Below are positions 1-64,000 of a DNA stretch of 64,000 bases, one piece after another. Below the pieces are notes generated by a model that saw only the letters and a program-made list of their open reading frames with translations, was not told the DNA's origin and ran no database searches. Made by a program: the position numbers and the translations under genes. How positions within the stretch are numbered: the stretch's first letter is position 1; every line of letters starts with the position of its first letter. This DNA is from Paraburkholderia sprentiae WSM5005. Its GTDB lineage: Bacteria > Pseudomonadota > Gammaproteobacteria > Burkholderiales > Burkholderiaceae. The DNA lies in assembly GCF_001865575.2 (NCBI RefSeq), contig NZ_CP017562.2, forward strand, positions 248,001 through 312,000, written 5' to 3'.

Positions 1-90
1 ATCTCGAGACTGCATCAGTGCTTCTCCATGCCGGGGAGGGAGCGGCCCCGTTCGCGCTCGGTCGGCGCTCGGTCGGCGCTCAGTCCGCGT
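1..90. other. Left edge downstream of the oxidase operon; possible start of a further gene
   Basis: No complete gene is visible. Read on the minus strand, this stretch follows the stop of the small oxidase subunit and contains a short tandem repeat (unit GCGCCGACCGA, about two copies). It also holds an ATG at 15..13 preceded by GGAGAA at a plausible ribosome-binding distance. A further operon gene could start there, but only five codons are inside the window, so this is a hint only. Confidence 0.3.
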
Positions 91-426
91 TCACACGCAG
101 GTGGTGAGCAGCAGCGCCGGCCCGAACGTAATCACGGTCGCGACCAGCGCCGCGATCAGCGTCCAGACGACGACGGTATGCATGAACGAGCTGATGCGCT
201 CGGGCCCGGGGTCGCGCGTCGCGGCGCGATAGCGCCATAGCCAGCCGATCGCGACCAGATGCAGCAGCAGGATGATCGCGAGGCTCGCGCGCAGCGGCCC
301 GGCCGGCCACGCGAACGCGCAGCCGATCGCATGCAGCGCATACAGGATCACGAACGCGAGGCACCAGATCGTGAAGCCGACGGCGAGCCACCACAACCGC
401 CGTGGCGAAAGCGGACGCGCATTCAT
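91..426 (-). CDS. Small membrane subunit of an alternative cytochrome c oxidase (CoxP-like)
   Basis: This encodes 111 residues with three hydrophobic segments (about 12-36, 47-65 and 84-108), as expected for a small accessory subunit of a haem-copper oxidase. The start codon overlaps the stop of the fused subunit I/III gene in an ATGA arrangement, so the two are translationally coupled. I see no metal ligands. Position and topology support an assembly or stability role like the fourth small subunit of alternative aa3-type oxidases. The sequence alone is not diagnostic, so the product name rests mainly on context. Confidence 0.7.
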   Translation of the reverse strand: MNARPLSPRRLWWLAVGFTIWCLAFVILYALHAIGCAFAWPAGPLRASLAIILLLHLVAIGWLWRYRAATRDPGPERISSFMHTVVVWTLIAALVATVITFGPALLLTTCV

Positions 427-2957
427 GGTCGGGCTCCCAGCATGGCGACGAGGCCAGGCAGCGCGAGCACGAGTCCAAGCGCGATGAGGCCCGTCGCCAG
501 CGTGTAATCGACCCACAGGCGCGTGAGGCGCAGATCGGTCAGGCGTCGCGCGGAAACGAAGCCCGCGCCGACGCGCAGCACATTGCTGATCAGGAACAGT
601 AGCCCGACGCCCGCGTGAACCGCGATGTACGTGAGCAGCGCCGCGGCCGTCGCGCCGAGCGCATGCTCGCGAGGATTCGGTGTCACGCCGTTGATCAGCA
701 TCACGCAGGCGATCAGCGCGACGATCAGGGCAATCGCGGTCAGTCCGATCGTGCCGTGCGGTTTGCGCTCGGCGGCGGCCGCGCGCAACGAGCCGCGCGC
801 GGCGACGGCGGCGAGCGCAAGCGCGACGAGCGCCACGAGCGCGAGCAGGCGGCTCGGATGCGGCGTCACAGCGGCCGGCCAGTTCGGCGCGGCGATCCAC
901 AGATAGAATGTGCCGAAGACCAGCGATGTGAACAGCGTGCCGTTCGCCACCAGCGCGCAGATCAGCGAAAGCCATGATGGCGAGCCGGCCACCTCGGTAT
1001 GCGGCGGCACGCTGACGCCGCGGCCGACCGGCAACGCGCCGTAGTCGCGCGCGTGGCCCGCGCCGTGGCCTGCGAAGATGAAGAGGCCAAACGTGACCAA
1101 CGCGAACGCGACCGACAGCAGATAGAACTTGAACAGCATCGCGAGCACCGCCGCGGCGGTCACGAGCGCGGTGACGAGCGGCAGATAGGTCGAGTTCGGC
1201 AGCACGATCAGTTGATCCGGCTCGCCCGAGGTGATATGCACGCCAAGGGTCTCCAGCCAGCCGTTGCGCGTGAAGCCGAGGTAGCCTTCGCCGCGCGCAA
1301 GCGAGGTCGCTAGCTGGCCGGGCGGGACCTTTTCGGTTTCGGCGTCCATGTGCGGAATCGACGCGAACGCATAGGGCGCGGGCGGAATCGGCATCGCCCA
1401 TTCGAGCGTGGTCGACTGCCACGGATTGCGCCGCACGCGCTGGCCGAAACGCAGTTGCACGATGATGTCGATCACGACTAGTGCGAAGCCGATCGTCATC
1501 ACGAAGCTGCCCACCGACGACAGCAGATTGAGCCAGTTCCAGCCTTCGTCGCCGCTATAGGTGAAGACCCGCCGCGGCATGCCGAGCAGGCCGGTCAGGT
1601 GCATCATGAAAAAGGTCATGTTGAAGCCGATGAACACGAGCCAGAACGCCGGCACGGCAAGTTTATGCACGGCGGTGCGCCCGCTCAGTAGCGGCAGCCA
1701 GTAATAGAACGCCGCGAGCATCGGAAACGCGAGCGCGCCGGCCACCACGTAGTGCAGATGCGCGACGACGAAGTAGGTGTCGTGCGCCTGCCAGTCGAAC
1801 GGCACCATCGCGAGCATCACGCCGGTCAGCCCGCCGCAGGTGAACACGAAGAAGAAGCCGAAGATGTACAGCATCGGTACGTCCCAGCGCGGGCGGCCGT
1901 GCGAAAGCGTGGCGAACCACGCGAAGAACTGGATCGCGGTGGGCACCGCGACGATCGCCGAGCCCGCCGAGAAGAACGCGAGCGCCAGATGTGGAATGCC
2001 CACCGTGAACATATGGTGCACCCAGATGCCGAAGCTCAGGAACGCGAGCGCGATGATCGCGACGACGATCGTGCGATAGCCGATCAGACGGCGTCGCGCG
2101 AACACCGGGATCATCGTCGACAGCACGCCGGCCATCGGCAGGAAGATGATGTACACGTCCGGGTGGCCGAACAGCCAGAACAGATGCTGCCACAACAGCG
2201 GATCGCCGCCGCGCGTCGGATCGAAGAACGGCAGGTTGAACGCGCGCTCCACCTCGAGCAGGATCGAGCCGAGAATGAGCGGCGGAAACGCCACGATCAT
2301 CATCATCGCGGTGACGAGGATGTACCACGCGAAGATCGGCATGCGATCGAGCGACATGCCCGGCGCGCGCATCTTGAGAATCGACACGACGATTTCCATC
2401 GCGAGCGACAGCGCCGAAATCTCGACGAACGTGATGCCGAGCAGCCAGACGTCGGCGTTCAAACCGGGCGTGTAGACCCTGGAGCTGAGCGGCGTGTACA
2501 TGAACCAGCCTCCGTCGGGCGCGCTGCGCAGAATCAGCGACACGGTCAGGATCGTGCCGCCGAACAGATAGCACCAGTAGCCGTATGCGGTCAGGCGCGG
2601 AAACGCGAAGTCGCGCGCGCCGAGAAGCTTCGGCGTCAGATAGACCGCGAAGCTTTCCACCATCGGGATTGCGAACAGGAACAGCATCATCGACCCATGC
2701 ATCGTGAAGACCTGGTTATAGGTCTCCACGTCCATGAAGCCCGCATGCGGCGTGGCGAGCTGCACGCGCGTGAGCATGCCGAGAATCCCGGCGATCGCGA
2801 AGAACACGAATGACGTGATCATCATGCGCATGCCGAGGACCGTATGGTTGACCGCGGCGAGCCTCTGCACGCCCGGCCCGGTGCCCCAGATCGCGGCAAG
2901 CTGGCGGTGCAGCCGCAGCGCGTTGCCCTGTGACGGCGGCTCGACGGGCACACTCAT
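423..2957 (-). CDS. Fused cytochrome c oxidase subunit I + III (alternative aa3-type)
   Basis: The 844-residue protein joins a subunit I domain (about 1-530) to a subunit III-like domain (about 620-844). It should reduce O2 at a haem a3-CuB centre in the inner membrane. The low-spin haem His lies in the TMHGSMM motif, the CuB and cross-linked Tyr region in GHPDVY, the paired CuB His in WVHHMF, and the haem His pair in AHLHYV. The usual Glu of GHPEVY is Asp, the K-channel Lys is Gln (PTAIQFF), and the Asn pair after the D-channel Asp (ARDFAFPRL) is replaced. Oxygen chemistry therefore looks intact while proton routes look altered. The ATG overlaps the subunit II stop by four bases. Such I/III fusions are known in CoxMNOP-like and caa3-like oxidases. 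Confidence 0.93.
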   Translation of the reverse strand: MSVPVEPPSQGNALRLHRQLAAIWGTGPGVQRLAAVNHTVLGMRMMITSFVFFAIAGILGMLTRVQLATPHAGFMDVETYNQVFTMHGSMMLFLFAIPMVESFAVYLTPKLLGARDFAFPRLTAYGYWCYLFGGTILTVSLILRSAPDGGWFMYTPLSSRVYTPGLNADVWLLGITFVEISALSLAMEIVVSILKMRAPGMSLDRMPIFAWYILVTAMMMIVAFPPLILGSILLEVERAFNLPFFDPTRGGDPLLWQHLFWLFGHPDVYIIFLPMAGVLSTMIPVFARRRLIGYRTIVVAIIALAFLSFGIWVHHMFTVGIPHLALAFFSAGSAIVAVPTAIQFFAWFATLSHGRPRWDVPMLYIFGFFFVFTCGGLTGVMLAMVPFDWQAHDTYFVVAHLHYVVAGALAFPMLAAFYYWLPLLSGRTAVHKLAVPAFWLVFIGFNMTFFMMHLTGLLGMPRRVFTYSGDEGWNWLNLLSSVGSFVMTIGFALVVIDIIVQLRFGQRVRRNPWQSTTLEWAMPIPPAPYAFASIPHMDAETEKVPPGQLATSLARGEGYLGFTRNGWLETLGVHITSGEPDQLIVLPNSTYLPLVTALVTAAAVLAMLFKFYLLSVAFALVTFGLFIFAGHGAGHARDYGALPVGRGVSVPPHTEVAGSPSWLSLICALVANGTLFTSLVFGTFYLWIAAPNWPAAVTPHPSRLLALVALVALALAAVAARGSLRAAAAERKPHGTIGLTAIALIVALIACVMLINGVTPNPREHALGATAAALLTYIAVHAGVGLLFLISNVLRVGAGFVSARRLTDLRLTRLWVDYTLATGLIALGLVLALPGLVAMLGARP

Positions 2958-3670
2958 TTCTTCACCTCCCCGTTGGCGGCGGCGTTTTTAACTGCGGCCG
3001 GAAAATCTTCCGGACGATCGACGATCACGGTGAAGTGCATCTGCGCGTGACCGATGCCGCAAAACTGGTTGCATTGTCCGGCGTACTCGCCGGGCCGATC
3101 GACCTGGATGCGCAGCAGGTTGTGGTGGCCGGGGACCGCGTCGATCTTGCCCGCGAAGCGCGGAATCCAGAACGCGTGCACGACGTCGAGGCTGGTCACG
3201 GAGATGTCGACCGGCGTGCCCGCTGGCAGGTGCAGCACGTTTGCGGTTTCGACATTGCCGAGTTCCGGGTAGCGGAAGGTCCAGCGCCATTGCTGCGCGA
3301 TCGCCTCGATGCGCGCGGGCGCATGCGCGCGCAGCGGCAGCAGCAACTCGCCCGCATACAGCGCGTAGCAGATCAGCGGAATCAGGATCACCGCGGGCAG
3401 CACCAGACCACCGAGCACGATCCAGCGCGCGGGCGACACGTGCGAGCCCCAGCCCGGCCGGAAGACCGTCATCAGAAACAGCACGAGCACCATGGCGAAC
3501 AGGATCGCCGCGCCCGCCAGCATCACCCACCACAATCCGGCGATCGATGCGGCGGCCGGGCCGGATGGATCGAGCGTCGAAAGCGGCCCGCTGCAGCCGG
3601 ACAACGCCGCGAGCGATCCTGCTTGGACCGTCAGACGCAAGCAGCTATGATGGTTTGCACCACCAGGCAT
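2954..3670 (-). CDS. Cytochrome c oxidase subunit II (lipoprotein, CuA-containing)
   Basis: The 238-residue protein begins with a lipoprotein-type signal (lipobox LSGC, Cys about 28), then two membrane helices and a periplasmic cupredoxin domain. The CuA site is present: the distal His in VVHAFWIP, and the CNQFCGIGHAQM motif holding both Cys, the second His and the Met. It accepts electrons from cytochrome c and passes them to the fused subunit I. No cytochrome c domain is appended, so this is aa3-like rather than caa3. I chose the ATG at 3670 because it precedes the signal peptide; a TTG ten codons downstream is an alternative. Only 21 bp separate this start from that of the divergent DUF2231 gene. 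Confidence 0.92.
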   Translation of the reverse strand: MPGGANHHSCLRLTVQAGSLAALSGCSGPLSTLDPSGPAAASIAGLWWVMLAGAAILFAMVLVLFLMTVFRPGWGSHVSPARWIVLGGLVLPAVILIPLICYALYAGELLLPLRAHAPARIEAIAQQWRWTFRYPELGNVETANVLHLPAGTPVDISVTSLDVVHAFWIPRFAGKIDAVPGHHNLLRIQVDRPGEYAGQCNQFCGIGHAQMHFTVIVDRPEDFPAAVKNAAANGEVKK

Positions 3671-3691
3671 TCGATGCGAGGGCACACCATC

Positions 3692-4204
3692 ATGGCAAAA
3701 AAAGGCAATTCCGGCACCCAGACGCGCAGCGAAGTGATGCTCGAACTGCTGCGGCTCGACAAGGGCTCCGCGGTGGCGCTCGTCGGCCATCCGATTCACG
3801 TGATGATGGTGCATTTCCCGATCGCGTTCGTCGTCGCAACGTTGGGCGTCGACGTGATCTACTGGTGGACGGGCGACCCATTCTGGATTCGCGCCGGCCT
3901 GTGGGCCGCCGGCTTCGCGTTCTGGAGCGGCGTGGCCGCGAGCGTCGTCGGTACGGCCGAACTGCTGCTCGTGCGCGGTATCCGCCTGAAGGAGGCGAGC
4001 TGGTCGCATGCGATCGCCGCGATGACGCTCGTCGCGCTCGCGGGGATGAACTGGGGCGTGCGCCTTCTGTACCCCGATGAGATCCTGCCGCATGGGCTCG
4101 TGCTGTCGGTGCTCAGCTCGGTGATGACGGGCTTCGCCGGCTGGCATGGAGGCAAGCTCGTGTTCGATCATGGCGTGGGGATTCTGGTTTCGCCGAAGGA
4201 GTGA
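3692..4204 (+). CDS. DUF2231 family membrane protein
   Basis: This 170-residue protein has an N-terminal soluble stretch followed by about four membrane segments. The signature near residue 29 (GHPIHVMMVHFP) is typical of DUF2231, a family of predicted inner-membrane proteins often found beside oxidase or redox genes. I chose ATG 3692 because GAGGG sits nine bases upstream; in-frame ATGs further upstream lack a site. It lies on the opposite strand inside the oxidase operon and its 3' end overlaps the CopD-like gene by 37 bp, so oxidase transcripts starting at ctaG would be antisense to it. Its function is unknown. Confidence 0.82.
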   Translation: MAKKGNSGTQTRSEVMLELLRLDKGSAVALVGHPIHVMMVHFPIAFVVATLGVDVIYWWTGDPFWIRAGLWAAGFAFWSGVAASVVGTAELLLVRGIRLKEASWSHAIAAMTLVALAGMNWGVRLLYPDEILPHGLVLSVLSSVMTGFAGWHGGKLVFDHGVGILVSPKE

Positions 4205-4680
4205 TGCAGCCACCGGCCTAGTCCGCCGGGCTCGAACAGGTGCGGGGCCAGCAGGTTCGAGTCGATGTGCGGCTTGGCCAGCACGATCCAGATGATCGCG
4301 ACGATCACGATCAGATAGGCGAGGGTCAGTGCGATCGCCGAAGCAGGGCTGAACCGGCCGCCGGGCAGATACAGATCGTGCAGTATGAGGCCGGCCAGCA
4401 CGTGCAGCATCGCCATGATGCCGACGAACACCATCTTCGCGGTGAACCACTCGACGAAGGTTGCCTGCAGAAAAATCAGCACGGTGCCGCTCGCAATCGC
4501 GACGAAAGCGGCGGGCGAGGTCAGTTCCACGAACACGAATCGCGTGATGCGGTGCAGCCGGTCGAGCTCGGTGCCGGCCGCAAGCCCGCGGCGTTGCCAG
4601 AACAGATACGGCAGCACGATCAAACCGCCCGACCAGGTCGCGATCGCGGCCAGATGAATGAACTTCAGCAGGGTCGTCAC
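4168..4680 (-). CDS. CopD-like / oxidase-associated membrane protein
   Basis: The 170-residue protein has four to five predicted membrane helices and His residues in the first helix (FIHLAAIATWSGGL), resembling the CopD copper-transport domain and related oxidase-linked membrane proteins. The start is GTG at 4680, overlapping the stop of the CtaG gene in a GTGA arrangement, which argues for coupled translation. Lying between a CtaG-type copper chaperone and subunit II, it could take part in copper delivery to CuA or CuB; that role is inferred from context. Its 3' end overlaps the convergent DUF2231 gene. Confidence 0.72.
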   Translation of the reverse strand: MTTLLKFIHLAAIATWSGGLIVLPYLFWQRRGLAAGTELDRLHRITRFVFVELTSPAAFVAIASGTVLIFLQATFVEWFTAKMVFVGIMAMLHVLAGLILHDLYLPGGRFSPASAIALTLAYLIVIVAIIWIVLAKPHIDSNLLAPHLFEPGGLGRWLHHSFGETRIPTP

Positions 4681-5402
4681 AGTGCGGGCTCTCCGACGCG
4701 CAGGCTTGACCAGACTAGCGAAAGTCCTGCCGCGAGATAGGGGATCATCGCCAATACCCACATCAACAGGCCGGCGAGTTGCTGGTCGGCGATCGGGGTG
4801 AGGCCCCACGCGGCGGTGGTCGCGAAGTGCACGACGTAGAGCGGCATCGGCGCGAACACGATCAACGCGCCGAGCAGACCCATATGGCCGATCGTCGCGA
4901 CGAGCGCCATCAGCGCGAGGCCGGTCGGCAGCAATGGCGAAAAGATGCTGCGCCACATCAGCCATGCACTGCCGAGCAATGTGAACTGCATCAGCCAGTA
5001 GCCGGGTACGGTCGACAGGCCCCACGCATACGGCCCCGGCGCATGCCACAGCCAGATGATCACCGCGTGCGCGGCGACCACCGGCACGAGCGGCGGATGC
5101 GGGAGGCGCGGTAGCGGAAACGCGAGGGCGAGCAGAGGAGCGACGCCAGCGATCAGAATGATGTGATGGGTTACGCGCGCCGAGAACAATGCCGACGACA
5201 ACGCGCACAGCGGCGAGACGAACACGACGGCCATCAGCGCGACGGCGACCCATCCCGCCCGTGTATTCGCCGAGCGGCCGCTGGTCACGATCCATGCCAG
5301 CGCCGCGAGCGCGACGAGCAATGGCAGGTCCGTGTTCCAGCGTAGCCACAGGCTTTCGGGGACAGGCGCGGGACCACAGTAGGCGACAGGAAAATATGGC
5401 AT
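4677..5402 (-). CDS. ctaG: Cytochrome c oxidase assembly factor CtaG (caa3-type family)
   Basis: The 241-residue polytopic membrane protein has about seven helices and conserved His motifs, including ARVTHHIIL and IIWLWHAP, as in the Caa3_CtaG family (distinct from Cox11-type CtaG). This family is needed for copper insertion into subunit I of some haem-copper oxidases. It is the first gene of the operon on the minus strand and precedes the CopD-like gene and subunit II. A promoter would be expected just upstream of 5402, but none stands out. Confidence 0.85.
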   Translation of the reverse strand: MPYFPVAYCGPAPVPESLWLRWNTDLPLLVALAALAWIVTSGRSANTRAGWVAVALMAVVFVSPLCALSSALFSARVTHHIILIAGVAPLLALAFPLPRLPHPPLVPVVAAHAVIIWLWHAPGPYAWGLSTVPGYWLMQFTLLGSAWLMWRSIFSPLLPTGLALMALVATIGHMGLLGALIVFAPMPLYVVHFATTAAWGLTPIADQQLAGLLMWVLAMIPYLAAGLSLVWSSLRVGEPAL

Positions 5403-5723
5403 GGCGCGATGTCTTCAACGAGTCCAAGTGCTTCTTTAGTACACGCAACGAAACGCGTGGCAGAAAACACCCTTGAATTGTCGGGACGGCTCACGATCCA
5501 ACTGATCGCTCACGTACTCTAGCGCAAATAAACTGTTTGGGGACAGCTATCTGAATCCTGTAGTTTGCGCGTGACAGAATGTTTGCAATTTGTCGCTGGC
5601 GGCTTTGTCGGCCGAATCAAGGCGTAGGTAGTGACGACGATAGAACCGCAATGGTGCGGCGCAATACTTCGGGACTCAGCGCGCCCGGCGTAATATGACG
5701 AAATCACGTGACGGAGGCCCGCC
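5403..5723. other. Intergenic region between ctaG and a small plus-strand gene
   Basis: This 321-bp stretch separates divergent genes and should contain the promoter for ctaG and the oxidase operon. No convincing gene, terminator or strong -35/-10 pair was found. Only the ribosome-binding site of the next gene (GGAGG at 5713) is clear. Confidence 0.5.
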
Positions 5724-5882
5724 ATGTTTCACGATCCCATTCGGGTCCCTGCAATGATCGAATTGGCATTGCTGGCAATCGTGCTGATCGTTGTCTGCAT
5801 CGTGCGCGCGAGACAGCAGAGGGAGCGGGCGCGAAATCGCGCCATGGCGGAGCCGAAAAGATCAGATAGACCGCGACTGTAA
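5724..5882 (+). CDS. Small single-pass membrane protein (52 aa)
   Basis: The ATG is preceded by GGAGG with a six-base spacer, an excellent ribosome-binding site. The 52-residue product has a short N-terminus, one strongly hydrophobic helix (about residues 11-27) and a basic, Arg-rich cytoplasmic tail (RARQQRERARNR). It resembles the many unnamed small inner-membrane proteins of proteobacteria. I do not recognise a family, and no partner is evident in the neighbouring genes. Confidence 0.6.
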   Translation: MFHDPIRVPAMIELALLAIVLIVVCIVRARQQRERARNRAMAEPKRSDRPRL

Positions 5883-5991
5883 TAGTCGTTTTTACGTCAT
5901 CTTTGAATGCGTCCCCGTTGAGATCTTTTGCAGTTCTTTGCTGCTTCTATCGATGGTGATTCGGCGTGGCGCGCGGCCACGCCGGTGGACG

Positions 5992-6714
<723 letters not shown>

Positions 6715-6752
6715 TCAAAAAAATAATTTGGCTGCTACAATGGCGCCCCTCT

Positions 6753-6837
6753 GCCCAGGTGGCGAAATTGGTAGACGCACTATCTTGAGGGGGTAGCGCC
6801 GAAAGGCGTGTGGGTTCAAATCCCGCCCTGGGCACCA
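6753..6837 (+). tRNA. tRNA-Leu (anticodon GAG)
   Basis: The 85-nt sequence folds as a class II tRNA. Acceptor arms GCCCAGG/CCTGGGC are followed by ACCA, and the D-arm is GCG...CGC. The anticodon stem CTATC/GGTAG closes the loop TTGAGGG, giving anticodon GAG. There is a long variable arm (CGCC-GAAA-GGCG) and a T-arm with the TTCAAAT loop. CCA is encoded. It decodes CUC and CUU. Confidence 0.97.
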
Positions 6838-7004
6838 TGTCGAATCGTCGATTCGAATCTTCAAGCGCTTCGCGCTTTCTTTCAGACAGCGGCGGCCGTA
6901 TCAGGCCATTGCATTGTCGATTCTTCTTCTGCTATTCACTTTCGTTGCGCTTCGGCGATCTCTTTGCCCGCTTGCCGAACAAGTTCTGATGCACGTTCGA
7001 TCGC

Positions 7005-8024
7005 TTAGAACTCTTTGCGGTAGGCGAATAGTCCGGGAAGTCCGCCGCTCATGACGAATAGAATCTTCTGTCCGGCAGGATACTTCCCGCTGGTCACGTT
7101 GTCGACCAGACCTGCGAATGCTTTGCCGCTATACACGGGATCCAGCAACAGACCTTCCGTCGATGCCATCAGACGAACGGCAGCGCGCATGTTGTCGGTC
7201 GGCATGCCATAGCCGGGTCCGAGCTGCGCTTCGTCGATCGAGATGGCGTCATCGCTCACGCTCAGGCCTGGGTCGATCAGTCGAACCGTCTGATTGGCTT
7301 TATCCAAAGTCACCGTGCGCGCGTGCCCAGCGTTCCCATAGACCGTGAATGCGGCAACCGGTGACGGATCCAGGCCAAGCGCGACAAAACCCGCAACCAG
7401 TCCAGCATGCATGCCGCCGCTTCCATTCGGCACCACGATGCGATCGAACGCCACGTTTTGCGCATGCGATTGAGCGACGATTTCGGCGGCACAGTCCGCA
7501 TAGCCGAGGCAACCGACCGGGCTCGAACCGCCCAACGGACACACATAGACGTGACGGCCCTGCGCTCGCAACTCGTTCGCCCGTTCCTCGGCGAATTCAA
7601 GTGCGTTGGCCGTGCCGGGAAGATCATGCACGCGCGCATCGAATAGCGCATGGAGCAGCACGTTGCCGTTCTCCATATACTCTTGGTCGGCACGTGGCAC
7701 GGTTCTCGTCAGCACCAGTTCGCAGTCAAGTCCAACGCGAGCCGCCGCGGCCGCCGTGAGGCGCGCATGGTTCGACTGACGCGCGCCGACGGTAATGATG
7801 GCGTCCGCGCCACCCGCGAGCGCTTCGCCAATCAGGAATTCGAGCTTGCGCAATTTGTTGCCGCCACCACCCAGTCCCGTCAGATCTTCTCTTTTGACGT
7901 AGATGTCCGCGCCGCCCAGGCGAGCGCTCAGACGCGCAAGGTGCTGAATGGGCGTGGGGCCTTCGAGCAGTGCATGGCGCGGAAAGCTGGATAAATCGAG
8001 GCGGCGCGATGAGGCGAAGTTCAT
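7005..8024 (-). CDS. PLP-dependent D-cysteine desulfhydrase family protein
   Basis: The 339-residue fold-type II PLP enzyme has the cofactor Lys in GGGGNKLRK (Lys57), the SNHARLT substrate loop, and a phosphate-binding Gly loop (NGSGGMHAG). It matches the ACC deaminase/D-cysteine desulfhydrase family, whose members release H2S, pyruvate and ammonia from D-cysteine; close relatives act on L-cysteate or 1-aminocyclopropane-1-carboxylate. The length is normal. It is the last of three minus-strand genes after L-fuconate dehydratase and a class V aminotransferase-like gene, with gaps of about 80-100 bp, so co-transcription is possible. The exact substrate is uncertain. Confidence 0.82.
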   Translation of the reverse strand: MNFASSRRLDLSSFPRHALLEGPTPIQHLARLSARLGGADIYVKREDLTGLGGGGNKLRKLEFLIGEALAGGADAIITVGARQSNHARLTAAAAARVGLDCELVLTRTVPRADQEYMENGNVLLHALFDARVHDLPGTANALEFAEERANELRAQGRHVYVCPLGGSSPVGCLGYADCAAEIVAQSHAQNVAFDRIVVPNGSGGMHAGLVAGFVALGLDPSPVAAFTVYGNAGHARTVTLDKANQTVRLIDPGLSVSDDAISIDEAQLGPGYGMPTDNMRAAVRLMASTEGLLLDPVYSGKAFAGLVDNVTSGKYPAGQKILFVMSGGLPGLFAYRKEF

Positions 8025-8102
8025 GGTCGTGCGCGGGCGATTAAGTTCAACAAGAGGCTTCTATTCGTTTGACTGGCGCAAACTTCCGTATGACTCGAGT
8101 GC

Positions 8103-9299
8103 TCAACGCGCCAACGTCCGTATCCCAGCCAATAATTTGTCAACTTCGGCGCCGGTGGTCAGGTAGCTGACCGACGCGCGCGCGATCTGCGTCAGTCCTC
8201 GGCTCGTCATGTCGAACGGCGTATAGGCGACGCCATTCGAACCGATCGCGATGCCCTGCGCCGCCAACGTGTGTCGCACTGACATCGCATCGAGTCCCGC
8301 GACGTTGAACGACACCAGCCCGGATCGTTCGACACCCTGGTCGAGTACGGAAACGCCCGGCAGCGCGGCCAGTTGCTCGCGCAAAGTCTGCGCGGTTCGA
8401 TCGATCTGCGCGCGGATGTTGTCGATGCCGATGTCCAGCGCTTCCTCCAATGCATTCGCCAATCCGCAATGCAGGGCAAGCGACGCTTCCGACGATTCGA
8501 ACCGCGCCGCATCGTCGCGCAGTATCGGGTCGCCCTCGGCATCGAGCGGCGCGGAGTGCGTGTCGACGAACGCCGGCATCAGCCGAGGCAGAAAGTCCCG
8601 CCGCACGTATAACAGCCCGGTGCCGCGCGGTCCGCGCAGTGCCTTGCGGCCCGCGCCCGCCAGCACATCGCAGCCGACTTCGACGACGTCGATCGGCAGT
8701 TGCCCGACGGCCTGCGCCGCATCGATGAAATACGCAATGCCGTGACGGCGTGCTATCTGCCCGATTGCGGCGGCGGGGTTGATCAGTCCGCCATTGGCCG
8801 GCAGCCACGTGAGCGCGATCAGTCGGACGCGGTCGTCGAGCATCGCTTCGAGCGCGCGAGGATCAACCCTGCCGCTGGCATCGGAAGGGATCGTCTCGAT
8901 CGATGCGCCCGCGCGCTGCGCCAGAAGACGCATCGTCGCGAGATTGCCGCCCCATTCGTGCCGCGCAACGAGGATGCGCTGCCCTGCGAGCCACGGACCC
9001 AAGGCCGCGAAAGCTGCGCCCCAGCCCGCCGAGTTGCCGGTCGTCAACGCGATCTCGACGGGCTGAGCGTTCAGCAGTCGCGCGGCGAGCGTGCGCGCCC
9101 GCTCGGTCTGTTCGCGGGCAGCCGCGCCTGCTTCCATCGGTCCCATCGACGCTTCGCGCAACAGATGCGCTTGAATCGCTTCGAGCGTGGCGGCGGAAGG
9201 CAGCGACGCCCCGGCATGATTGAAATGCGTGGTACTGCGAACACCGGGCGTGCGGGCGCGCATTGCGTCGATGGCGGCGGGCGACAGTGGAGAAGACAT
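8103..9299 (-). CDS. Class V aminotransferase-like PLP enzyme
   Basis: The 398-residue fold-type I PLP protein of the class V group (NifS, isopenicillin epimerase-like) has the PLP-binding Asp in FIDAAQ (Asp193) and the Schiff-base Lys in AGAGRKALRG (Lys219), followed by the conserved RGPRGTG. Candidate activities include a cysteine or sulfoxide lyase or an amino-acid epimerase. Its neighbour is a sulfur-releasing D-cysteine desulfhydrase-like enzyme, so a sulfur amino-acid role is possible but unproven. No strong ribosome-binding site precedes the ATG at 9299. Confidence 0.8.
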   Translation of the reverse strand: MSSPLSPAAIDAMRARTPGVRSTTHFNHAGASLPSAATLEAIQAHLLREASMGPMEAGAAAREQTERARTLAARLLNAQPVEIALTTGNSAGWGAAFAALGPWLAGQRILVARHEWGGNLATMRLLAQRAGASIETIPSDASGRVDPRALEAMLDDRVRLIALTWLPANGGLINPAAAIGQIARRHGIAYFIDAAQAVGQLPIDVVEVGCDVLAGAGRKALRGPRGTGLLYVRRDFLPRLMPAFVDTHSAPLDAEGDPILRDDAARFESSEASLALHCGLANALEEALDIGIDNIRAQIDRTAQTLREQLAALPGVSVLDQGVERSGLVSFNVAGLDAMSVRHTLAAQGIAIGSNGVAYTPFDMTSRGLTQIARASVSYLTTGAEVDKLLAGIRTLAR

Positions 9300-9397
9300 T
9301 GGTGGCTCAGAAGGTATGAGTTGAATTCAGACGTTTTTCAATGCGACAACCGCGTCGACTTCGGACACGAGGCGAACAGAACCCTGGCCATGCAGCT

Positions 9398-10693
9398 TTA
9401 TTCCTGCCACGCTTCTCCTTGCGGAAACCAGTACCTGTCCAACGACGCCTCCAATATCTCGATGCTATATCCGGCACTTTGCGGCGGCATATAGCGCCCG
9501 TTGCGAATCACGACGGGGTTCACGAAATGCTCGTGCAAATGATCGACATATTCGAGCACGCGATTCTCGAGCGAGGCCGACACGCAGATATAGTCGAATA
9601 GCGAAATATGCTGCACGTATTCGCACAAACCGACGCCGCCCGCATGCGGGCACACCGGCACGCCGAACTTCGCGGCCATCAGCAATACGACGATCACTTC
9701 ATTGAGTCCGCCGAGCCGGCAACTGTCGATCTGGCAGAAGTCGATGGCTTGCGCTTGCAACAGCTGCTTGAACATCACGCGATTGTGGCAATGCTCGCCG
9801 GTTGCAACGCCAATCGAGCCGAGCCGCCGGCGAATCGCCGCATGACCGAGGATATCGTCCGGACTCGTGGGCTCCTCGATCCACCACGGGTCGAACTCGG
9901 CGAGACGGCGCATGTTCGCGATCGCCTCATCGACGTCCCACACCTGATTCGCGTCCATCATCAGCTTCAGGTTCTCGCCGATCTCTTCGCGCAGAATGCG
10001 CGCGCGCCGCACATCTTCTTCCAGATCGCCGCCGACCTTCTGCTTGAAATGCGTCCATCCCTGCGCGACACCCTCGCGCGCGAGACGGCGAATCTTGTCG
10101 TCGTCGTAACCGAGCCAGCCCGCGGACGTGGTGTAGGCCGGATAGCCTTGCGCGAGCATTTCTTTTTCGCGCTCGCCTTTGGTCCTGGCGTGCCGGTGCA
10201 GCATGGCGAGTGCTTCGTGCGGCGTGATCGCGTCGGTCACGTAGCGAAAGTCGAGGCAGCGCACGAGTTCTTCCGGACTCATGTCGACCAGCAGCTTCCA
10301 CACCGGCTTGCCGACGGATTTCGCCCACAGGTCCCACACCGCGTTGACGACCGCCGCGGTGGCCAGATGAATCGCGCCTTTGTCCGGACCGATCCAGCGT
10401 AGTTGGCTATCCGAAGTAAATGCGCGCCAGAAAGCGCCCATATTCGCGGTGATATCTTCGAGCGTCTTGCCGACGATCAACGGCGTGAGGGCATTGACGG
10501 CCGTCACGCAGATTTCATTGCCGCGGCCGATCGTGAACGTGAGGCCGTGGCCGGTGAGATCCGGCGTGTCGGTTTGGAGCGTGACATAGGTGGCGGAATA
10601 GTCCGGCGCGGCATTCATCGCGTCGGAGCCGTCCAGCGAACGTGAAGTGGGAAAACGGATGTCCCGAACGGACAGCCTTGTGATCGTGGTCAT
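9398..10693 (-). CDS. L-fuconate dehydratase (enolase superfamily)
   Basis: The 431-residue enolase-superfamily enzyme dehydrates L-fuconate (and related sugar acids) to a 2-keto-3-deoxy acid. The N-terminal capping domain is followed by the barrel with the catalytic KxK motif (HFKQKVGG), metal ligands in MMDANQVWD, WWIEEPT and ATGEHCHNR, and the later His in CPHAGG. The opening (TRLSVRDIRFPTS) is typical of FucD. I chose ATG 10693, which has GGAGG about nine bases upstream; the reading frame continues upstream without family similarity. It is divergent from a GntR regulator and an RbsABC-type importer, which fits control by and uptake of its pathway sugar. Other fucose-pathway genes are not adjacent. 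Confidence 0.9.
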   Translation of the reverse strand: MTTITRLSVRDIRFPTSRSLDGSDAMNAAPDYSATYVTLQTDTPDLTGHGLTFTIGRGNEICVTAVNALTPLIVGKTLEDITANMGAFWRAFTSDSQLRWIGPDKGAIHLATAAVVNAVWDLWAKSVGKPVWKLLVDMSPEELVRCLDFRYVTDAITPHEALAMLHRHARTKGEREKEMLAQGYPAYTTSAGWLGYDDDKIRRLAREGVAQGWTHFKQKVGGDLEEDVRRARILREEIGENLKLMMDANQVWDVDEAIANMRRLAEFDPWWIEEPTSPDDILGHAAIRRRLGSIGVATGEHCHNRVMFKQLLQAQAIDFCQIDSCRLGGLNEVIVVLLMAAKFGVPVCPHAGGVGLCEYVQHISLFDYICVSASLENRVLEYVDHLHEHFVNPVVIRNGRYMPPQSAGYSIEILEASLDRYWFPQGEAWQE

Positions 10694-10879
10694 CTGCGCG
10701 CCCTCCGGGGCTATGGCTATCGGCTTGTCGTCTGCGAACGCAGACGGATCGGCTACCTGCGCACCTTCTCTGCGTGCGCGTTCCTGCTGCGCGTACGGGT
10801 AAGCCCGCAGTTCCCAGATACCAGGCATCCCTTGGTATTCCCAGGCATTTGTACGCGTTGACAACATCGCATTCACTTT

Positions 10880-10895
10880 CTAGCATGCTAGCATG
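10880..10895. promoter_or_regulatory. Overlapping palindromes, likely GntR operator
   Basis: Two perfect 12-bp palindromes overlap here: CTAGCATGCTAG (10880-10891) and CATGCTAGCATG (10884-10895). They lie in the gap between the divergent L-fuconate dehydratase gene and the GntR-family regulator, 22 bases before the chosen regulator start. FadR-subfamily regulators bind short dyads in such positions, so this is the best operator candidate. Assignment to this regulator is inferred. Confidence 0.5.
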
Positions 10896-10917
10896 TTCTC
10901 TCGAAATCAAGGGCTTC

Positions 10918-11646
10918 GTGACCTCCTCAGCCGAACTTGAGAATGCCGCCGGCAATCCTTATGTCGCACTGCAAAAAATCGGCGGTGGCGAGCGCGGTAG
11001 TTTGACCGACGCGGTTGAGGCGGCGTTGCGAGAAGCGATTGTTACGTTGGCCTTGGAGCCCGGCATGATGATCGACAAGATGGCCGTATGCGAACGGATG
11101 GGTGTGTCGCGCTTTCCGGTGTCCTCCGCGTTGGCGAGGCTTGCGCATGCGGGGCTCGTCGAGGTATTGCCGCAGCGCGGCACGCGCGTCAAACCGATTG
11201 CGCTCGACGACATCCGCCAGCATCTGTTCATCCGCAGTGCACTGGAAGTCGAGACGGTGCGTGGCGTGGCGCTGCTGCGCGACCGGGCGACGCTCGACGC
11301 ATTGGCCGGCAATCTCGACGAGCAGCGCAGCGCGGCTGGAAGTGGCGAACGTCTGGCGTTTCATGCGCTCGATCTGGCCTTCCATGAAATCCTGCTGGAC
11401 GCGGTGAAACTGCCGCGCGTCAAGGAAATCGTCGCGGTGTCTCGCAATGCGCTGGACCGCGCGAGGCAACTGCTCGCGAGTCCCGAACGGGTCGTGCATA
11501 CGCTCGAAGAGCACGAGAGCATCTTCAAGGCTCTTTGCGCCGGCGACGGCGATGCGGCCGCGAAAGCAATGCACGATCATCTCGACCAGGTCGTCGCCGA
11601 GTTGCACCGGTCCGCAAAAGAGCGGCCCGACCTGTTCGCGCCTTGA
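10918..11646 (+). CDS. GntR family regulator, FadR/FCD subfamily
   Basis: The 242-residue regulator has an N-terminal winged helix (LTDAVEAALREAI...GMMIDKMAVCERMGVSRFPV) and a C-terminal all-helical FCD domain with metal-ligand-type residues (DLAFHEILLDA, then HD/DH near the end). FCD regulators usually sense sugar acids or carboxylates, which fits the divergent L-fuconate dehydratase and the downstream sugar importer. The start is uncertain: I took GTG 10918 (AAGGG four bases upstream), but ATG 10885 is also in frame and lies inside the palindrome cluster. It probably autoregulates. Confidence 0.82.
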   Translation: MTSSAELENAAGNPYVALQKIGGGERGSLTDAVEAALREAIVTLALEPGMMIDKMAVCERMGVSRFPVSSALARLAHAGLVEVLPQRGTRVKPIALDDIRQHLFIRSALEVETVRGVALLRDRATLDALAGNLDEQRSAAGSGERLAFHALDLAFHEILLDAVKLPRVKEIVAVSRNALDRARQLLASPERVVHTLEEHESIFKALCAGDGDAAAKAMHDHLDQVVAELHRSAKERPDLFAP

Positions 11647-11739
11647 ATGAAAGCTGGAAATGAAAGCCGTTGTCCAAGCCATAAAAGGCTCCACCGAAAA
11701 AACGTTGGTGATATAGGCAGCCGTCGAACAGATCAGCAC

Positions 11740-13257
11740 ATGAACCCACTCATTTCCGTCAACAAGCTTTGCAAGAGCTTTCCGGGCGTCAGAGCGCTTC
11801 ACGACGTCCGCTTCGAAGTCATGGCCGGCGAGGTCCATGCGCTGATGGGCGAGAACGGCGCGGGTAAGTCGACGCTGATGAAAATCCTCGCCGGTGTCTA
11901 TACGCGCGATTCCGGCGAAATCTTCTTCGACGGCAAACCCGTCGATTTTGAAGGGCCGCGCGACGCGCAGGCGGTCGGCATCGGCATCATTCATCAGGAA
12001 CTGCAACTGATGAATCATCTGAGCATCGCGCAGAACATCTTTATCGGCCGCGAGCCGCGCAAGGGTCTCGGTCTGTTCCTTGACGAAGATAAGCTGAATG
12101 CGCATGCGCGCGAGATCCTCGCCCGCATGCACGTGAAACTCGATCCGCGCACGATGGTCGGCACCTTGACCGTGGCGAGTCAGCAGATGGTCGAGATTGC
12201 GAAAGCACTGTCTTTCGATTCGCGCGTACTGATCATGGACGAGCCCACGTCTGCGCTCAACGATGCCGAGATCGCCGAGCTGTTCCGGATCATCCGTCAA
12301 TTGAAAGAGCGCGGCGTCGGCGTCGTCTACATCTCGCACAAAATGGACGAGTTGAAGCAGATCACCGATCGCGTCACCGTGATGCGCGACGGCGAGTATG
12401 TGGCCACCGTGCCGACCGAGAGCACGAGCGTCGAGACGATCATCGGCATGATGGTCGGACGTACGCTGAGCGATATCACGCCGGTCGAGAACGCGCCGGT
12501 CAAAGGCGAGCTCGCGCTCGAAGTGAGAAATCTCGTTGCGGGTCCGCTCGTGCGCGACGTCAGCTTCGAATTGCGCAAGGGCGAAATACTTGGCTTCGCC
12601 GGCTTGATGGGTGCGGGCCGCACGGAGGTCGCGCGCGCGATATTCGGTGCGGATCCGGTCGAATCGGGCGAGATTCTCGTGAAGGGCGCGAAGGCGTCGA
12701 TCAAAAAGCCCAGTGATGCGGTCAAGCGCGGCATCGGCTACCTGTCCGAAGATCGCAAGCGCTTCGGTCTCGCGACAGGAATGGATGTCGAATCGAACAT
12801 CGTGATGTCCGATCTCGGCAAGTTCCTGTCATTCAATATGTTCCTGCGCCGCGGGCAGATTCGCAAAAGAGCGCAGCACTTCATCAAGCTGCTTGCGATT
12901 CGCACGCCTTCAGCGACGCAGCAGGTGCGGCTCCTGTCCGGCGGCAATCAGCAGAAGATCGTGATTGCGAAATGGCTGGAGCGCGACTGCGACGTGCTGT
13001 TCTTCGACGAACCGACGCGCGGTATCGACGTCGGCGCGAAAAGCGAAATCTACAAGCTGCTGCGTTCGCTGGCGGCGCAAGGCAAGGCGATCGTGATGAT
13101 CTCATCCGAGCTGCCGGAAGTTCTGCGCATGAGCGACCGCATCGTCGTGATGTGTGAAGGCCGCATTACCGGCGAGCTATCCGCCAGCGAAGCGACGCAG
13201 GAGCGCATCATGCATCTCGCGACGCAGCGCGAAACCCTGAAAACGGCACAAGCCTGA
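11740..13257 (+). CDS. Sugar ABC transporter ATP-binding protein (RbsA/XylG type)
   Basis: The 505-residue protein has two tandem ABC ATPase domains, as in monosaccharide importers. Domain 1 has Walker [10 protein letters not shown] and Walker [12 protein letters not shown]. Domain 2 has a degenerate Walker A (GLMGAGRTE), signature LSGGNQQK and Walker [13 protein letters not shown], the usual asymmetry of the family. It powers uptake with the permease 13 bases downstream and the binding protein that follows. I chose ATG 11740 because family homology begins there, although the frame is open from just after the GntR stop. The substrate may be L-fucose or a related sugar, judging from the nearby fuconate dehydratase. 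Confidence 0.92.
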
Positions 13258-13270
13258 AGAGGTCTACGAC

Positions 13271-14299
13271 ATGACATTGCAAACGGATACCGCGACGCTG
13301 GACAATGAAAGGCGCACTTCCGGCCTGAAAGCGCGCATTTTCGCGCCGACTGCGGTGCAAAAGATGCTCGCGTTCGCGAGCCTCATCCTGCTGCTGGTGT
13401 TCTTCAGCTTCGCGTCGCCGGCATTCATGCAGATGGACAATATCCTCGGCATCTTGCAGGCGACCGCGGTGAACGGCGTGCTGGCGATCGCTGCGACCTT
13501 CGTGATCATTACGGGCGGCATCGATCTGTCGGTCGGTACGTTGATGACGTTCACCGCCGTGATTTGCGGGGTGTTTCTCACTTACTGGCATCTGCCGATG
13601 TGGATGGGCGTACTCGCGGCACTCGCCACGGGCGCGGTATGTGGCACCGTATCGGGCACGCTGACCGCGAAAATGAAGATCCCGCCATTCATCGCGACGC
13701 TCGGCATGATGATGCTGCTGAAAGGGCTCTCGCTCGTCGTGTCGTCGGATAAGCCGATCTATTTCACCGATACCGAGAACTTCTACCGTATTTCTCAGGA
13801 CTCGCTGATCGGCTATTTCCTGCCGAGCGTGCCTATTCCGAATGCGGTACTGATCCTGTTCTTTCTCGCGATCGTCAGTTCTATCACGCTCAATCGCACC
13901 GCGCTCGGCCGCTATACGTTCGCGCTCGGCAGCAATGAGGAAGCGGTGCGGCTTTCGGGCGTCAATGTCGATCGCTGGAAGATCGCGATTTACGGCGTGG
14001 GTGGCGCGATCTGCGGTATCGCGGGTCTGCTGATCGCATCGCGGCTCAATTCGGCGCAACCAGCGCTCGGCCAGGGCTACGAGCTCGATGCGATCGCGGC
14101 AGTCGTGATCGGGGGCACCTCGTTGAGCGGCGGCTCGGGCACGATACTCGGCACCATCATCGGCGCTTTCATCATGAGCGTGCTGACCAACGGACTGCGC
14201 ATCATGTCGGTCGCGCAGGAGTGGCAGATCGTCGTGACGGGGCTGATCATCATTCTGGCGGTGTATGCGGATATCCTGCGGCGCCGCCGGAGCAGTTGA
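13271..14299 (+). CDS. Sugar ABC transporter permease (RbsC type)
   Basis: The 342-residue inner-membrane permease has about eight to ten helices and the family motifs GGIDLSVG near residue 86 and [11 protein letters not shown] near residue 285, typical of BPD_transp_2 monosaccharide permeases. It lies between the double ATPase and the periplasmic binding protein in one plus-strand operon; AGAGG precedes its ATG. It should form the membrane dimer of the importer. Nothing unusual is seen. Confidence 0.92.
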
Positions 14300-14419
14300 C
14301 GCGGGAACAAGGAAGCAGCAAATCAGCAGCAAACCCAGAACCATGAGCGAGAGGGACGCGCGAAGCGCCCCCCTGAAGCTCGATAGCGGCTTGATAGCCC
14401 AACCATTGGAGGAGGCCCC

Positions 14420-15361
14420 ATGTTGAAGAGAAGACTAATCGGTATCGTGGTCGGTGTCGGTGCACTCGTCGGCGGAAGTTGTCTCGCGTATGCGGACGAG
14501 CCGTACATTCCGCTGATTTCGAAGGGCTTCCAGCACCAGTTCTGGCAAGCCGTCAAATCGGGCGCCGAGCAGTCCGCGAAAGCGAACAAGGTCAGAATCA
14601 CGTTCGAGGGACCGGAAACGGAAGCGATGGTCGACAAGCAGATCGACATGCTGTCGGCCGCGCTCGCGAAGAAGCCGCAGGCGCTCGGTATCGCGGCGCT
14701 CGACAGCAAGGCGGCGATCCCCTTGCTCAAGCGCGCCCAGAACGACAAGATTCCGGTGATCGCATTCGACTCGGGCGTCGACAGCGATATTCCGTTGACG
14801 ACCTGCGCGACGGACAACCTCGCGGCCGCCGCGCTCGCCGCCGACAAGATGGCCGAGCTGATCGGCAACTCCGGCGAAGTCGCCGTGATCGTGCACGATC
14901 AGACGAGCCGTACCGGCGTCGATCGCCGCGACGGTTTCGTCAATCAGATGAAGTCGAAGCATCCGAACATCAAGATCGTGTCCGTGCAATACGGCGCCGG
15001 CGATCACCTGAAGTCCGCAGAAATCGCCAAGGCGATGATTCAGGCGAATCCGAACCTGAAGGGCATCTTCGGCGCGAACGAAGGTTCCGCGGACGGCGCG
15101 GCGATCGGCGTCAAGGAATCGGGCAAGAAACTGGTGCTGATCGGCTTCGACTCTGGCAAGGAGCAGAAGGACAACATCATGTCCGGCCTGATGGCTGGCG
15201 CGATCACGCAGAACCCGGTCGGTATCGGCAAGTGCGTGGTCGACTCGGCGGTCAAGGCGCTGCATGGCGAGAAGCTGCCGAAGAAGATCGACACCGGTTT
15301 CTATTGGTACGACAAGACCAATATCAACGATCCGAAGATCGCAGCCGTGCTGTACGACTAA
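14420..15361 (+). CDS. Periplasmic sugar-binding protein (RbsB type)
   Basis: The 313-residue protein has a Sec signal peptide (about residues 1-25, cleavage after AYA) and a Peripla_BP_4 fold. The hinge and ligand-loop segments (AFDSGVDSDIPLTTCATDN, QTSRTGVDRRDGF, GANEGSADG, GFDSGKEQ) are typical of ribose/galactose-type binding proteins. GGAGGAGG precedes the ATG. It is the last gene of the operon, followed by a strong intrinsic terminator. The order ATPase, permease, binding protein suits a full importer; the sugar is not identified by sequence. Confidence 0.92.
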   Translation: MLKRRLIGIVVGVGALVGGSCLAYADEPYIPLISKGFQHQFWQAVKSGAEQSAKANKVRITFEGPETEAMVDKQIDMLSAALAKKPQALGIAALDSKAAIPLLKRAQNDKIPVIAFDSGVDSDIPLTTCATDNLAAAALAADKMAELIGNSGEVAVIVHDQTSRTGVDRRDGFVNQMKSKHPNIKIVSVQYGAGDHLKSAEIAKAMIQANPNLKGIFGANEGSADGAAIGVKESGKKLVLIGFDSGKEQKDNIMSGLMAGAITQNPVGIGKCVVDSAVKALHGEKLPKKIDTGFYWYDKTNINDPKIAAVLYD

Positions 15362-15411
15362 GCAAGGCCGGCGATCGCGACTCGGCAAGCCGAGGCTGCC
15401 GGAAATCATCA

Positions 15412-15442
15412 AGGAGGAAGAGCCGCGCTCTTCCTCTTTTTT
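15412..15442 (+). terminator. Intrinsic terminator of the RbsABC-type operon
   Basis: A perfect 9-bp stem GAGGAAGAG/CTCTTCCTC with a 5-nt loop is followed directly by TTTTTT. It lies 53 bases after the binding-protein stop. Confidence 0.9.
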
Positions 15443-15540
15443 ATTGCCGTTCCGCAACGGCTACGGGTCATTTCACGCCATTGCATGCATTAATCTGATA
15501 CTTTATGTTTATGTAATTGCTGCAAGAGCCGTCCATTCGC

Positions 15541-17499
15541 ATGCCGATTCGGACCCACTCACCGTCGAATGCGCAGGTCATGGCTTTTACCGAACCAAGG
15601 TCTCCATTTTTCAAGTGGGTTGTGTCCTCAGCCCAGAACCTGAGTCCGGACAACCGGCAGGTCCTGCTTGCCAATCTGTTCACGCGAACCGCCTCCATCG
15701 TTTTCGCGTCGATTTGCGAAATCAGCGTTTGCGCGACCGCGTATTATCTTTATCCGATTCCGCTGTATGCCGCGTGGGGCATTGCCGTCGTCGCGTTGCT
15801 GATCGCGCGGCTCGTGCTCATCTGGCTATGCCGAAAGCGCGCCGCGCAAGGGCTGCCCACGCCGACTTCCGCGTTTGTTCTCGCGAGTCTCTTGTGGAGC
15901 GCGCTATTCGGTTTCGGCACAATGCTGTGCAATATCAGTGGAAGTCCCACGCTTTTTCTGCTTGGAAACGTTTGCGCGGTCGGCGTAATCGGCGGATTGG
16001 CCGGCCGCAATGCGAGCACGCCGCGGCTCGCGTTATTGCAGATCGTGTTTATTCTCAGCTTTCTGAGTGTCGGCGCGGCGATGTCGCCGGGCAACGGCAA
16101 GCTCGTGCTGCTATTTCAGGCGCCGTTTTGCGCGGCCGGCTTTTTCACGGTCGCGCTGCGTAGTAATCGCGACACCGTCGCGTTGCTGCTCGCGCGCGAA
16201 AACAGTCATCGCCTCGCGCGCCAGGACAGTCTGACCGGTATGCCGAATCGCGCGCGTATCAGCGAACTACTGCTCGAACGCACCGGCGAGAGTTCGACGC
16301 GGGAGCGCGAGGCGTTCGCGGTGCTGCTGATCGACCTCGATGGCTTCAAGGCGATCAACGACAGTCTCGGCCACGCCGCCGGCGACCAGATTCTGCAGGA
16401 AGCGGCGACGCGTTTGAGCGATCTGCTGCCGAGCGGCGATCAGGTTGGCCGCCTGGCCGGCGACGAGTTCGTCGCGATTTCGGACGACGCCGGGCAGCTT
16501 CGCGACGTGCGCGTGCTGGCCGATCGCATCGTCAGAACACTGGCGCGGCCGTTCGTGTTGAGCGAAGCGCTCGTCCATATCGGCGCGAGTGTCGGCATTG
16601 CGCTCTACCCCGAACATGCGAAAACGGGCCCGCAATTGCTGATCTGCGCCGACCGCGCGTTGTATGGCGTCAAGCGCAGCGGCAAAAGCGCGTTCGCGAT
16701 TTTCGATGCCGAGAAGCACGCTTCCGACGAAAGCCTGAGCCTGTTGCGCAGCGACCTGGAAGGCGCGCTGAAGTCGTTCAATGGTTTGCGCATGGCGTAT
16801 CAGCCGATCATCGATCTGAACACCGGCGCGGTGGCGGGCCGCGAGGCGCTGATTCGCTGGACCCATCCGACGCGCGGCGAGCTGCCGCCGTCCTCGTTCA
16901 TTCCCACCGCTGAGCGCACCGGCCTGATCCTCGCGTTGGGCGAATGGGTGTTGCTGCAATCGTGCATGTCAGCGGCGACGTGGCGCGACAAGGTGATCGT
17001 CGCGGTCAACGTATCGCCCGTTCAATTGCGTGAGGAAGCGTTCGCATCGACGGTGACGGCAATACTTCGAAAAACGAAGCTTCCGCCCACGCGGCTCAAT
17101 CTCGAAGTCACGGAAACGGCGCTATTGGACGACGACGAAGTGACTCGCCGCAATATCACCAGGTTGCGCGCATTAGGCATCGGGCTCGCGCTCGACGACT
17201 TCGGCACGGGCTTTTCGACGATGTCGACGCTTGTGCGCTTCTCGTTCGACAAACTGAAGATCGACAGCTCGTTCGTCCGCGAGTCGGTGCATGGGCGCGA
17301 ATCGGCGGCCGTGGTGCGGGGCATCGTCGCGCTTGCGCGCGAGATCGGCATGCCGACCACGGCCGAGGGCATCGAAACCCAAGAGCAGCTCAATTTCGTG
17401 CGCGTCTGCGGTTGCACGCATGCGCAGGGCTATCTTCTGGGCAAGCCGATGTGCAGTGACGAAATCGAGCAGTGCGAAGCGGCGCCCGCGCGTGTGTGA
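15541..17499 (+). CDS. Membrane GGDEF-EAL protein (c-di-GMP turnover)
   Basis: The 652-residue protein has about five or six N-terminal membrane helices (residues about 45-215), then GGDEF and EAL domains. The GGDEF motif reads RLAGDEF, with the first Gly as Ala, so cyclase activity is uncertain. The EAL domain keeps GREALIRW, NVSPVQL, the Glu of LEVTETALL, LDDFGTGF, KIDSSFV and AEGIET, so phosphodiesterase activity is likely. No PAS or other cytoplasmic sensor is present; the membrane region probably senses the signal. The start is uncertain: ATG 15541 or ATG 15580, neither with a strong ribosome-binding site. Confidence 0.88.
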   Translation: MPIRTHSPSNAQVMAFTEPRSPFFKWVVSSAQNLSPDNRQVLLANLFTRTASIVFASICEISVCATAYYLYPIPLYAAWGIAVVALLIARLVLIWLCRKRAAQGLPTPTSAFVLASLLWSALFGFGTMLCNISGSPTLFLLGNVCAVGVIGGLAGRNASTPRLALLQIVFILSFLSVGAAMSPGNGKLVLLFQAPFCAAGFFTVALRSNRDTVALLLARENSHRLARQDSLTGMPNRARISELLLERTGESSTREREAFAVLLIDLDGFKAINDSLGHAAGDQILQEAATRLSDLLPSGDQVGRLAGDEFVAISDDAGQLRDVRVLADRIVRTLARPFVLSEALVHIGASVGIALYPEHAKTGPQLLICADRALYGVKRSGKSAFAIFDAEKHASDESLSLLRSDLEGALKSFNGLRMAYQPIIDLNTGAVAGREALIRWTHPTRGELPPSSFIPTAERTGLILALGEWVLLQSCMSAATWRDKVIVAVNVSPVQLREEAFASTVTAILRKTKLPPTRLNLEVTETALLDDDEVTRRNITRLRALGIGLALDDFGTGFSTMSTLVRFSFDKLKIDSSFVRESVHGRESAAVVRGIVALAREIGMPTTAEGIETQEQLNFVRVCGCTHAQGYLLGKPMCSDEIEQCEAAPARV

Positions 17500-17614
17500 G
17501 GCAGCCGCTTACATTTCACTCCGAAAGCTTCATCGTCAAACGGCTTAACATTCGACGACACGCGACGCAGTTCGTGAGACGATGCAGTTTCACTTATTTT
17601 TGTAGGGGTGCGAC

Positions 17615-17839
17615 ATGGGACTTCTTGACGAAGTGGGCAAGATTGCCGGTGCGGTTGCCGCCGTTGAAGCCGCCGAGAAAGTCGATCCGGAAGCGGGTCT
17701 GCTGACGAAAGGCTTGGCTGCTATCGCGGGTTTCGAAGGCGCCGGCAAGCTTGAATCGCTGGTGGAAAAGAAAGAAGAAGAGAAGCAGGACGACGCCGCC
17801 AACGCTCAAGCCGCGGACGATACCAGCTCGCAAACCTGA
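17615..17839 (+). CDS. Small conserved-looking cytoplasmic protein (74 aa)
   Basis: The ATG is preceded by TAGGGG seven bases upstream. The product is Ala- and Glu-rich, with a Gly-Ala central part (TKGLAAIAGFEGAGK) and a charged tail (VEKKEEEKQDDAANAQAADD). No signal peptide or clear membrane helix is seen. It lies alone between the GGDEF-EAL gene and the purple acid phosphatase and is followed by a strong hairpin terminator, which supports it being a real transcription unit. Family and function are unknown to me. Confidence 0.6.
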   Translation: MGLLDEVGKIAGAVAAVEAAEKVDPEAGLLTKGLAAIAGFEGAGKLESLVEKKEEEKQDDAANAQAADDTSSQT

Positions 17840-17855
17840 GCGGACGTCAAGCCGA

Positions 17856-17909
17856 TTGCCGGTTGCACGCGCGTGATCGAATCACGCGCTGCACCGGCAA
17901 TTTGTTTTT
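17856..17909 (+). terminator. Intrinsic terminator after the 74-aa gene
   Basis: A long near-perfect hairpin (arms TTGCCGGT...TGCA...CGCGTGAT and ATCACGCG...TGCA...CCGGCAA around a short loop) is followed by TTTGTTTTT. It begins 17 bases after the stop codon. Confidence 0.85.
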
Positions 17910-18070
17910 ATACCGGTTCCGATATCAATCCCCCTTCCGCTGTTCACCCGATGTTTTCATCGGGCTGTCATCGCCGTCCGGCTACGATCGTCCGTCACCT
18001 TGCGTCCGCGCGCGCCTCGCGGGGCGTTGTTTTGCGCTGGCATTCTTCCACCTGGACAACCCTACCGGAC

Positions 18071-19774
18071 ATGTCGAACAGAAAAATCGTCAAGACACCG
18101 CCTGCCGATGAGCACGGTGCATCGATCGTCTCGCGTCGCGGCTTTCTGAAGTTCGCCGGCGTATCGAGTCTCGCGACGGCGGCGGGCGCGCTCGCGTCGA
18201 CCGCGCGCGGCGCGAATAGCGGCACACCCGACGGCACCCCCGAGCAGATTCATCTCACCTGGGGCAGCGACCCGACGAGCGAAGTCACCGTGTCGTGGTC
18301 GTCGCTCGCGCCCGCGGTCAATCCGCAGGTTCGCGTGAGCGGCGCGAACAGGGATCACGCGAAACATACGGTTCACGCGGTGCAAAACACTTACACCGAT
18401 GGCATCAACGGCGAGGTCGTGTTCAATTATCACGCGCGCGTGCGTGACCTGAAGGCCGACACGAGTTACCAGTATGAAGTCACGGCCGATAACGACGGCA
18501 ACGCAGCGCAACCGTTCACTGCGAGTTTTCGTACTGCGCCGCGCGGGCGCGCGCCGTTTCGCTGGACGAGCTACGGCGATCTCGCGACGCCGAATACGAA
18601 CTGGGTGCTGTCGTCGCCGCAAAGCCGCTTCGCGGTGGCGGCCGTCGAGCGCTTCGAGCCGCTGTTCCATCTGCTGAACGGTGACCTCTGCTACGCGAAT
18701 CTGAACCCGACGCAGCAGCCCGAGGTGTGGCGCGACTTCGGCAACAACGCGCAGACGTCGGCGGCGAACCGGCCATGGATGCCTTGTCCGGGCAATCACG
18801 AGCTCGAATTCAACAACGGCGAGCAGGGCCTTGCGTCGTATCTGTCGCGCTACATGCTGCCCGATAATCGCACGCGATTTCCGGGCCGCTGGTACAGCTT
18901 CCGCATCGCCTCGGTACTGTTCATTTCGCTCGATGCGGACGACGTCGTCTATCAGGATGCCGCCGCTTTCGTCGCCGGTCCCGCGCCGCTGACGCCGGTC
19001 GCGAGTACCGGCAATCCGCCGATTCCGGCGGGCACATCGCTCTACGTGCGCGGCTACAGTAATGGCGAACAGACGCGCTGGCTCGAAAGAGTGCTGCAGC
19101 ATGCGTCGCACGATGACGACGTGGACTGGATCATCGTGCAGATGCATCAGGATGCGCTCAGTTCGTCGAAGACCGGCAACGGTTCCGACAAGGGCATTCG
19201 CGAAGCGTGGCTGCCGCTGTTCGATCGCTATGGCGTGGACCTCGTGCTGTGCGGTCACGATCACGACTACGAGCGCAGCTATCCGGTGCGCGGTTGCAAT
19301 CACAACAAGGGCACCGACATCGCGACGGGGCGCCCGGTCGATACGTTGCAGCCCAAGCCGATCATGTCGGCGGTATCGGCGGGTGCATCGACGTTCGATA
19401 CGAGCCACGGCACGATCCACCTGATTCTCGGCGGCGGCGGCACCAGCGCGCCGCTCGACGTGTATGGCGTCGATACCGGCACGGGCCTGCCGCAGGCGCG
19501 CATCTTCACGAAGCCGAATCGCCCGATGCCGTCGACGACCGCGGGCACGTTCGTGCGCGCGAGCGCCGATGCGGTCGAAGACGCGATCTGGTCCGCGCAA
19601 CGCGACACCGGCACCGGCTACGGCATCGCGGTGTTCGATTACGATCCGGGGCAGCCTGGCGGCGATACCACGATCACGATGAACTACTACCATGCGCCGG
19701 GCGCGGATCAGACGCCGACACCGGACTATGAACTGTTCGAGACGATCGGGTTGCGGAAGAAGCGGCGCGGGTAG
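18071..19774 (+). CDS. Tat-exported purple acid phosphatase-like metallophosphoesterase
   Basis: The 567-residue protein starts with a twin-arginine signal (SRRGFLKFAG, about residues 26-35, then an Ala-rich h-region). A fibronectin-like N-terminal domain precedes a metallophosphatase domain with the purple acid phosphatase motifs: GDLATPN, LLNGDLCYAN, PGNHELE, VQMHQD and GHDHDYERSYP. It should hydrolyse phosphate esters in the periplasm using a dinuclear metal centre loaded before export. ATG 18071 gives the proper Tat n-region, although the frame is open further upstream; no strong ribosome-binding site is seen. Confidence 0.9.
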   Translation: MSNRKIVKTPPADEHGASIVSRRGFLKFAGVSSLATAAGALASTARGANSGTPDGTPEQIHLTWGSDPTSEVTVSWSSLAPAVNPQVRVSGANRDHAKHTVHAVQNTYTDGINGEVVFNYHARVRDLKADTSYQYEVTADNDGNAAQPFTASFRTAPRGRAPFRWTSYGDLATPNTNWVLSSPQSRFAVAAVERFEPLFHLLNGDLCYANLNPTQQPEVWRDFGNNAQTSAANRPWMPCPGNHELEFNNGEQGLASYLSRYMLPDNRTRFPGRWYSFRIASVLFISLDADDVVYQDAAAFVAGPAPLTPVASTGNPPIPAGTSLYVRGYSNGEQTRWLERVLQHASHDDDVDWIIVQMHQDALSSSKTGNGSDKGIREAWLPLFDRYGVDLVLCGHDHDYERSYPVRGCNHNKGTDIATGRPVDTLQPKPIMSAVSAGASTFDTSHGTIHLILGGGGTSAPLDVYGVDTGTGLPQARIFTKPNRPMPSTTAGTFVRASADAVEDAIWSAQRDTGTGYGIAVFDYDPGQPGGDTTITMNYYHAPGADQTPTPDYELFETIGLRKKRRG

Positions 19775-19814
19775 AACCAAAGATTCGCATCGGTAATCGG
19801 CATTCATTTTCCAT

Positions 19815-19840
19815 GGGCCGCTCGTCATGAGCGGCCCTTG
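19815..19840 (+). terminator. Hairpin terminator after the phosphatase gene
   Basis: A perfect 9-bp stem GGGCCGCTC/GAGCGGCCC with a 5-nt loop is followed by a weak T-rich run (TTGTGCTTT), 41 bases after the phosphatase stop. Confidence 0.7.
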
Positions 19841-19977
19841 TGCTTTGACGCCCACCGCAACGAACCCGTCCCATTCATTTTTGTTACACGTCTTACCGAC
19901 ACTGATCGTCGCGGTTACAAAGCCCTTTCCAAAGCCCCGTTATACTCGGCGCCGTCTCACTAAAACAAAGACCCGAT

Positions 19978-20418
19978 ATGTCGAAGAAAATCATTCAGAT
20001 GGTTGCCGTGGCTGCATTGAGCGCCGCGGCGTCGTTGCCGGCATTCGCCGGTGATATGAACAACATGCTCGGCGGCGCCCTCGGTGGCGTCGCCGGCGCG
20101 GCGGTCGGCGGCGCGGTGGGCGGCAGCACCGGTGCGGTGATCGGCGGCGCGGTGGGCGGCGGGGCGGGCGGCGCGGTCACGTCGAATCGCCGCGAGCGTA
20201 CCGGCGCAATCATCGGCGGCGCGCTGGGGGGCGGGGCGGGCACCGCGGCCGGCAACGCGATGGGCGGCCGCACCGGCGGGCTCGTCGGCGCGGCGCTCGG
20301 CGGCGGCGCGGGTTCGGCTCTCGGCGGCAACGTCTCGCGCTCGAACTCGTACGCGAATGACTACTCCCGCGGGTACCAATCGGGCAAGCACCATCACAAG
20401 CATCGTCGTTACGACTGA
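19978..20418 (+). CDS. Exported glycine-zipper protein (146 aa)
   Basis: A Sec signal peptide (about residues 1-24, ending AFAG) is followed by a long glycine-zipper region made of alternating GGA(L/V)GG and GGRTGG blocks. The tail is Ser/Tyr- then His/Lys-rich (SGKHHHKHRRYD). Glycine-zipper proteins of this sort are usually periplasmic or outer-membrane-associated; many are of unknown function and some are stress-related. A candidate -10 (TATACT) lies about 38 bases upstream of the ATG. No ribosome-binding site is obvious. Confidence 0.75.
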   Translation: MSKKIIQMVAVAALSAAASLPAFAGDMNNMLGGALGGVAGAAVGGAVGGSTGAVIGGAVGGGAGGAVTSNRRERTGAIIGGALGGGAGTAAGNAMGGRTGGLVGAALGGGAGSALGGNVSRSNSYANDYSRGYQSGKHHHKHRRYD

Positions 20419-20457
20419 GACGGCTTGACATCGACGGGACCAGTCCGCGAAGGATCA

Positions 20458-20486
20458 GGGCCGCCCGTCGCGCACCGCGGCGGCCC
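20458..20486. terminator. Hairpin between convergent genes
   Basis: Inverted repeat GGGCCGCC/GGCGGCCC with a 13-nt loop lies between the convergent glycine-zipper and NHL-propeller genes. There is no T tract, so terminator function is only likely. Confidence 0.45.
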
Positions 20487-20495
20487 TACCGTCTA

Positions 20496-21647
20496 TCACG
20501 CACGCAGAACCAGTTTCTGAATGCGCCAGTTCAGCAACTCCGCAACGACTAACACGTTCTGCGCAGGACACGCCATCTGGTGAATCCAGCCGAACTGCTT
20601 CGGCTGTTTGCCCGTTTTGCCGAGTACACCGAGCACTTTGCCGTCGAGCGTCATCTTGTAGATGCGGCCCGGAAACGCATCGGCGCTATAGAGCACCTGA
20701 TGCGGTCCCGGGGAAATGCAGATCGCCCACGGCGAGCCCGGCGCGAACGTGCCGGCGGCGATGTCCGCTTCGCTCGGCAGGTTGCCGATCGCGGGGCGCG
20801 CGTCGGGCGGCACCGGCACATCGATCGTGAACTGGCGCAGGAAGGTGCCCTCGGTATCGAACACCTGGATGCGCCTGTTGCTGCGATCCGCCACGTACAC
20901 GTGGTCGTTCGCATCGACCGCGATGCTATGCGGCGTATGAAATTGCCCCGGACCCGTGCCGCGATCACCCCATGACTTCAGCCAGTTGCCGTCGCGATCG
21001 ACTTTCGCGATGCGCGAATTGATGTAGCCGTCGCTGATATAGGTATTGCCCGCCTTGTCCCACGCGACGTCGGTCACCTGACGGAAGCGTCCGGGCTCGG
21101 ACGGCAGCGGCGGATTCGGATGCTTGAGTGGCGCGGTGCCTTCGTCCGACGCCTCCTGCTTGCGGCCGAACACCATCGCGACGCGTCCTTCCGGCGTGAA
21201 CTTGATCACCATGTCGGAACCCTTGTCGGTGACCCAGATGTTGTCGTGCCGGTCAACCTTCACCGTGTGCGCGAACGACCACGCATACAGCTTGTGGCCG
21301 ATCTCGCGCACGAAGCGTCCGTCGGGTGCGAACTCGAGCAGTTGCGCGGCGGCCGCGCCATACGCGGGCCCGCTCGTGTTGCCGCGCGACAGCACGAAGA
21401 GGTGGCCATGCGAATTGAGCGCGACGCCGGAGCATTCCCCGAAGTACATGTCGTTCGGCAAACGTACCGGATTGGGAATCGAGTCATAAGCTATCGTCGG
21501 CACGGTGGGGGCATCGGCCGCGAACGCGGACGGCATCGCGAGTCCGGCGGCGCTGCCCGCAAGCAGGCTCATGAAAGTTCGCCGGCTCATCGCCCGGTGA
21601 TCGGCACCGCCGCAGCATGCACACAACGACTCGTATCGCTCGCTCAT
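20496..21647 (-). CDS. Tat-exported NHL-repeat six-bladed beta-propeller protein
   Basis: The 383-residue protein carries a twin-arginine signal (SRRTFMSLLAG near residue 22, cleavage after AFA) preceded by a Cys-rich stretch (CACCGGADH). The mature part has repeated NHL-type units (VKVDRHDNIWVTDKG, VDANDHVYVADRSNRRIQVFD), predicting a beta-propeller. Such proteins include peptidylglycine lyase-like enzymes and scaffolds; no catalytic signature was identified. ATG 21647 has AAGGAG eight bases upstream. It is divergent from the DUF1330 gene. Confidence 0.8.
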   Translation of the reverse strand: MSERYESLCACCGGADHRAMSRRTFMSLLAGSAAGLAMPSAFAADAPTVPTIAYDSIPNPVRLPNDMYFGECSGVALNSHGHLFVLSRGNTSGPAYGAAAAQLLEFAPDGRFVREIGHKLYAWSFAHTVKVDRHDNIWVTDKGSDMVIKFTPEGRVAMVFGRKQEASDEGTAPLKHPNPPLPSEPGRFRQVTDVAWDKAGNTYISDGYINSRIAKVDRDGNWLKSWGDRGTGPGQFHTPHSIAVDANDHVYVADRSNRRIQVFDTEGTFLRQFTIDVPVPPDARPAIGNLPSEADIAAGTFAPGSPWAICISPGPHQVLYSADAFPGRIYKMTLDGKVLGVLGKTGKQPKQFGWIHQMACPAQNVLVVAELLNWRIQKLVLRA

Positions 21648-21797
21648 TCGCCGTCTCCTTGAATGGTCCGTCACCTGGAATGTGCACAAGCAATCCTAGT
21701 GCACAAAACGTTCAATAGCGAACCACGCGAACAGCCTGCGCCTCTTTGCTACTATGTAAGACCGCAACAGCCAGGTCCATTACACAAGGAGATTCGA

Positions 21798-22091
21798 ATG
21801 AGCAAAGGTTATTGGGTGTCGTCGTACCGCAAGACGAACGACCCGCAGAAACTAGCCGCATACGCCCAACTGGCTCCGGCCGCGGTAGCGGCGGCGGGCG
21901 GCAAGTTTCTGGTGCGGGGAGTGGCGGACGAGGCGCGCGAGCAGGGCCTCAAGGAGCGCACGGTCGTGATCGAGTTCCCGACCTACGAGCAAGCCGTGGC
22001 CGCTTACGAAAGCGAGGAATACAAGAAGGCGCTGGCCGCATTGGGCGATGGCGTCGAGCGCGATCTGCGCATCGTGCGCGGCACCGACTGA
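21798..22091 (+). CDS. DUF1330 family protein (97 aa)
   Basis: The 97-residue ferredoxin-like dimeric alpha-beta barrel protein has the DUF1330 pattern: N-terminal GYWVSSYRKTND, central GGKFLVRG and RTVVIEFPTYEQAVAAYES. AAGGAGA lies six bases before the ATG. The family is cytoplasmic and of unknown function, sometimes linked to small-molecule degradation. It is convergent with the sugar ABC operon, with a hairpin between them. Confidence 0.85.
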   Translation: MSKGYWVSSYRKTNDPQKLAAYAQLAPAAVAAAGGKFLVRGVADEAREQGLKERTVVIEFPTYEQAVAAYESEEYKKALAALGDGVERDLRIVRGTD

Positions 22092-22110
22092 CGCGAGCCG
22101 CAACGAAACA

Positions 22111-22132
22111 CTGCGCGGCACGCGCCGCGCAG
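22111..22132. terminator. Hairpin between DUF1330 and the permease gene
   Basis: A perfect 9-bp stem CTGCGCGGC/GCCGCGCAG with loop ACGC lies between convergent genes. It has no T tract and could act in both directions. Confidence 0.55.
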
Positions 22133-22136
22133 CAGC

Positions 22137-22988
22137 TTACTTCACCGCGCCGAGCGCGAGGCCCTTCACCATATAGCGCTGCAACCACGCAAACACGATC
22201 GAAACCGGCAACGTCGCGCCCAACGTCGCGGCCATCACCAGATGCCATTCGACCACGTACTTGCCCGCCACCATATCGGTCACCTGCACGGTCAGCGTCT
22301 TATTCTCCGGCGAGCGGATCAGCGTATAGACGACCGCGAACTCGTTCCACGCATTGATGAACGTGAAGATCGCGGTCACGACGATCGCCGGCACCGCGAG
22401 CGGCAGAAACACCTTGAACACCGCGCGCGTGCGGCTGCAGCCTTCGAGCCACGCGGATTCCTCGAGATCCTGCGGCACGGTCTGAAAGTACGACGACAGC
22501 ATCCACACCGCGAACGCGATATTGAACGCGGCGTACGACACGATCACGCCGATCCTCGAATCGACCAGGTTGCCGTCGCCCCACGGAATCATCGCCGCGA
22601 GCCGGAACAGGCCGACCACCAGCAGGATCGGCGAAAGCATCTGCGTGACGAGCAGGAACTGCCGGTAGAGGCCGCGCCCGCGAAACGGGAAGCGCGCGAG
22701 CGCGTAAGCGGCGGGCAAGCTGACCGCGAGTGCGAGCGCGGTGGACAGGAAGCTGATGATCGCGCTGTTGCGCAGCGCGACACCGAAGTTGGCCGCGTCC
22801 CACATGTCGACGAAATTGCGCCACTGCCAGTTCACTGGCAGCCAGCGCGCCGGATAGACGAAGATCTCCGACGCGGGCTTGACCGCGGTGAAGAACATCA
22901 CCGCGAACGGAAACAGCACGACGACCACGAGCGGCGACAGCGCGAGCCAGCACCACAGCGAGCGTTTCGTCTTCGCGCTCAGACTCAT
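22137..22988 (-). CDS. Sugar ABC transporter permease (MalG type)
   Basis: The 283-residue inner-membrane protein has six helices and the ABC permease EAA loop (LEESAWLEGCSRTRAVFKVFLPLAVP), the coupling segment for the ATPase. The start overlaps the stop of the upstream permease gene in an ATGA arrangement. With the MalF-type partner and the binding protein it forms a carbohydrate importer; the ATPase is encoded in the divergent plus-strand operon at 26437. Confidence 0.9.
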   Translation of the reverse strand: MSLSAKTKRSLWCWLALSPLVVVVLFPFAVMFFTAVKPASEIFVYPARWLPVNWQWRNFVDMWDAANFGVALRNSAIISFLSTALALAVSLPAAYALARFPFRGRGLYRQFLLVTQMLSPILLVVGLFRLAAMIPWGDGNLVDSRIGVIVSYAAFNIAFAVWMLSSYFQTVPQDLEESAWLEGCSRTRAVFKVFLPLAVPAIVVTAIFTFINAWNEFAVVYTLIRSPENKTLTVQVTDMVAGKYVVEWHLVMAATLGATLPVSIVFAWLQRYMVKGLALGAVK

Positions 22989-23875
22989 GACGTCACTCCT
23001 TCTTTCGCGGGTTGCAGACGCAGATAAGCGATCGAGAACACGAACAGCATCACCAGCATGATCAGCGACACGGCGGCTGCTTCGCCGGGGCGTCCGAGCC
23101 GGAAGCCGAGTTCGTACAGATAGGTGACGAGGATGTGCGTGCTGTTGTCCGGGCCGCCTTGCGTCATGACCCAGATGATCGGAAACGAGTTGAACACGTA
23201 GATCACGTTCAGCAGGATCGCCATGTTGATGAATGGGCGCAGCAGCGGCATCGTCAATTGACGGAATTGCTGCCAGGCGCTCGCGCCGTCGATACGCGCG
23301 GCTTCGTAGATATCGCCAGGCACCGACGACAGGCCGCCGAGAAAAATCGTTACCGTGAACGGAATCGACACGAGAATGCCGACCGCGATTTCGACGGGGA
23401 ACGCGAACTCGGGTGTCGCGAGCCAATGAATCGGGCCACCGATCAGCCCGAGCCGCTGCAGCGTAACGTTGACCATGCCGTAGTCGTCGTTGAAGGCCCA
23501 GCGCCATACGACGGCCGTCATCGTCAGCGAGACGGACCACGGCAGCATCACGATCGTGCGCGCCGCGCCGCGGCCGTGAAAGTCCTGATTCAGAATCAGC
23601 GCGACCGGGACCGAGATCAGCACCGTGCCGCCCACCACGCACACGGTCCAGATGATCGTGCGGCGTACGGAAGCGAGAAATACCGGGTCCTCGAACACGT
23701 TGATGAAATTCTGCGCGCCGGTGAAGTCGCGTATCGCACCGAAGCGCGAGACCTCATGCAGCGATTGCCACACGATGTTGAAAATCGGATAGCTGATGAT
23801 GAACAGCGCGAGCACGAGGCTCGGCGCAATCAGCAACCAGGGCGCGTGCGCGCGCGGAGAAACGGAACGGCTCAT
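22985..23875 (-). CDS. Sugar ABC transporter permease (MalF type)
   Basis: The 296-residue permease has six predicted helices and an EAA loop (IYEAARIDGASAWQQFRQLTMP). I chose ATG 23875, seven codons inside the longest frame, because a weak GAG site precedes it. It follows the binding-protein gene after a 174-bp gap containing a strong hairpin, and overlaps the MalG-type gene by four bases. The substrate is unknown; no glycosidase is adjacent. Confidence 0.9.
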   Translation of the reverse strand: MSRSVSPRAHAPWLLIAPSLVLALFIISYPIFNIVWQSLHEVSRFGAIRDFTGAQNFINVFEDPVFLASVRRTIIWTVCVVGGTVLISVPVALILNQDFHGRGAARTIVMLPWSVSLTMTAVVWRWAFNDDYGMVNVTLQRLGLIGGPIHWLATPEFAFPVEIAVGILVSIPFTVTIFLGGLSSVPGDIYEAARIDGASAWQQFRQLTMPLLRPFINMAILLNVIYVFNSFPIIWVMTQGGPDNSTHILVTYLYELGFRLGRPGEAAAVSLIMLVMLFVFSIAYLRLQPAKEGVTS

Positions 23876-23972
23876 GCGTGCTCGATCGTAAGACACGCCC
23901 GCCTTGAAACGGCAGGCGCGACGGAATGGGCCGGAGAGTGCATCGTGCCGCGTCGGCTCGATTGCGCGGGTG

Positions 23973-24012
23973 GCGCGGCGCAGCGCGCGACGCCGTCGTA
24001 ACGGCGCCGCGC
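23973..24012 (-). other. Intercistronic hairpin between binding protein and permeases
   Basis: Arms GCGCGGCGC and GCGCCGCGC (9 bp) enclose a 22-nt loop in the gap after the binding-protein stop. Such structures in importer operons often protect the binding-protein mRNA or cut read-through, giving more binding protein than permease. No T tract is present. Confidence 0.5.
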
Positions 24013-24049
24013 GTTGCCTGTTCGCCTCGCTATTGCCAAAAGCCGCGTA

Positions 24050-25282
24050 TCAGTGACCGAGCGACTTGTTCGCCTGCGCAGCCGCCGCATTCAACGCGTC
24101 AGCCGGTTGCGCCTTGTTCAGGTAAATCGCCTGCATCGCGTCGGTCACGGCCTTCGCGGTGTCTTCCCAGCCGGTCACGGTCGGCGCGAAGTGAGCGGTG
24201 GGCAGCAACGCGATGAATGCCTTGAGGTCCGGGTCGTTGAACGCCGGGTCCGTCGCTTCGGCCTTCGTGGTCGGCAGGAAGCCTTCGGTCGTCGTGAACT
24301 CGACGCGCGGTTCCTTCGTGAACAGATAGTCGAGGAACTTCCATGCGGACTTCTTCACCTTCGAGTTCTTGAACATCACGATCGAGTCGGTGACCGCGTA
24401 GGTGGCGTGCGTCGTACCCATCGGCACCGGATCGATGCCGTACTTCAGATTCGGCGCTTCCTTCTTGATCTGCTTGGCGAGAAACGGCGCGGAGATCACC
24501 ATCGCGACGCGGCCCTGCTTGAACAGGTTCTGCACGTCCTCGCGGCTATAGCCGGTGACGCCCGGTTGCGTGAGGCCCTGGTCGATCATCTGCTTGTACA
24601 TCGTCGCGGCCTTCACGCCCGCGGGCGAATTGAACGCGGCCTTGCCGTCCTTGCCGACCACGTCGCCGCCCATCGTCCACAGCGCGTAGTAAAAGTAGAC
24701 GTCGGTTTCGATTTCCTTGCCTTGCAGACCGAAGCCGGCGATGCCTTGCGCCTTCAACTTCTTCGATGCGTCGATCACCTCGTTCCAGGTCTTCGGGCCG
24801 TCGGGGTAGCCGACCTTCGCGAGCAGATCCTTGTTGTAGTACAGCGCGCGGGCGGAAGCGGCGATCGGCAGCCCGTAGGTCTTGCCGTTGATCTGGCCAG
24901 GCGCCAGGAACGGACCGATGAAGCGGGCCTTGAAGTTCGCGTCCATGTAGCCGTCGAGCGGCTCGGCGACGTCGTCCTTCACGAAGTCGAGCAGCCAGCG
25001 CGTGCCGACGATTGCGAGGTCGGCGTTGGCGCCGCCGGAGATGTCCGTTTGCAGCTTCTGTTGCAGCGTGTCCCAGTTCACGTCTTCAATCTTGATGGTC
25101 GTGCCGGGATTGGCCTTCTCGAAGTTGCGGGCCATTTTCTCGAAGTACGGCGCGGTCGCGTCGCTGTAGTGAGCGACCGTCACGCGGACCGTGTCGGCGT
25201 GAGCCGAGACGGCGATACCTGCAAACGCGAGCGCCACGGCGACTTTGCCTAGCGCGAGGGAAGCACGGGCATGCAACGACAT
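24050..25282 (-). CDS. Carbohydrate ABC transporter substrate-binding protein
   Basis: The 410-residue protein has a Sec signal peptide (about residues 1-29, cleavage after AHA) and a type 1 family extracellular solute-binding fold (AHYSDATAPYFEKMARNFEK, PIAASARALYYNKDLL, VAMVISAPFLAKQ). AGGAGA precedes the ATG at 25282. It delivers a sugar or polyol to the MalFG-type permeases downstream. The divergent operon holds a dehydrogenase, the ATPase and an RpiR regulator, so the ligand is probably a sugar or sugar derivative metabolised by oxidation. Confidence 0.92.
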   Translation of the reverse strand: MSLHARASLALGKVAVALAFAGIAVSAHADTVRVTVAHYSDATAPYFEKMARNFEKANPGTTIKIEDVNWDTLQQKLQTDISGGANADLAIVGTRWLLDFVKDDVAEPLDGYMDANFKARFIGPFLAPGQINGKTYGLPIAASARALYYNKDLLAKVGYPDGPKTWNEVIDASKKLKAQGIAGFGLQGKEIETDVYFYYALWTMGGDVVGKDGKAAFNSPAGVKAATMYKQMIDQGLTQPGVTGYSREDVQNLFKQGRVAMVISAPFLAKQIKKEAPNLKYGIDPVPMGTTHATYAVTDSIVMFKNSKVKKSAWKFLDYLFTKEPRVEFTTTEGFLPTTKAEATDPAFNDPDLKAFIALLPTAHFAPTVTGWEDTAKAVTDAMQAIYLNKAQPADALNAAAAQANKSLGH

Positions 25283-25345
25283 TTTTCTCTCTCCTGGGTG
25301 GTTTGCTGCCGTCGCCGGCCGCCTGGGTACGTTGTTTGAAAAAAT

Positions 25346-25377
25346 CCTACATGACGCAAAATAGCTTGTCACGTAGG
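25346..25377. promoter_or_regulatory. Inverted repeat, candidate RpiR operator in the divergent promoter region
   Basis: CCTACATGAC and GTCACGTAGG form an inverted repeat (nine of ten positions paired) separated by 12 bases, in a locally AT-rich part of the 316-bp region between the divergent binding-protein and dehydrogenase genes. The only regulator in this locus is the RpiR-type protein at 27615, so it is the natural candidate ligand; this is inference. The rest of the region shows no other clear element. Confidence 0.45.
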
Positions 25378-25598
25378 GTCTGCGATATTTTTTCTCGGGC
25401 CGTTTTGTGCATAAGATGCTGTAAAGCATGGGCTATCGTGTATTTCGCGGTGGCGTGAAAGCCCACTCTTCGGGATCACCCCATAGCCCTCGGTCGTTGC
25501 GGATGTAGGAAATTTACAGCACCGCGCGCGGCGCATGCGGGCTGGCGGAAGGCGACGGCAAGACGGCTGAAACAGCCGGGAGAACGAGCGAGGATCAC

Positions 25599-26372
25599 AT
25601 GGATCGTGTCGTATTGGTAACGGGCGCATGCGGCGGTATCGGCAGTGTGTTGTGCGAGCGCTTCGTCGAGGCGGGCGACACCGTGCTCGCGCTCGACATC
25701 GACGCGGCCGCGCTGCAAGCACTGAGCGCGCGACTCGGCGCGGACAAGGTCGCGCCGGTCGCGGTCGATCTCGGCGACGCCGCCGCGGTGCAGCAGGCGG
25801 TGGCCGCCGCGGTCGCGCAGCGCGGCCCGGTCGACGTGCTGGTCGCGAACGCGGGCGCGGCGCTCGGCGCGTCGCTCGCGACCACCGACGCCGCGAGCTG
25901 GCACCGCGACATCCATCTGAACCTGAACGGCACGTATCACACGGTCGAGGCGGTGCGCGCGTCGATGATCGAACGGCAGCGCGGCTCGCTCGTGCTGATC
26001 GGCTCGGTGAACGGTCTCGCCGCGCTCGGCCATCCCGCATATAGCGCCGCGAAGGCCGGCTTGATCAGCTATACGAAGGCGCTCGCGATCGAACTGGGCC
26101 GCTACGGCATTCGCGCGAACATCGTGTGTCCGGGCACGGTGAAGACGCAGGCATGGCAGGCGCGCGTCGACAAGAACCCGCAGGTATTCGAGGAACTGAA
26201 GAAGTGGTATCCGTTGCGCGACTTCGCGACGCCCGACGACATTGCCGACGCGGTGCTGTTTCTCGCGTCGCCGCAAGCGCGCGTGATCACCGGCGTCGCG
26301 TTGCCGGTCGATGGCGGCTTGATGGCGGGCAACCGCCTGATGGCGGAGGAGCTGACGCTCGAGTCGTTCTGA
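25599..26372 (+). CDS. Short-chain dehydrogenase/reductase
   Basis: The 257-residue classical SDR has the cofactor motif TGACGGIGS, the NAG motif (VANAGAA), the catalytic Ser in IGSVNG, Tyr-x-x-x-Lys as YSAAK, and the C-terminal LPVDGG. Asp at the end of beta-2 (ALDIDAAAL) suggests NAD preference. It heads the plus-strand half of the sugar ABC locus (SDR, ATPase, RpiR), with AGGA before the ATG. It probably oxidises the transported sugar or polyol, or a product of it. Confidence 0.88.
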   Translation: MDRVVLVTGACGGIGSVLCERFVEAGDTVLALDIDAAALQALSARLGADKVAPVAVDLGDAAAVQQAVAAAVAQRGPVDVLVANAGAALGASLATTDAASWHRDIHLNLNGTYHTVEAVRASMIERQRGSLVLIGSVNGLAALGHPAYSAAKAGLISYTKALAIELGRYGIRANIVCPGTVKTQAWQARVDKNPQVFEELKKWYPLRDFATPDDIADAVLFLASPQARVITGVALPVDGGLMAGNRLMAEELTLESF

Positions 26373-26436
26373 GCCGCGCCCGGCGTGCGCAATCCGCTAC
26401 CCGCAATACGATACGCAGCAAGACAATGAGGACAGC

Positions 26437-27519
26437 ATGGCAGCAGTGCAACTGAGCGGCATCTTCAAACGCTATGGCGACACCCAGGTCGTGCACGGCA
26501 TCGATCTCGACATCGACGACGGCGAGTTCGTCGTGCTGGTCGGTCCGTCCGGCTGCGGCAAGAGCACGCTGATGCGGATGGTGGCCGGGCTCGAGGAAAT
26601 CAGTGGCGGCGATCTGATGATCGGCGGCACGCGCGCGAATACGCTCGCGCCGCAGCAGCGCAATATCTCGATGGTGTTCCAGAGCTATGCGCTGTATCCG
26701 CATCTGTCGGTGTACGAAAACATCGCGTTCGGTCCGAGAATTCGCCGCGAATCCTCGGAAAAATTCAAGCCGCGCATCGATGCGGCCGCGAAGATGCTCA
26801 ACCTCAGTGACTATCTGGACCGCTTGCCGCGGGCACTGTCGGGCGGTCAACGGCAACGGGTCGCGATGGGCCGCGCGGTGGTGCGCGAGCCGTCGCTGTT
26901 CCTGTTCGACGAACCGCTGTCGAATCTCGACGCGAAGCTGCGCGTGCAGATGCGCACCGAGATCAAGGCGCTGCATCAGCGCTTGAAGAACACGGTGATC
27001 TACGTCACGCACGATCAGATCGAAGCGATGACGATGGCCGATCGCATCGTCGTGATGAACGCGGGACGTATCGAGCAGATCGGCCGTCCGCTCGAACTCT
27101 ACGACCGGCCGGCGAATCTGTTCGTCGCGAGTTTCCTCGGCTCGCCGTCGATGAATTTCGCCGAGGGCGTGATCGTCAATCGCACGCAGGGTACGGGCCT
27201 CGCGTTGAAGCTCACGGACGGCAGAGAGGTCGCGCTCGAGCGCACGCCCGCGTCGGCTGTGGCCGGCGCGAACGTCACGCTCGGTGTGCGGCCCGAGCAC
27301 ATCGAGATCACGACGCAGATACCGGATGCCGCGCTCGACGTCGAAGTGATCGAGCCGACTGGCGCCGAGACGCATTTGTACGGAAAAATCGGCGGCACGA
27401 CATGGTGCGTGACCACGCGCGAACGCTCGAAGATCGATCCCGGTCAGCGTGTCGCGCTGCGTCTGCCTGCCGAACACATTCATCTATTCGATACGGAGAG
27501 TGGGCGCAGGCTGGTCTGA
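26437..27519 (+). CDS. Sugar ABC transporter ATP-binding protein (UgpC/MalK type)
   Basis: The 360-residue protein has an ABC ATPase domain (Walker A GPSGCGKST, Q-loop VFQSYALYPH, signature LSGGQRQR, Walker B FLFDEPLSNLD, H-loop VTHDQ) and a C-terminal TOBE/OB regulatory domain. It energises the MalFG-type permeases encoded divergently at 22137-23875. GAGGA precedes its ATG. Separation of the ATPase from its permeases by the promoter region implies that both arms are co-regulated. Confidence 0.92.
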   Translation: MAAVQLSGIFKRYGDTQVVHGIDLDIDDGEFVVLVGPSGCGKSTLMRMVAGLEEISGGDLMIGGTRANTLAPQQRNISMVFQSYALYPHLSVYENIAFGPRIRRESSEKFKPRIDAAAKMLNLSDYLDRLPRALSGGQRQRVAMGRAVVREPSLFLFDEPLSNLDAKLRVQMRTEIKALHQRLKNTVIYVTHDQIEAMTMADRIVVMNAGRIEQIGRPLELYDRPANLFVASFLGSPSMNFAEGVIVNRTQGTGLALKLTDGREVALERTPASAVAGANVTLGVRPEHIEITTQIPDAALDVEVIEPTGAETHLYGKIGGTTWCVTTRERSKIDPGQRVALRLPAEHIHLFDTESGRRLV

Positions 27520-27614
27520 ACCGCGTGCGGCCTGAATGTTGATCGGGCCGCCTGAAGCCGAAGCAGCTGCGAGCGACGCGGATCCATATGTAAACAGACC
27601 CTAAGGAACACCGG

Positions 27615-28478
27615 GTGTCCGCACCGAATTTGATTCCCCATATCCGCAGCGCACTCGCGAATCTGCGGCCCGCCGAGCGCAAGGTCGCCGACATGGTGCT
27701 CGCTGACGTCGACTTCGCGATGCGCGCAAGCATCACGGAACTCGCGCAGCGCGCCGAAGTGTCCGAGCCTTCCGTCACGCGTTTTTGCCGCGCGATCGGT
27801 GCGCATGGCTTGCGCGACTTCAAGATGCACCTCGCGCAGAGCGTGGCGGGCGGGCTGCCCTATGCGTCGACCGCGGTCGCGCGCGACGACGACGTGCAGA
27901 CCTTGATGAACAAGGTCGGCGAAGCGGCGATCGACGGCATCACGCATGCGCGCGGGGCGCTCGACCCTGCCGTGGTCGAAAGCGCGATCGCGGCACTTTC
28001 CAGCGCCCGGCGCGTGTTTTTCTTCGGCGTGGGTTCGGGCTCGGGGCTCGTCGCGCAGGATGCGGCGCTGCGGTTTTTGCGTATCGACATCGCCGCGGCC
28101 GCGTTTACCGATGGGCATTTGCAGCGTCTTTACGCCGGCCTGATGGAGCCCGGCGACGTCGCGTTTGCGATCTCGCATTCGGGCCGCAGCGTCGAGGTCA
28201 ACGAGAGCATCCAGATTGCGAAGGAGCGCGGCGCCACGACGATCGCGCTGACCAACGTCGGCTCGCGGCTCGCATGGCTCGTCGATATTCCGCTGCTGCT
28301 GCGCGTGGCGAGCCCGATCGATCCGAACACGCCGGGCGTGTCGCGGCTCGTGCATCTATGCATCATGGACGCGCTCGCGATCGGTGTCGCGCTGAAGGCC
28401 GGGCCCGAGACGCTGGAGAAGATGCGCCACGCGAAGGCGCGGCTCATGCCGCGCGAGCCGGAAGGAGCGGGCGAGTAA
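27615..28478 (+). CDS. MurR/RpiR family regulator with SIS domain
   Basis: The 287-residue regulator has an N-terminal HTH_6 domain (LAQRAEVSEPSVTRFCRAIG) and a C-terminal SIS sugar-phosphate-binding domain (FFFGVGSGSG, SHSGRSVEV, ALTNVG). RpiR proteins sense phosphosugars and usually control adjacent transport or catabolic genes. The start is GTG 27615 with AAGGA upstream. It is the last gene of the plus arm and probably controls both arms of this ABC locus. Confidence 0.9.
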   Translation: MSAPNLIPHIRSALANLRPAERKVADMVLADVDFAMRASITELAQRAEVSEPSVTRFCRAIGAHGLRDFKMHLAQSVAGGLPYASTAVARDDDVQTLMNKVGEAAIDGITHARGALDPAVVESAIAALSSARRVFFFGVGSGSGLVAQDAALRFLRIDIAAAAFTDGHLQRLYAGLMEPGDVAFAISHSGRSVEVNESIQIAKERGATTIALTNVGSRLAWLVDIPLLLRVASPIDPNTPGVSRLVHLCIMDALAIGVALKAGPETLEKMRHAKARLMPREPEGAGE

Positions 28479-28500
28479 AGCGCGCGCTCGGCTCACGGTG

Positions 28501-29145
28501 TCATGGGTTGTCGCGCTTCTCGGCCGTGCGTCTGCCCTGGAAGACCGGCAGCCGCCAGCCGTAGCGCAGCGACGCGAGCCGCACCAGCACGCACGCGAGG
28601 GTCGCGAACCACGGCGTCCACCAGTCGGTCCAGCCCGCATACGAAAAGCCGACCTGCACCGCCGCGCCGAGCAGCGCGGCCGATGCATAGATCTCGCGCT
28701 CGAGAATCGCGGGCACGCGCGACAGCACGACGTCGCGCATGACACCGCCGCCCACCGCGCTGACGATGCCGAGCAGCATCGCGAGCTCGGCATTGTGGCC
28801 GTACGCGAGCGTTTTCTGCGCGCCCGACACAGCGAACAGACCCAGCCCGATCGCATCGAAGAACAACACCGGCTGACGCAGCCGGCGCACCTGCGGATAC
28901 GCGAGAATGGTCACCGCCGACGCGGCTAGCGCGGCGGCCAGATATCGCCAGTTGGAGAGCCCCGCGGGCGGGATCGCGCCGATGCATAGGTCGCGCACGA
29001 TGCCGCCGCCGCACGCGACCATGAAGGCGATCACGACGATGCCGAACAGGTCGAGTCGTCGTTGGCGCGCGGCCACAGCGCCACTGATCGCGAACACGAA
29101 GGTACCGATCAGATCGAAGATGGTATAGACGGCGTGCGAATTCAC
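28501..29145 (-). CDS. TRIC-family channel protein (UPF0126, YicG-like)
   Basis: The 214-residue protein has seven helices arranged as an internal repeat, each half with a Gly-rich signature: CGGGIVRDLCIG and VGGGVMRDVVLS. These are the hallmarks of prokaryotic TRIC (trimeric intracellular cation channel) homologues, K+-permeable channels. The start is GTG 29145, overlapping the stop of the upstream 61-aa gene in a GTGA arrangement. No strong ribosome-binding site is seen, consistent with coupled translation. Confidence 0.85.
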   Translation of the reverse strand: MNSHAVYTIFDLIGTFVFAISGAVAARQRRLDLFGIVVIAFMVACGGGIVRDLCIGAIPPAGLSNWRYLAAALAASAVTILAYPQVRRLRQPVLFFDAIGLGLFAVSGAQKTLAYGHNAELAMLLGIVSAVGGGVMRDVVLSRVPAILEREIYASAALLGAAVQVGFSYAGWTDWWTPWFATLACVLVRLASLRYGWRLPVFQGRRTAEKRDNP

Positions 29146-29327
29146 TGAGTAGTTTCGTGTTGGTCGAGCGAGGCACCGCCGGTGCACGGCAGGGCTTCAA
29201 GGTCCATGCGCAGCTTCGGGTCGAGCACCGGTGCGAACTTCGGCGAATGGTCGCCCGGCAGTTCATGGGCGCGCTCGCTGAACTGCTTTTCGAATGCGCT
29301 CGACATCGTTTCGATCGGCTTCGGCAT
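29142..29327 (-). CDS. Small hypothetical protein (61 aa)
   Basis: An open frame of 61 codons from ATG 29327 ends in a stop that overlaps the GTG start of the TRIC gene. The product is hydrophilic with a Pro-rich centre (ELPGDHSPKFAPVLDPKL) and one Cys. Gene-end overlap on both sides of the MarR/TRIC neighbourhood supports it, but no good ribosome-binding site is present and I recognise no family. Confidence 0.45.
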   Translation of the reverse strand: MPKPIETMSSAFEKQFSERAHELPGDHSPKFAPVLDPKLRMDLEALPCTGGASLDQHETTQ

Positions 29328-29385
29328 GGCGGGATGCTTGTCAGCGTGAAGGCCAGAGAGAAAGCGGCGAAATACGGATCGTCTG

Positions 29386-29841
29386 TCAGGATCCCGCAGG
29401 CGGCGTGCTTGCGGACTCGCTTTCGAGCAGGCTGTGCGAAAGCTTGCCGAGCAGACGCTCGAGCGTTTTGCGTTCGTTCTTGCTGAGCGCCTTCGCGAGC
29501 TCGACTTCGAGGTCGGTGCCGACCGCTTCGGACGCCTGCGCGACGTCGAGCCCGTGCGCGGTGGCGCGCAACGCGATGCTACGGCGGTCCGACGCATGCA
29601 TGTTGCGCGTGATCAGGCCGCGCGTTTCAAGCTCGGCGAGGACCTTGGAAAGCAACGTCTTTTCGATCAGCGCGCGCTGCGAAACGGCCTTCGGCGTGAT
29701 GTCGGGCTGCGAGCATACGAGGCGCAGCACGCGCAGCGCACGCACGTCGAGATCCCAGCGCTCGCGGTAGACGATGTTCGCGCGGTTGATCAGCAACGCG
29801 CTGGTCAGGTCGAGCCTGAAAGTCAGGAAGTCCGAGTACAA
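29386..29841 (-). CDS. MarR family regulator
   Basis: The 151-residue winged-helix regulator has the MarR core (ALRVLRLVCSQPDITPKAV...LIEKTLLSKVLAELETRGLI, wing NMHASDRRSIALRATAHG). The start is TTG 29841, supported by GGAG seven bases upstream. It precedes the 61-aa and TRIC genes on the minus strand and may control them. The ligand is unknown. Confidence 0.85.
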   Translation of the reverse strand: MYSDFLTFRLDLTSALLINRANIVYRERWDLDVRALRVLRLVCSQPDITPKAVSQRALIEKTLLSKVLAELETRGLITRNMHASDRRSIALRATAHGLDVAQASEAVGTDLEVELAKALSKNERKTLERLLGKLSHSLLESESASTPPAGS

Positions 29842-29937
29842 GAATTTGCTCCGCTGTCGACCGTCATACGCAGTGCGGCATTATAGGCAAGTAGTTGAAA
29901 ATTTCAAATACTTGCGCGGAGCCGACTGCCTTCGAAG

Positions 29938-30465
29938 TCAAAGCTGTTTGCAATAGAACGTCGTGGCACAGAACTCGCCGTCGGGCATCAGCGCGTAATT
30001 CGGCACGCTGCCGACGCGTTGCCAGCCGGCGCGCTGATAGAGCCGTTCGGCATCGCCACCGGTGACGGTGTCGAGCACGAGAACCGATTTCTTCTCTTCC
30101 CGTGCGATGCGATCGAGCTCGGTCATCAAAGCATGCCCGACGCCGTGCCGGCGCGCCTTTCTGTGCACGAGCATCTTCGCGACATCGGCGCGATGCGGCT
30201 GATTTTCGGGTTGCGCGGTGATCAACTGCACGGTGCCGATGATGCTGCCATCTCGATCTTCAGCGATCAGCAAGGCGCGCTCACCGCGCGCGACGCCCTC
30301 CGCGACGTCGCGCCAGAATCGGAGCGCCGTGTCGCGCGAGATGGGCAGCATGAAGCTGACCGACGCGCCACCTTCCACGCAGTCGATGAGCACATCGGCG
30401 AGCGCTTCGACGCAGGCCGCGGCTTCGTTTGCGCCGACGCGCCGTACGGTCGCGCTATCGATCAT
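29938..30465 (-). CDS. GNAT family N-acetyltransferase
   Basis: The 175-residue GNAT protein has the acetyl-CoA-binding motif KMLVHRKARRHGVGHALM (Q/RxxGxG/A type) and a C-terminal AERLYQRAGWQRVG. Its start overlaps the stop of the XRE-cupin gene (ATGA), so the two form an operon. Regulator-acetyltransferase pairs of this kind often deal with amines, amino acids or toxic compounds. The substrate is unknown. Confidence 0.88.
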   Translation of the reverse strand: MIDSATVRRVGANEAAACVEALADVLIDCVEGGASVSFMLPISRDTALRFWRDVAEGVARGERALLIAEDRDGSIIGTVQLITAQPENQPHRADVAKMLVHRKARRHGVGHALMTELDRIAREEKKSVLVLDTVTGGDAERLYQRAGWQRVGSVPNYALMPDGEFCATTFYCKQL

Positions 30466-31049
30466 CCGTTTCTCCGTTCATTGACTGGCGCTGTGTTCAG
30501 CGCAACGAGATAGCGCGCGCGTTTGCGAGTGTGGTTGCGGAACACGATCGGGCTATCGAGCCGCATCGCGAGACAGTCGCCTGTCTTGAGGCGCCAGCTC
30601 ACGTCGCCGACCGTGATTTCCATCGAGCCGTCGAGCATCCACACCTGTTGATGAATGTCGACGTCGCGCGCGCCGGTTTCGTAACTGACGCGCTGACCCG
30701 CGGGGAAGGTGACCTCCACCAACTGGATCGCCGAGCGCGCGGTCGGCGATAGATGACGCCGTACGTAACCGGAGCTCGGATCGGTCCATACCACCTGCTC
30801 GGACGAGCGACTGACCGGCGACGGCTCGGTAACTGGTGCGTCATCCTGCTCGAATAGCGATGCGAGCGGCACGTTCAACGCGGTCGCGAGCTTGTCGAGC
30901 ACGGTCGCGGTGGGGCTGCTCTGCCCGCGCTCGATCAGCGAGATATTCGAGCGGCTGACCTTGCTGCGTTCAGCCAGTGCATCCAACGACCAGTTCTGCG
31001 CATCGCGCAGCGCTTTGACCCGGCGTGCGATCAGGGCGTTGATGTCCAT
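30462..31049 (-). CDS. XRE-type regulator with C-terminal cupin domain
   Basis: The 195-residue protein has an N-terminal HTH_3 domain (WSLDALAERSKVSRSNISLIERG) and a C-terminal cupin_2 sensor domain (ETGARDVDIHQQVWMLDGSMEI). This architecture is common in regulators of polyamine, amino-acid or detoxification genes. It is expressed from a strong promoter at 31081-31109 that overlaps an inverted repeat, so autoregulation is likely. The GNAT gene follows with a four-base overlap. Confidence 0.88.
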   Translation of the reverse strand: MDINALIARRVKALRDAQNWSLDALAERSKVSRSNISLIERGQSSPTATVLDKLATALNVPLASLFEQDDAPVTEPSPVSRSSEQVVWTDPSSGYVRRHLSPTARSAIQLVEVTFPAGQRVSYETGARDVDIHQQVWMLDGSMEITVGDVSWRLKTGDCLAMRLDSPIVFRNHTRKRARYLVALNTAPVNERRNG

Positions 31050-31080
31050 ATGTTCCAGTTTAAGAGACGGTGTTTCCAGT

Positions 31081-31109
31081 AAAATAGACAATGATTTTAT
31101 TGTTGTCAA
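31081..31109 (-). promoter_or_regulatory. Sigma-70 promoter with overlapping dyad before the XRE-cupin gene
   Basis: Read on the minus strand: -35 TTGACA, 17-base spacer, -10 TATTTT. An imperfect dyad with arms GACAA/TTGTC spans the spacer and -35, a good position for repression by the downstream XRE protein. The predicted transcript starts about 25 bases before ATG 31049. Confidence 0.75.
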
Positions 31110-31134
31110 TCCAGGGCACGCGCGGTGTCGTGCG

Positions 31135-32268
31135 TCAAACCAACGAGCCTTTCCTGTTTCCAGCGCGATTCGCTGTGCCTTCAGCATTCGACGCCATTCT
31201 GACCGGCGGAGTATCGGCGGGCAACGCCGCGAGTCTTTCGAGCAGGGCGCCTGTCATGCTATCGAACGCGATCCGTTGACTTGCCGTGAGCGGCGCAGCG
31301 CGGGTTCGGCTCGTCAACGTGAGCGGATCGACCGGTCGATCGTGCTTGCGCACCTCGAAATGCAGATGAGCCCCCGTGGCTGTGCCGGTACTGCCTACCG
31401 CGCCGAGGGGCTGTCCTCCAGTCACCGGCGCGCCGACGCGCAAGTCGCGGGCGAAGGCCGACAGATGCGCGTAATGCGTCGTATAGCCTCGCGGATGACT
31501 GAGCTCGACGATCTTGCCGTAACCGCTTCTGAAGCCAACGAACCGCACGGTTCCCGAGGCGGCGGCGGCGACAGAAGTCCCCATGGGTGCGGCAAAGTCC
31601 ACACCTGTGTGCATCAGATGCTTGCCCTTGACCGGATGGTGTCGGTAGCCGAATCGCGAACTGACCCGAGCGTGACCGAGCGGCATCGTAAAGGGCTTGT
31701 CGGTGAGCCGCCGTCCGTCGAATGAGTAGTAGTCCCCATCGGTGTGCCCCGGCGCGATAAACCATACGGCCTGGTAGACTTGACCGCGTGACCTCAGTTC
31801 GACGGCCGTGAGACGCTTGCGCGCTGTCGTTGTATCGTCGCGTCCGTAGAGGACCTGGTAGGTGTCGCCCTTCTGCGCGGGGGCGGCGAGATCGAGCTGA
31901 TGCGCAAAAATATGCGCGATTTGTTCCTGTATATCCATCGGCACGTTGGCCCGTACGAGCGTGTCGTGCAATGTGCCATCGATGCGCCCCGCGTATGACC
32001 CGCTATCGGCCTCCGGCATGCGAAGCGGCGCAGCGTCAGACAGCTCACTATGCCCGGCTTTGCTAACAGGCTCGTCAACAGCCGGCACGATCACTTCCGA
32101 GGTCAGGGAAGATCGGATTGCGCTCGATGTGCCCAGCAGCGCAGCGATGCCGCATAGCAACACGGCACGCGCTGAAGATGTAAATCGGCAATTCATCGAA
32201 TGGCCCACGGTGACGGAAATAGCGCGGGCGCAGCAGCAGGCATGACGTAGATAGGAAACGCGCATCAT
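31135..32268 (-). CDS. M23 family metallopeptidase (LytM domain)
   Basis: The 377-residue envelope protein has an N-terminal membrane or signal segment (about residues 33-52), a linker domain (residues about 90-190, resembling the domain preceding LytM in DD-endopeptidases) and a LytM domain. Zn ligands lie in HTGVDFAAP (HxxxD) and HLHFEVR (HxH), with HYAHLS between. All ligands are present, so it is probably an active peptidoglycan endopeptidase rather than a degenerate activator. ATG 32268 has GAGG six bases upstream. Confidence 0.88.
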   Translation of the reverse strand: MMRVSYLRHACCCARAISVTVGHSMNCRFTSSARAVLLCGIAALLGTSSAIRSSLTSEVIVPAVDEPVSKAGHSELSDAAPLRMPEADSGSYAGRIDGTLHDTLVRANVPMDIQEQIAHIFAHQLDLAAPAQKGDTYQVLYGRDDTTTARKRLTAVELRSRGQVYQAVWFIAPGHTDGDYYSFDGRRLTDKPFTMPLGHARVSSRFGYRHHPVKGKHLMHTGVDFAAPMGTSVAAAASGTVRFVGFRSGYGKIVELSHPRGYTTHYAHLSAFARDLRVGAPVTGGQPLGAVGSTGTATGAHLHFEVRKHDRPVDPLTLTSRTRAAPLTASQRIAFDSMTGALLERLAALPADTPPVRMASNAEGTANRAGNRKGSLV

Positions 32269-32911
32269 TGCAAACCTCGCAGTCGGAATAAAGGGCTGCA
32301 GGCATGAATGACATTGCTGGAACAGCAGAAACCCGATAGAGGGCTACTCGTTCGCGCTACACAACCCGATAAGAGGAGCCTTTAGTCTATGGACCGCGGC
32401 TAGCAACGAGTATCGGGAGAATCCGATTATTGAGATGGACTCGGCATGAAGCAAAGGCGACCACGCTCAGTACGCCAGCCACGCGGTCCCGCGCACGCTA
32501 AGCCCGTACGAAATGCGCTGCCCGACAACCCCCGTACCTGCCCAGTGAACGAAGAGTTCTCATTGCACGTACATTCTTCCGCATTTACGAATGTGAATAA
32601 AAATTCGGAAACAAATTGCCGATCAACGATGCGAATTGATTGCCAAACTTTCGATTGCCTTATACAAGAAAAGCTTTACGCCCTATTGCGCATAAAATTA
32701 CTCGCATTAGTAGAAATACCGATGCTGTAGTCAGACTACATTCTTACATTAATCACCACGGAGACTCGCTACAGCCCATCCAGTTGCGCCGGTTCTCCTT
32801 CCCAGCAGGCAAACGTTTGCAGTCATCGCTGCACGCCTGCTTTCGCGTCCGCTTTCCACCCACCCGACGCGCTCCGTTGGCCCCAGAAAAGCACAATTTC
32901 GGAGAGACACT
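32269..32911. other. AT-richer intergenic region before the GH3 gene
   Basis: This 643-bp gap is less GC-rich than its surroundings, especially 32560-32760. A 94-codon plus-strand frame at 32446-32730 lacks a ribosome-binding site, typical codon bias and any recognisable feature, so I do not call it. The region presumably holds the divergent promoters of the M23 and GH3 genes; no clear -35/-10 pair was identified. Confidence 0.45.
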
Positions 32912-35128
32912 ATGCAGAAGAAACTATGGCCGGCCGTCGCGATAGCGGCGGTCGTGAGCGCCGTTGCGCACGCGGAAATTCCCAATCCTGGTCTCGACTT
33001 CGCGCCCATGTCGACGGTGCTGAACCCATTCGCGTCCGCGGCGGCGCATCGGCGCGCGCAAACCCTCGTCAACAAGATGACGATCGACGAAAAGCTGCAG
33101 TTCATTCATTCGGAGTACGCGATGTCGGCCGTGCCGGGCGGCGGCGCGGGCTACATTCAGGGCGTGCCGCGTCTCGGCATTCCCGACCTGAACATGGTCG
33201 ACTCCGCCACGGGTTCGGGCAGCACCACACAAGCGTCGACGACTTTCCCGGCAACGCTCGCGGTGGCGGCTAGCTGGGACCGGGCACTGTCGTGGAACTT
33301 CGGCAAGCAGATCGCGATCCAGTTGCGTCAGCAAGGCTTCGGTATGGGGCTCGGCGGCGGCACGAACCTCGCGCGTGAGCCGCGCGGTGGCCGGCTCTTC
33401 GAGTATCTCGGCGAAGATCCGGTGCTGGCCGGCGAAATGCTCGCCGAGCGCACCGACGGCACACAAAGCCAGAAGGTCATCGCGACGATCAAGCACTACA
33501 TGGGCAACGAGCAGGAACATAACCGCGGCGGCGGCAACAGCCAGATCGACGAGCGCACGATGCGCGAGCTCTATCTGCTGCCGTTCGAAATCGCCGCGCG
33601 TCGCGCGCAGCCAGGCAGCGTGATGTGCAGCTACAACCAGGTCAACGGCACGTATGCCTGCGAGAACTCGCATATTCTCAACGACGTGCTGAAGAACGAC
33701 TGGCACTTCGAAGGTCAGGTGCAGTCGGACTGGGGCGCGACGCATAGCACCGTACCGGCTATCAACGCCGGTCTCGATGAGGAAGAAGACGTCGGTTCGA
33801 CCGTCTACCTGACGCCCACGCTGGTCAAGCAGGCCATCGCGAACGGCTCGGTGTCGACCGCGCGCCTCGACGACATGGTCGAGCGCAAGCTGTACGTGAT
33901 GATCCGCACCGGCGTGATGGACGATCCGCCAAAGGGTGGCGCGACCATCGACTTCTCCGCAGCGAGGGCGTTCGCGCAGTCAGTGGAAGAGCAATCGATG
34001 GTACTGCTGAAGAACGCCAGCAATCAGTTGCCGCTCGCCGCCGGTTCGCTGTCGCGCATCGCGGTGATCGGCGCTCACGCCGACGCGGCGGTGCTGACGG
34101 GCGGCGGTTCGGGAAATACGCGCGATCCGGTGACGGGCGCGTTCGCCGGTTGCGGAGGTTTGACGTTCGGCACGTCGACGGGCTGCAGCTGGTGGACCAA
34201 CCCGTGGCTGAAACTGAAGACGCCGATCGTGTCGGCGATTCAGGCGCTCGCGCCGCAGGCCACGGTGACCTTCGCCGGCAACAGCGATCAGCAGTCGCCG
34301 TTTGCCGCCTACACGCAACCGCAGATCACCCAGGCGGCGACGCTGGCGGCCAACTCCGACGTCGCGATCGTGGTGGTCGCGCAACCGGCCGGTGAGGACA
34401 TCGGCGATCTGCCGAGCCTCGGCCTCGCGAATCCGACCAACCAGGACGCGCTCGTCGAAGCGGTTGCGGCTGCGAATCCGCACACGATCGTCGTCGTCGA
34501 AAGCGGCAATCCTGTGCTGATGCCGTGGAAGGATAGTGTGTCGGCGATCGTCGAAGCATGGTATCCGGGCGAAGGCGGCGGCAACGCGATCGCGAACGTG
34601 CTGTTCGGCAAGGTCAATCCTTCCGGCAAGCTGCCCGTCACGTTCCCGATGCGCGACCAGGATACGCCGACGTGGGGCACCAATGGCGCGTTTGCGGCGA
34701 ACCCGGTGTACGCCGAGAAGCTCGATATGGGCTATCGCTGGTACGACTCGCAGAACATCACGCCGATGTTCGAGTTCGGCTACGGCCTGTCGTACACGCA
34801 CTTCGCGTACTCGGGTCTGTCGGTCCAGCATTTGCCCGGCGGCCTGCTCGACGTGTCGTTCAACGTGCGTAACGATGGGCGCGTCGCGGGAGCGGAAGTG
34901 CCGCAGGTGTATCTCGGGGTGCCGTATCAGGGTGAACCGCCGCGGCGTCTCGTCGGTTGGGACAAGGTCGGTCTGAATCCCCACGAATCGCGCCGCGTGC
35001 ACATGGTCGTAACGCAGCGCATGCAGAGTGTGTGGGATACGACGAATAACCGTTGGCTCTACGTGCCGGGCAGCTCGGTGTACGTCGGCGCATCGTCGCG
35101 CGACATCCGTCTGCAGGGCCACAGCTAA
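32912..35128 (+). CDS. Exported GH3 family beta-glycosidase
   Basis: The 738-residue glycoside hydrolase family 3 enzyme has a Sec signal peptide (cleavage after AHA, about residue 21). The N-terminal barrel carries the KHYMGNEQEHNR motif and the nucleophile in VQSDWG (Asp about 273). A C-terminal alpha/beta sandwich follows, and then a fibronectin III-like domain (FEFGYGLSYTHF onward). It is likely a beta-glucosidase or beta-xylosidase in the periplasm. GGAGAG precedes the ATG. It stands alone and ends in a hairpin shared with the convergent amidohydrolase gene. Confidence 0.92.
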   Translation: MQKKLWPAVAIAAVVSAVAHAEIPNPGLDFAPMSTVLNPFASAAAHRRAQTLVNKMTIDEKLQFIHSEYAMSAVPGGGAGYIQGVPRLGIPDLNMVDSATGSGSTTQASTTFPATLAVAASWDRALSWNFGKQIAIQLRQQGFGMGLGGGTNLAREPRGGRLFEYLGEDPVLAGEMLAERTDGTQSQKVIATIKHYMGNEQEHNRGGGNSQIDERTMRELYLLPFEIAARRAQPGSVMCSYNQVNGTYACENSHILNDVLKNDWHFEGQVQSDWGATHSTVPAINAGLDEEEDVGSTVYLTPTLVKQAIANGSVSTARLDDMVERKLYVMIRTGVMDDPPKGGATIDFSAARAFAQSVEEQSMVLLKNASNQLPLAAGSLSRIAVIGAHADAAVLTGGGSGNTRDPVTGAFAGCGGLTFGTSTGCSWWTNPWLKLKTPIVSAIQALAPQATVTFAGNSDQQSPFAAYTQPQITQAATLAANSDVAIVVVAQPAGEDIGDLPSLGLANPTNQDALVEAVAAANPHTIVVVESGNPVLMPWKDSVSAIVEAWYPGEGGGNAIANVLFGKVNPSGKLPVTFPMRDQDTPTWGTNGAFAANPVYAEKLDMGYRWYDSQNITPMFEFGYGLSYTHFAYSGLSVQHLPGGLLDVSFNVRNDGRVAGAEVPQVYLGVPYQGEPPRRLVGWDKVGLNPHESRRVHMVVTQRMQSVWDTTNNRWLYVPGSSVYVGASSRDIRLQGHS

Positions 35129-35150
35129 ATAGTGCTGACGATGTAGCGAA

Positions 35151-35178
35151 TGCGGGCGCGCGAAGTTGCGCGCCCGCA
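35151..35178. terminator. Bidirectional hairpin between GH3 and amidohydrolase genes
   Basis: A perfect 11-bp stem TGCGGGCGCGC/GCGCGCCCGCA with a 6-nt loop lies between convergent stop codons. T tracts are weak, but the position and stability fit a shared terminator. Confidence 0.7.
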
Positions 35179-35189
35179 CGCATTGCTCA

Positions 35190-36656
35190 TCACGCTTTCA
35201 GCGTGTTCTTGTAGAACTTCCCGTCCTTCATCACGATGCGCAGGTTCTGCTCCGGGTTCGCCATCAGGTCGAGATTGTCGAGCGGATCGCCGTCGACGAG
35301 CAGCAAGTCGGCGTAGGCACCTTCCTCCAGTACGCCGAGCTTGCGCGGATACGGATTGCGGTGGCCTGACAACGTGAGCAGTTGGCCATTGGTGCCCGTT
35401 GCCATACGCAACGCTTCGCCTGCGCTGTACCAGCGCCGCATATGCGTGAGCATCGTTCCCTGCCGCGCTGCGACGGCTTGCGAAAAGATCAGGTCCGTGC
35501 CAAACGCGACCTTGATGCCATGCTTGTGCGCAAGCTTGAAAGTGTTGTCGGTGCCCGCAGTCACTGCAAGAAACTTTTCGCGGCTCTGTGGGGCGAGCGG
35601 GCCCACGTCGTCTTCACTGACGAACGGCTGCGTACTCAGCCACGTGCCGTTCTTCGCCATCAACGCGGCAGTCCTGTCATCCATCAGATGACCGTGCTCG
35701 ACACACTGCACCCCGGCCGCAACGGAGCGTTGAATCGCTTCGGGCGTGTACGCATGCGACAGGACATAGGTGCCCCAGTCGGCCGCTGTTTCGACCGCCG
35801 CGCGTAGCTGCCTTTCGGTGAACGTGAGCATGTCGAGCGGACTGCGCGGCGTCGATACGCCACCGGATCCGACCAGCTTGATCTGCGTCGCGCCCTGAAT
35901 GAACTGCTCGCGCACGCGCAAACGAACTTCGTCTTCGGTGTCGGCGATCGCGGCGCCGCCATCCCGTTCGATTTGACTGACCTGACTGCCGGTGCGTGGC
36001 AGCTCCCATAGCGAACGAAAATCGCCGTGGCCGCCGGTCGTGGTGATCATCGCGCCCGACGGATAGATGCGTGGCCCGGAAATCATGCCGCTATCGATCG
36101 CCTGCTTCAACGCGAACGAAGGGCCGCCCGCGTCGCGTATCGTCGTGAAGCCGCGCAATAGTGTGCGTTCTGCTTCAGCGCTCGCCGCAAGATGGACGAA
36201 AGCAATGTCGGATTGAAGGAGGACTTGAATCGGTACCGCCGCGAGCAGCGCATGCCAGTGCATGTCGATCATGCCTGGCATGATCACCTTGCCACCGCAA
36301 TCGACGAGTGTGTTGCCGTCGCTCGAAGCGGGCTGCCCCTGACGCAACTGGCTGATGCTATCGCCTTCGACAATCATATGGAGGCCATCGCGCAACGTCG
36401 ACGATTTGCCGTCGAATAAGCGGAAGTTCGTGAACAGCACCGGCTTGGCGGGCGGTGCTGGCGGTTGCATGCTTTGCGCCTGGCTGAGTCCGGGGAGAAC
36501 CAGACTCAGCATCGAAGCCGCGAGACCGGTGACAAAGCCGCGGCGCGACAGGTCGGCACTGATGCGGCGGTTTGCATACTGCGCTCGAGTCTTGTCGCAA
36601 AGACATGAAAACGATGGACTGACCGTCTTGTTGCCGATGTACTTTCCTGAAGACAT
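35190..36656 (-). CDS. Tat-exported metal-dependent amidohydrolase
   Basis: The 488-residue amidohydrolase-superfamily enzyme has a twin-arginine signal far into the N-terminus (SRRGFVTGLAAS, residues about 37-48; cleavage after AQA). Metal and catalytic motifs are the HxH of DMHWHA, the Lys of IKLVGSGG, the later His residues in LSHAYTP and VEHGHLM, and the Asp of FGTDLIF. The group includes Xaa-Pro dipeptidase-like and imidazolonepropionase-like enzymes, so it probably cleaves a dipeptide or cyclic amide in the periplasm. The start at 36656 leaves an unusually long n-region; no better internal ATG is seen. Confidence 0.85.
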   Translation of the reverse strand: MSSGKYIGNKTVSPSFSCLCDKTRAQYANRRISADLSRRGFVTGLAASMLSLVLPGLSQAQSMQPPAPPAKPVLFTNFRLFDGKSSTLRDGLHMIVEGDSISQLRQGQPASSDGNTLVDCGGKVIMPGMIDMHWHALLAAVPIQVLLQSDIAFVHLAASAEAERTLLRGFTTIRDAGGPSFALKQAIDSGMISGPRIYPSGAMITTTGGHGDFRSLWELPRTGSQVSQIERDGGAAIADTEDEVRLRVREQFIQGATQIKLVGSGGVSTPRSPLDMLTFTERQLRAAVETAADWGTYVLSHAYTPEAIQRSVAAGVQCVEHGHLMDDRTAALMAKNGTWLSTQPFVSEDDVGPLAPQSREKFLAVTAGTDNTFKLAHKHGIKVAFGTDLIFSQAVAARQGTMLTHMRRWYSAGEALRMATGTNGQLLTLSGHRNPYPRKLGVLEEGAYADLLLVDGDPLDNLDLMANPEQNLRIVMKDGKFYKNTLKA

Positions 36657-37163
36657 AGCTCACCCATAACGTAGATCACCGTGCATCGAAGGCCGCCGTC
36701 TGACTACACTTCACAATGGCGACGGGAAAGTCAAGCCAGCACAGAGTATCGCCTGCGACCGAGGATGGCAAATCGGTGCCGATTGATACAAGCATTAAAG
36801 TTGCATCTATTAACTGATCATGCAGTTGCAGCATGCAATAAAAAATCTGCTTGCGATGGGCGAAAAGAACGGGCTATGCTCACGTCACTCATTCTGTCAG
36901 TGAATCTCCCGGATAAGGCGCAATACTCAACCCTGTTGGGGAATCGAGATCGGCCAAACAAACGTCCACGTAAAGCGGATGCATCAGGTAATACAAGCGC
37001 ATCTCTTTGTCATCGCGGTCGTCGCTCACGGCGACAGGCTTTTCATTTTGCGCGCACCGCGGAAACCGATATTCAACTATTTCACAATTTCGCCACTACA
37101 CGAGGAATATCCGGACCCGCAAAGCCGTGTTTAGACTTTTCACTTTTTCACGGAGAAATAGAA
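36657..37163. other. Intergenic region upstream of the MipA/OmpV pseudogene
   Basis: A 507-bp gap between divergent genes, AT-richer near 36780-36860. An open plus-strand frame runs through it into the MipA gene but has no gene-like features. Only the ribosome-binding site of the next gene (GGAG at 37152) is clear. Confidence 0.5.
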
Positions 37164-38032
37164 ATGATCGACATATCAAAGCCGCGCATGATCAGGGTAT
37201 TGGCTGGTTCCGCCTTGTCGCTGTTTGCCATCGCCGCGGTGGCGGACGATACGCTCGGTTTGTCGGAGAGCCTGTTCTCGATCGGCGCGCCGGAAATCAC
37301 GCAGACGCCCGCCGCGAACGCGAGCCCGTGGCGCTTTGCGGTTGGCGCGGGGATCGTGAACATGCCGAAATTTCCCGGTGCGAGTGGCACGAAATGGGAA
37401 GTGGTGCCGTCGGTGAGCGCGAATTACGACCGCTTCTTTATTGGCGCAAATCCGGATGCGGGCTCCCTGCTGTCGCTCGGCGCGTATTTGTACCGCGACA
37501 ATAACTGGCGTGTCGGCGCGGCAGTGACTTACGATTTCATCGAACCACGCAGCGAGTCCGACGATGCGCGGCTGCGCGGACTCGGCGACGTCAAACGCAC
37601 CGCGCATGCGGAGCTGTTCGGTGTCTATAGCTGGGAGTTCATCACCGCGCGTGCGAGCGTGTTGACCGATATTGCCGGCAACGACCGCGGCACTGTCGCG
37701 ACTTTCGACCTGCTTGGTCGCTATCAACCGGCACTGCGCAATTGACGCTAAGCGCGGGGCCCGGCCTGACGTGGGCAAGCGACAAATACAACCAAACGTA
37801 TTTCGGCGTGACGTCCGAGCAGAGCGCGCGCTCGGGATTGCCGGCTTACTCGGCCGGTTCCGGTCTGAACCAGTTGCGCTTCTCGATCAATGGGGTGTAC
37901 CGGATCGCGACGCGCTGGAACGTCGGCGCGAGCATGTCGTTCGCGTGGCTGCGCGGCGATGCAACCGACAGCCCGATCACCGAGAAGACGAGTCAGGTCA
38001 CGTACGGCCTTTTCGCGAATTACCTCTTTTAG
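37164..38032 (+). pseudogene. MipA/OmpV family outer-membrane protein, frameshifted
   Basis: The first frame encodes a signal peptide (cleavage about residue 27, AVADD) and the N-terminal part of a MipA/OmpV beta-barrel (WRFAVGAGIVNMPKFPG, VPSVSANYDRFFIG, VGAAVTYDF). It hits a stop at 37743. The rest of the barrel (LTLSAGPGLTWASDKY ... TYGLFANYLF) continues in another frame to 38032. Restoring one A in the run at about 37740 (CGCAATTG to CGCAAATTG) would join the halves as LRK-LTLSAGPG, the usual family sequence. So this is a one-base deletion: either a real inactivation or a sequencing error. GGAG precedes the start. Confidence 0.85.
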
Positions 38033-38055
38033 TGGTCGGCCAGAAGCGCAGATCC

Positions 38056-38079
38056 CTGCGCCTGATCGCTCAGGCGCAG
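38056..38079. terminator. Hairpin between mipA remnant and thioredoxin gene
   Basis: A perfect 10-bp stem CTGCGCCTGA/TCAGGCGCAG with loop TCGC is followed on the plus strand by a weak T run (ACTTTTCG). It lies between convergent genes. Confidence 0.65.
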
Positions 38080-38115
38080 GATGACTTTTCGTTCTATGGG
38101 TGAGCAAACGCGTCA

Positions 38116-38655
38116 TCAGTTGTTCTGCGCGAGCAGAGCCTGAATCTTCGCCTCGGTCTTTGCATAGTCGCCTTCTCCGAAATGCGTGTAGACGATACGA
38201 CCTTGCTTGTCGATCAGATAGAACGCGGGCCAGTACTGATTGTTGTACGCATTCCAGGTCGCATACTGGTTGTCCTGCGCGACCGGATAGCTGATGCCGA
38301 GCCGCTTGAGCGCTGTCTTCACGTTGCCGGTGTCGCGTTCGAACGGATATTCGGGCGTATGCACACCGATCACCGTCAGCCCCTGATCCTTGTACTTCTG
38401 GTTCCAGCTTTTCACGTAGGGCAGCGTGTTGGCGCAATTGATGCAGCTATAGGTCCAGAAGTCGACGAGTACCACCTTGCCGCGCAACTGCTGCAATTTG
38501 AGCGGTTCGCTATTGAGCCATTGCGAAATGCCGCTGAACTCGGGCGCCGGCGGCCCACTTTCCTGCGGCGCGGCGAAGGCGGCCGTACTCGTCGCGATCA
38601 ACGCGCAGGCGGCAAACGCGGTGGACAGTGCGAAGGCTTTCAATCGGGTAGTCAT
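38116..38655 (-). CDS. Periplasmic thioredoxin-like protein (TlpA/DipZ type)
   Basis: The 179-residue protein has a Sec signal peptide (cleavage after AFA, about residue 28) and a thioredoxin-like AhpC-TSA fold with the redox pair in YSCINC (CxxC). The motif context FWTYSCINCANTLPY matches the C-terminal domain of DipZ-like proteins. Its gene begins two bases beyond the stop of the CcdA-like gene, which should supply electrons from cytoplasmic thioredoxin. The pair probably reduces periplasmic disulfides or peroxides. AAAGGA precedes the ATG. Confidence 0.9.
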   Translation of the reverse strand: MTTRLKAFALSTAFAACALIATSTAAFAAPQESGPPAPEFSGISQWLNSEPLKLQQLRGKVVLVDFWTYSCINCANTLPYVKSWNQKYKDQGLTVIGVHTPEYPFERDTGNVKTALKRLGISYPVAQDNQYATWNAYNNQYWPAFYLIDKQGRIVYTHFGEGDYAKTEAKIQALLAQNN

Positions 38656-38656
38656 G

Positions 38657-39373
38657 TCAAAGTCCTTTGAGTGAGGGGAAAAGGGCGGCGAGCCGCGCAT
38701 AGAGCAGCACGTCGTATTGCAGGTAGATGGCGAGTGCGGTCAGCATCACCAGTACGCCGAACACCTGTTGCAGGCGTTCGGCGTGACGTGCGACGACGCG
38801 TACGTGACGCGTCACGTAATGCCCGCCGTAGATGATCGCGAGCATCGGAATCGCCGCGCCGATCGCATACAGCGTGAGCAGCAGTGCCGACCAGCCGAGA
38901 TCCTGAGCCTTGACGACGAGCACGAGAATCGATGCGAGCACGGGGCCGGCGCAGGGCGTCCATACCGCGCCGAGCGACATGCCGAGCACGAAGCCGCCCG
39001 CGTTGCCGCTGCCGGGATGTGTGCCCGGCGCAATGACCGCGCCGATGCGGTCGAGCGGCCCCTGCAGTTGCGCGACGAGCCAGTCGTAAGGCCGCGGCCA
39101 GATGCGCAGCAGTCCGGACAGTGCGAGCAACGCAATGCCGGTATTGCGCAGTACCTGTTGCGCAACATGCACGGTGCTCGACACCGCGCCCAATAGCAGC
39201 GCGAAAGACGCGAAAGTCAGAATGAAGCCGGCGACGATGAACAGTGGCCGCGTGCGACTCGGTTGTTCGACGGAAGTGCCGAGCAGGATCGGCATCACCG
39301 GCAGCACGCAGGGAGAGGCAATCGTCAGCAGCCCGGCAAGCAGGGCGAGCGGGGTTTCGAGCGTACTGTGCAT
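38657..39373 (-). CDS. CcdA/DsbD-type transmembrane electron transporter
   Basis: The 238-residue membrane protein has six helices and the two conserved Cys-Pro motifs of the DsbD transmembrane family (IASPCVLPVMP and VWTPCAGPV). It carries reducing equivalents across the inner membrane to the periplasmic thioredoxin encoded directly downstream. I chose ATG 39373, with GGAACG upstream; the longer frame lacks a membrane signature. No cytochrome c biogenesis genes are nearby, so general periplasmic redox repair is more likely. Confidence 0.88.
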   Translation of the reverse strand: MHSTLETPLALLAGLLTIASPCVLPVMPILLGTSVEQPSRTRPLFIVAGFILTFASFALLLGAVSSTVHVAQQVLRNTGIALLALSGLLRIWPRPYDWLVAQLQGPLDRIGAVIAPGTHPGSGNAGGFVLGMSLGAVWTPCAGPVLASILVLVVKAQDLGWSALLLTLYAIGAAIPMLAIIYGGHYVTRHVRVVARHAERLQQVFGVLVMLTALAIYLQYDVLLYARLAALFPSLKGL

Positions 39374-39541
39374 GATGGGCGTTCCGTTGGCTGGGATGGC
39401 CCTATTGGAACGCCCGCACGTATCTGGTTTATGTCTGCGATCCGGCGTGCTTGCAATGTTGAGTGTCTGCGTACCGCGCAGACACATTGCGACACAAATC
39501 GGCTGACGAGCCGATGCGCGCGAGACTAGAGGCAGCGAGGA

Positions 39542-40513
39542 TCAGCGCGTCTTGCGTTTGCGTACCGCGGTTCCCGTTGCCCGTGCGGCTCGGTTGACGT
39601 TCGAGCTGGAGAACATCGCCATGCGCTCCTCGATCCAGCGCAGCAATTCGAGCGGTCCCGGCGCGAGCGGGCGGCCGGTCTTGACGAGCACACGCGCCTG
39701 CGCACCGGAAAACAGCGGATGCGCGATCGGTACCGTGGTCAATTCGCCGCTCGCGATTTCGCGGTAGGCGGCGAATTCACCGATCAGCGTCATGAAGTTG
39801 TCGACGGTGACGAAGCGCTTCAAGGCACTCAGTGAGTTGGTAGTCAGCGTCGCGGGAATCGACACGTTTTCCGCGAGCTCCGTCATCTTGACGACATGAC
39901 CGATGCCAAAGCTTGGCGGCATCAGTGCAAGGGGCCATGCGCGCAGGTCCTCGAGCGTCGCGGGTCTTTTGCGCTTCGCGAGCGGATGGTCGCTTCTCAA
40001 CAACAACACGACCGGTTGCGACGAACTCGCGCGGTACTCGAGACGCGTGTGAGGCGGCGGATTGTACGCAAGCCCGATATGCGCACGGCTTTCGGCGACT
40101 TCTTGCTGGATTGCGTCGACCGCGAGCATATCCAGGCCGATTTCAAGTTCCGGGTATTGCACACAGAATGGCGCGAGCACATCGTCGACCAGCATGTCGA
40201 CGAAGCCTTCGCTGACCGCGAGCCTGATCTGCCCTCGCTGCAGGCCTTTCAACGCATGCAACTGATCTTCGAGCTTCTCCTGCTGCGAACGGTAGCCGCG
40301 CCAGAATTCGAGCAGGTGCGTGGCCGCTTCGGTTGGCTTGACTCCGCGCGCCTGCCGCTCGAACAGCACGGTGCCGAGTTCGTCCTCGAGCAACTTGATC
40401 TGCCGCGTGATCACGGAAGGCGACGTATTGATGCTTTCGGCGGCGCCGCGTATGGTGCCGTGCGTGAGCACCTCGTTGAAATAGCGAAGGCGTTGCTGAT
40501 TGATCTCGCGCAT
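39542..40513 (-). CDS. LysR family regulator
   Basis: The 323-residue LysR regulator has an N-terminal winged helix ([40 protein letters not shown]) and a C-terminal periplasmic-binding-like effector domain. A Lys/Arg-rich tail ([13 protein letters not shown]) extends it slightly. It is divergent from the alpha/beta hydrolase gene at 40823; a T-N11-A dyad lies 25 bp upstream of its start. It probably regulates itself and the hydrolase. Confidence 0.9.
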
Positions 40514-40537
40514 GTTATTAGTCGACCGCGGTTAATG

Positions 40538-40556
40538 CGTTGCCCAGAAGGCAACG
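40538..40556. promoter_or_regulatory. T-N11-A dyad, candidate LysR binding site
   Basis: A perfect inverted repeat CGTTGCC-CAGAA-GGCAACG contains the T-N11-A form typical of LysR sites. It sits in the 309-bp gap between the divergent lysR and hydrolase genes, close to the lysR start, where autoregulatory sites are usual. The rest of the gap shows no strong promoter. Confidence 0.5.
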
Positions 40557-40822
40557 ACGTGTGGACTTAGTTGCTCTTGCTGATAACGGCTTGCGCTGAC
40601 ATTATTCATCTCATGCGGTGCCGCAGCGGTAAGCCGGAGGTTCAGTCGTCAAGGCATCCTCGTTTTCAGATTCGCTCTGCCCGTCTCGTTCACTTCGTTT
40701 CATCCGATTCCATTGAAGTCCGGTCTGCTTGCACGTTGCTCGCATGCGGCTGTGCGATATCGCGCGCTAGCGGACGGACTCGATCAATTCCGTATCAACG
40801 CCCTGATAAAAGGAGAATAACC

Positions 40823-41866
40823 ATGTCGGATCAGATCAACAGCCGTCGCCGCCGCTTTCTCGGTACAACAGTTGCGGGTCTCAGCCTGCTCGAATTGGGG
40901 CTGAGCAGCCTCGCGCATGCGCAATCGGCCGACACGGCCGGTAATGCGAAGGCGGGCGCGGGGGTCGCGTCGTTCGAGAACATTCGCTCGATCAATGCGG
41001 GCACGTTGAATGTCAGTTACGCGGAAGCGGGCCCGCGGAACGGACCGGTGGTGATTTTGCTGCATGGCTGGCCTTATGACATCTACAGCTTCGCCGAAGT
41101 GACGCCGTTGCTGACGGCGGCCGGTTATCGCGTGATCGTGCCATATCTGCGCGGCTACGGCGGCACCCGTTTTGTGTCGGCGGATACGCCACGCAACGGT
41201 CAACAGGCGGTGGTCGCGGTCGACATCATCAACCTGATGGACGCACTGAAGATCGACAAGGCCGTGCTCGGCGGCTTCGACTGGGGCGCGCGCACGGTGA
41301 ACATCGTCGCCGCGCTGTGGCCTCAACGCGTGAAGGCGATGGTGTTGGTGAGCGGCTATCTGATCGGCAGCCAGCAAGCGAACCATGCGCCGTTGCCGCC
41401 GAAGGCCGAGCTCGCGTGGTGGTATCAGTTCTATTTCGCCACCGAGCGCGGCCGCGCGGGTTATGAAGCCAACCGTCATGACTTCAACAAGCTGATCTGG
41501 CATACGGCCTCGCCGAAATGGAATTTCGACGACGCCACGTTCGAGCGTTCCGCCGAATCGTTCAATAACCCGGACCATGTTGCCGTGGTGATTCACAACT
41601 ACCGCTGGCGTCTGGGGCTCGCGCAGGGCGAGCCGCAATACGACGAACTCGAAAGTCGCCTCGCCACCGGGCCGACGATCGCGGTGCCGACCATTACGCT
41701 CGAAGGCGATGCGAACGGCGCCGCGCATCCCGAGCCCGCAGCATACGCGAAGAAGTTTACCGGCAAGTATCAGCATCGCAACGTCAGCGGCGGCATCGGC
41801 CACAACTTGCCGCAGGAAGCGCCGAAAGCCTTTGCGGATGCAATTCTCGACGTCACGCGGCTTTGA
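40823..41866 (+). CDS. Tat-exported alpha/beta hydrolase (epoxide hydrolase/dehalogenase-like)
   Basis: The 347-residue protein has a twin-arginine signal (SRRRRFLGTTVAG, residues about 7-19; cleavage after AHA) and an alpha/beta hydrolase fold. The oxyanion motif is LLHGWPYD, and the nucleophile elbow reads GGFDWGAR with Asp rather than Ser. An Asp nucleophile points to epoxide hydrolase or haloalkane/haloacid dehalogenase chemistry; the catalytic His lies in SGGIGHNLPQE. AAGGAGA precedes ATG 40823. It is divergent from the LysR gene, its likely regulator. Confidence 0.87.
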   Translation: MSDQINSRRRRFLGTTVAGLSLLELGLSSLAHAQSADTAGNAKAGAGVASFENIRSINAGTLNVSYAEAGPRNGPVVILLHGWPYDIYSFAEVTPLLTAAGYRVIVPYLRGYGGTRFVSADTPRNGQQAVVAVDIINLMDALKIDKAVLGGFDWGARTVNIVAALWPQRVKAMVLVSGYLIGSQQANHAPLPPKAELAWWYQFYFATERGRAGYEANRHDFNKLIWHTASPKWNFDDATFERSAESFNNPDHVAVVIHNYRWRLGLAQGEPQYDELESRLATGPTIAVPTITLEGDANGAAHPEPAAYAKKFTGKYQHRNVSGGIGHNLPQEAPKAFADAILDVTRL

Positions 41867-42143
41867 TCGAGCCGGCGCCCACCGGCTTCTTAACGGAACC
41901 CCAGCAGTCCAAAGCACGTTTTGTATCGCAATGTATCGACACCGTATGCAGACAAACACGCTTGCATAAATGGGGGGTGACGAAAACATGGCAGATACGT
42001 TGAGGCGTTCTAATGTCTTCACGCAAGGTTGATTCACAACGTTGCGTGTGAATCAGGCGGGACATGACGGTGCATCGGCGTTGATGGCTTCGCGTTCCGC
42101 GCAATTCTTTTACCCCTGATGGTTTGACTACCGGAGAAGACTC

Positions 42144-42491
42144 ATGAAACTCGTTCAATCGCTGATCGTCGCCGCACTCGTTGCTGCCCCCGTCGTTTCG
42201 TTCGCGCAATCCCAACCGCATCAGGCGCTCACGCATGCTGAAGTCCGCGCTGAACTGGTGCAGTTGGAAAAGGCCGGTTACAGCCCAGCCGGCGACAACA
42301 CGCAATACCCGCAGAACATCCAGGCGGCAGAGGCGCGCATCAGCGCGGGCCATGACGCGGCCGCATACGGTGGCGTCGCGAACGGCAGTTCGGTGTCCGG
42401 CTCCCACGTGCCCATGAAGCATGCGGCGGCGGATCGGGCGAACGACGGCTCGAATCTCGTCGGCCTTGGTTCGATCTACGCGCATTCGTGA
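42144..42491 (+). CDS. DUF4148 family exported protein
   Basis: The 115-residue protein has a Sec signal peptide (MKLVQSLIVAALV..., cleavage after FAQ) and the DUF4148 core (LTHAEVRAELVQLEKAGYSPAGDN), a very common family in Burkholderiaceae. It is periplasmic and of unknown function. The upstream 277 bp (41867-42143) hold no gene. A GGAGA-type site precedes the ATG. Confidence 0.88.
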   Translation: MKLVQSLIVAALVAAPVVSFAQSQPHQALTHAEVRAELVQLEKAGYSPAGDNTQYPQNIQAAEARISAGHDAAAYGGVANGSSVSGSHVPMKHAAADRANDGSNLVGLGSIYAHS

Positions 42492-42569
42492 TCGATGCAA
42501 GCAAACAGGCGGTCCGCGCGCATCGACGCGCGGACGCCGTGTTCAACTCCACCTGTCGAGACAACAACG

Positions 42570-43358
42570 ATGACCACACAGCTGAAGAAATTCCTCGGTT
42601 CCGTCCTGTTGCTGGGCGGACTGTTTGCGGTGCAGTCCGCGGCGTTCGCGCAGGCCGCCCCGTCCGACGACCTGACGGGCAAGAACGTCGTGCTCATACA
42701 CGGCGCTTTCGCCGACGGGTCCAGCTGGGACAAGGTGATCCCGCTGCTCGAAGCGCGCGGCCTGCACGTGGTGGCTGTACAGAACCCGCTGAGTTCGCTC
42801 GCCGACGATGTGGCGGCTACGCGGCGCGTGATCGCGCAGCAGAACGGTCCCGTGATTCTGGTCGGCCATTCGTGGGGCGGCGTGGTGCTCACCGAGGCCG
42901 GCAACGACGACAAGGTGGGTAGCCTCGTGTACGTCGCGGCATTTGCGCCGGACAACGGCGAGTCCATTGCCGACATCACGAAAAACAAACCCGCGCCGGT
43001 ATGGGCGGGCGAGTTGCGCAAGGACTCGGCCGGTTATCTGACGCTGTCGACCCAGGCGGTGCTCGACGATTTTGCGCAGGACCTGCCGTTGCCGCAGAAA
43101 CGCCTGATCGCGGCGACCCAGCAGCCTTGGGCCGCCGGCTGTATCGACGACCAAGTGACGAACGCCGCGTGGCATCACAAGCCGGCGTACTTCGTGGTGT
43201 CGGGCCGCGACCGCATGATTGATCCGGCTTTGCAATCGGAGATGGCGAAGCACATCAACGCTAAGATCACGCGCGTCGACACCAGCCACGTCGCGATGCT
43301 GAGCCAGCCGCAGGCCGTGGCCGACACGATCATCGCCGCAGCGCGGGTCGCGCAATAA
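42570..43358 (+). CDS. Exported alpha/beta hydrolase (Ser nucleophile)
   Basis: The 262-residue protein has a Sec signal peptide (cleavage after AFA, about residue 28) and an alpha/beta hydrolase fold: oxyanion loop VLIHGAFADGSSWDKV, nucleophile elbow GHSWGG, and the catalytic His near the end in DTSHVAMLSQP. The opening resembles pyrethroid-hydrolase/salicylate-esterase type proteins. ATG 42570 was chosen as the start of the signal peptide; no strong ribosome-binding site is seen. It follows the DUF4148 gene by 78 bp. Confidence 0.85.
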   Translation: MTTQLKKFLGSVLLLGGLFAVQSAAFAQAAPSDDLTGKNVVLIHGAFADGSSWDKVIPLLEARGLHVVAVQNPLSSLADDVAATRRVIAQQNGPVILVGHSWGGVVLTEAGNDDKVGSLVYVAAFAPDNGESIADITKNKPAPVWAGELRKDSAGYLTLSTQAVLDDFAQDLPLPQKRLIAATQQPWAAGCIDDQVTNAAWHHKPAYFVVSGRDRMIDPALQSEMAKHINAKITRVDTSHVAMLSQPQAVADTIIAAARVAQ

Positions 43359-43362
43359 AGCG

Positions 43363-43389
43363 CGCGATCTGATTGCCAATCAGATCGCG
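43363..43389. repeat. Perfect inverted repeat overlapping the lrp 3' end
   Basis: CGCGATCTGATTG and CAATCAGATCGCG (13 bp each, one-base centre) lie between convergent hydrolase and Lrp genes and overlap the Lrp stop codon and last codons. No T tract is present. It may act as a shared transcript end. Confidence 0.7.
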
Positions 43390-43853
43390 ATCGACGGAAT
43401 GCTCTTCATGCAGCGCAGCGCGAACATCGAGCGGCTATGGCGAATGCCTGCGATCTTGTAGAGCTTTTCGCGCAGGAAGCGCTCGTAGCCCGCGGTGCCG
43501 TCCACCGCGACCTTGACCAGGTAGTCGTAGTCGCCGGACACCAGATACGCTTCGAGCACTTCGCTGAGCGCGGCGAGCTCGGCGCCAAAGCGCGCGAGCG
43601 CGTTTTCGTCGTGCCGGTCCAGCGTGACTTCGAGCAACACCACGTCCGCGAAGCCGAGCTTCTGCTGATCGAGCAAGGCGACGTAGCCGCGGATATACCC
43701 TTCGTTTTCAAGCTGCCGCGTGCGGTTCCAACACGCGGTGGTGGACATGCCGACCAGGTCGGCGAGTTCGGCGTTGCTGAGGCGGGCGTTCTTCTGCAGC
43801 TCGCGCATGATCTTGCGATCGAGCGTGTCGGGCGGGCGGTTTCGGGTAGTCAT
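43380..43853 (-). CDS. Lrp/AsnC family regulator
   Basis: The 157-residue regulator has an N-terminal HTH (LDRKIMRELQKNARLSNAELADLVGMSTTACWNRTRQLENEGYI) and a C-terminal RAM (AsnC) ligand-binding domain (VSGDYDYLVKVAV). Such proteins control amino-acid metabolism or transport. No amino-acid transporter is adjacent, so its target is unknown. ATG 43853 was taken as the usual family start. Confidence 0.9.
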   Translation of the reverse strand: MTTRNRPPDTLDRKIMRELQKNARLSNAELADLVGMSTTACWNRTRQLENEGYIRGYVALLDQQKLGFADVVLLEVTLDRHDENALARFGAELAALSEVLEAYLVSGDYDYLVKVAVDGTAGYERFLREKLYKIAGIRHSRSMFALRCMKSIPSIAI

Positions 43854-44365
43854 GGGCGGGGCCGGAAGAATCTTCTGTGTGGAGGAATTGTACGCGAAGA
43901 TCGTTCCGACACAGCGGCATAAGTTGATGCGTTTGAGAAGCCTATCCAGCGGGCCTGCGGGTATATTTTCAGCGTGCATTCGTGCCCGGGACGACCGCCC
44001 GGACCGCAGGCCTCGCGCCAGCGATCCTCCGTGGCCACAAGCCGCTTGTCGGCGTCTCGCCGCCTTTCGCGGTAAGGCGGCACGCGGGCGAATTCCGGCG
44101 CTACCCGCGCCGGAATTCGCGCTCGCCGGGCATGGACGCATGTCACCGCATGTGTCTATTGCCATCCGTCGCGAAGCCGCGCAAACACCAATCGCGTTGA
44201 ATCCGAAAACGCTCTGTTCTTTCCGTCCTTCTTTCAACAGATCATCAGTACTTTTTCTGGCCAGTACTTTTGCTCTGATATTAATGCGGCGGTACGCTAA
44301 CTACGGCTACGCGCATACCGCCGCCACGGCAACAACGTCACCCTTATTGTCTGCACCGTGCGATG
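43854..44365. other. Intergenic region upstream of lrp
   Basis: No supported gene in 512 bp. A 9-bp stem (GCGGCGGTA/TACCGCCGC, 44286-44324, loop 21 nt) lies near the right end and may be a terminator for the 24-aa gene transcribed toward it. The lrp promoter must be here but is not obvious. Confidence 0.4.
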
Positions 44366-44440
44366 TCAATGGAAAATGAGGTAGAGGATAACCAGTACGA
44401 TCAGCGGAACGCCAAGCAGCCAGCCAAGTAGGTAGGGCAT
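44366..44440 (-). CDS. 24-residue membrane peptide
   Basis: An ATG at 44440 with AAAGGAG eight bases upstream opens a 24-codon frame. The peptide is almost entirely hydrophobic (MPYLLGWLLGVPLI onward, ending YLIFH), forming a single membrane span. The strong ribosome-binding site and clean hydrophobic character support a real tiny gene like other bacterial micro-membrane proteins. Its function is unknown. Confidence 0.55.
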   Translation of the reverse strand: MPYLLGWLLGVPLIVLVILYLIFH

Positions 44441-44607
44441 GATGTCATCTCCTTTCGGATTGAAGTTCGAATACGCAAGAGCTTCAGCAGGCTGCGTGCC
44501 TGCGTCGAAAACGCTCCAACCGACTCGGCATCATCGGAGGCGAGGCGGCGCATTCCCGTCCATCAAGGCCTGATCCACCGCAACGCCGATGGACCACGTG
44601 TCAGGCT

Positions 44608-45408
44608 CTAGCCGTTATTGGTAAAGCCCGGATACAACGTCATTCCACCATCAACGAACAGCGTCGTGCCCACGACATAATCGCTTTCATCGGAAGCAAG
44701 CCATACCGCCGCCTTGCCGATATCTTCCACGGCGCCGACGCGTCCGTAGGGGATCAACTGCAGGAGCTTATCGAGCGCTGCTTGTGAATCCCACGCGTCT
44801 TTATTGATCGACGTACGGATTGCGCCCGGGGCAATCGAATTGACGCGAATGCGCTCGGGCGCGACTTCCTGCGCCAGCGATTTCATGAACATCTGAATGC
44901 CGCCTTTCGACGCGGCGTAATTGACGCGACCCGCCCACGGAATCACTTCGTGAACCGAACTCATGCAAATGATCTTGCCGAGCGCTTTCGATACGGTCGA
45001 CGGGCCGCGCCGGCGGAACTCCTTGACCGCGGCCTGGCACGTCAGAAACTGGCCGGTCAGATTCGTCGACAGCACCAGTTGCCAATCGTCGAGCGTCATA
45101 TCGGCGAACGGACTGTCCTTCTGCAGTCCGGCATTCGCGACCACGATATCGATGCCGCCAAAGCGAGCGCGACTCACATCGAAGAGCTTTGCGACCTGAG
45201 CCGGATCCGACACGTCCGCACGAATTGCGATTGCCGATCCGCCGGCCTTTTCGATTTCGTCGGCGAGCTTTTCACCGGGTTCCGCGTGCGAATGATAGTT
45301 GAGCACGACCGCCGCGCCAGCATCCGCGAGTGCTATGGCGACGCCATAGCCGATTCCCGAACTCGCGCCGGTAATCAGCGCGACCTGATTGGCCAAGGAC
45401 TTTTCCAT
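44608..45408 (-). CDS. Glucose 1-dehydrogenase-like SDR
   Basis: The 266-residue classical SDR has the cofactor motif TGASSGIGYG, NAG (VANAGLQ), catalytic Ser in CMSSVHEVIPW, YxxxK as YAASK, and the family end FVDGGMTLYPGF. These closely match Bacillus-type glucose 1-dehydrogenases, which oxidise beta-D-glucose with NAD(P). ATG 45408 has GGAG six bases upstream; the frame extends upstream without similarity. It lies between two tiny membrane-protein genes, a grouping often seen with stress-related genes. Confidence 0.88.
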   Translation of the reverse strand: MEKSLANQVALITGASSGIGYGVAIALADAGAAVVLNYHSHAEPGEKLADEIEKAGGSAIAIRADVSDPAQVAKLFDVSRARFGGIDIVVANAGLQKDSPFADMTLDDWQLVLSTNLTGQFLTCQAAVKEFRRRGPSTVSKALGKIICMSSVHEVIPWAGRVNYAASKGGIQMFMKSLAQEVAPERIRVNSIAPGAIRTSINKDAWDSQAALDKLLQLIPYGRVGAVEDIGKAAVWLASDESDYVVGTTLFVDGGMTLYPGFTNNG

Positions 45409-45508
45409 GGAGTGCTCCGGCAACGAAATAGCGAAGCCGCCGCCAACCCAGCGCACGACATCGCACGGGAAGACGGCGGCTCGCCGGTGTTTCAGTCCTG
45501 CGCGTGGT

Positions 45509-45664
45509 TTATATCACCCCCGCAACGAGCAGAACGATCACCACAATCAGTACGATGCCGAGTCCACCGGTCGGACCATAGCCCCACGATCGGCTATGTG
45601 GCCATGCCGGAAAAGCGCCGATCAGCAGCAGAATCAGCACGATGAGAAGAATGGTTCCTAGCAT
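45509..45664 (-). CDS. DUF3309 small membrane protein
   Basis: The 51-residue protein has two hydrophobic helices (residues 3-17 and 34-50) joined by PAWPHSRSWGYGPTGG, the DUF3309 signature. GGAGG lies seven bases before ATG 45664. These tiny proteins are common in Burkholderiales and rhizobia and are of unknown function. Confidence 0.85.
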   Translation of the reverse strand: MLGTILLIVLILLLIGAFPAWPHSRSWGYGPTGGLGIVLIVVIVLLVAGVI

Positions 45665-45852
45665 GTTATGACCTCCGTCTGATTGAGAGAGACCTGCGTT
45701 GCCTGCATTGGCCACAAGGCCGCAGGGGTGATCTCTGACGAGCAAGCGGTGTGCCCGCGATCGATCCTTGAGTGGGCTCATGGAAACGGCACCCGTCGCA
45801 TGCAAAACATGGGCAGGCTGCCGTTTTTCCAATTGCGGACACGTCGCGCGTC

Positions 45853-46059
45853 CTATAGATAAGTTCCGCCGATGCGGCCTTCGAAGATCGCGGTGTTGAT
45901 CTCCCAATCGTCGACGGTACCCGTGCCGCCACCGTCCACCTTGACGACTACCGAGCGGCCGCCGTGCAGCGCCTTCATCTGTTCGACGGTCAGCGTTTTT
46001 TGCCCGGATGGATCGCCCGCGCGAGGCGGCAGGTCCTTGATGATCACATTGGCTTTCAT
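45853..46059 (-). CDS. Double-glycine leader peptide E (68 aa), divergent leader
   Basis: The 68-residue product starts VIIKDL (residues 5-10) and reaches Gly33-Gly34 with Leu23 (-12), Met28 (-7) and Leu31 (-4), the hydrophobic positions of C39-peptidase leaders. Cleavage after Gly34 would release a 34-residue Gly- and Asp-rich core (VDGGGTGTVDDWE...) without Cys. The leader is about eight residues longer than in its four neighbours. AAGGAG precedes ATG 46059, and a near-perfect sigma-54 promoter lies at 46115-46130. It is the likely cargo of the PCAT exporter at 60518. Its role is unknown. Confidence 0.75.
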   Translation of the reverse strand: MKANVIIKDLPPRAGDPSGQKTLTVEQMKALHGGRSVVVKVDGGGTGTVDDWEINTAIFEGRIGGTYL

Positions 46060-46114
46060 GGCATTTCTCCTTGACGTGGAAAGGCGAGCACAGTGCGGCG
46101 CCCGCTTCGAGTTC

Positions 46115-46130
46115 TGCAAGGCGCATGCCA
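46115..46130 (-). promoter_or_regulatory. Sigma-54 (-24/-12) promoter of peptide gene E
   Basis: Read on the minus strand: TGGCATGCGCCTTGCA, matching consensus TGGCAC-N5-TTGCA with one mismatch and correct GG-to-GC spacing. Predicted transcription start is about 46104, roughly 45 bases before ATG 46059. Confidence 0.75.
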
Positions 46131-46343
46131 ATCTGAGGGGAACGTGATCCGGAAATCGAGCGGGAGCCGCAATGCGAAGCCTGGCAACGATCCACGCTTT
46201 AGGGGCGTTGAAGCGTAGTGGACACGATCGCGATGGCGAATCGAAGTGTTCGCGCGCGTCCCACGAGTCGCGTGCGAATCGTTGGGGCTCAGCGCAGTGT
46301 TGCGCATCGCGAGGTTGTGCGTGCAACACTCAGCCGGAAGCGC

Positions 46344-46377
46344 AAACAGAAACGGCACGCGCCCTATGCGCGTGCCG
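46344..46377 (-). terminator. Intrinsic terminator after peptide gene D
   Basis: On the minus strand a 10-bp stem CGGCACGCGC/GCGCGTGCCG with a 5-nt loop is followed by TTTCTGTTTG. It starts 29 bases after the stop of the 72-aa peptide gene and separates the four-peptide region from gene E. Confidence 0.8.
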
Positions 46378-46405
46378 CAATGGTGATACGACCCAGCGAG
46401 CGATG

Positions 46406-46624
46406 CTAGCGGCGCGGGCGCTTGCGCGGCGACGCTGCCTCGGCGATACGCAGATGCGCGGTCGCAAAGCCCGGCGGGTACTCGACAACGCGCGGCGCGG
46501 CCGGCACCAGCGGCGCGGCGAGACTCGAACGCGCACCGACACGGGCGCCGCCGACGATCGCGGCCATCGCCTCGCGGTCCAGTTCGACGCTTTCGGTCAG
46601 ATCCTTGATGGTCAGCTTGGCCAT
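46406..46624 (-). CDS. Double-glycine leader peptide D (72 aa)
   Basis: The leader reads MAKLTIKDL, then ELD at 14-16, AM at 19-20, Ile23 and Gly25-Gly26, aligning without gaps to the other peptides. The core (46 residues after cleavage) is Ala/Arg/Pro-rich and strongly basic (ends ASPRKRPRR), unlike the Asn-rich cores of its neighbours. CCGGAG lies seven bases before ATG 46624, directly after a hairpin with a T5 run. It is the third gene after the sigma-54 promoter at 47546. The basic core could suggest membrane or nucleic-acid contact; that is speculation. Confidence 0.75.
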   Translation of the reverse strand: MAKLTIKDLTESVELDREAMAAIVGGARVGARSSLAAPLVPAAPRVVEYPPGFATAHLRIAEAASPRKRPRR

Positions 46625-46635
46625 GACGGCTCCGG

Positions 46636-46678
46636 AAAAACGCTCCGGCGGCCGGACCCGTTCGGGTTCCGGCCGCCG
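46636..46678 (-). terminator. Attenuator-like hairpin upstream of peptide gene D
   Basis: On the minus strand, arms CGGCGGCCGG and CCGGCCGCCG (10 bp, inner pairing CCCG/CGGG) are followed five bases later by TTTTT. It ends just before the ribosome-binding site of gene D. It probably reduces read-through from genes A and C into D. Confidence 0.6.
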
Positions 46679-46819
46679 TGCTCGGTATGTGTTCGGCGCG
46701 TTGTTCGTTGTACTCAGATCTCGACGCGCTTTCAGTATAGGAAATCCGTTCGCGGCGCGCATGGACGCGGTGTTGCCGCGGCAGTGAAGGAAACCCCGTT
46801 CCCCCGCTGCTGCGTCGGC

Positions 46820-47116
46820 TTACACGGCAGAGAAATTGCCGCCCCACAGCGTAGGGTCGACGTTCAGCTTCAGCGGCACGAATCCTGCGCCGATCACGCC
46901 GACGTTGTTGAGCGCTGCGACGTCGACATTTTGCTGCTGAACCAGGTTCTGATTGATTGTGACGTTGACGTTGGCGATGCCGGCAAGGCTGCCGAGACCG
47001 CCATAGCCGCCCGAGGGCATGGGCACGTTGCTGCCGGTGCCGCCGGCAATCCCGGACATGGCCCGGCGGTCGAGTTCGCGCGTGCCGGACAGATCGCGAA
47101 TCATGAGGGATGACAT
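46820..47116 (-). CDS. Double-glycine leader peptide C (98 aa)
   Basis: The leader MSSLMIRDL, ELD at 14-16, AM at 19-20, Ile23 and Gly25-Gly26 aligns with the other peptides. The 72-residue core is Gly/Asn/Gln-rich (NVNVTINQNLVQQQNVDVAAL) and hydrophobic toward the end, with no Cys. Such composition suits beta-rich or amyloid-like assembly, which is inference. GGAGAA precedes ATG 47116. It follows peptide gene A by 88 bp containing a large hairpin, so it is probably the second gene of a sigma-54 transcript. Confidence 0.78.
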   Translation of the reverse strand: MSSLMIRDLSGTRELDRRAMSGIAGGTGSNVPMPSGGYGGLGSLAGIANVNVTINQNLVQQQNVDVAALNNVGVIGAGFVPLKLNVDPTLWGGNFSAV

Positions 47117-47153
47117 GGCGTTTCTCCAAAGACATACGGAAAGCGGACAAGCA

Positions 47154-47200
47154 TGGCACGCGGCGAAGCGGCCCGCGTCAGCGGGCAGCTCGCCGCGCCA
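47154..47200 (-). other. Intercistronic hairpin between peptide genes A and C
   Basis: A 47-nt imperfect hairpin: outer arms TGGCGCGGCGA/TCGCCGCGTGCCA with inner stem GCCCGC/GCGGGC (47171-47186). It starts four bases after the stop of gene A. It may stabilise the first-gene mRNA or limit read-through. Confidence 0.6.
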
Positions 47201-47204
47201 CGCA

Positions 47205-47471
47205 TTACGAGTGGCTGTTGTTGTTCGACGTCACATACGGCATGAACGTCGAATCGATGCCTTCGGAGAACGCAACGTTGTTGCCGTTGGCGTTCTGGAA
47301 GTTCAGTTCGTTGGTGATCAGTTGCGTGGTCTCGGCGTTCTTGACTTTGGTCGGCGCATAGACAGGGCTGAAGTTATAGTAGCTCGACCCAAAGCCGCCG
47401 CGTACGGCGCGCATGGCCTTGCTGTCGAGTTGCTCGGTGACGGACAGGTCTTTGATCATCAGCGTTTTCAT
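47205..47471 (-). CDS. Double-glycine leader peptide A (88 aa)
   Basis: The leader reads MKTLMIKDL, EQLDSKAM at 13-20, Val23, Arg24-Gly25-Gly26: hydrophobic residues at -12, -7 and -4 and GG at the end, as required by C39 peptidases. The 62-residue core is Asn/Tyr/Ser-rich, lacks Cys, and is paralogous to the core of peptide B at 53495 (shared SPVYAP, TTQ, ANGNN, TSNN-SH). CAGGAGA precedes ATG 47471. Its sigma-54 promoter and 5' stem-loop at 47516-47561 are also shared with gene B. It is a predicted substrate of the PCAT at 60518. Confidence 0.82.
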   Translation of the reverse strand: MKTLMIKDLSVTEQLDSKAMRAVRGGFGSSYYNFSPVYAPTKVKNAETTQLITNELNFQNANGNNVAFSEGIDSTFMPYVTSNNNSHS

Positions 47472-47515
47472 GGTGAGTCTCCTGAAAGAAGTGTTCGCAG
47501 TGTTGCGAGTGGTGT

Positions 47516-47534
47516 CGAGCAATCCGTTTGCTCG
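47516..47534 (-). promoter_or_regulatory. 5'-terminal stem-loop of the peptide A transcript
   Basis: CGAGCA-N7-TGCTCG on the minus strand begins at the predicted start of the sigma-54 transcript (about 47535). The same hairpin occurs at the matching place before peptide gene B. A 5'-end stem-loop commonly protects mRNA from decay. Confidence 0.65.
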
Positions 47535-47545
47535 GACATCACTAA

Positions 47546-47561
47546 CGCACAGGTTGTGCCA
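47546..47561 (-). promoter_or_regulatory. Sigma-54 (-24/-12) promoter of peptide genes A-C-D
   Basis: Read on the minus strand: TGGCACAACCTGTGCG, with a perfect -24 TGGCAC and GC of the -12 element at the right spacing. A 433-bp intergenic region (47472-47904) separates this from the divergent kinase gene; a dyad TGTCG-N9-CGACA at 47703-47721, about 145-160 bp upstream, could be an activator site. Confidence 0.75.
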
Positions 47562-47904
47562 GTTTTATTCAAGTATCCTGACAAAGTTGCCGAATCCCTG
47601 TCGCATAAGGGTTTGGCAGATGTGCCGGCCACCGCGCCGGTGAGCTCGGAGCACGTTGACGCGCTCCGGGCGGTGGCTGCCGCCCGACATCGCAGCGCGC
47701 CCTGTCGGCTGGCGTACGACATTGCGCGAACGACGACTCGGCGCGGTGCGCGGCCGATGCCTGGTTTGCCTGGTTTGCGAAAGCGCGGACCGGGAGCTAG
47801 TATCGAAACGGCACATGTAACCGGTTACGACAGGTTTTCTATCAACCCGCGTGGCTTCGGTCGCACGCGACACGGTCCAGCGGCAACGGCGGTGCTTCGC
47901 ACAA

Positions 47905-49968
47905 ATGGCTAGCCTTGCGCGTGTGATTCTCGACTTCCAGAGCGGCGAGCTGTCGCGGGACGAGTTCGTCGCGCGGCTCGACAGCGCGTTGGCGACCGAG
48001 CAGCTCGGCCCGACGCGGCTGCTGGAGACGTTGTACGCCGCGCATCATCGGACGCCGTTGCCCGAAGATCTCTATCTCGAAGTGCGGCGGCGCATCGAGC
48101 AGCTGCGCGTGTCGAACGTCGCGGCGGGCGGCGAGGAAACCGGCATACAGACCGCGATCGACGTGCCGTCGCCGGGTTCGTCGAGCGCCGGCAAGGCGGG
48201 CAGCGCGAACACTGCGGGAAGCGCCGCGCAAGAGACCGTCAAAGGCATCGGCGATACGCTCAACAATCGCTTCGTGCTCGAAGAGTGCCTCGGCGTGGGC
48301 GGCATGGGCACGGTGTACAAGGCGCTCGACCTGCGCAAGCTCGAAGCGTCGGATCGCAAGCCCTATCTCGCGATCAAGGTGCTGAACGTCCAGTTCCGCG
48401 GCAATCCGAATTCGCTGGTGGCGTTGCAACGCGAGGCGCGCAAGGCCCAGGTACTCGCGCATCGCAACATCATCACCGTGTACGACTTCGACCGCGACGG
48501 GCCGATCGTCTATCTGACGATGGAGTACCTGAGCGGCAAACCATTGAGCCAGCTGCTGCGCACGCCCGGCTATCAAGGCATGCCGGTCCGCTCCGCGTTG
48601 CCGATCGTGCGCGGCATGTGCGCGGCGCTCGCGTACGCGCACGAGCGCGGCTTCGTCCATTGCGATTTCAAACCCGCGAACGTGTTTCTGACCACGCATG
48701 CCGAAGTCAAAGTGATCGACTTCGGCATCGCGCGCGTATTCCAGCGGCCGGAAGAGGAGAGCGACGCGACGGTGTTCGATCCCGGCAGTCTCGGCGCGTT
48801 GACGCCGGCCTATGCGAGCCCGGAGATGATCGAGCATCGCGAGCCGGACCCGCGCGACGATATCTACGCGCTTGGCTGCATCACCTATGAACTGCTGACG
48901 GGACATCATCCGTTCGACCGCCTGTCGGCCACCCAGGCGCGCAATGCCGACTTCAAACCGCAGCGTCCGCCGAATCTCGACGCCCGACAGTGGCGCGCGT
49001 TGCGTGCCGCGTTGTCGTTCGAGCGCGATACGCGGATGCCGAGCGTCGTGCGCTTTATCGCCGAGTTCGACAACGAAGCGCGCGCGGAGAAATCCGGAAC
49101 GCTCGCGTGGGCGGGGCTTGCTACCCTGGCCGTCGTGTGCGCGGTCACGGTGGGCGTGTTCGCTTTTCGCTCCGGACCCAGCCGGCAGCAAGCCGCGCGA
49201 GCCGAGGCGGCGGGACCGCGTGGCGATCAGGTCGATCGGGCGGCTGCGGCGTCCGCGGCCGCGCCCGCGCCCGCGCCGAAGCCGGCGCTGACGCTCGCCG
49301 CGATCATGCCCACGCTCGCCCAGGTACCGTGTTCGGCTTTATCGGGTGCGGTGCACGACCACGCATTGACGGTGCGCGGTTTCCTGTCGCAGCGGTATGG
49401 GGCCGCCCATCTGAAGGAGACGCTGGCGGCACTGCCGGGCGTCGATACGGTTTCGCTCGACGTGCGGCCGCTCGCCGACGACAAATGCGACTTCGTCAAA
49501 ACGCTCGCGCCGTTGGTGGTGCGCAACTGGCAGGCGGGGCGCGCAGCGTCGATGCAAATGCGTCCGCCAAGCGGTTTGCTGACCGAGAACGACTCGCTGG
49601 TAGTCGACCTGAAAGCGCCCCCGTTCGAGTCTTTTGCGACCGTCGACTACTACCAGCTCGACGGCCACGTCGTGCACATGGTGCCCAGTCATCTCTGGCC
49701 GGACAACCAGATGCAGCCCAACGGCGGTCCGTACACGATCGGCAGCAATGCTGGCGACTGGACCGTCGCGAAGCCGTTCGGCTCGGAGATGGTGGTGCTG
49801 GTGGTGACACCGGTGCCGCTGTTCGACAAGCTGCGCCCGCAAAGCGAAGCGCGCGCCGATTACCTGCGCGCGCTCGAGACGCGGCTGCGGCAAATCGGCG
49901 GTCGATATGGGCCGGATCGTCTGTTGGCGGACTTCGCGCCGATTACGACGAAACCCGCCACGCGATGA
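47905..49968 (+). CDS. Transmembrane Ser/Thr protein kinase with DUF4384 domain
   Basis: The 687-residue protein has an N-terminal helical region, a Hanks-type kinase domain (about 122-385), one membrane helix (about 401-421), an Ala/Pro linker and a periplasmic DUF4384-like domain (about 550-640). Kinase motifs: GVGGMGTVYKA, AIKVL, HCDFKPANV (Arg of HRD is Cys), DFGIAR and ASPEM. Catalytic Asp and DFG are intact, so it should be active without RD-type control. It is divergent from peptide gene A. Start: ATG 47905 (GTG 47851 is possible; neither has a strong site). A likely partner is the double-FHA protein at 55749. Confidence 0.88.
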   Translation: MASLARVILDFQSGELSRDEFVARLDSALATEQLGPTRLLETLYAAHHRTPLPEDLYLEVRRRIEQLRVSNVAAGGEETGIQTAIDVPSPGSSSAGKAGSANTAGSAAQETVKGIGDTLNNRFVLEECLGVGGMGTVYKALDLRKLEASDRKPYLAIKVLNVQFRGNPNSLVALQREARKAQVLAHRNIITVYDFDRDGPIVYLTMEYLSGKPLSQLLRTPGYQGMPVRSALPIVRGMCAALAYAHERGFVHCDFKPANVFLTTHAEVKVIDFGIARVFQRPEEESDATVFDPGSLGALTPAYASPEMIEHREPDPRDDIYALGCITYELLTGHHPFDRLSATQARNADFKPQRPPNLDARQWRALRAALSFERDTRMPSVVRFIAEFDNEARAEKSGTLAWAGLATLAVVCAVTVGVFAFRSGPSRQQAARAEAAGPRGDQVDRAAAASAAAPAPAPKPALTLAAIMPTLAQVPCSALSGAVHDHALTVRGFLSQRYGAAHLKETLAALPGVDTVSLDVRPLADDKCDFVKTLAPLVVRNWQAGRAASMQMRPPSGLLTENDSLVVDLKAPPFESFATVDYYQLDGHVVHMVPSHLWPDNQMQPNGGPYTIGSNAGDWTVAKPFGSEMVVLVVTPVPLFDKLRPQSEARADYLRALETRLRQIGGRYGPDRLLADFAPITTKPATR

Positions 49969-49995
49969 TCGGTGATAGAGCTCATCGAACCCGTC

Positions 49996-51945
49996 TCAGT
50001 GCAGATCCTTGACGACGCGAAAGCCGTCCTGCGATTGACGCACGCCCGCGCTGTATTTGAAGCGCGTCGCGCTGAGCATGTAGTCGCCACCTTCGCGCCA
50101 TGAGCCGCCGCGAATCACCCGCATCTCGCAGCCGGGCGAGTCCCACACATGGCCATCGACGGGCGCGCCCTGATAGGAGTTGTGCCAGCAGTCGGCGGTC
50201 CATTCCCAGACGCCGCCGTTCATGTCGTACAAGCCGAGCGGGTTGGCGGCGAACGTGCCGACGTTTTCCGGCCCTTCCTTGTGCCACGGGTCGCCGCAGT
50301 CCTTGCAGTTGGCGTTGCCCTTGCGCATCTGCTCACCCCACCAGTACGCGGTCGTGGTGCCGGCGCGGTCCGCGTATTCCCATTCGGCTTCGGTCGGCAG
50401 ACGGTACGGTTTGCCGGTCGATTTGGCGAGCCATTTGACGTACTGCTGCGCGTCGTCCCAACTGAGATCGCGCGCGGGTGCCGCCTTGTTGCTATTGCTT
50501 TGTGGCGTCAGCTTCTGGCATGCGTTGGCGGCGACGCACGCATTCCATTGCTCGACCGTCACCGGGAATTTGCCGATCGCGAATGGCGCGCCAATGCTGA
50601 CGCGATGCACCGGCTTTTCCGACGGGTCGTCGGTATTGCTGCCCATCGCGAACGAGCCGGCGGGTACCACGACCATGATTGGACAGCTCGCGCAGTCGCG
50701 GAGCTCTCCGGCAGTCGGCGGATGGGCGACGGTCTTTTGCGCGAGTGGCGCCGCGGCGGCCGAGGCGGGTGGCGTTGGCGATGGCGATGGCGCGGCAGCG
50801 GGGTGAGGTGGTGGCGCAGCGGCTGGCGTGGAACTCACCGCGGGAGTCGATGCCGCCGCGCGCAACCGATCGATACGCGCATGCGCAAGCGTAGCGAAGC
50901 GGCCATTCGGGTAGGCCTTCAGATAAGCCTCGTAATCGGCCGGGTAGTTGCTGTCCTTGATCGACTCCCAGAACGTGATTTCGTATTGTTCGCCGCTTTC
51001 TTTGGGCATGATGCCGCGACTGCGCGGCGTGATGGCCCGATCGTCGGACGTATTCGACGACTCTCTGGCGGCTTCGCCACTGGTGGGAATGGAAGAACCC
51101 GCAACAGAGAGCCACGGTTGCTGGATGCCGCGTGTGACGGTGCGTACTTCGGCGGCGACGTGCCGGAACAACGCGATGAGCGATTCGGACGATGCGTCGC
51201 CATCATTCAGTGCCTGCAACAAGGCACGGGTATAGACGCCATGCCGCGGGCCGTCCGCCGCGAAGCCGCCCGGTGCGGTCGCATAGGCAATCATGGTGTT
51301 GGCAGAGATCACCGGCTTTTCTATCGCAACTGCGGCGGGCGTAAAGGGATTGTCGAGACACGTATCGAGAATCACGAGATTGAGCCGGCCCGCGCGCGTG
51401 GATTGCATCGCATCCAAAACGGTATTCAGATCGATGCCGTTATTGAGTAGCGACGCCGGTGCGCGGGTATCGGCTCGCGCATCCAGTCTCGCCGGCAAAA
51501 GCAGCGTTTGCGGGCCTATCTGCATGCCGTGTCCGGCGAAATAGAACAATCCGATATCACCTGTTCGCAAGCGTCGTTGAAATGCGTCGATGGCCGCGCG
51601 CATTTGCGGCGGCGTCGCATTCGTTCGGGTGATGACGTCGAAACCACGCGCGCGAAGTGCATCGCTGATCGATTCGGCGTCGCGCGGCGCATTGGCGCGG
51701 ATCGGGTTGATGGCGTCGCCGTACTCGCCATTTCCGATCACGAGCGCGACGCGTCGCGAATGCGTCGCGCCGTGCGATAAAGCAAGTGGTGAAAGGAGCC
51801 AAGCGGTATCCGCCGGCCACCCCGCACTACGCGTCGCCCAAGCCGCGCTCGGCTCGATGCGTTCACGTTGCGTTGCGGCACCAGCACTGTCCCACTGCGC
51901 CTGGATTGCCCCAACCACGCATACCAGCAGGAATCGTCTCCACAT
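49996..51945 (-). CDS. Exported caspase-like peptidase fused to an FGE-sulfatase domain
   Basis: The 649-residue protein has a signal peptide ([16 protein letters not shown]), a C14 caspase domain with His in FYFAGHGMQ (about 139) and Cys in LDTCLDNP (about 196), and a short repeat ([15 protein letters not shown]). A Pro/Ala linker leads to an SUMF1/FGE-sulfatase domain (about 422-649; [53 protein letters not shown]). Both catalytic caspase residues are present. ATG 51945 has AGGA seven bases upstream. It is convergent with the kinase gene. It could process or modify periplasmic or secreted proteins; the target is unknown. Confidence 0.88.
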
Positions 51946-52255
51946 CTTCATATCCTGTTTGTACCGGACAGAATTGAGGCCTTCGTGCCCCGCGCTCGCG
52001 CTGTCCGCACTGTTCATTAACGATAGCACGCGCTTCGCGTCACAACTGTCCGGGAGTCCTTAACGCGTCATACGGTTAACGAGCATTGCGTATCTTTTTG
52101 GCAAGTTACGTCCTAAGCTCATTCACAAAGTCACGTCACACGGTCGTTTTAACTAGGTGGTCGTGCGCGAATTCAACTTGCGACATGCCGCTCAAACACC
52201 CGGAAGATCATCACTAGCCGGGCCCAGCCATGACTCCTGTTCAGGAGAGTGCGCT

Positions 52256-52759
52256 ATGCGAAGAACCCGTGTTCCCTCTCTTTTCGGCATGCGTCATCCG
52301 GCGCAAGCGCATTGCGGCGGATTACACGCGGCAGTATGTGCGACGTTCGTCGCGGTCTGCCTCGGTATCGGAACTGGCGGCGTCGCGCGCGCCGAGCAGA
52401 CGCAGTCGCCGCCGGGCGCCGAGGAGTACATCATCTGGCCGTCCGATGGCGCGGTGATACACGGCGGCAAGCTGTGGGTGCGCATGGGGCTGCGCAATAT
52501 GGGCGTGTGTCCGAAGGGCGTCGCATTTCCCAATTCCGGCCACCATCATCTACTGATCGACACGGATCTGCCCGCCCTCGACCAGGAGATTCCGTCGGAT
52601 CGCCAGCACCTGCATTTCGGTGCGGGCGAAACCGACGCACGCATCGAGTTGCCGCCCGGCAAGCACACGCTGCAGCTGATTCTCGGCGACCATAATCACG
52701 TGCCGCACATACCGCCCGTGTACTCGAGGAAGATCACCATCACCGTGCTAAAAAACTAA
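52256..52759 (+). CDS. Exported DUF4399 protein, copy 1
   Basis: The 167-residue protein has a long signal region (cleavage after ARA, about residue 45) and the DUF4399 core: IIWPSDGAVIHGG, VRMGLRNMGVCPKG, SGHHHLLIDTDLP, LHFGAGETD, LPPGKHTLQLILGDHNHVPH. The many conserved His residues suggest metal binding. AGGAGA precedes ATG 52256. It is followed 46 bp later by a second, closely related DUF4399 gene, so the pair is a tandem duplication. Its role in this locus is unknown. Confidence 0.82.
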   Translation: MRRTRVPSLFGMRHPAQAHCGGLHAAVCATFVAVCLGIGTGGVARAEQTQSPPGAEEYIIWPSDGAVIHGGKLWVRMGLRNMGVCPKGVAFPNSGHHHLLIDTDLPALDQEIPSDRQHLHFGAGETDARIELPPGKHTLQLILGDHNHVPHIPPVYSRKITITVLKN

Positions 52760-52805
52760 CGCGATCCGTTCGTTCGAACTGGTCAAGCCGGAACGGAGAG
52801 TCCTG

Positions 52806-53243
52806 ATGAAGAAGATCCTTGCGGCCGCCGCGTTTGTCGCAGCGGCACTGGCGCCATCGACCGCGCCGCAACGCGCGTGGGCAGCAGAGCCGTCGCCCGC
52901 TGGCGCATACGCATACATCGGCTATCCGAACGATGGCCAGGTGGTGCCCGCCAATAAGCCCTTCCGGGTATGGTTCGGCCTGCGTTTCATGGGCGTCGCG
53001 CCAAAAGGCGTCAAGTACCCGAACACGGGCCACCATCATCTTCTGATCGATACCGATCTGCCGCCGATGGATCAGGAGATACCCTCGGACCGCCATCATT
53101 TGCATTTCGGCGCGGGCGAAACGGAAACGATGATTCAATTGCCGCCGGGCAAGCATACGTTGCAGCTGTTGATGGGCGACGACATGCATATGCCGCACAA
53201 CCCGCCGGTGTATTCGAAGAAGATCACGGTGATCGCGCGCTGA
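52806..53243 (+). CDS. Exported DUF4399 protein, copy 2
   Basis: The 145-residue protein has a Sec signal peptide (cleavage near AWA, about residue 26) and the same core as copy 1: GYPNDGQVVPANKPF, TGHHHLLIDTDLPP, HLHFGAGETE, LPPGKHTLQLLMGDDMHMPHNPPVYS. It lacks the extra Cys of copy 1. CGGAGA precedes the ATG. The pair lies between the caspase-FGE gene and peptide gene B, inside the PCAT locus, suggesting a periplasmic accessory role. Confidence 0.85.
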   Translation: MKKILAAAAFVAAALAPSTAPQRAWAAEPSPAGAYAYIGYPNDGQVVPANKPFRVWFGLRFMGVAPKGVKYPNTGHHHLLIDTDLPPMDQEIPSDRHHLHFGAGETETMIQLPPGKHTLQLLMGDDMHMPHNPPVYSKKITVIAR

Positions 53244-53402
53244 CTGTCGTCATGCGGCCAACCATGTCGCGCACGCTGTTGGCTGCCATCCACCATTCAC
53301 GAGTCTTGCCTTGCCGGTTGGTCGCGTTCGAAGAACGGCTGCGATGTTCGAGACCTTTGCCAGCAAGCGTTCAGGACGTGAATGAGGCAGGCGGGACACT
53401 CC

Positions 53403-53418
53403 TGGCATAACCCATGCA
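53403..53418 (+). promoter_or_regulatory. Sigma-54 (-24/-12) promoter of peptide gene B
   Basis: TGGCATAACCCATGCA matches TGGCAC-N5-TTGCA with two mismatches and exact GG-GC spacing. It aligns base by base with the promoter of peptide gene A (shared TGGCA-AACC--TGC). Predicted start about 53429, 66 bases before ATG 53495. Confidence 0.75.
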
Positions 53419-53429
53419 TCAGTAGCGCC

Positions 53430-53448
53430 CGAGCAGACAAGTTGCTCG
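53430..53448 (+). promoter_or_regulatory. 5'-terminal stem-loop of the peptide B transcript
   Basis: CGAGCA-N7-TGCTCG at the predicted 5' end of the sigma-54 transcript, identical in arms and loop length to that before peptide gene A. Confidence 0.65.
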
Positions 53449-53494
53449 AACCCGACGCACGACGATGCCCGTTCCCTTTTCCAGGAGATTCGAC

Positions 53495-53782
53495 ATGAAC
53501 ACGCTGATGATCAAGGACCTGCCCAACACCGAACAGCTCGACAGCAAGGCGATGAGCGCGGTGCGCGGCGGCAACGGCTACTACTGCCCGATGTCTCCGT
53601 CGTACTTCAGCTACGCGCCCGTCTATGCGCCGAGCACCACCAGGAACGTCTCCACGACGCAGATGATCAACACGGAGATGAACATCCAAAGCGCCAACGG
53701 CAACAACTCGGCGTTGGTCGCGGGTACGACGACCTTGATCGAACCGCACATTACCTCGAATAACTACTCCCACGTGGGCTGA
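53495..53782 (+). CDS. Double-glycine leader peptide B (95 aa)
   Basis: The leader MNTLMIKDL, EQLDSKAM (13-20), Val23, Arg24-Gly25-Gly26 is nearly identical to peptide A. The 69-residue core is Tyr/Asn/Ser/Thr-rich (APVYAP, SANGNNSAL, TSNNYSHVG) with a single Cys (CPMSP) that peptide A lacks. The QSANGNNSA block is reminiscent of the Gln/Asn spacing in curli-type repeats, though only one unit is present. CAGGAGA precedes the ATG. The TolC-type gene follows after a strong hairpin, linking cargo and exporter. Predicted to be cleaved and exported by the PCAT. Confidence 0.83.
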   Translation: MNTLMIKDLPNTEQLDSKAMSAVRGGNGYYCPMSPSYFSYAPVYAPSTTRNVSTTQMINTEMNIQSANGNNSALVAGTTTLIEPHITSNNYSHVG

Positions 53783-53789
53783 ACGGTGC

Positions 53790-53826
53790 GGCGCACGCGC
53801 GGCCCGAGCGGCCGCGCATGTGCGCC
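53790..53826 (+). other. Strong hairpin between peptide gene B and the TolC-type gene
   Basis: Arms GGCGCACGCGCGGCC and GGCCGCGC-ATG-TGCGCC around a 5-nt loop, starting eight bases after the peptide stop. No T tract follows, so mRNA stabilisation or partial attenuation fits better than full termination. Confidence 0.6.
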
Positions 53827-54008
53827 CTGCAACAGGCTGGTCGCTCAAAAAGACCGCTCATTCAATCGTCCTTTCGACGCATCCTTCGCGTATCCGCCGC
53901 TCCCCGCATCGACGTTTCCGCGGCTTCATTGCCGATGCCGCGCGAAATGCGGCTCGGCCTGAAGCCGGGCAGCTCGCGCGAAACAGGCGAATGCAATCGG
54001 AGATCATC

Positions 54009-55511
54009 GTGTCAGCATTGCCGGAATCATCGCCCGATTTGCCGTGTGATTCGCCGCAACGTCAGCGACTCTGCGCTGCGACGACGGCGCCGCGCGACAT
54101 GGGCCGTGTGCTGCGCGGCATCGGCGCCGCAACGATGTGCGCGCTTGTGTTGAGTGCGTGCGTCGACGTGCGCATGCCGGCTTATCAACGCCCGGACACG
54201 CCGGACAAGACATCGTGGTCGGATCGCAAGGGCGCACCGGTATCGGCGGCGCAGACGATCGAGCGCGACTGGTGGAAGGGCTTCCAGGACCCGTACCTGA
54301 ACACGCTGATCGACAAGGCGATCGACGGCAACTTCGATATCCGGGTGCTGGCCGCGCGTATCGAAGTCGCGCACACGCAGATCAGCGAGACCCAAGCGGG
54401 CGCATTGCCGAGCGTGGACCTCGGGGCGGGCACCGACATCCAGACGTCGACCGGACAGCCTTTGACAAGGACGTATAACGTCGCGCTGCAGGTGAGCTGG
54501 GACATCGACATCTGGGGCAAGGTCGAAAAAGGCGTGCAGGCGCAAAAAGCCGAATTCCACGCGAGCGAGGCGGATTGGCGCGCGGGGTATCTCGAACTGG
54601 TCGCGAATGTGGCCAGTACCTATTTCCAGATCCTGCAATTCGACGACCAGATCGCGCAGCAGCAAAAGACTATCGACACGAACCGGCAAATCCTGACGAT
54701 CTACCAAGGCCAGGCGCGCAACGGGCTCGTGCCGCAAACGCAGGTCTTGCGCCAGCTGGCGGAGATCAACCGGCTCACCAACGATCTGTTCGAGCAGCGA
54801 CGCTCACGCGCGGTCGCCAACAACGCGCTCTGTACGCTACTCGGCGTGCCGGCCGGCGAGTTCCAACTGCCGCAGGGTCATTTGCAGGACCGGGTGAAGT
54901 TGCCGAGCGTGCCCGATGGCTTGCCCGCGCAATTGTTGTCGCGCCGTCCCGACGTGGTGGCGGCCGAATTCAGGGTGCTCGAGGCCTATGACCTTGTCGG
55001 TCAGTCGAAGCTCGCCCAATTGCCGACCATCGGCCTTACCGCGCAGGGCGGTACGGCAAGCTACGCGCTCAACCAGTTGCTGAAGTCGTTCACGTTCGGC
55101 CTGATGCCGAGCATCAACATCCCGCTGTTCGATCCGGGCGTGCGCGCACATGTGAAGGTGAGCGAAGCGCAGTCTACAGTCGCCGAGCAGCAATATCGCG
55201 TGGCAGTGATGGGCGCGTTCGAGGAAGTGGAAAATGCGCTCGTCAATCTGAGTGCCCATAAGGCGCAGCACGCGGAACTGCAGCAGCAGGTGGCGCGGCT
55301 GCAGATCGTCGCGGACCAGATCCAGTCGCAACTACGCCTTGGCGTCGTGTCGCAACTCGAAGTGTTCGAAGACGAGCGGACCTTGCTGGAGGCGCAACAG
55401 GCCTTGCTGGCAAATCATCAATTGATTCTGTCCGATACGGTAACGCTTTATAAGGCGCTCGGCGGCGGCTGGCCAGGCGTCGACGTACAAGCGCAGATCA
55501 AAGAGAAGTAA
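54009..55511 (+). CDS. TolC/NodT-type outer-membrane efflux lipoprotein
   Basis: The 500-residue outer-membrane factor has a lipobox (LVLSAC, Cys about 52) and two OEP repeats: DYWW-like WWKGFQDPYLNTLIDKA, ASTYFQILQFDDQIAQQQKT, and LLSRRPDVVAAEFRV near the middle, as in the NodT family. It should form the trimeric channel for the HlyD/PCAT machinery. The start is GTG 54009 with GGAG six bases upstream, which leaves a long n-region; ATG 54099 would give a more usual lipoprotein signal but has no ribosome-binding site. It lies 226 bp after peptide gene B. Confidence 0.88.
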   Translation: MSALPESSPDLPCDSPQRQRLCAATTAPRDMGRVLRGIGAATMCALVLSACVDVRMPAYQRPDTPDKTSWSDRKGAPVSAAQTIERDWWKGFQDPYLNTLIDKAIDGNFDIRVLAARIEVAHTQISETQAGALPSVDLGAGTDIQTSTGQPLTRTYNVALQVSWDIDIWGKVEKGVQAQKAEFHASEADWRAGYLELVANVASTYFQILQFDDQIAQQQKTIDTNRQILTIYQGQARNGLVPQTQVLRQLAEINRLTNDLFEQRRSRAVANNALCTLLGVPAGEFQLPQGHLQDRVKLPSVPDGLPAQLLSRRPDVVAAEFRVLEAYDLVGQSKLAQLPTIGLTAQGGTASYALNQLLKSFTFGLMPSINIPLFDPGVRAHVKVSEAQSTVAEQQYRVAVMGAFEEVENALVNLSAHKAQHAELQQQVARLQIVADQIQSQLRLGVVSQLEVFEDERTLLEAQQALLANHQLILSDTVTLYKALGGGWPGVDVQAQIKEK

Positions 55512-55605
55512 CGAAACATTGAGCTAATCCTGGTGTTGGCGTATCACGCGGGTATTTCGTCGGCTGATGACTTACGCGCTGTCTTCTCAACCGGCGATAT
55601 CCAAA

Positions 55606-55633
55606 TTGACACTCTCGATGCGTGACTTACAAT
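55606..55633 (+). promoter_or_regulatory. Sigma-70 promoter of the FHA-HlyD-PpiC-PCAT operon
   Basis: -35 TTGACA, 16-base spacer, -10 TACAAT; predicted start about 55640. This suggests housekeeping expression of the secretion machinery, in contrast to the sigma-54 promoters of the peptide genes. Confidence 0.7.
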
Positions 55634-55748
55634 CCTTTAGGGGTCAGCGTTTGCGTGGCTCGTCACAACGACATGGTTGCGCCGTTGTTCTTCGTCCCGT
55701 TCGCCCCGCGTCGTCGCCGCGGCGGGTAAACGCTTAGTGATCCAGAAA

Positions 55749-58337
55749 ATGGCCACCGGCGAAGCTCCGATTGCTGAAATGCGCGCGACAGTGGGCACTG
55801 CCTTCGACGTGGTGTTGTCGCCGGTAGCGTGCGCGCAGCGCCCCGCGCTCGAAGCGATTCGCATCGTCGACAACCTGTTCGCCATCGGCCGCAGCGAAGC
55901 GCCGTTCAACGACTACCCTCCGCAATGGACCGCCGGTCTCTCGCGCCGGCATGCGCGCGTTTTCGTCGAGCATGGCGCGATTTATGTTGCCGATCTAGGC
56001 AGCAAGAACGGCACCACGGTCAACGGCATCGCGGTGCGGCAAGCTCCCGCGCGCGTGTGCGCCGGCGATGAACTCTGCTTTGGCGGTGAGCTGCGCTATC
56101 GGGTCGGCATCGAGCCGCGCGCGCGCATCGTCGCGAGCGGAAGCGCTTCGCCCGTCACGCATCTATTGCTGGTGCCGCAGCGCGATGACCTTGGTCTGCA
56201 ACCGGTCGACGTGCTGGCTTTTCCGTTTCTCGTCAGCAAGACGGACGAGGTTTTCTCCCGCTATAAAGATCGTTATCCGCACCAGGTCAATTACATTTCG
56301 CGGCGCCATGCGCATCTGTTTCTGAAGGGCGGTGCGCTTTATGTCGAGGATCTCGGCAGCACCAACGGTACGTTCGTGAATGGGCAGCGGCTCGGCGAAT
56401 CGGCGCTTGCGCTGGTGGATGGCGACGTCGTTGCATTTGGCGGCGACCACTTCGTCTACAGGGTGTCGCTGCAGAAATCCCCCGACGTCGAACCCACCGT
56501 GACCCAGCTTTCTCTTCGTAGCGCTGCCGACAGTGGCGCCGATGCCGACAAGACCACCTTCGTCGGCGCGGCGCATTCGTTTCTCGAGATCTTTTGCGTC
56601 GATCCGGCGCTGCAACGCGAAGACGAAGTCAATGAAGCGGCGCAGCCGGGCGCCGCGCGCGCGAAGCGCGATGGCGTAGCGACGGCAAACGGCGCGCAGG
56701 GGGCGCATCCCGCGGACCCGAAAGACCGCGCGAATGAAAGAAGCGGCAAAGGCGGCGTAAAGCGTCAGCCGCGACGCTGGAAGATGCTCGCCGGCGAACT
56801 GCACAAGGCGTTCGCGGACGGCGAGCATACCAACGCGCGGCGCGCCGCGGCATGGGGCGGCGCGGGTGTCGCAATCGTGGTTGCGCTCGGCGTGGGCCTC
56901 TATCTGCACGGTTCATCGGAACGGGAGTTGAAGAGCTTGCTCGCGAGCGGTGATTACTCGAGCGCCGTCACGGTGGCGCGCGGCTATCTGGCCACGCATC
57001 CGGCGGACACGAAAATCAGCGTGCTCGCGAGCGAGGCGTTGCTGAAAGGCGAATTGCCGGGCTGGCTCGAAGCACTGCAAAAAGCGCAGTTCGACCGGGC
57101 CGATGCGCTGCTGAAGAACATGAAGGCGTTGAGCGTGAATAACGCCGATGCCGCGTCGCTGGTCGGCGAACTGCAATGGGTCGGCGATCTCGAACGCTTC
57201 GTCGCGGCGCGCGGCGGCGTCGACGCGCCGATTCGCATGTACACGGACGAAGCGACGATCAATGACCTGCTGCACCGCTGGGACGACGACGCGACGAGTC
57301 ATCAGCGCGCGCTCGACCGTATTGCGAGCTACGTGCCGGTCTTCGCGGAGCCCTACGCGCAAGCGCTCAGTCATCTGCGCAAGCTCGAAAGCGACGATTC
57401 GGTGTACGTCGCCGCGATCGACCGGCTGAACGGCGTGATCCTCGCCGAACTCGCGCGCGACAAACCCGACGCGTTGCCACCGGTACTCGACGATTACGCG
57501 CAGCGTTATCCACGGCTCGCGGGACTCGATCGCGTGCGTGACGATTTGCGCCAATACACGGCCTTGCTGAATGCCGCGCTGAGCCGCCAGTTGACGTCAC
57601 TGCTAGCGATGATGAAAACCGCGCGCTTCCGTACACCGCCTTTTCAGGCCCAATTCCGGCAGCTTGCGGCTACGCGTTTGCCGGCGGCGGACGTCGTTCA
57701 ACGTCAGGATGCGGTCGACGCCGCGTGGCAGCGCGGCGACGCGCAGCAGGCGCTGAACGATTTGCAGTCGATGCCGGCGAGCCCGTGGTCCGACGTGCTG
57801 GCGACCGAAGCCGCGCACAAGAAGGGCTTGTTCGATCAATACAACGATTTGCAAAAAACCCGTGGCGCGAAGGATTACGACCAGCGTCTGCTGTCGTTTT
57901 ACGCGAGCCTCGATCCGCAGACCGACGCATGGTTCGTCCAGGCGGTCCAGAAAGACGTTGCCGCGTTGCATGACAAGGCACTCACGCACGCGCAAGATCT
58001 GCTGCTGCGCGCGCAAAGCCTGTGGAAGACATACCGCGCCAATGGTTCGATCGGCGGCACGCAGCGGCTCGAAGCCGGCATCTCGGCGGGCTTTCGCAAC
58101 GAAGCGCGGCTGCTGACCGAAGCGCAGACGGCGGCGCGGCAGGGCATGCGCATCTACACGCAGTTGAAGGCCGATCATCCCGCCGATTTCGATCGCCTGC
58201 TCGCGGATATCGAAGCCGAAGCGAGTTTGCAGCGTCGCTCGTTGACCGAGTTGCGCATGGTGCTGGACGCTGGGCTTTTGAAGGCGAAGCTCGCATTGAT
58301 TGGAGGCGATCAGAGTGAAACGCGACCCTCACCCTAG
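55749..58337 (+). CDS. Transmembrane protein with two FHA domains
   Basis: The 862-residue protein has two cytoplasmic forkhead-associated domains. The first has FAIGRSEAP, LSRRHARVF and DLGSKNGTTVNG (about 46-92). The second has ISRRHAHLF and DLGSTNGTFVNG (about 184-210). A charged linker, one membrane helix (about 367-387) and a long helical periplasmic domain follow. FHA domains bind phosphothreonine, so it probably docks targets of the Ser/Thr kinase at 47905 to the secretion complex. The HlyD gene overlaps its 3' end by 23 bases. The start is uncertain: ATG 55749 or GTG 55737 and TTG 55677 upstream; none has a strong site. Confidence 0.87.
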   Translation: MATGEAPIAEMRATVGTAFDVVLSPVACAQRPALEAIRIVDNLFAIGRSEAPFNDYPPQWTAGLSRRHARVFVEHGAIYVADLGSKNGTTVNGIAVRQAPARVCAGDELCFGGELRYRVGIEPRARIVASGSASPVTHLLLVPQRDDLGLQPVDVLAFPFLVSKTDEVFSRYKDRYPHQVNYISRRHAHLFLKGGALYVEDLGSTNGTFVNGQRLGESALALVDGDVVAFGGDHFVYRVSLQKSPDVEPTVTQLSLRSAADSGADADKTTFVGAAHSFLEIFCVDPALQREDEVNEAAQPGAARAKRDGVATANGAQGAHPADPKDRANERSGKGGVKRQPRRWKMLAGELHKAFADGEHTNARRAAAWGGAGVAIVVALGVGLYLHGSSERELKSLLASGDYSSAVTVARGYLATHPADTKISVLASEALLKGELPGWLEALQKAQFDRADALLKNMKALSVNNADAASLVGELQWVGDLERFVAARGGVDAPIRMYTDEATINDLLHRWDDDATSHQRALDRIASYVPVFAEPYAQALSHLRKLESDDSVYVAAIDRLNGVILAELARDKPDALPPVLDDYAQRYPRLAGLDRVRDDLRQYTALLNAALSRQLTSLLAMMKTARFRTPPFQAQFRQLAATRLPAADVVQRQDAVDAAWQRGDAQQALNDLQSMPASPWSDVLATEAAHKKGLFDQYNDLQKTRGAKDYDQRLLSFYASLDPQTDAWFVQAVQKDVAALHDKALTHAQDLLLRAQSLWKTYRANGSIGGTQRLEAGISAGFRNEARLLTEAQTAARQGMRIYTQLKADHPADFDRLLADIEAEASLQRRSLTELRMVLDAGLLKAKLALIGGDQSETRPSP

Positions 58338-59688
58338 ACCGTTGTCGGAGGCGCTCGAAGATCATAGCGTCGAAGGCATCGCGATTCTGACGTCGGAGCC
58401 GATGCGGATCGCGCGTGCGCTGATCTGGGCGATGGTTGCGCTCGTCGTCTCGGGTTTGTTGTGGTCGTTCGTCGGTCGCGCGGACGTGATCGTCAGTGCG
58501 CCTGGCACGTTGTCGCCGGAATCGGAAGTACGGCGCATCTATACGCCGATCGACGGCGAACTCGCGGATCTGTATATCGCCGAGGGGCAGCCGGTGTCGA
58601 AGGGCGACGTGCTGGCGCGACTCAATGCGCGCGGTGCGATCGAGGCCGCGAGCAATGCGTTGCAGGCCCAACTCAAACTCGAAGACGCCGAACGCGAATG
58701 GAAGCAGTTTCCGCAGAAGAAGGCGTTGATGGAACGCAAGGCCGCGTCGCTGAAGGCGCAACTCGAAGTCGAAGAGCGCTTGCACGAGAATCGCGTTTCA
58801 GAAGGCACGACGAAGCTTGCCGAAGGGCAGAAGGCCGAACTCGACGAAGCGCGCAGCTCGCTCGACAACGCGCGCCGTGTGCGCGAAGCGGCGAATCAGG
58901 AACTCGATCGCTATTCACGGCTGTTCGCGCAACCGGGCGGCGGTGGTATCGCTGAATTGCAGGTCGAGCAGAAACGCACGGCCGCGCTCGAGGCGGATAA
59001 CGCATACCGTGTCGCGCAATCGAAGCTGTCCGAGCTCGACTTCCGGCTGAGCCATGAATATGCGCAGGCGAACGCGCAACTCGCGACGAGCGGCCAGCAA
59101 AGCACCGATCTGCAACTGCAATACGATGCGGCGGTGCGCGATATCACCGATGCGGAAGACAAGCTGCGCGTGCAACTGCAAAGCGCACGCCTCGAAGCCG
59201 ATGCCGCCGCGCGCGTGCGTTTCGAGAACATCGACAAGGATAATTTTCTGCTGATTCTCGCGCCGGTTTCGGGCGTGATCACCGACGTCACATCGACGCA
59301 GCGCGGCGACAAGATTCAGGCGAATGCGCCGCTCGGCGGCATTGCGCCAAAAGACGCGCGGCCCGTGCTGAAGATAGAAATCGCCGAACACGACCGCGCT
59401 TTTCTGCACGAAGGCCTGCCGGTCAAATTGAAGTTCAACGCGTTTCCCTACCAGCGCTATGGGTTGATCAGCGGCACGCTAGCCTATATCTCGCCGGCCA
59501 CCAAACCGTCGGCGCAGGACAAGCAGCCGGTCTACGAGGGCCGCGTCATGCTCGACAACGATTACTACCAGGTGGCCGGCACGCGTTATCCGCTTCGTTA
59601 CGGCATGACCGCCAATGCGGAAATCGTCGTGCGTGAGCGGCGCCTGATCGATCTCGGTCTCGATCCGTTCAGAGAGGTGGCGGGTTGA
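58315..59688 (+). CDS. HlyD family periplasmic adaptor
   Basis: The 457-residue membrane-fusion protein has one N-terminal membrane helix (about 32-54), a split lipoyl/barrel-sandwich domain (VIVSAPGTLSP...YTPIDGELADLYIAEGQPVSKGDVL and LLILAPVSGVITDV), a long coiled-coil hairpin (about 105-310) and a C-terminal beta-barrel domain (VKLKFNAFPYQRYGLISGTLAYISP). It should bridge the PCAT and the TolC-type channel. The start is GTG 58315 with GGAGG eight bases upstream, overlapping the FHA gene. The coiled coil is long enough for a classic tripartite type I complex. Confidence 0.92.
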   Translation: MKRDPHPRPLSEALEDHSVEGIAILTSEPMRIARALIWAMVALVVSGLLWSFVGRADVIVSAPGTLSPESEVRRIYTPIDGELADLYIAEGQPVSKGDVLARLNARGAIEAASNALQAQLKLEDAEREWKQFPQKKALMERKAASLKAQLEVEERLHENRVSEGTTKLAEGQKAELDEARSSLDNARRVREAANQELDRYSRLFAQPGGGGIAELQVEQKRTAALEADNAYRVAQSKLSELDFRLSHEYAQANAQLATSGQQSTDLQLQYDAAVRDITDAEDKLRVQLQSARLEADAAARVRFENIDKDNFLLILAPVSGVITDVTSTQRGDKIQANAPLGGIAPKDARPVLKIEIAEHDRAFLHEGLPVKLKFNAFPYQRYGLISGTLAYISPATKPSAQDKQPVYEGRVMLDNDYYQVAGTRYPLRYGMTANAEIVVRERRLIDLGLDPFREVAG

Positions 59689-59725
59689 GCGCGCGAATCA
59701 AACATTCACCAAAGGAGCGGAGCAA

Positions 59726-60478
59726 ATGACCGCGATAGTGCGTATCGATGACGAGGTCGTGGACGTCGACGAGTTCATTCGTCTTCTTAAACTGACCGGC
59801 CAGTTCGAGAGCCTGATCGAGCAGATCGTGCGCGACAAGCTGACCGTCCATGCGGCGAAGAAGCAGGGCGTTGCCGTCAGCGTCGACGAAATCCAGCAGC
59901 GCGCCGACCAGTTTCGCCGCGTGCGCGGGCTGCATCGCGCAGCGGATATGAATCATTATCTCGACGCGCTGCACGTGAGCCTCGACGAATTCGAGGCGTT
60001 CATTACGGACGGCCTCTATCAGGAGAAGATGCTCGACGAGATCGGCAACGACGCGGCGATCCGCGATTACTTCGCATTGAATTCACCGAAGTTCGACGCG
60101 CTCGAAGTCAGTCATATCGTGCTCGATAGCGAAGGCAAGGCGAAGGAAATGATCTCGTACCTGCGCGACGACCCCGACAGCTTCGCCGAGATGGCGCGCG
60201 AGCATTCGATTGCCGATACGCGCGAGTCGGGCGGCGTGATCGGCAAGGTGCTACGCGGCTCGCTGAAGCCCGACATCGAGGCGAAGATCTTCAATGCGGC
60301 GCTCGGCGATCTGCTCGGGCCGTTTCCGTCGGCCGACCGTTCGTGCTTCGAAATCTTCGCGGTGACGGCCAAATATCCGGCCACGCTCGATGCCGACGTG
60401 GCCACCGAAATCCGCCGTTTGCTGCGCGAGAGCTGGCTGATAGCCCGCGCCCAGGAACACGTGATCGAAGCGCGCTAG
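59726..60478 (+). CDS. Parvulin-type peptidyl-prolyl isomerase without signal peptide
   Basis: The 250-residue protein has a SurA-like helical N-terminal domain (residues 1-115) and a PpiC/parvulin domain (VSHIVLDSEGKAKEMISYL, FAEMAREHSIADTRESGGVIGKV, then LLGPFPSADRSCFEIFAV). Parvulins next to exporters are usually periplasmic, but no signal peptide or membrane helix is present; it may act in the cytoplasm on unprocessed substrates or be exported itself. AAAGGAG precedes the ATG. It lies between the HlyD and PCAT genes, an order also known from PCAT loci in cyanobacteria. Confidence 0.87.
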   Translation: MTAIVRIDDEVVDVDEFIRLLKLTGQFESLIEQIVRDKLTVHAAKKQGVAVSVDEIQQRADQFRRVRGLHRAADMNHYLDALHVSLDEFEAFITDGLYQEKMLDEIGNDAAIRDYFALNSPKFDALEVSHIVLDSEGKAKEMISYLRDDPDSFAEMAREHSIADTRESGGVIGKVLRGSLKPDIEAKIFNAALGDLLGPFPSADRSCFEIFAVTAKYPATLDADVATEIRRLLRESWLIARAQEHVIEAR

Positions 60479-60517
60479 TACCCGACTAGCGACCGATAAA
60501 GCGAGGCTCGCCGATAC

Positions 60518-63500
60518 ATGGATGCCCCCCAGACCGCGCCATCCGCGTCTTCCACCGCCGAATTTCTCGCTTCGGTGGAGATCCTGTCGGCGTTCTCGCG
60601 CGACGAGATCGAGCGGCTTGCCGACTACGCGCAGGCCAAGTCCTATTCGTTCGGCGAAACGGTGTGCTCGGCGGGAGAGGTGGCCGACGGGCTCTATGTG
60701 ATCCGCTCGGGTACGGTGCGCATCTTCACCGAGGAGCACGGCAAGGAATCCAGCAGGGGCGTGCGCAAATCGGGGGAGATCTTCGCCGACATTGCGATGC
60801 TGCGCACGTACGTTCACGAAGCGTCGGTACGGGCGTCGGCCAGGACCGAATTGCTGTTCATTCCGCGCACAGCGCTCGAACCCGTGATGGCGGGCAACGC
60901 CGCGGCGTTGGCGTTCGTCGCGAGCTATGTCGCGATCAATTCGGCCGGCGGCTTCGTCGCGCAACTGTTCGATCTGCGCGGCAAGTTGAACAAGGCGGAA
61001 CTCGAGGAATGCGTGCGCAGCGTCGGGGCCAAGCGGGTGGCTGCCGGCAAGGAGATTCTCAAACAGGACGGCCGCGACGACAGGCGGCTTTATCTGGTGC
61101 GGCAGGGCCAGGTGCGCATCGTGCGGCAGGAGCAGGGCCACGACTATACGCTCGCCACGCTCGGCGAAGGCGAGATCTTCGGCGAGAAGGCGTGCCTGAT
61201 GCGCCAGGAACAGATGGCATCGGTCGTCGCGACCACCGACACGCGGCTACTGGTCATTCCCGAGCGCACCGTTCATTTCATTCTCGAACGCAATCCAAAG
61301 CTACGCGAAGTACTCGACGAGCGCATCCGCTACGGCGACCGCGAATTGCAGCGGCAAAAGCGGCTCGAACAGCGGCGCAAGCTGCCGTTGCTGCTCGACC
61401 TGCAGAGCAAGCCGGAACTGGGCGAAAGGATCATCCGGCGCTTCGCGCTCGTCGAGCAGGCCGAGGAGATGGATTGCGGCGCCGCCTGCCTCGCGATGAT
61501 CTGCCGCCATTACGGCATTCCGATGACGCTCGGAAAACTGCGCGAACTCGCGAATGTGACGACGCAGGGCGCGACGCTCGATAGCCTCTCGCGCGCGGGC
61601 GAGTCGCTCGGCTTCACGACGCGCGGCGTGCAATGCACGTTCGATTCGCTCGCCGGCTTCGATCTGCCGTTTATCGTGCATTGGGAGGGCTATCACTACG
61701 TGATCGTGTACGGGCTGTCGAAGGACTATGTCTGGGTGGCGGACCCGGCACTCGGTTTCAGAAAACTGAGCGTCGAAGACTTCGAACGTGGCTGGAGCGG
61801 CACCTGTCTGTTGTTTACCGGCGGATCGCAACTGTTGCAGATGTCGGCCGCGCGCTCGCCGTGGATCCGTTTTGTCGGCTATCTGAAGCCGTACCGCAAG
61901 ATACTGGGCTATCTGTTTCTCGCGACTTTCGTGATCCAGGTGCTCGGCGTGATACCACCACTGATCATTCAGAACATTCTGGATGGCGTGATCGTGCATC
62001 AGAACGTCAGTCTGCTCCATCTGCTGATCGGCGGGCTCATCATCTCCAACGTCTTCACGCAGTTGATGTCGACGATTCGCGCCTATCTGGCGAACTTCAT
62101 GGTCCGCAACATGGACTTCGCGATGATGTCGCAGTTCTTCAAGCATACGATGTCGCTGCCGTTCTCGTTCTTCGCGAAGCGCAAGACCGGCGATATATTC
62201 GCGCGCTTTCAGGAGAACCAGACGATCCGTGCGTTCCTGACCGAATCCACCGTGACCACCGCACTGAATCTGCTGATGATCTTCATCTACTTCACGATCA
62301 TGTTCGTGTACAACGTGAAGATGACGCTGGTGTTGATCGCGTTCGTGATTCCGATCATGGGACTCACGGTGATCGCGACGCCGAAGATCAAGGGCTACGC
62401 GCGGGAGGTGTTTACGGCGTCCACCGAGGCGAAGTCGTTTCTGATGGAGGCTCTGGCCGGTGTCGAGACCGTCAAGGGCATGGGTATCGAGCGGCCAGTA
62501 CGGTTACGCTGGGAAAAGAAATACGCGAAGGCGCTTGAATTGCAGTATCGCGCGCACGCATTCAATATTCTGGTCAGCTTCGGCAGTCAATTGCTGAATG
62601 CGGCCACGACGATCGCGATTCTGTGGGTCGGCGCGAATCTGGTACTCGCGCGCGAATTGACGATCGGCCAGCTGATCGCGTTCAATGCGTTCATGGGCAG
62701 CGTATTGAGTCCGCTGATGGGGCTCGTCGGCCTGTGGAGCATGCTCAACGATGCGGGCGTCGCGATGGAACGGCTCGGCGATGTGCTCGATATCGAGCCC
62801 GAACAGAAGCCGCAGGATTTACCGTCGCGCGTGATGCTGCCGGAGCTGCAAGGCGAAATCAGCCTGCAAGGCGTGTATTTCCGCTATGGCGAAGACGATT
62901 CCGCTTATGTGCTGGAGAACATCAGCTTCGATATCAAGCCGGGCGAGCTGGTCGCGATCGTCGGGCGCAGCGGATCGGGCAAGACTACGCTGGCGAAGCT
63001 GCTGGTCGGCTTCTATCAGCCAAGCGAAGGGAAAATGACGATCGACGGCTATGACTCCGGCGTGATCGACAAGGCGTATTTTCGCGCGCAAATCGGCTAC
63101 GTGATGCAAAGCAATCTGCTGTTCTCGGGCACGATCGCCGAGAACATCGCGAGCGGCGACGACGCGCCGGAGCGCCGCCGCATCGAGGAAGTCGCGAAGA
63201 TGGCCGACGCCCACGGCTTCATCAGCAAGATGCCGCTCGGCTATGAGCAGATCGTGGGCGAACGCGGCATCGGTTTGTCGGGCGGTCAGATCCAGCGGCT
63301 TTGCATCGCGCGTGCGTTGTATCACGATCCGCGTCTGCTCGTATTCGACGAGGCGACCTCGGCGCTCGACTCGCAATCGGAAAGCAATATTCTCGGCAAT
63401 ATGCACGACATTCTGAAGGGCCGCACCGCGGTGATCATTGCACATCGTCTCAGCACGATCATGCGGGCGGACAAGATTCTCGTGCTGTATGAAGGCGCGA

Positions 63501-63586
63501 TCGTCGAACAGGGCCGTCACGAAGAGCTGATCCAGCGCGGCGGCATGTACTACCAGCTGGTGCAGAAACAGTTGAGCGCATCATGA
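60518..63586 (+). CDS. C39 peptidase-containing ABC exporter (PCAT) with two cNMP-binding-like domains
   Basis: The 1022-residue protein has two cyclic-nucleotide-binding-like domains (about 20-135 and 160-275), a C39 peptidase domain (about 308-430; Cys320 in MDCGAACL, His393 in HWEGYHYVIV, Asp409 in VADPA), an ABC exporter membrane domain (about 455-750) and a nucleotide-binding domain (Walker A GRSGSGKTT about 816, signature LSGGQ about 919, Walker B LLVFDEATSALD, H-loop AHRLST). It should cleave leaders after GG and export the cores. In the second cNMP domain the usual phosphate-binding Arg before Ala-Ser is Met, so ligand binding is doubtful. The last four bases overlap the activator gene. 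Confidence 0.95.
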   Translation: MDAPQTAPSASSTAEFLASVEILSAFSRDEIERLADYAQAKSYSFGETVCSAGEVADGLYVIRSGTVRIFTEEHGKESSRGVRKSGEIFADIAMLRTYVHEASVRASARTELLFIPRTALEPVMAGNAAALAFVASYVAINSAGGFVAQLFDLRGKLNKAELEECVRSVGAKRVAAGKEILKQDGRDDRRLYLVRQGQVRIVRQEQGHDYTLATLGEGEIFGEKACLMRQEQMASVVATTDTRLLVIPERTVHFILERNPKLREVLDERIRYGDRELQRQKRLEQRRKLPLLLDLQSKPELGERIIRRFALVEQAEEMDCGAACLAMICRHYGIPMTLGKLRELANVTTQGATLDSLSRAGESLGFTTRGVQCTFDSLAGFDLPFIVHWEGYHYVIVYGLSKDYVWVADPALGFRKLSVEDFERGWSGTCLLFTGGSQLLQMSAARSPWIRFVGYLKPYRKILGYLFLATFVIQVLGVIPPLIIQNILDGVIVHQNVSLLHLLIGGLIISNVFTQLMSTIRAYLANFMVRNMDFAMMSQFFKHTMSLPFSFFAKRKTGDIFARFQENQTIRAFLTESTVTTALNLLMIFIYFTIMFVYNVKMTLVLIAFVIPIMGLTVIATPKIKGYAREVFTASTEAKSFLMEALAGVETVKGMGIERPVRLRWEKKYAKALELQYRAHAFNILVSFGSQLLNAATTIAILWVGANLVLARELTIGQLIAFNAFMGSVLSPLMGLVGLWSMLNDAGVAMERLGDVLDIEPEQKPQDLPSRVMLPELQGEISLQGVYFRYGEDDSAYVLENISFDIKPGELVAIVGRSGSGKTTLAKLLVGFYQPSEGKMTIDGYDSGVIDKAYFRAQIGYVMQSNLLFSGTIAENIASGDDAPERRRIEEVAKMADAHGFISKMPLGYEQIVGERGIGLSGGQIQRLCIARALYHDPRLLVFDEATSALDSQSESNILGNMHDILKGRTAVIIAHRLSTIMRADKILVLYEGAIVEQGRHEELIQRGGMYYQLVQKQLSAS

Positions 63587-64000
63587 TGAAGATACTCGAC
63601 CAGATTGAAGAGGCGAGTCCCGCAATATCGTATGCGGGACTGATCGAGCGCATCGAGATCCTGCGCTCCACGTTGCGCTGGTCGTCGCGGCTCGAACGCG
63701 CCGATATCGACAAGCTGCTGAGGCAGGCCACGTCGCTGCGCGACGAAGTCATGCAGCTTTCGCACAAGGAGCGCTTCGTGCAGGCGGCCACCGCGGGCGA
63801 GCCGCAGACGAGCGCGGAGCAATCGCGCGGTGCGCGCCGCAAGGCGCTGCTCGAACGCAGCTTTATCTTCGAGGGAACGTTCGGCGACAATCCGCGTTTG
63901 CTCGAATCGCTCGAAATCGCGGAAAAAGCCGCGCCAACCGACCTGCCGGTGTTGATCGATGGCGAAAGCGGCACGGGCAAGGAGCTGATGGCGAAAGTGA
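63583..64000 (+). CDS. Sigma-54-dependent transcriptional activator (partial, cut by window end)
   Basis: The first 139 residues are present. A helical N-terminal domain (about 1-85, no response-regulator or GAF motif seen) leads into an AAA+ domain that starts SFIFEGTFGDNPRLLESLEIAEKAA and has the Walker A GESGTGKE, as in bacterial enhancer-binding proteins. The GAFTGA loop and C-terminal HTH lie beyond the window. The ATG overlaps the PCAT stop (ATGA). It is the obvious candidate regulator of the sigma-54 promoters before peptide genes A, B and E. Confidence 0.85.
   Translation, partial: MMKILDQIEEASPAISYAGLIERIEILRSTLRWSSRLERADIDKLLRQATSLRDEVMQLSHKERFVQAATAGEPQTSAEQSRGARRKALLERSFIFEGTFGDNPRLLESLEIAEKAAPTDLPVLIDGESGTGKELMAKV

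What the first reader, a model, noticed from the sequence alone, without database searches (positions are those of the whole stretch)
45853..63586. A family of five double-glycine peptides with a complete dedicated exporter
Seen: four small genes (46406-46624, 46820-47116, 47205-47471, 53495-53782) encode leaders that align without gaps to Gly25-Gly26 (L4, I6, K/R7, D8, L9, L15, D16, A19, M20, V/I23). A fifth (45853-46059) has IIKDL and Gly33-Gly34 with the same -12/-7/-4 hydrophobic residues. In the same 18 kb are TolC-type, HlyD, parvulin and C39-ABC genes. Known: C39 peptidases cut exactly such leaders, and cyanobacterial PCATs of this kind export small matrix or biofilm-regulating proteins. 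Inferred: these peptides are the cargo. The cores differ strongly in charge and composition, suggesting several secreted products from one machine. I do not recognise this peptide family as described.
Basis: partly seen in the sequence, partly recalled or inferred. Interest (0 to 1): 0.92.

Follow-up and report, generated by a model that had tools for sequence, protein, structure and literature searches.

The report
Sigma-54-controlled secreted-peptide export island
A soil bacterium related to Paraburkholderia carries an unannotated but widely conserved gene island that appears to switch on, process and export a family of small asparagine-rich proteins, which may coat or glue cells together.

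Summary
All five double-glycine (GG) genes are at the stated coordinates (four on the minus strand), and four leaders align without gaps. In the 7.84-Mb genome the leader model finds these four strongly, a related peptide 2 kb past the window, and one weak distant one. In 349 Burkholderiaceae genomes: 128 with leader and this exporter, 4 leader only, 0 exporter only, 217 neither. C39 domains occur in 122 of the 217 leader-negative genomes, so the link is to this exporter.

The locus is more than cargo plus exporter. A conserved block adds an FHA protein, PP2C phosphatase, caspase/FGE-like protein, DUF4399 pair, LRAT protein, often a Ser/Thr kinase, and a sigma-54 activator directly behind the exporter (75 of 75 loci). 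Sigma-54-type promoters sit at fixed distances before cargo genes, not before exporter genes.

Export after GG cleavage is strongly inferred. Function is open: an Asn-rich surface or matrix protein is favoured, a bacteriocin possible. The exporter core is a known cyanobacterial type; cargo families and wiring look new.

The parts
45853..46059 (-). GG peptide 5 (P0007, 68 aa), leader with 8-residue insertion, GG33-34
   Evidence: homologues with GG kept in L130, L131, L132, L137, decayed in L133
46115..46130 (-). sigma-54-type (-24/-12) site TGGCATGCGCCTTGCA, 71 nt before P0007
46406..46624 (-). GG peptide class D (P0004, 72 aa), short basic core
46820..47116 (-). GG peptide class C (P0005, 98 aa), Asn/Gly-rich core
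47205..47471 (-). GG peptide class A (P0006, 88 aa), first gene of the A-C-D cargo run
47546..47561 (-). sigma-54-type site TGGCACAACCTGTGCG, 90 nt before P0006
47851..49968 (+). Ser/Thr protein kinase (705 aa as longest ORF; start uncertain)
   Evidence: Pfam PF00069 E 1.8e-40
49996..52029 (-). caspase (C14) plus FGE/SUMF1-like domain protein (start uncertain)
   Evidence: Pfam PF00656, PF03781; 67 of 73 loci
52157..52759 (+). DUF4399 protein a (start uncertain)
52806..53243 (+). DUF4399 protein b
53403..53418 (+). sigma-54-type site TGGCATAACCCATGCA, 92 nt before P0003
53495..53782 (+). GG peptide class A (P0003, 95 aa)
53820..55511 (+). NodT-type outer-membrane factor (start uncertain)
   Evidence: NCBIfam TIGR01845 305 bits, above cut-off
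55677..58337 (+). FHA-domain protein, two FHA stretches (start uncertain)
   Evidence: PF00498 E 5.8e-29, two stretches
58300..59688 (+). HlyD-type membrane fusion protein (start uncertain)
   Evidence: PF13437, TIGR01843
59726..60478 (+). PpiC/parvulin-type peptidyl-prolyl isomerase
   Evidence: PF00639
60518..63586 (+). PCAT: two cNMP-binding stretches, C39 peptidase (C320/H393/D409), ABC membrane and ATPase domains
63583..64000 (+). sigma-54 activator (bEBP), first 139 of 453 codons; start overlaps the PCAT stop; continues beyond the window (L009:584-1945)
   Evidence: PF00158 E 1.7e-70; 75 of 75 named loci

Best explanation
A dedicated, regulated type I export island for small GG proteins. 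A locus-encoded sigma-54 activator, perhaps fed by the kinase/PP2C/FHA signalling set (inferred), switches on cargo genes from -24/-12 promoters. The PCAT, with its cNMP-binding domains, cuts each leader after GG with its C39 domain and exports the core through HlyD and the NodT-type channel, with the parvulin as helper (inferred from family knowledge). The mature A/B/C cores, about 65-71 residues and 15% Asn, most likely act outside the cell as surface or matrix proteins, possibly self-assembling, with the basic class D peptide as accessory. Shown here: genes, triad, leader family, co-occurrence, synteny, promoter footprint. Inferred: cleavage, export, signalling order, extracellular role. 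My split: export by this PCAT about 0.9; sigma-54 control about 0.85; matrix/surface role about 0.45.
For: Leader-PCAT co-occurrence 128/4/0/217 in 349 genomes (Fisher 7e-92, which ignores kinship); in the window's own genus, the window's genome included, 34 with both and 15 with neither. C39 domains occur in 253 of 349, so the leader goes with this PCAT and not with any C39. Triad intact; HlyB has Tyr at the Cys. Cleavage pair GG in 275 and GA in 10 of 286 distinct peptides, one unassigned. Named loci with full flanks: PpiC 73/73, OMF/FHA/HlyD 70/73, DUF4399 68/73, caspase-FGE 67/73, bEBP 75/75, PP2C 72/75, LRAT 68/75, GG peptide upstream 65/73, downstream 72/75. Sigma-54-like sites scoring at least 9 of 12: class A 113/151 (reversed-sequence control 15), class B 76/80 (control 8), at fixed distances; LRAT 69/77 (control 5); none of the exporter, kinase, caspase, DUF4399 or PP2C genes stands out. 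Asn 14.5-15.3% in A/B/C cores against 2.7% in twelve larger proteins of the locus and its edges. Three of four EbfG proteins, GG proteins whose secretion involves the C39 protein PteB, form amyloid (PMC9981879, passages).
Against: No expression, secretion or phenotype data were seen. Passage searches of two P. phymatum transcriptome papers (nitrogen starvation/symbiosis; rpoN) for exporter words found none (main text only, locus tags not mapped). The kinase was seen in only 25 of 36 unnamed-genome loci fetched at 20-30 kb; for the named loci the flank is too short to tell. The site counts come from related genomes, and a reversed control can itself be high by shared descent (PCAT upstream: 50 of 116 in control against 1). 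Class A cores evolve fast (mean pN 0.24, pS 0.35; one close pair has pN 0.17 above pS 0.10; leaders 0.05, 0.27), which would also suit bacteriocins. AlphaFold gave no confident fold: B mean pLDDT 46.7; A 65.5 with no strands assigned. One genome (G191, 5 contigs) has a leader hit without this PCAT, and one PCAT-positive genome (G242) matches only over residues 395-895. In three of 73 loci (L119, L122, L124, Oxalobacteraceae) HlyD, FHA and OMF were not found.
Confidence: 0.6

Rival explanations
1. The peptides are class II microcin/bacteriocin-type antimicrobials; the island is a competition locus.
For: GG leaders plus PCAT are the classical bacteriocin arrangement (general knowledge); class A cores change fast and are tandemly amplified (38 A-A pairs among 99 adjacent same-strand pairs); cyanobacterial loci with the same exporter core were named bacteriocin clusters (PMC3140520, passages).
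Against: Class B cores are strongly conserved (mean pN 0.09, pS 0.40 over 44 pairs). Median gap between neighbouring same-strand cargo genes is 89 nt, leaving little room for immunity genes, though immunity could lie elsewhere. No Pfam or NCBIfam match above cut-off for nine peptides scanned.
Confidence: 0.22
2. The peptides are extracellular signals (pheromones) read back through the kinase or cNMP domains.
For: The locus holds a complete-looking signalling set: kinase, PP2C, FHA, bEBP, cNMP domains.
Against: 65-71-residue Asn-rich cores encoded several times over are large for a pheromone, and I identified no dedicated receptor. The signalling set fits control of secretion equally well.
Confidence: 0.13
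3. The peptides are RiPP precursors modified by the FGE-like, caspase or LRAT proteins before or after export.
For: FGE-like and LRAT domains sit in the block; the LRAT gene shares the sigma-54-type site.
Against: A/B/C cores have almost no Cys (0-0.23%), and the C-terminal stretch of the FGE-like domain shows no Cys in the window (read by eye; its meaning is recalled). The caspase-FGE N-terminus looks like a signal peptide (by eye), which would put it outside the cytoplasm. LRAT was not found in 7 of 75 loci.
Confidence: 0.12

Closest known systems
Cyanobacterial long-type C39 export clusters, groups I, II and VI (Wang, Fewer and Sivonen 2011, PMC3140520; passages seen)
   Same: N-terminal CAP_ED/cNMP domain, C39 and ABC in one protein, with HlyD and a SurA/rotamase protein and GG precursors nearby.
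   Different: Two cNMP stretches here; the block adds kinase, PP2C, FHA, sigma-54 activator, caspase-FGE, DUF4399 and LRAT. The word kinase does not occur in that paper's main text; the other additions were not searched for there. The precursors match no NCBIfam model at cut-off.
PteB/EbfG1-4 system of Synechococcus elongatus (PMC4997328, PMC9981879; passages seen)
   Same: A C39-family protein is implicated in secretion of several small GG proteins; three of four cores form amyloid and the proteins are needed for biofilm.
   Different: Cores not compared directly here; different phylum. In PMC4997328 the words kinase, HlyD and cyclic nucleotide do not occur.
Threonine phosphorylation pathway of type VI secretion (PpkA-PppA-Fha; recalled)
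   Same: Kinase, PP2C phosphatase and FHA protein next to a secretion machine.
   Different: The machine is a type I PCAT; no T6SS protein among the ten window neighbours scanned.
Fap functional amyloid system with C39 protein FapD (recalled)
   Same: C39 peptidase plus repeat-rich secreted protein; the other C39 locus of this genome looks Fap-like by eye.
   Different: FapD-like protein is not an ABC transporter; separate locus on another contig.

Membership tests
Peptidase-containing ABC transporter (PCAT) | C39 domain with Cys-His-Asp triad fused to ABC membrane and ATPase domains | tested here: met
   PF03412, PF00664, PF00005; C320/H393/D409
Peptidase-containing ABC transporter (PCAT) | Double-glycine leader substrates genetically linked | tested here: met
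   128 of 128 PCAT-positive genomes have the leader
Peptidase-containing ABC transporter (PCAT) | Cleavage after GG and ATP-driven export | not testable with these tools
   needs biochemistry or secretome data
Cyanobacterial long-type C39 export cluster (groups I/II/VI) | CAP_ED/cNMP-C39-ABC protein plus HlyD plus rotamase | tested here: met
   against the description
Cyanobacterial long-type C39 export cluster (groups I/II/VI) | NHLP/Nif11-type or other catalogued precursor family | tested here: not met
   no NCBIfam match at cut-off for the five window peptides or four further peptides scanned
Class II microcin/bacteriocin | Linked immunity gene and antimicrobial activity | tested here: inconclusive
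   cargo genes spaced by a median of 89 nt; immunity genes not searched for further; activity not testable
EbfG-like matrix proteins | Sequence kinship of cores and amyloid formation | not tested
   EbfG sequences were not fetched; amyloid needs assay
Sigma-54-dependent regulon | AAA+ sigma-54 interaction domain activator at the locus | tested here: met
   PF00158 E 1.7e-70; 75 of 75 loci
Sigma-54-dependent regulon | -24/-12 promoter before target genes | tested here: met
   A 113/151, B 76/80, LRAT 69/77 against reversed controls 15, 8, 5; by sequence only, consensus recalled
T6SS threonine phosphorylation pathway | Linked to a type VI secretion apparatus | tested here: not met
   no T6SS family among the ten window neighbours scanned; they include type I secretion components

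The most novel reading that the evidence does not exclude
A new secretion-control architecture: a PCAT whose output is gated at two levels, by a locus-encoded sigma-54 activator for cargo transcription and by a Ser/Thr kinase-PP2C-FHA switch plus cNMP domains for the machine, exporting a new family of small Asn-rich subunits that assemble into an extracellular fibre or coat unrelated to curli or Fap. The PCAT-HlyD-rotamase-FHA core, with sigma-54 activators or a cNMP-kinase nearby in some lineages, would be an old module of Pseudomonadota.
Probability: 0.3. Interest if true: 0.87.

Novelty: new variant of a known kind. Interest (0 to 1): 0.74.

Why it matters
By its leader the island is in 132 of 349 sampled Burkholderiaceae genomes, yet the peptides scanned matched no curated family at cut-off, and the names shown in the homologue lists (120 of 128 and 120 of 660 hits listed) read hypothetical, uncharacterized or blank, apart from one UniRef entry labelled DUF4150 domain-containing. 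If right, a widespread group of soil and plant-associated bacteria has an unrecognised regulated secretome of small proteins, with promoters, regulator, exporter and cargo in one testable unit. It would also tie phospho-signalling and sigma-54 to PCAT export, a link that the listings of the searches made here did not show.

Tried and rejected
Chance GG motifs: rejected by the whole-genome leader search and co-occurrence. Generic C39 link: rejected, since 122 of 217 leader-negative genomes have C39 domains (counted by reading the lists). Phage or plasmid cargo: no phage hit; plasmid hits are three Caballeronia replicons of 1.3-2.0 Mb. RNA element control: no Rfam match at gathering score in 44000-64000. 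Solved-structure relatives of class A: none convincing (best E 0.48). Structure: class B model mean pLDDT 46.7, class A 65.5 (residues 51-95 at 70-87 by blocks of ten but no strands assigned), too weak for claims. Curlin kinship: suspected by eye, no curlin match among Pfam hits at E up to 1 for the five window peptides, so not claimed. Sigma-54 pattern as a count is not significant in the window by itself (3 found, 1.65 expected, 27 of 100 shuffles reach 3), and a fuller consensus with two mismatches found fewer than chance (7 against 13.5); the case rests on position and on relatives. More cargo by promoter: the pattern with a start codon behind it gave 24 matches in the genome against 3 for the backward pattern, but only P0007 and the class B peptide showed a GG leader. 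Sigma-54 cargo in six distant loci: none recognised. Annotated copy in a Caballeronia plasmid record: no features there. Other papers seen as passages only: PMC12322963 lists a DUF4399 protein of B. thailandensis without linking it to such a locus; PMC7474880 lists type I secretion parts of P. fungorum without a C39 protein.
Full report
What is there. All five GG genes exist as described; four lie on the minus strand and P0003 on the plus strand. Four leaders are gap-free relatives. The fifth has an 8-residue insertion but keeps GG and the hydrophobic spacing; five fetched loci match it, four keeping the GG (87, 81, 65 and 55% identity) and one decayed. The exporter has two cNMP-binding stretches, a C39 domain with C320/H393/D409, and ABC domains, next to HlyD, a parvulin and a NodT-type channel.

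More than chance. A model of the four leaders, run over the whole 7.84-Mb genome at E up to 1, returns six places: the four in the window, a fifth 2 kb beyond its end (class B, downstream of the exporter) and a weak sixth about 0.9 Mb away. That last is a 79-aa GG peptide with its own sigma-54-type site 82 nt upstream.

Co-occurrence. In 349 Burkholderiaceae genomes, the window's own included, the leader (E up to 1e-3) is in 132 and this PCAT (E up to 1e-200) in 128; all 128 PCAT genomes are leader-positive (sets compared by reading the two lists). One of the 128, G242, matches only over residues 395-895. Within the window's genus it is 34 with both and 15 with neither. The four leader-only genomes are G179 and G215 (440 and 430 contigs), G297 (broken PCAT fragment) and G191 (a true exception by this test). 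C39 domains occur in 253 of 349: 131 of the 132 leader-positive and 122 of the 217 leader-negative genomes, including 14 of the 15 same-genus ones. Related genomes are not independent, so the Fisher value is only a guide.

Conserved island. The usual order is D- C- A- kinase+ caspase/FGE- DUF4399a+ DUF4399b+ A+ OMF+ FHA+ HlyD+ PpiC+ PCAT+ bEBP+ PP2C- B- LRAT+. Among named loci with full flanks: PpiC 73/73; OMF, FHA and HlyD 70/73; DUF4399 68/73; caspase-FGE 67/73; bEBP 75/75, its start within -3 to +6 nt of the PCAT end in 77 of 80 loci; PP2C 72/75; LRAT 68/75; GG peptide upstream 65/73 and downstream 72/75. The kinase lies too far out for the named loci; it was found in 25 of the 36 unnamed-genome loci, so its tie is looser. 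In some genomes the kinase plus D-C-A half lies to the right of LRAT (L139, L161, L164, L165). A PCAT tree of 48 rows groups by genus, which suggests mainly vertical descent.

Cargo. At 50 bits or more, the mature cores form class A (150 distinct), B (72), C (27) and smaller groups that include the basic class D. Core-only profile comparison joins A-B (probability 85), A-C (72) and B-C (65), against at most 4.3 for 60 shuffled-column controls. The common part reads roughly A-x-Q-x-I-x-Q-x-Q ... N ... V-x-P ... N. Asn is 14.5-15.3% in A/B/C; D is basic, with 16.6% Lys+Arg (class D there was picked by a rough rule and contains one short class-B-like fragment). Leaders of A are conserved (mean pN 0.05, pS 0.27 over 36 pairs) while A cores change fast (0.24, 0.35; one close pair with pN above pS); B cores are conserved (0.09, 0.40 over 44 pairs). 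No curated family matched at cut-off for nine peptides scanned, and names in the homologue lists read hypothetical, uncharacterized or blank, with one UniRef DUF4150 label (120 of 128 hits listed; 120 of 660 listed, with only the 8000 best candidates scored).

Regulation. In the window the exact pattern TGGCAY-N6-TGC occurs three times on both strands, each time 71-92 nt before a GG gene: P0007, P0006 and P0003. The count alone is no more than chance allows. Across loci, sites scoring at least 9 of 12 lie before 113 of 151 class A genes (106 of these at 80-99 nt) and 76 of 80 class B genes (60 at 60-79 nt); controls on reversed sequence give 15 and 8. Class C (1 of 28; control 1) and the remaining, mostly class D, peptides (10 of 37; control 1) mostly lack them, which fits their place behind A in one run (adjacent pairs: A-A 38, A-C 28, C-D 26 of 99). 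LRAT genes have them in 69 of 77 (control 5). Kinase 2/27, caspase-FGE 2/66, DUF4399 2/85 and 1/209, OMF 1/48, FHA 10/111 (control 9), HlyD 1/112, PpiC 1/115, PCAT 1/116 and PP2C 1/82 do not stand out; the reversed control reaches 50 of 116 for PCAT, a reminder that one inherited stretch can fill such counts. The gene overlapping the PCAT stop codon in the window is a sigma-54 activator with no receiver domain found (PF00158); one follows PCAT in 75 of 75 loci.

Deeper history. In 249 genomes drawn from the phylum, seven besides the window's own have relatives at E up to 1e-150. Six are full length at 33-36% identity, and in all six a stretch matching the window's FHA protein follows the PCAT (E 9e-9 to 5e-5); Pfam confirmed FHA in the three scanned (L180, L183, L184). 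The seventh, a C39-ABC protein without cNMP part, has HlyD but no FHA match. A sigma-54-activator-like gene stands next to the parvulin in L179, L181 and L183 (the piece in L183 matched only the AAA lid model), and L184 has a kinase with a cNMP domain. No cargo was recognised there. The class B model matched 2 of 200 genomes drawn from the order, one being the window's own, so the cargo looks narrower than the exporter.

Mechanism and doubts. The likeliest working is signal to bEBP/sigma-54, cargo transcription, C39 cut after GG, export through PCAT-HlyD-NodT, and an extracellular role as surface or matrix protein. Only the sequence-level parts are shown. The closest functional precedent is EbfG/PteB, where three of four proteins form amyloid (PMC9981879, passages). 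The fast class A cores keep a bacteriocin role open. Models by AlphaFold were weak, and the structure library search was not run.

Literature. Ten full-text searches in open-licence PMC papers (one search failed on a word form) showed no description of this island in their listings. Subscription papers, notably the 2004 screen of GG peptides in Gram-negative bacteria (Dirix et al., cited in PMC3140520), were not held, so earlier mention cannot be excluded.

Noticed in passing
L009:2758-3042 (-), about 2 kb beyond the window end: A further cargo peptide (class B, GAPWIYGWIQPY core) with a sigma-54-type site 77 nt upstream.
   Followed up: yes
L010:2154-2393 (+), genome C2 about 1.2257 Mb: A distant seventh GG peptide with a Pro/Cys-containing core and its own sigma-54-type site, possibly exported in trans.
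   Followed up: partly
L002 (genome C1 about 2.512 Mb): The genome's other C39 protein lies in what looks by eye like a Fap-type amyloid operon beside a repeat protein; sigma-54 activators lie within 5 kb on both sides.
   Followed up: no
window 45509-45664 (-): Small hydrophobic ORF (MLGTILLIVLILLLIGAF...) between the peptide cluster and the SDR gene; not classified.
   Followed up: no
   Followed up: no
L163 (genome G016) and L114: Cargo with different cores (Gly/Ser-rich, or tandem near-identical copies) under the same leader, suggesting lineage-specific replacement of class A.
   Followed up: no
L119, L122, L124 (Oxalobacteraceae): PCAT and parvulin present but HlyD, FHA and OMF not found; L122 instead carries eight GG peptides and the kinase downstream.
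   Followed up: no
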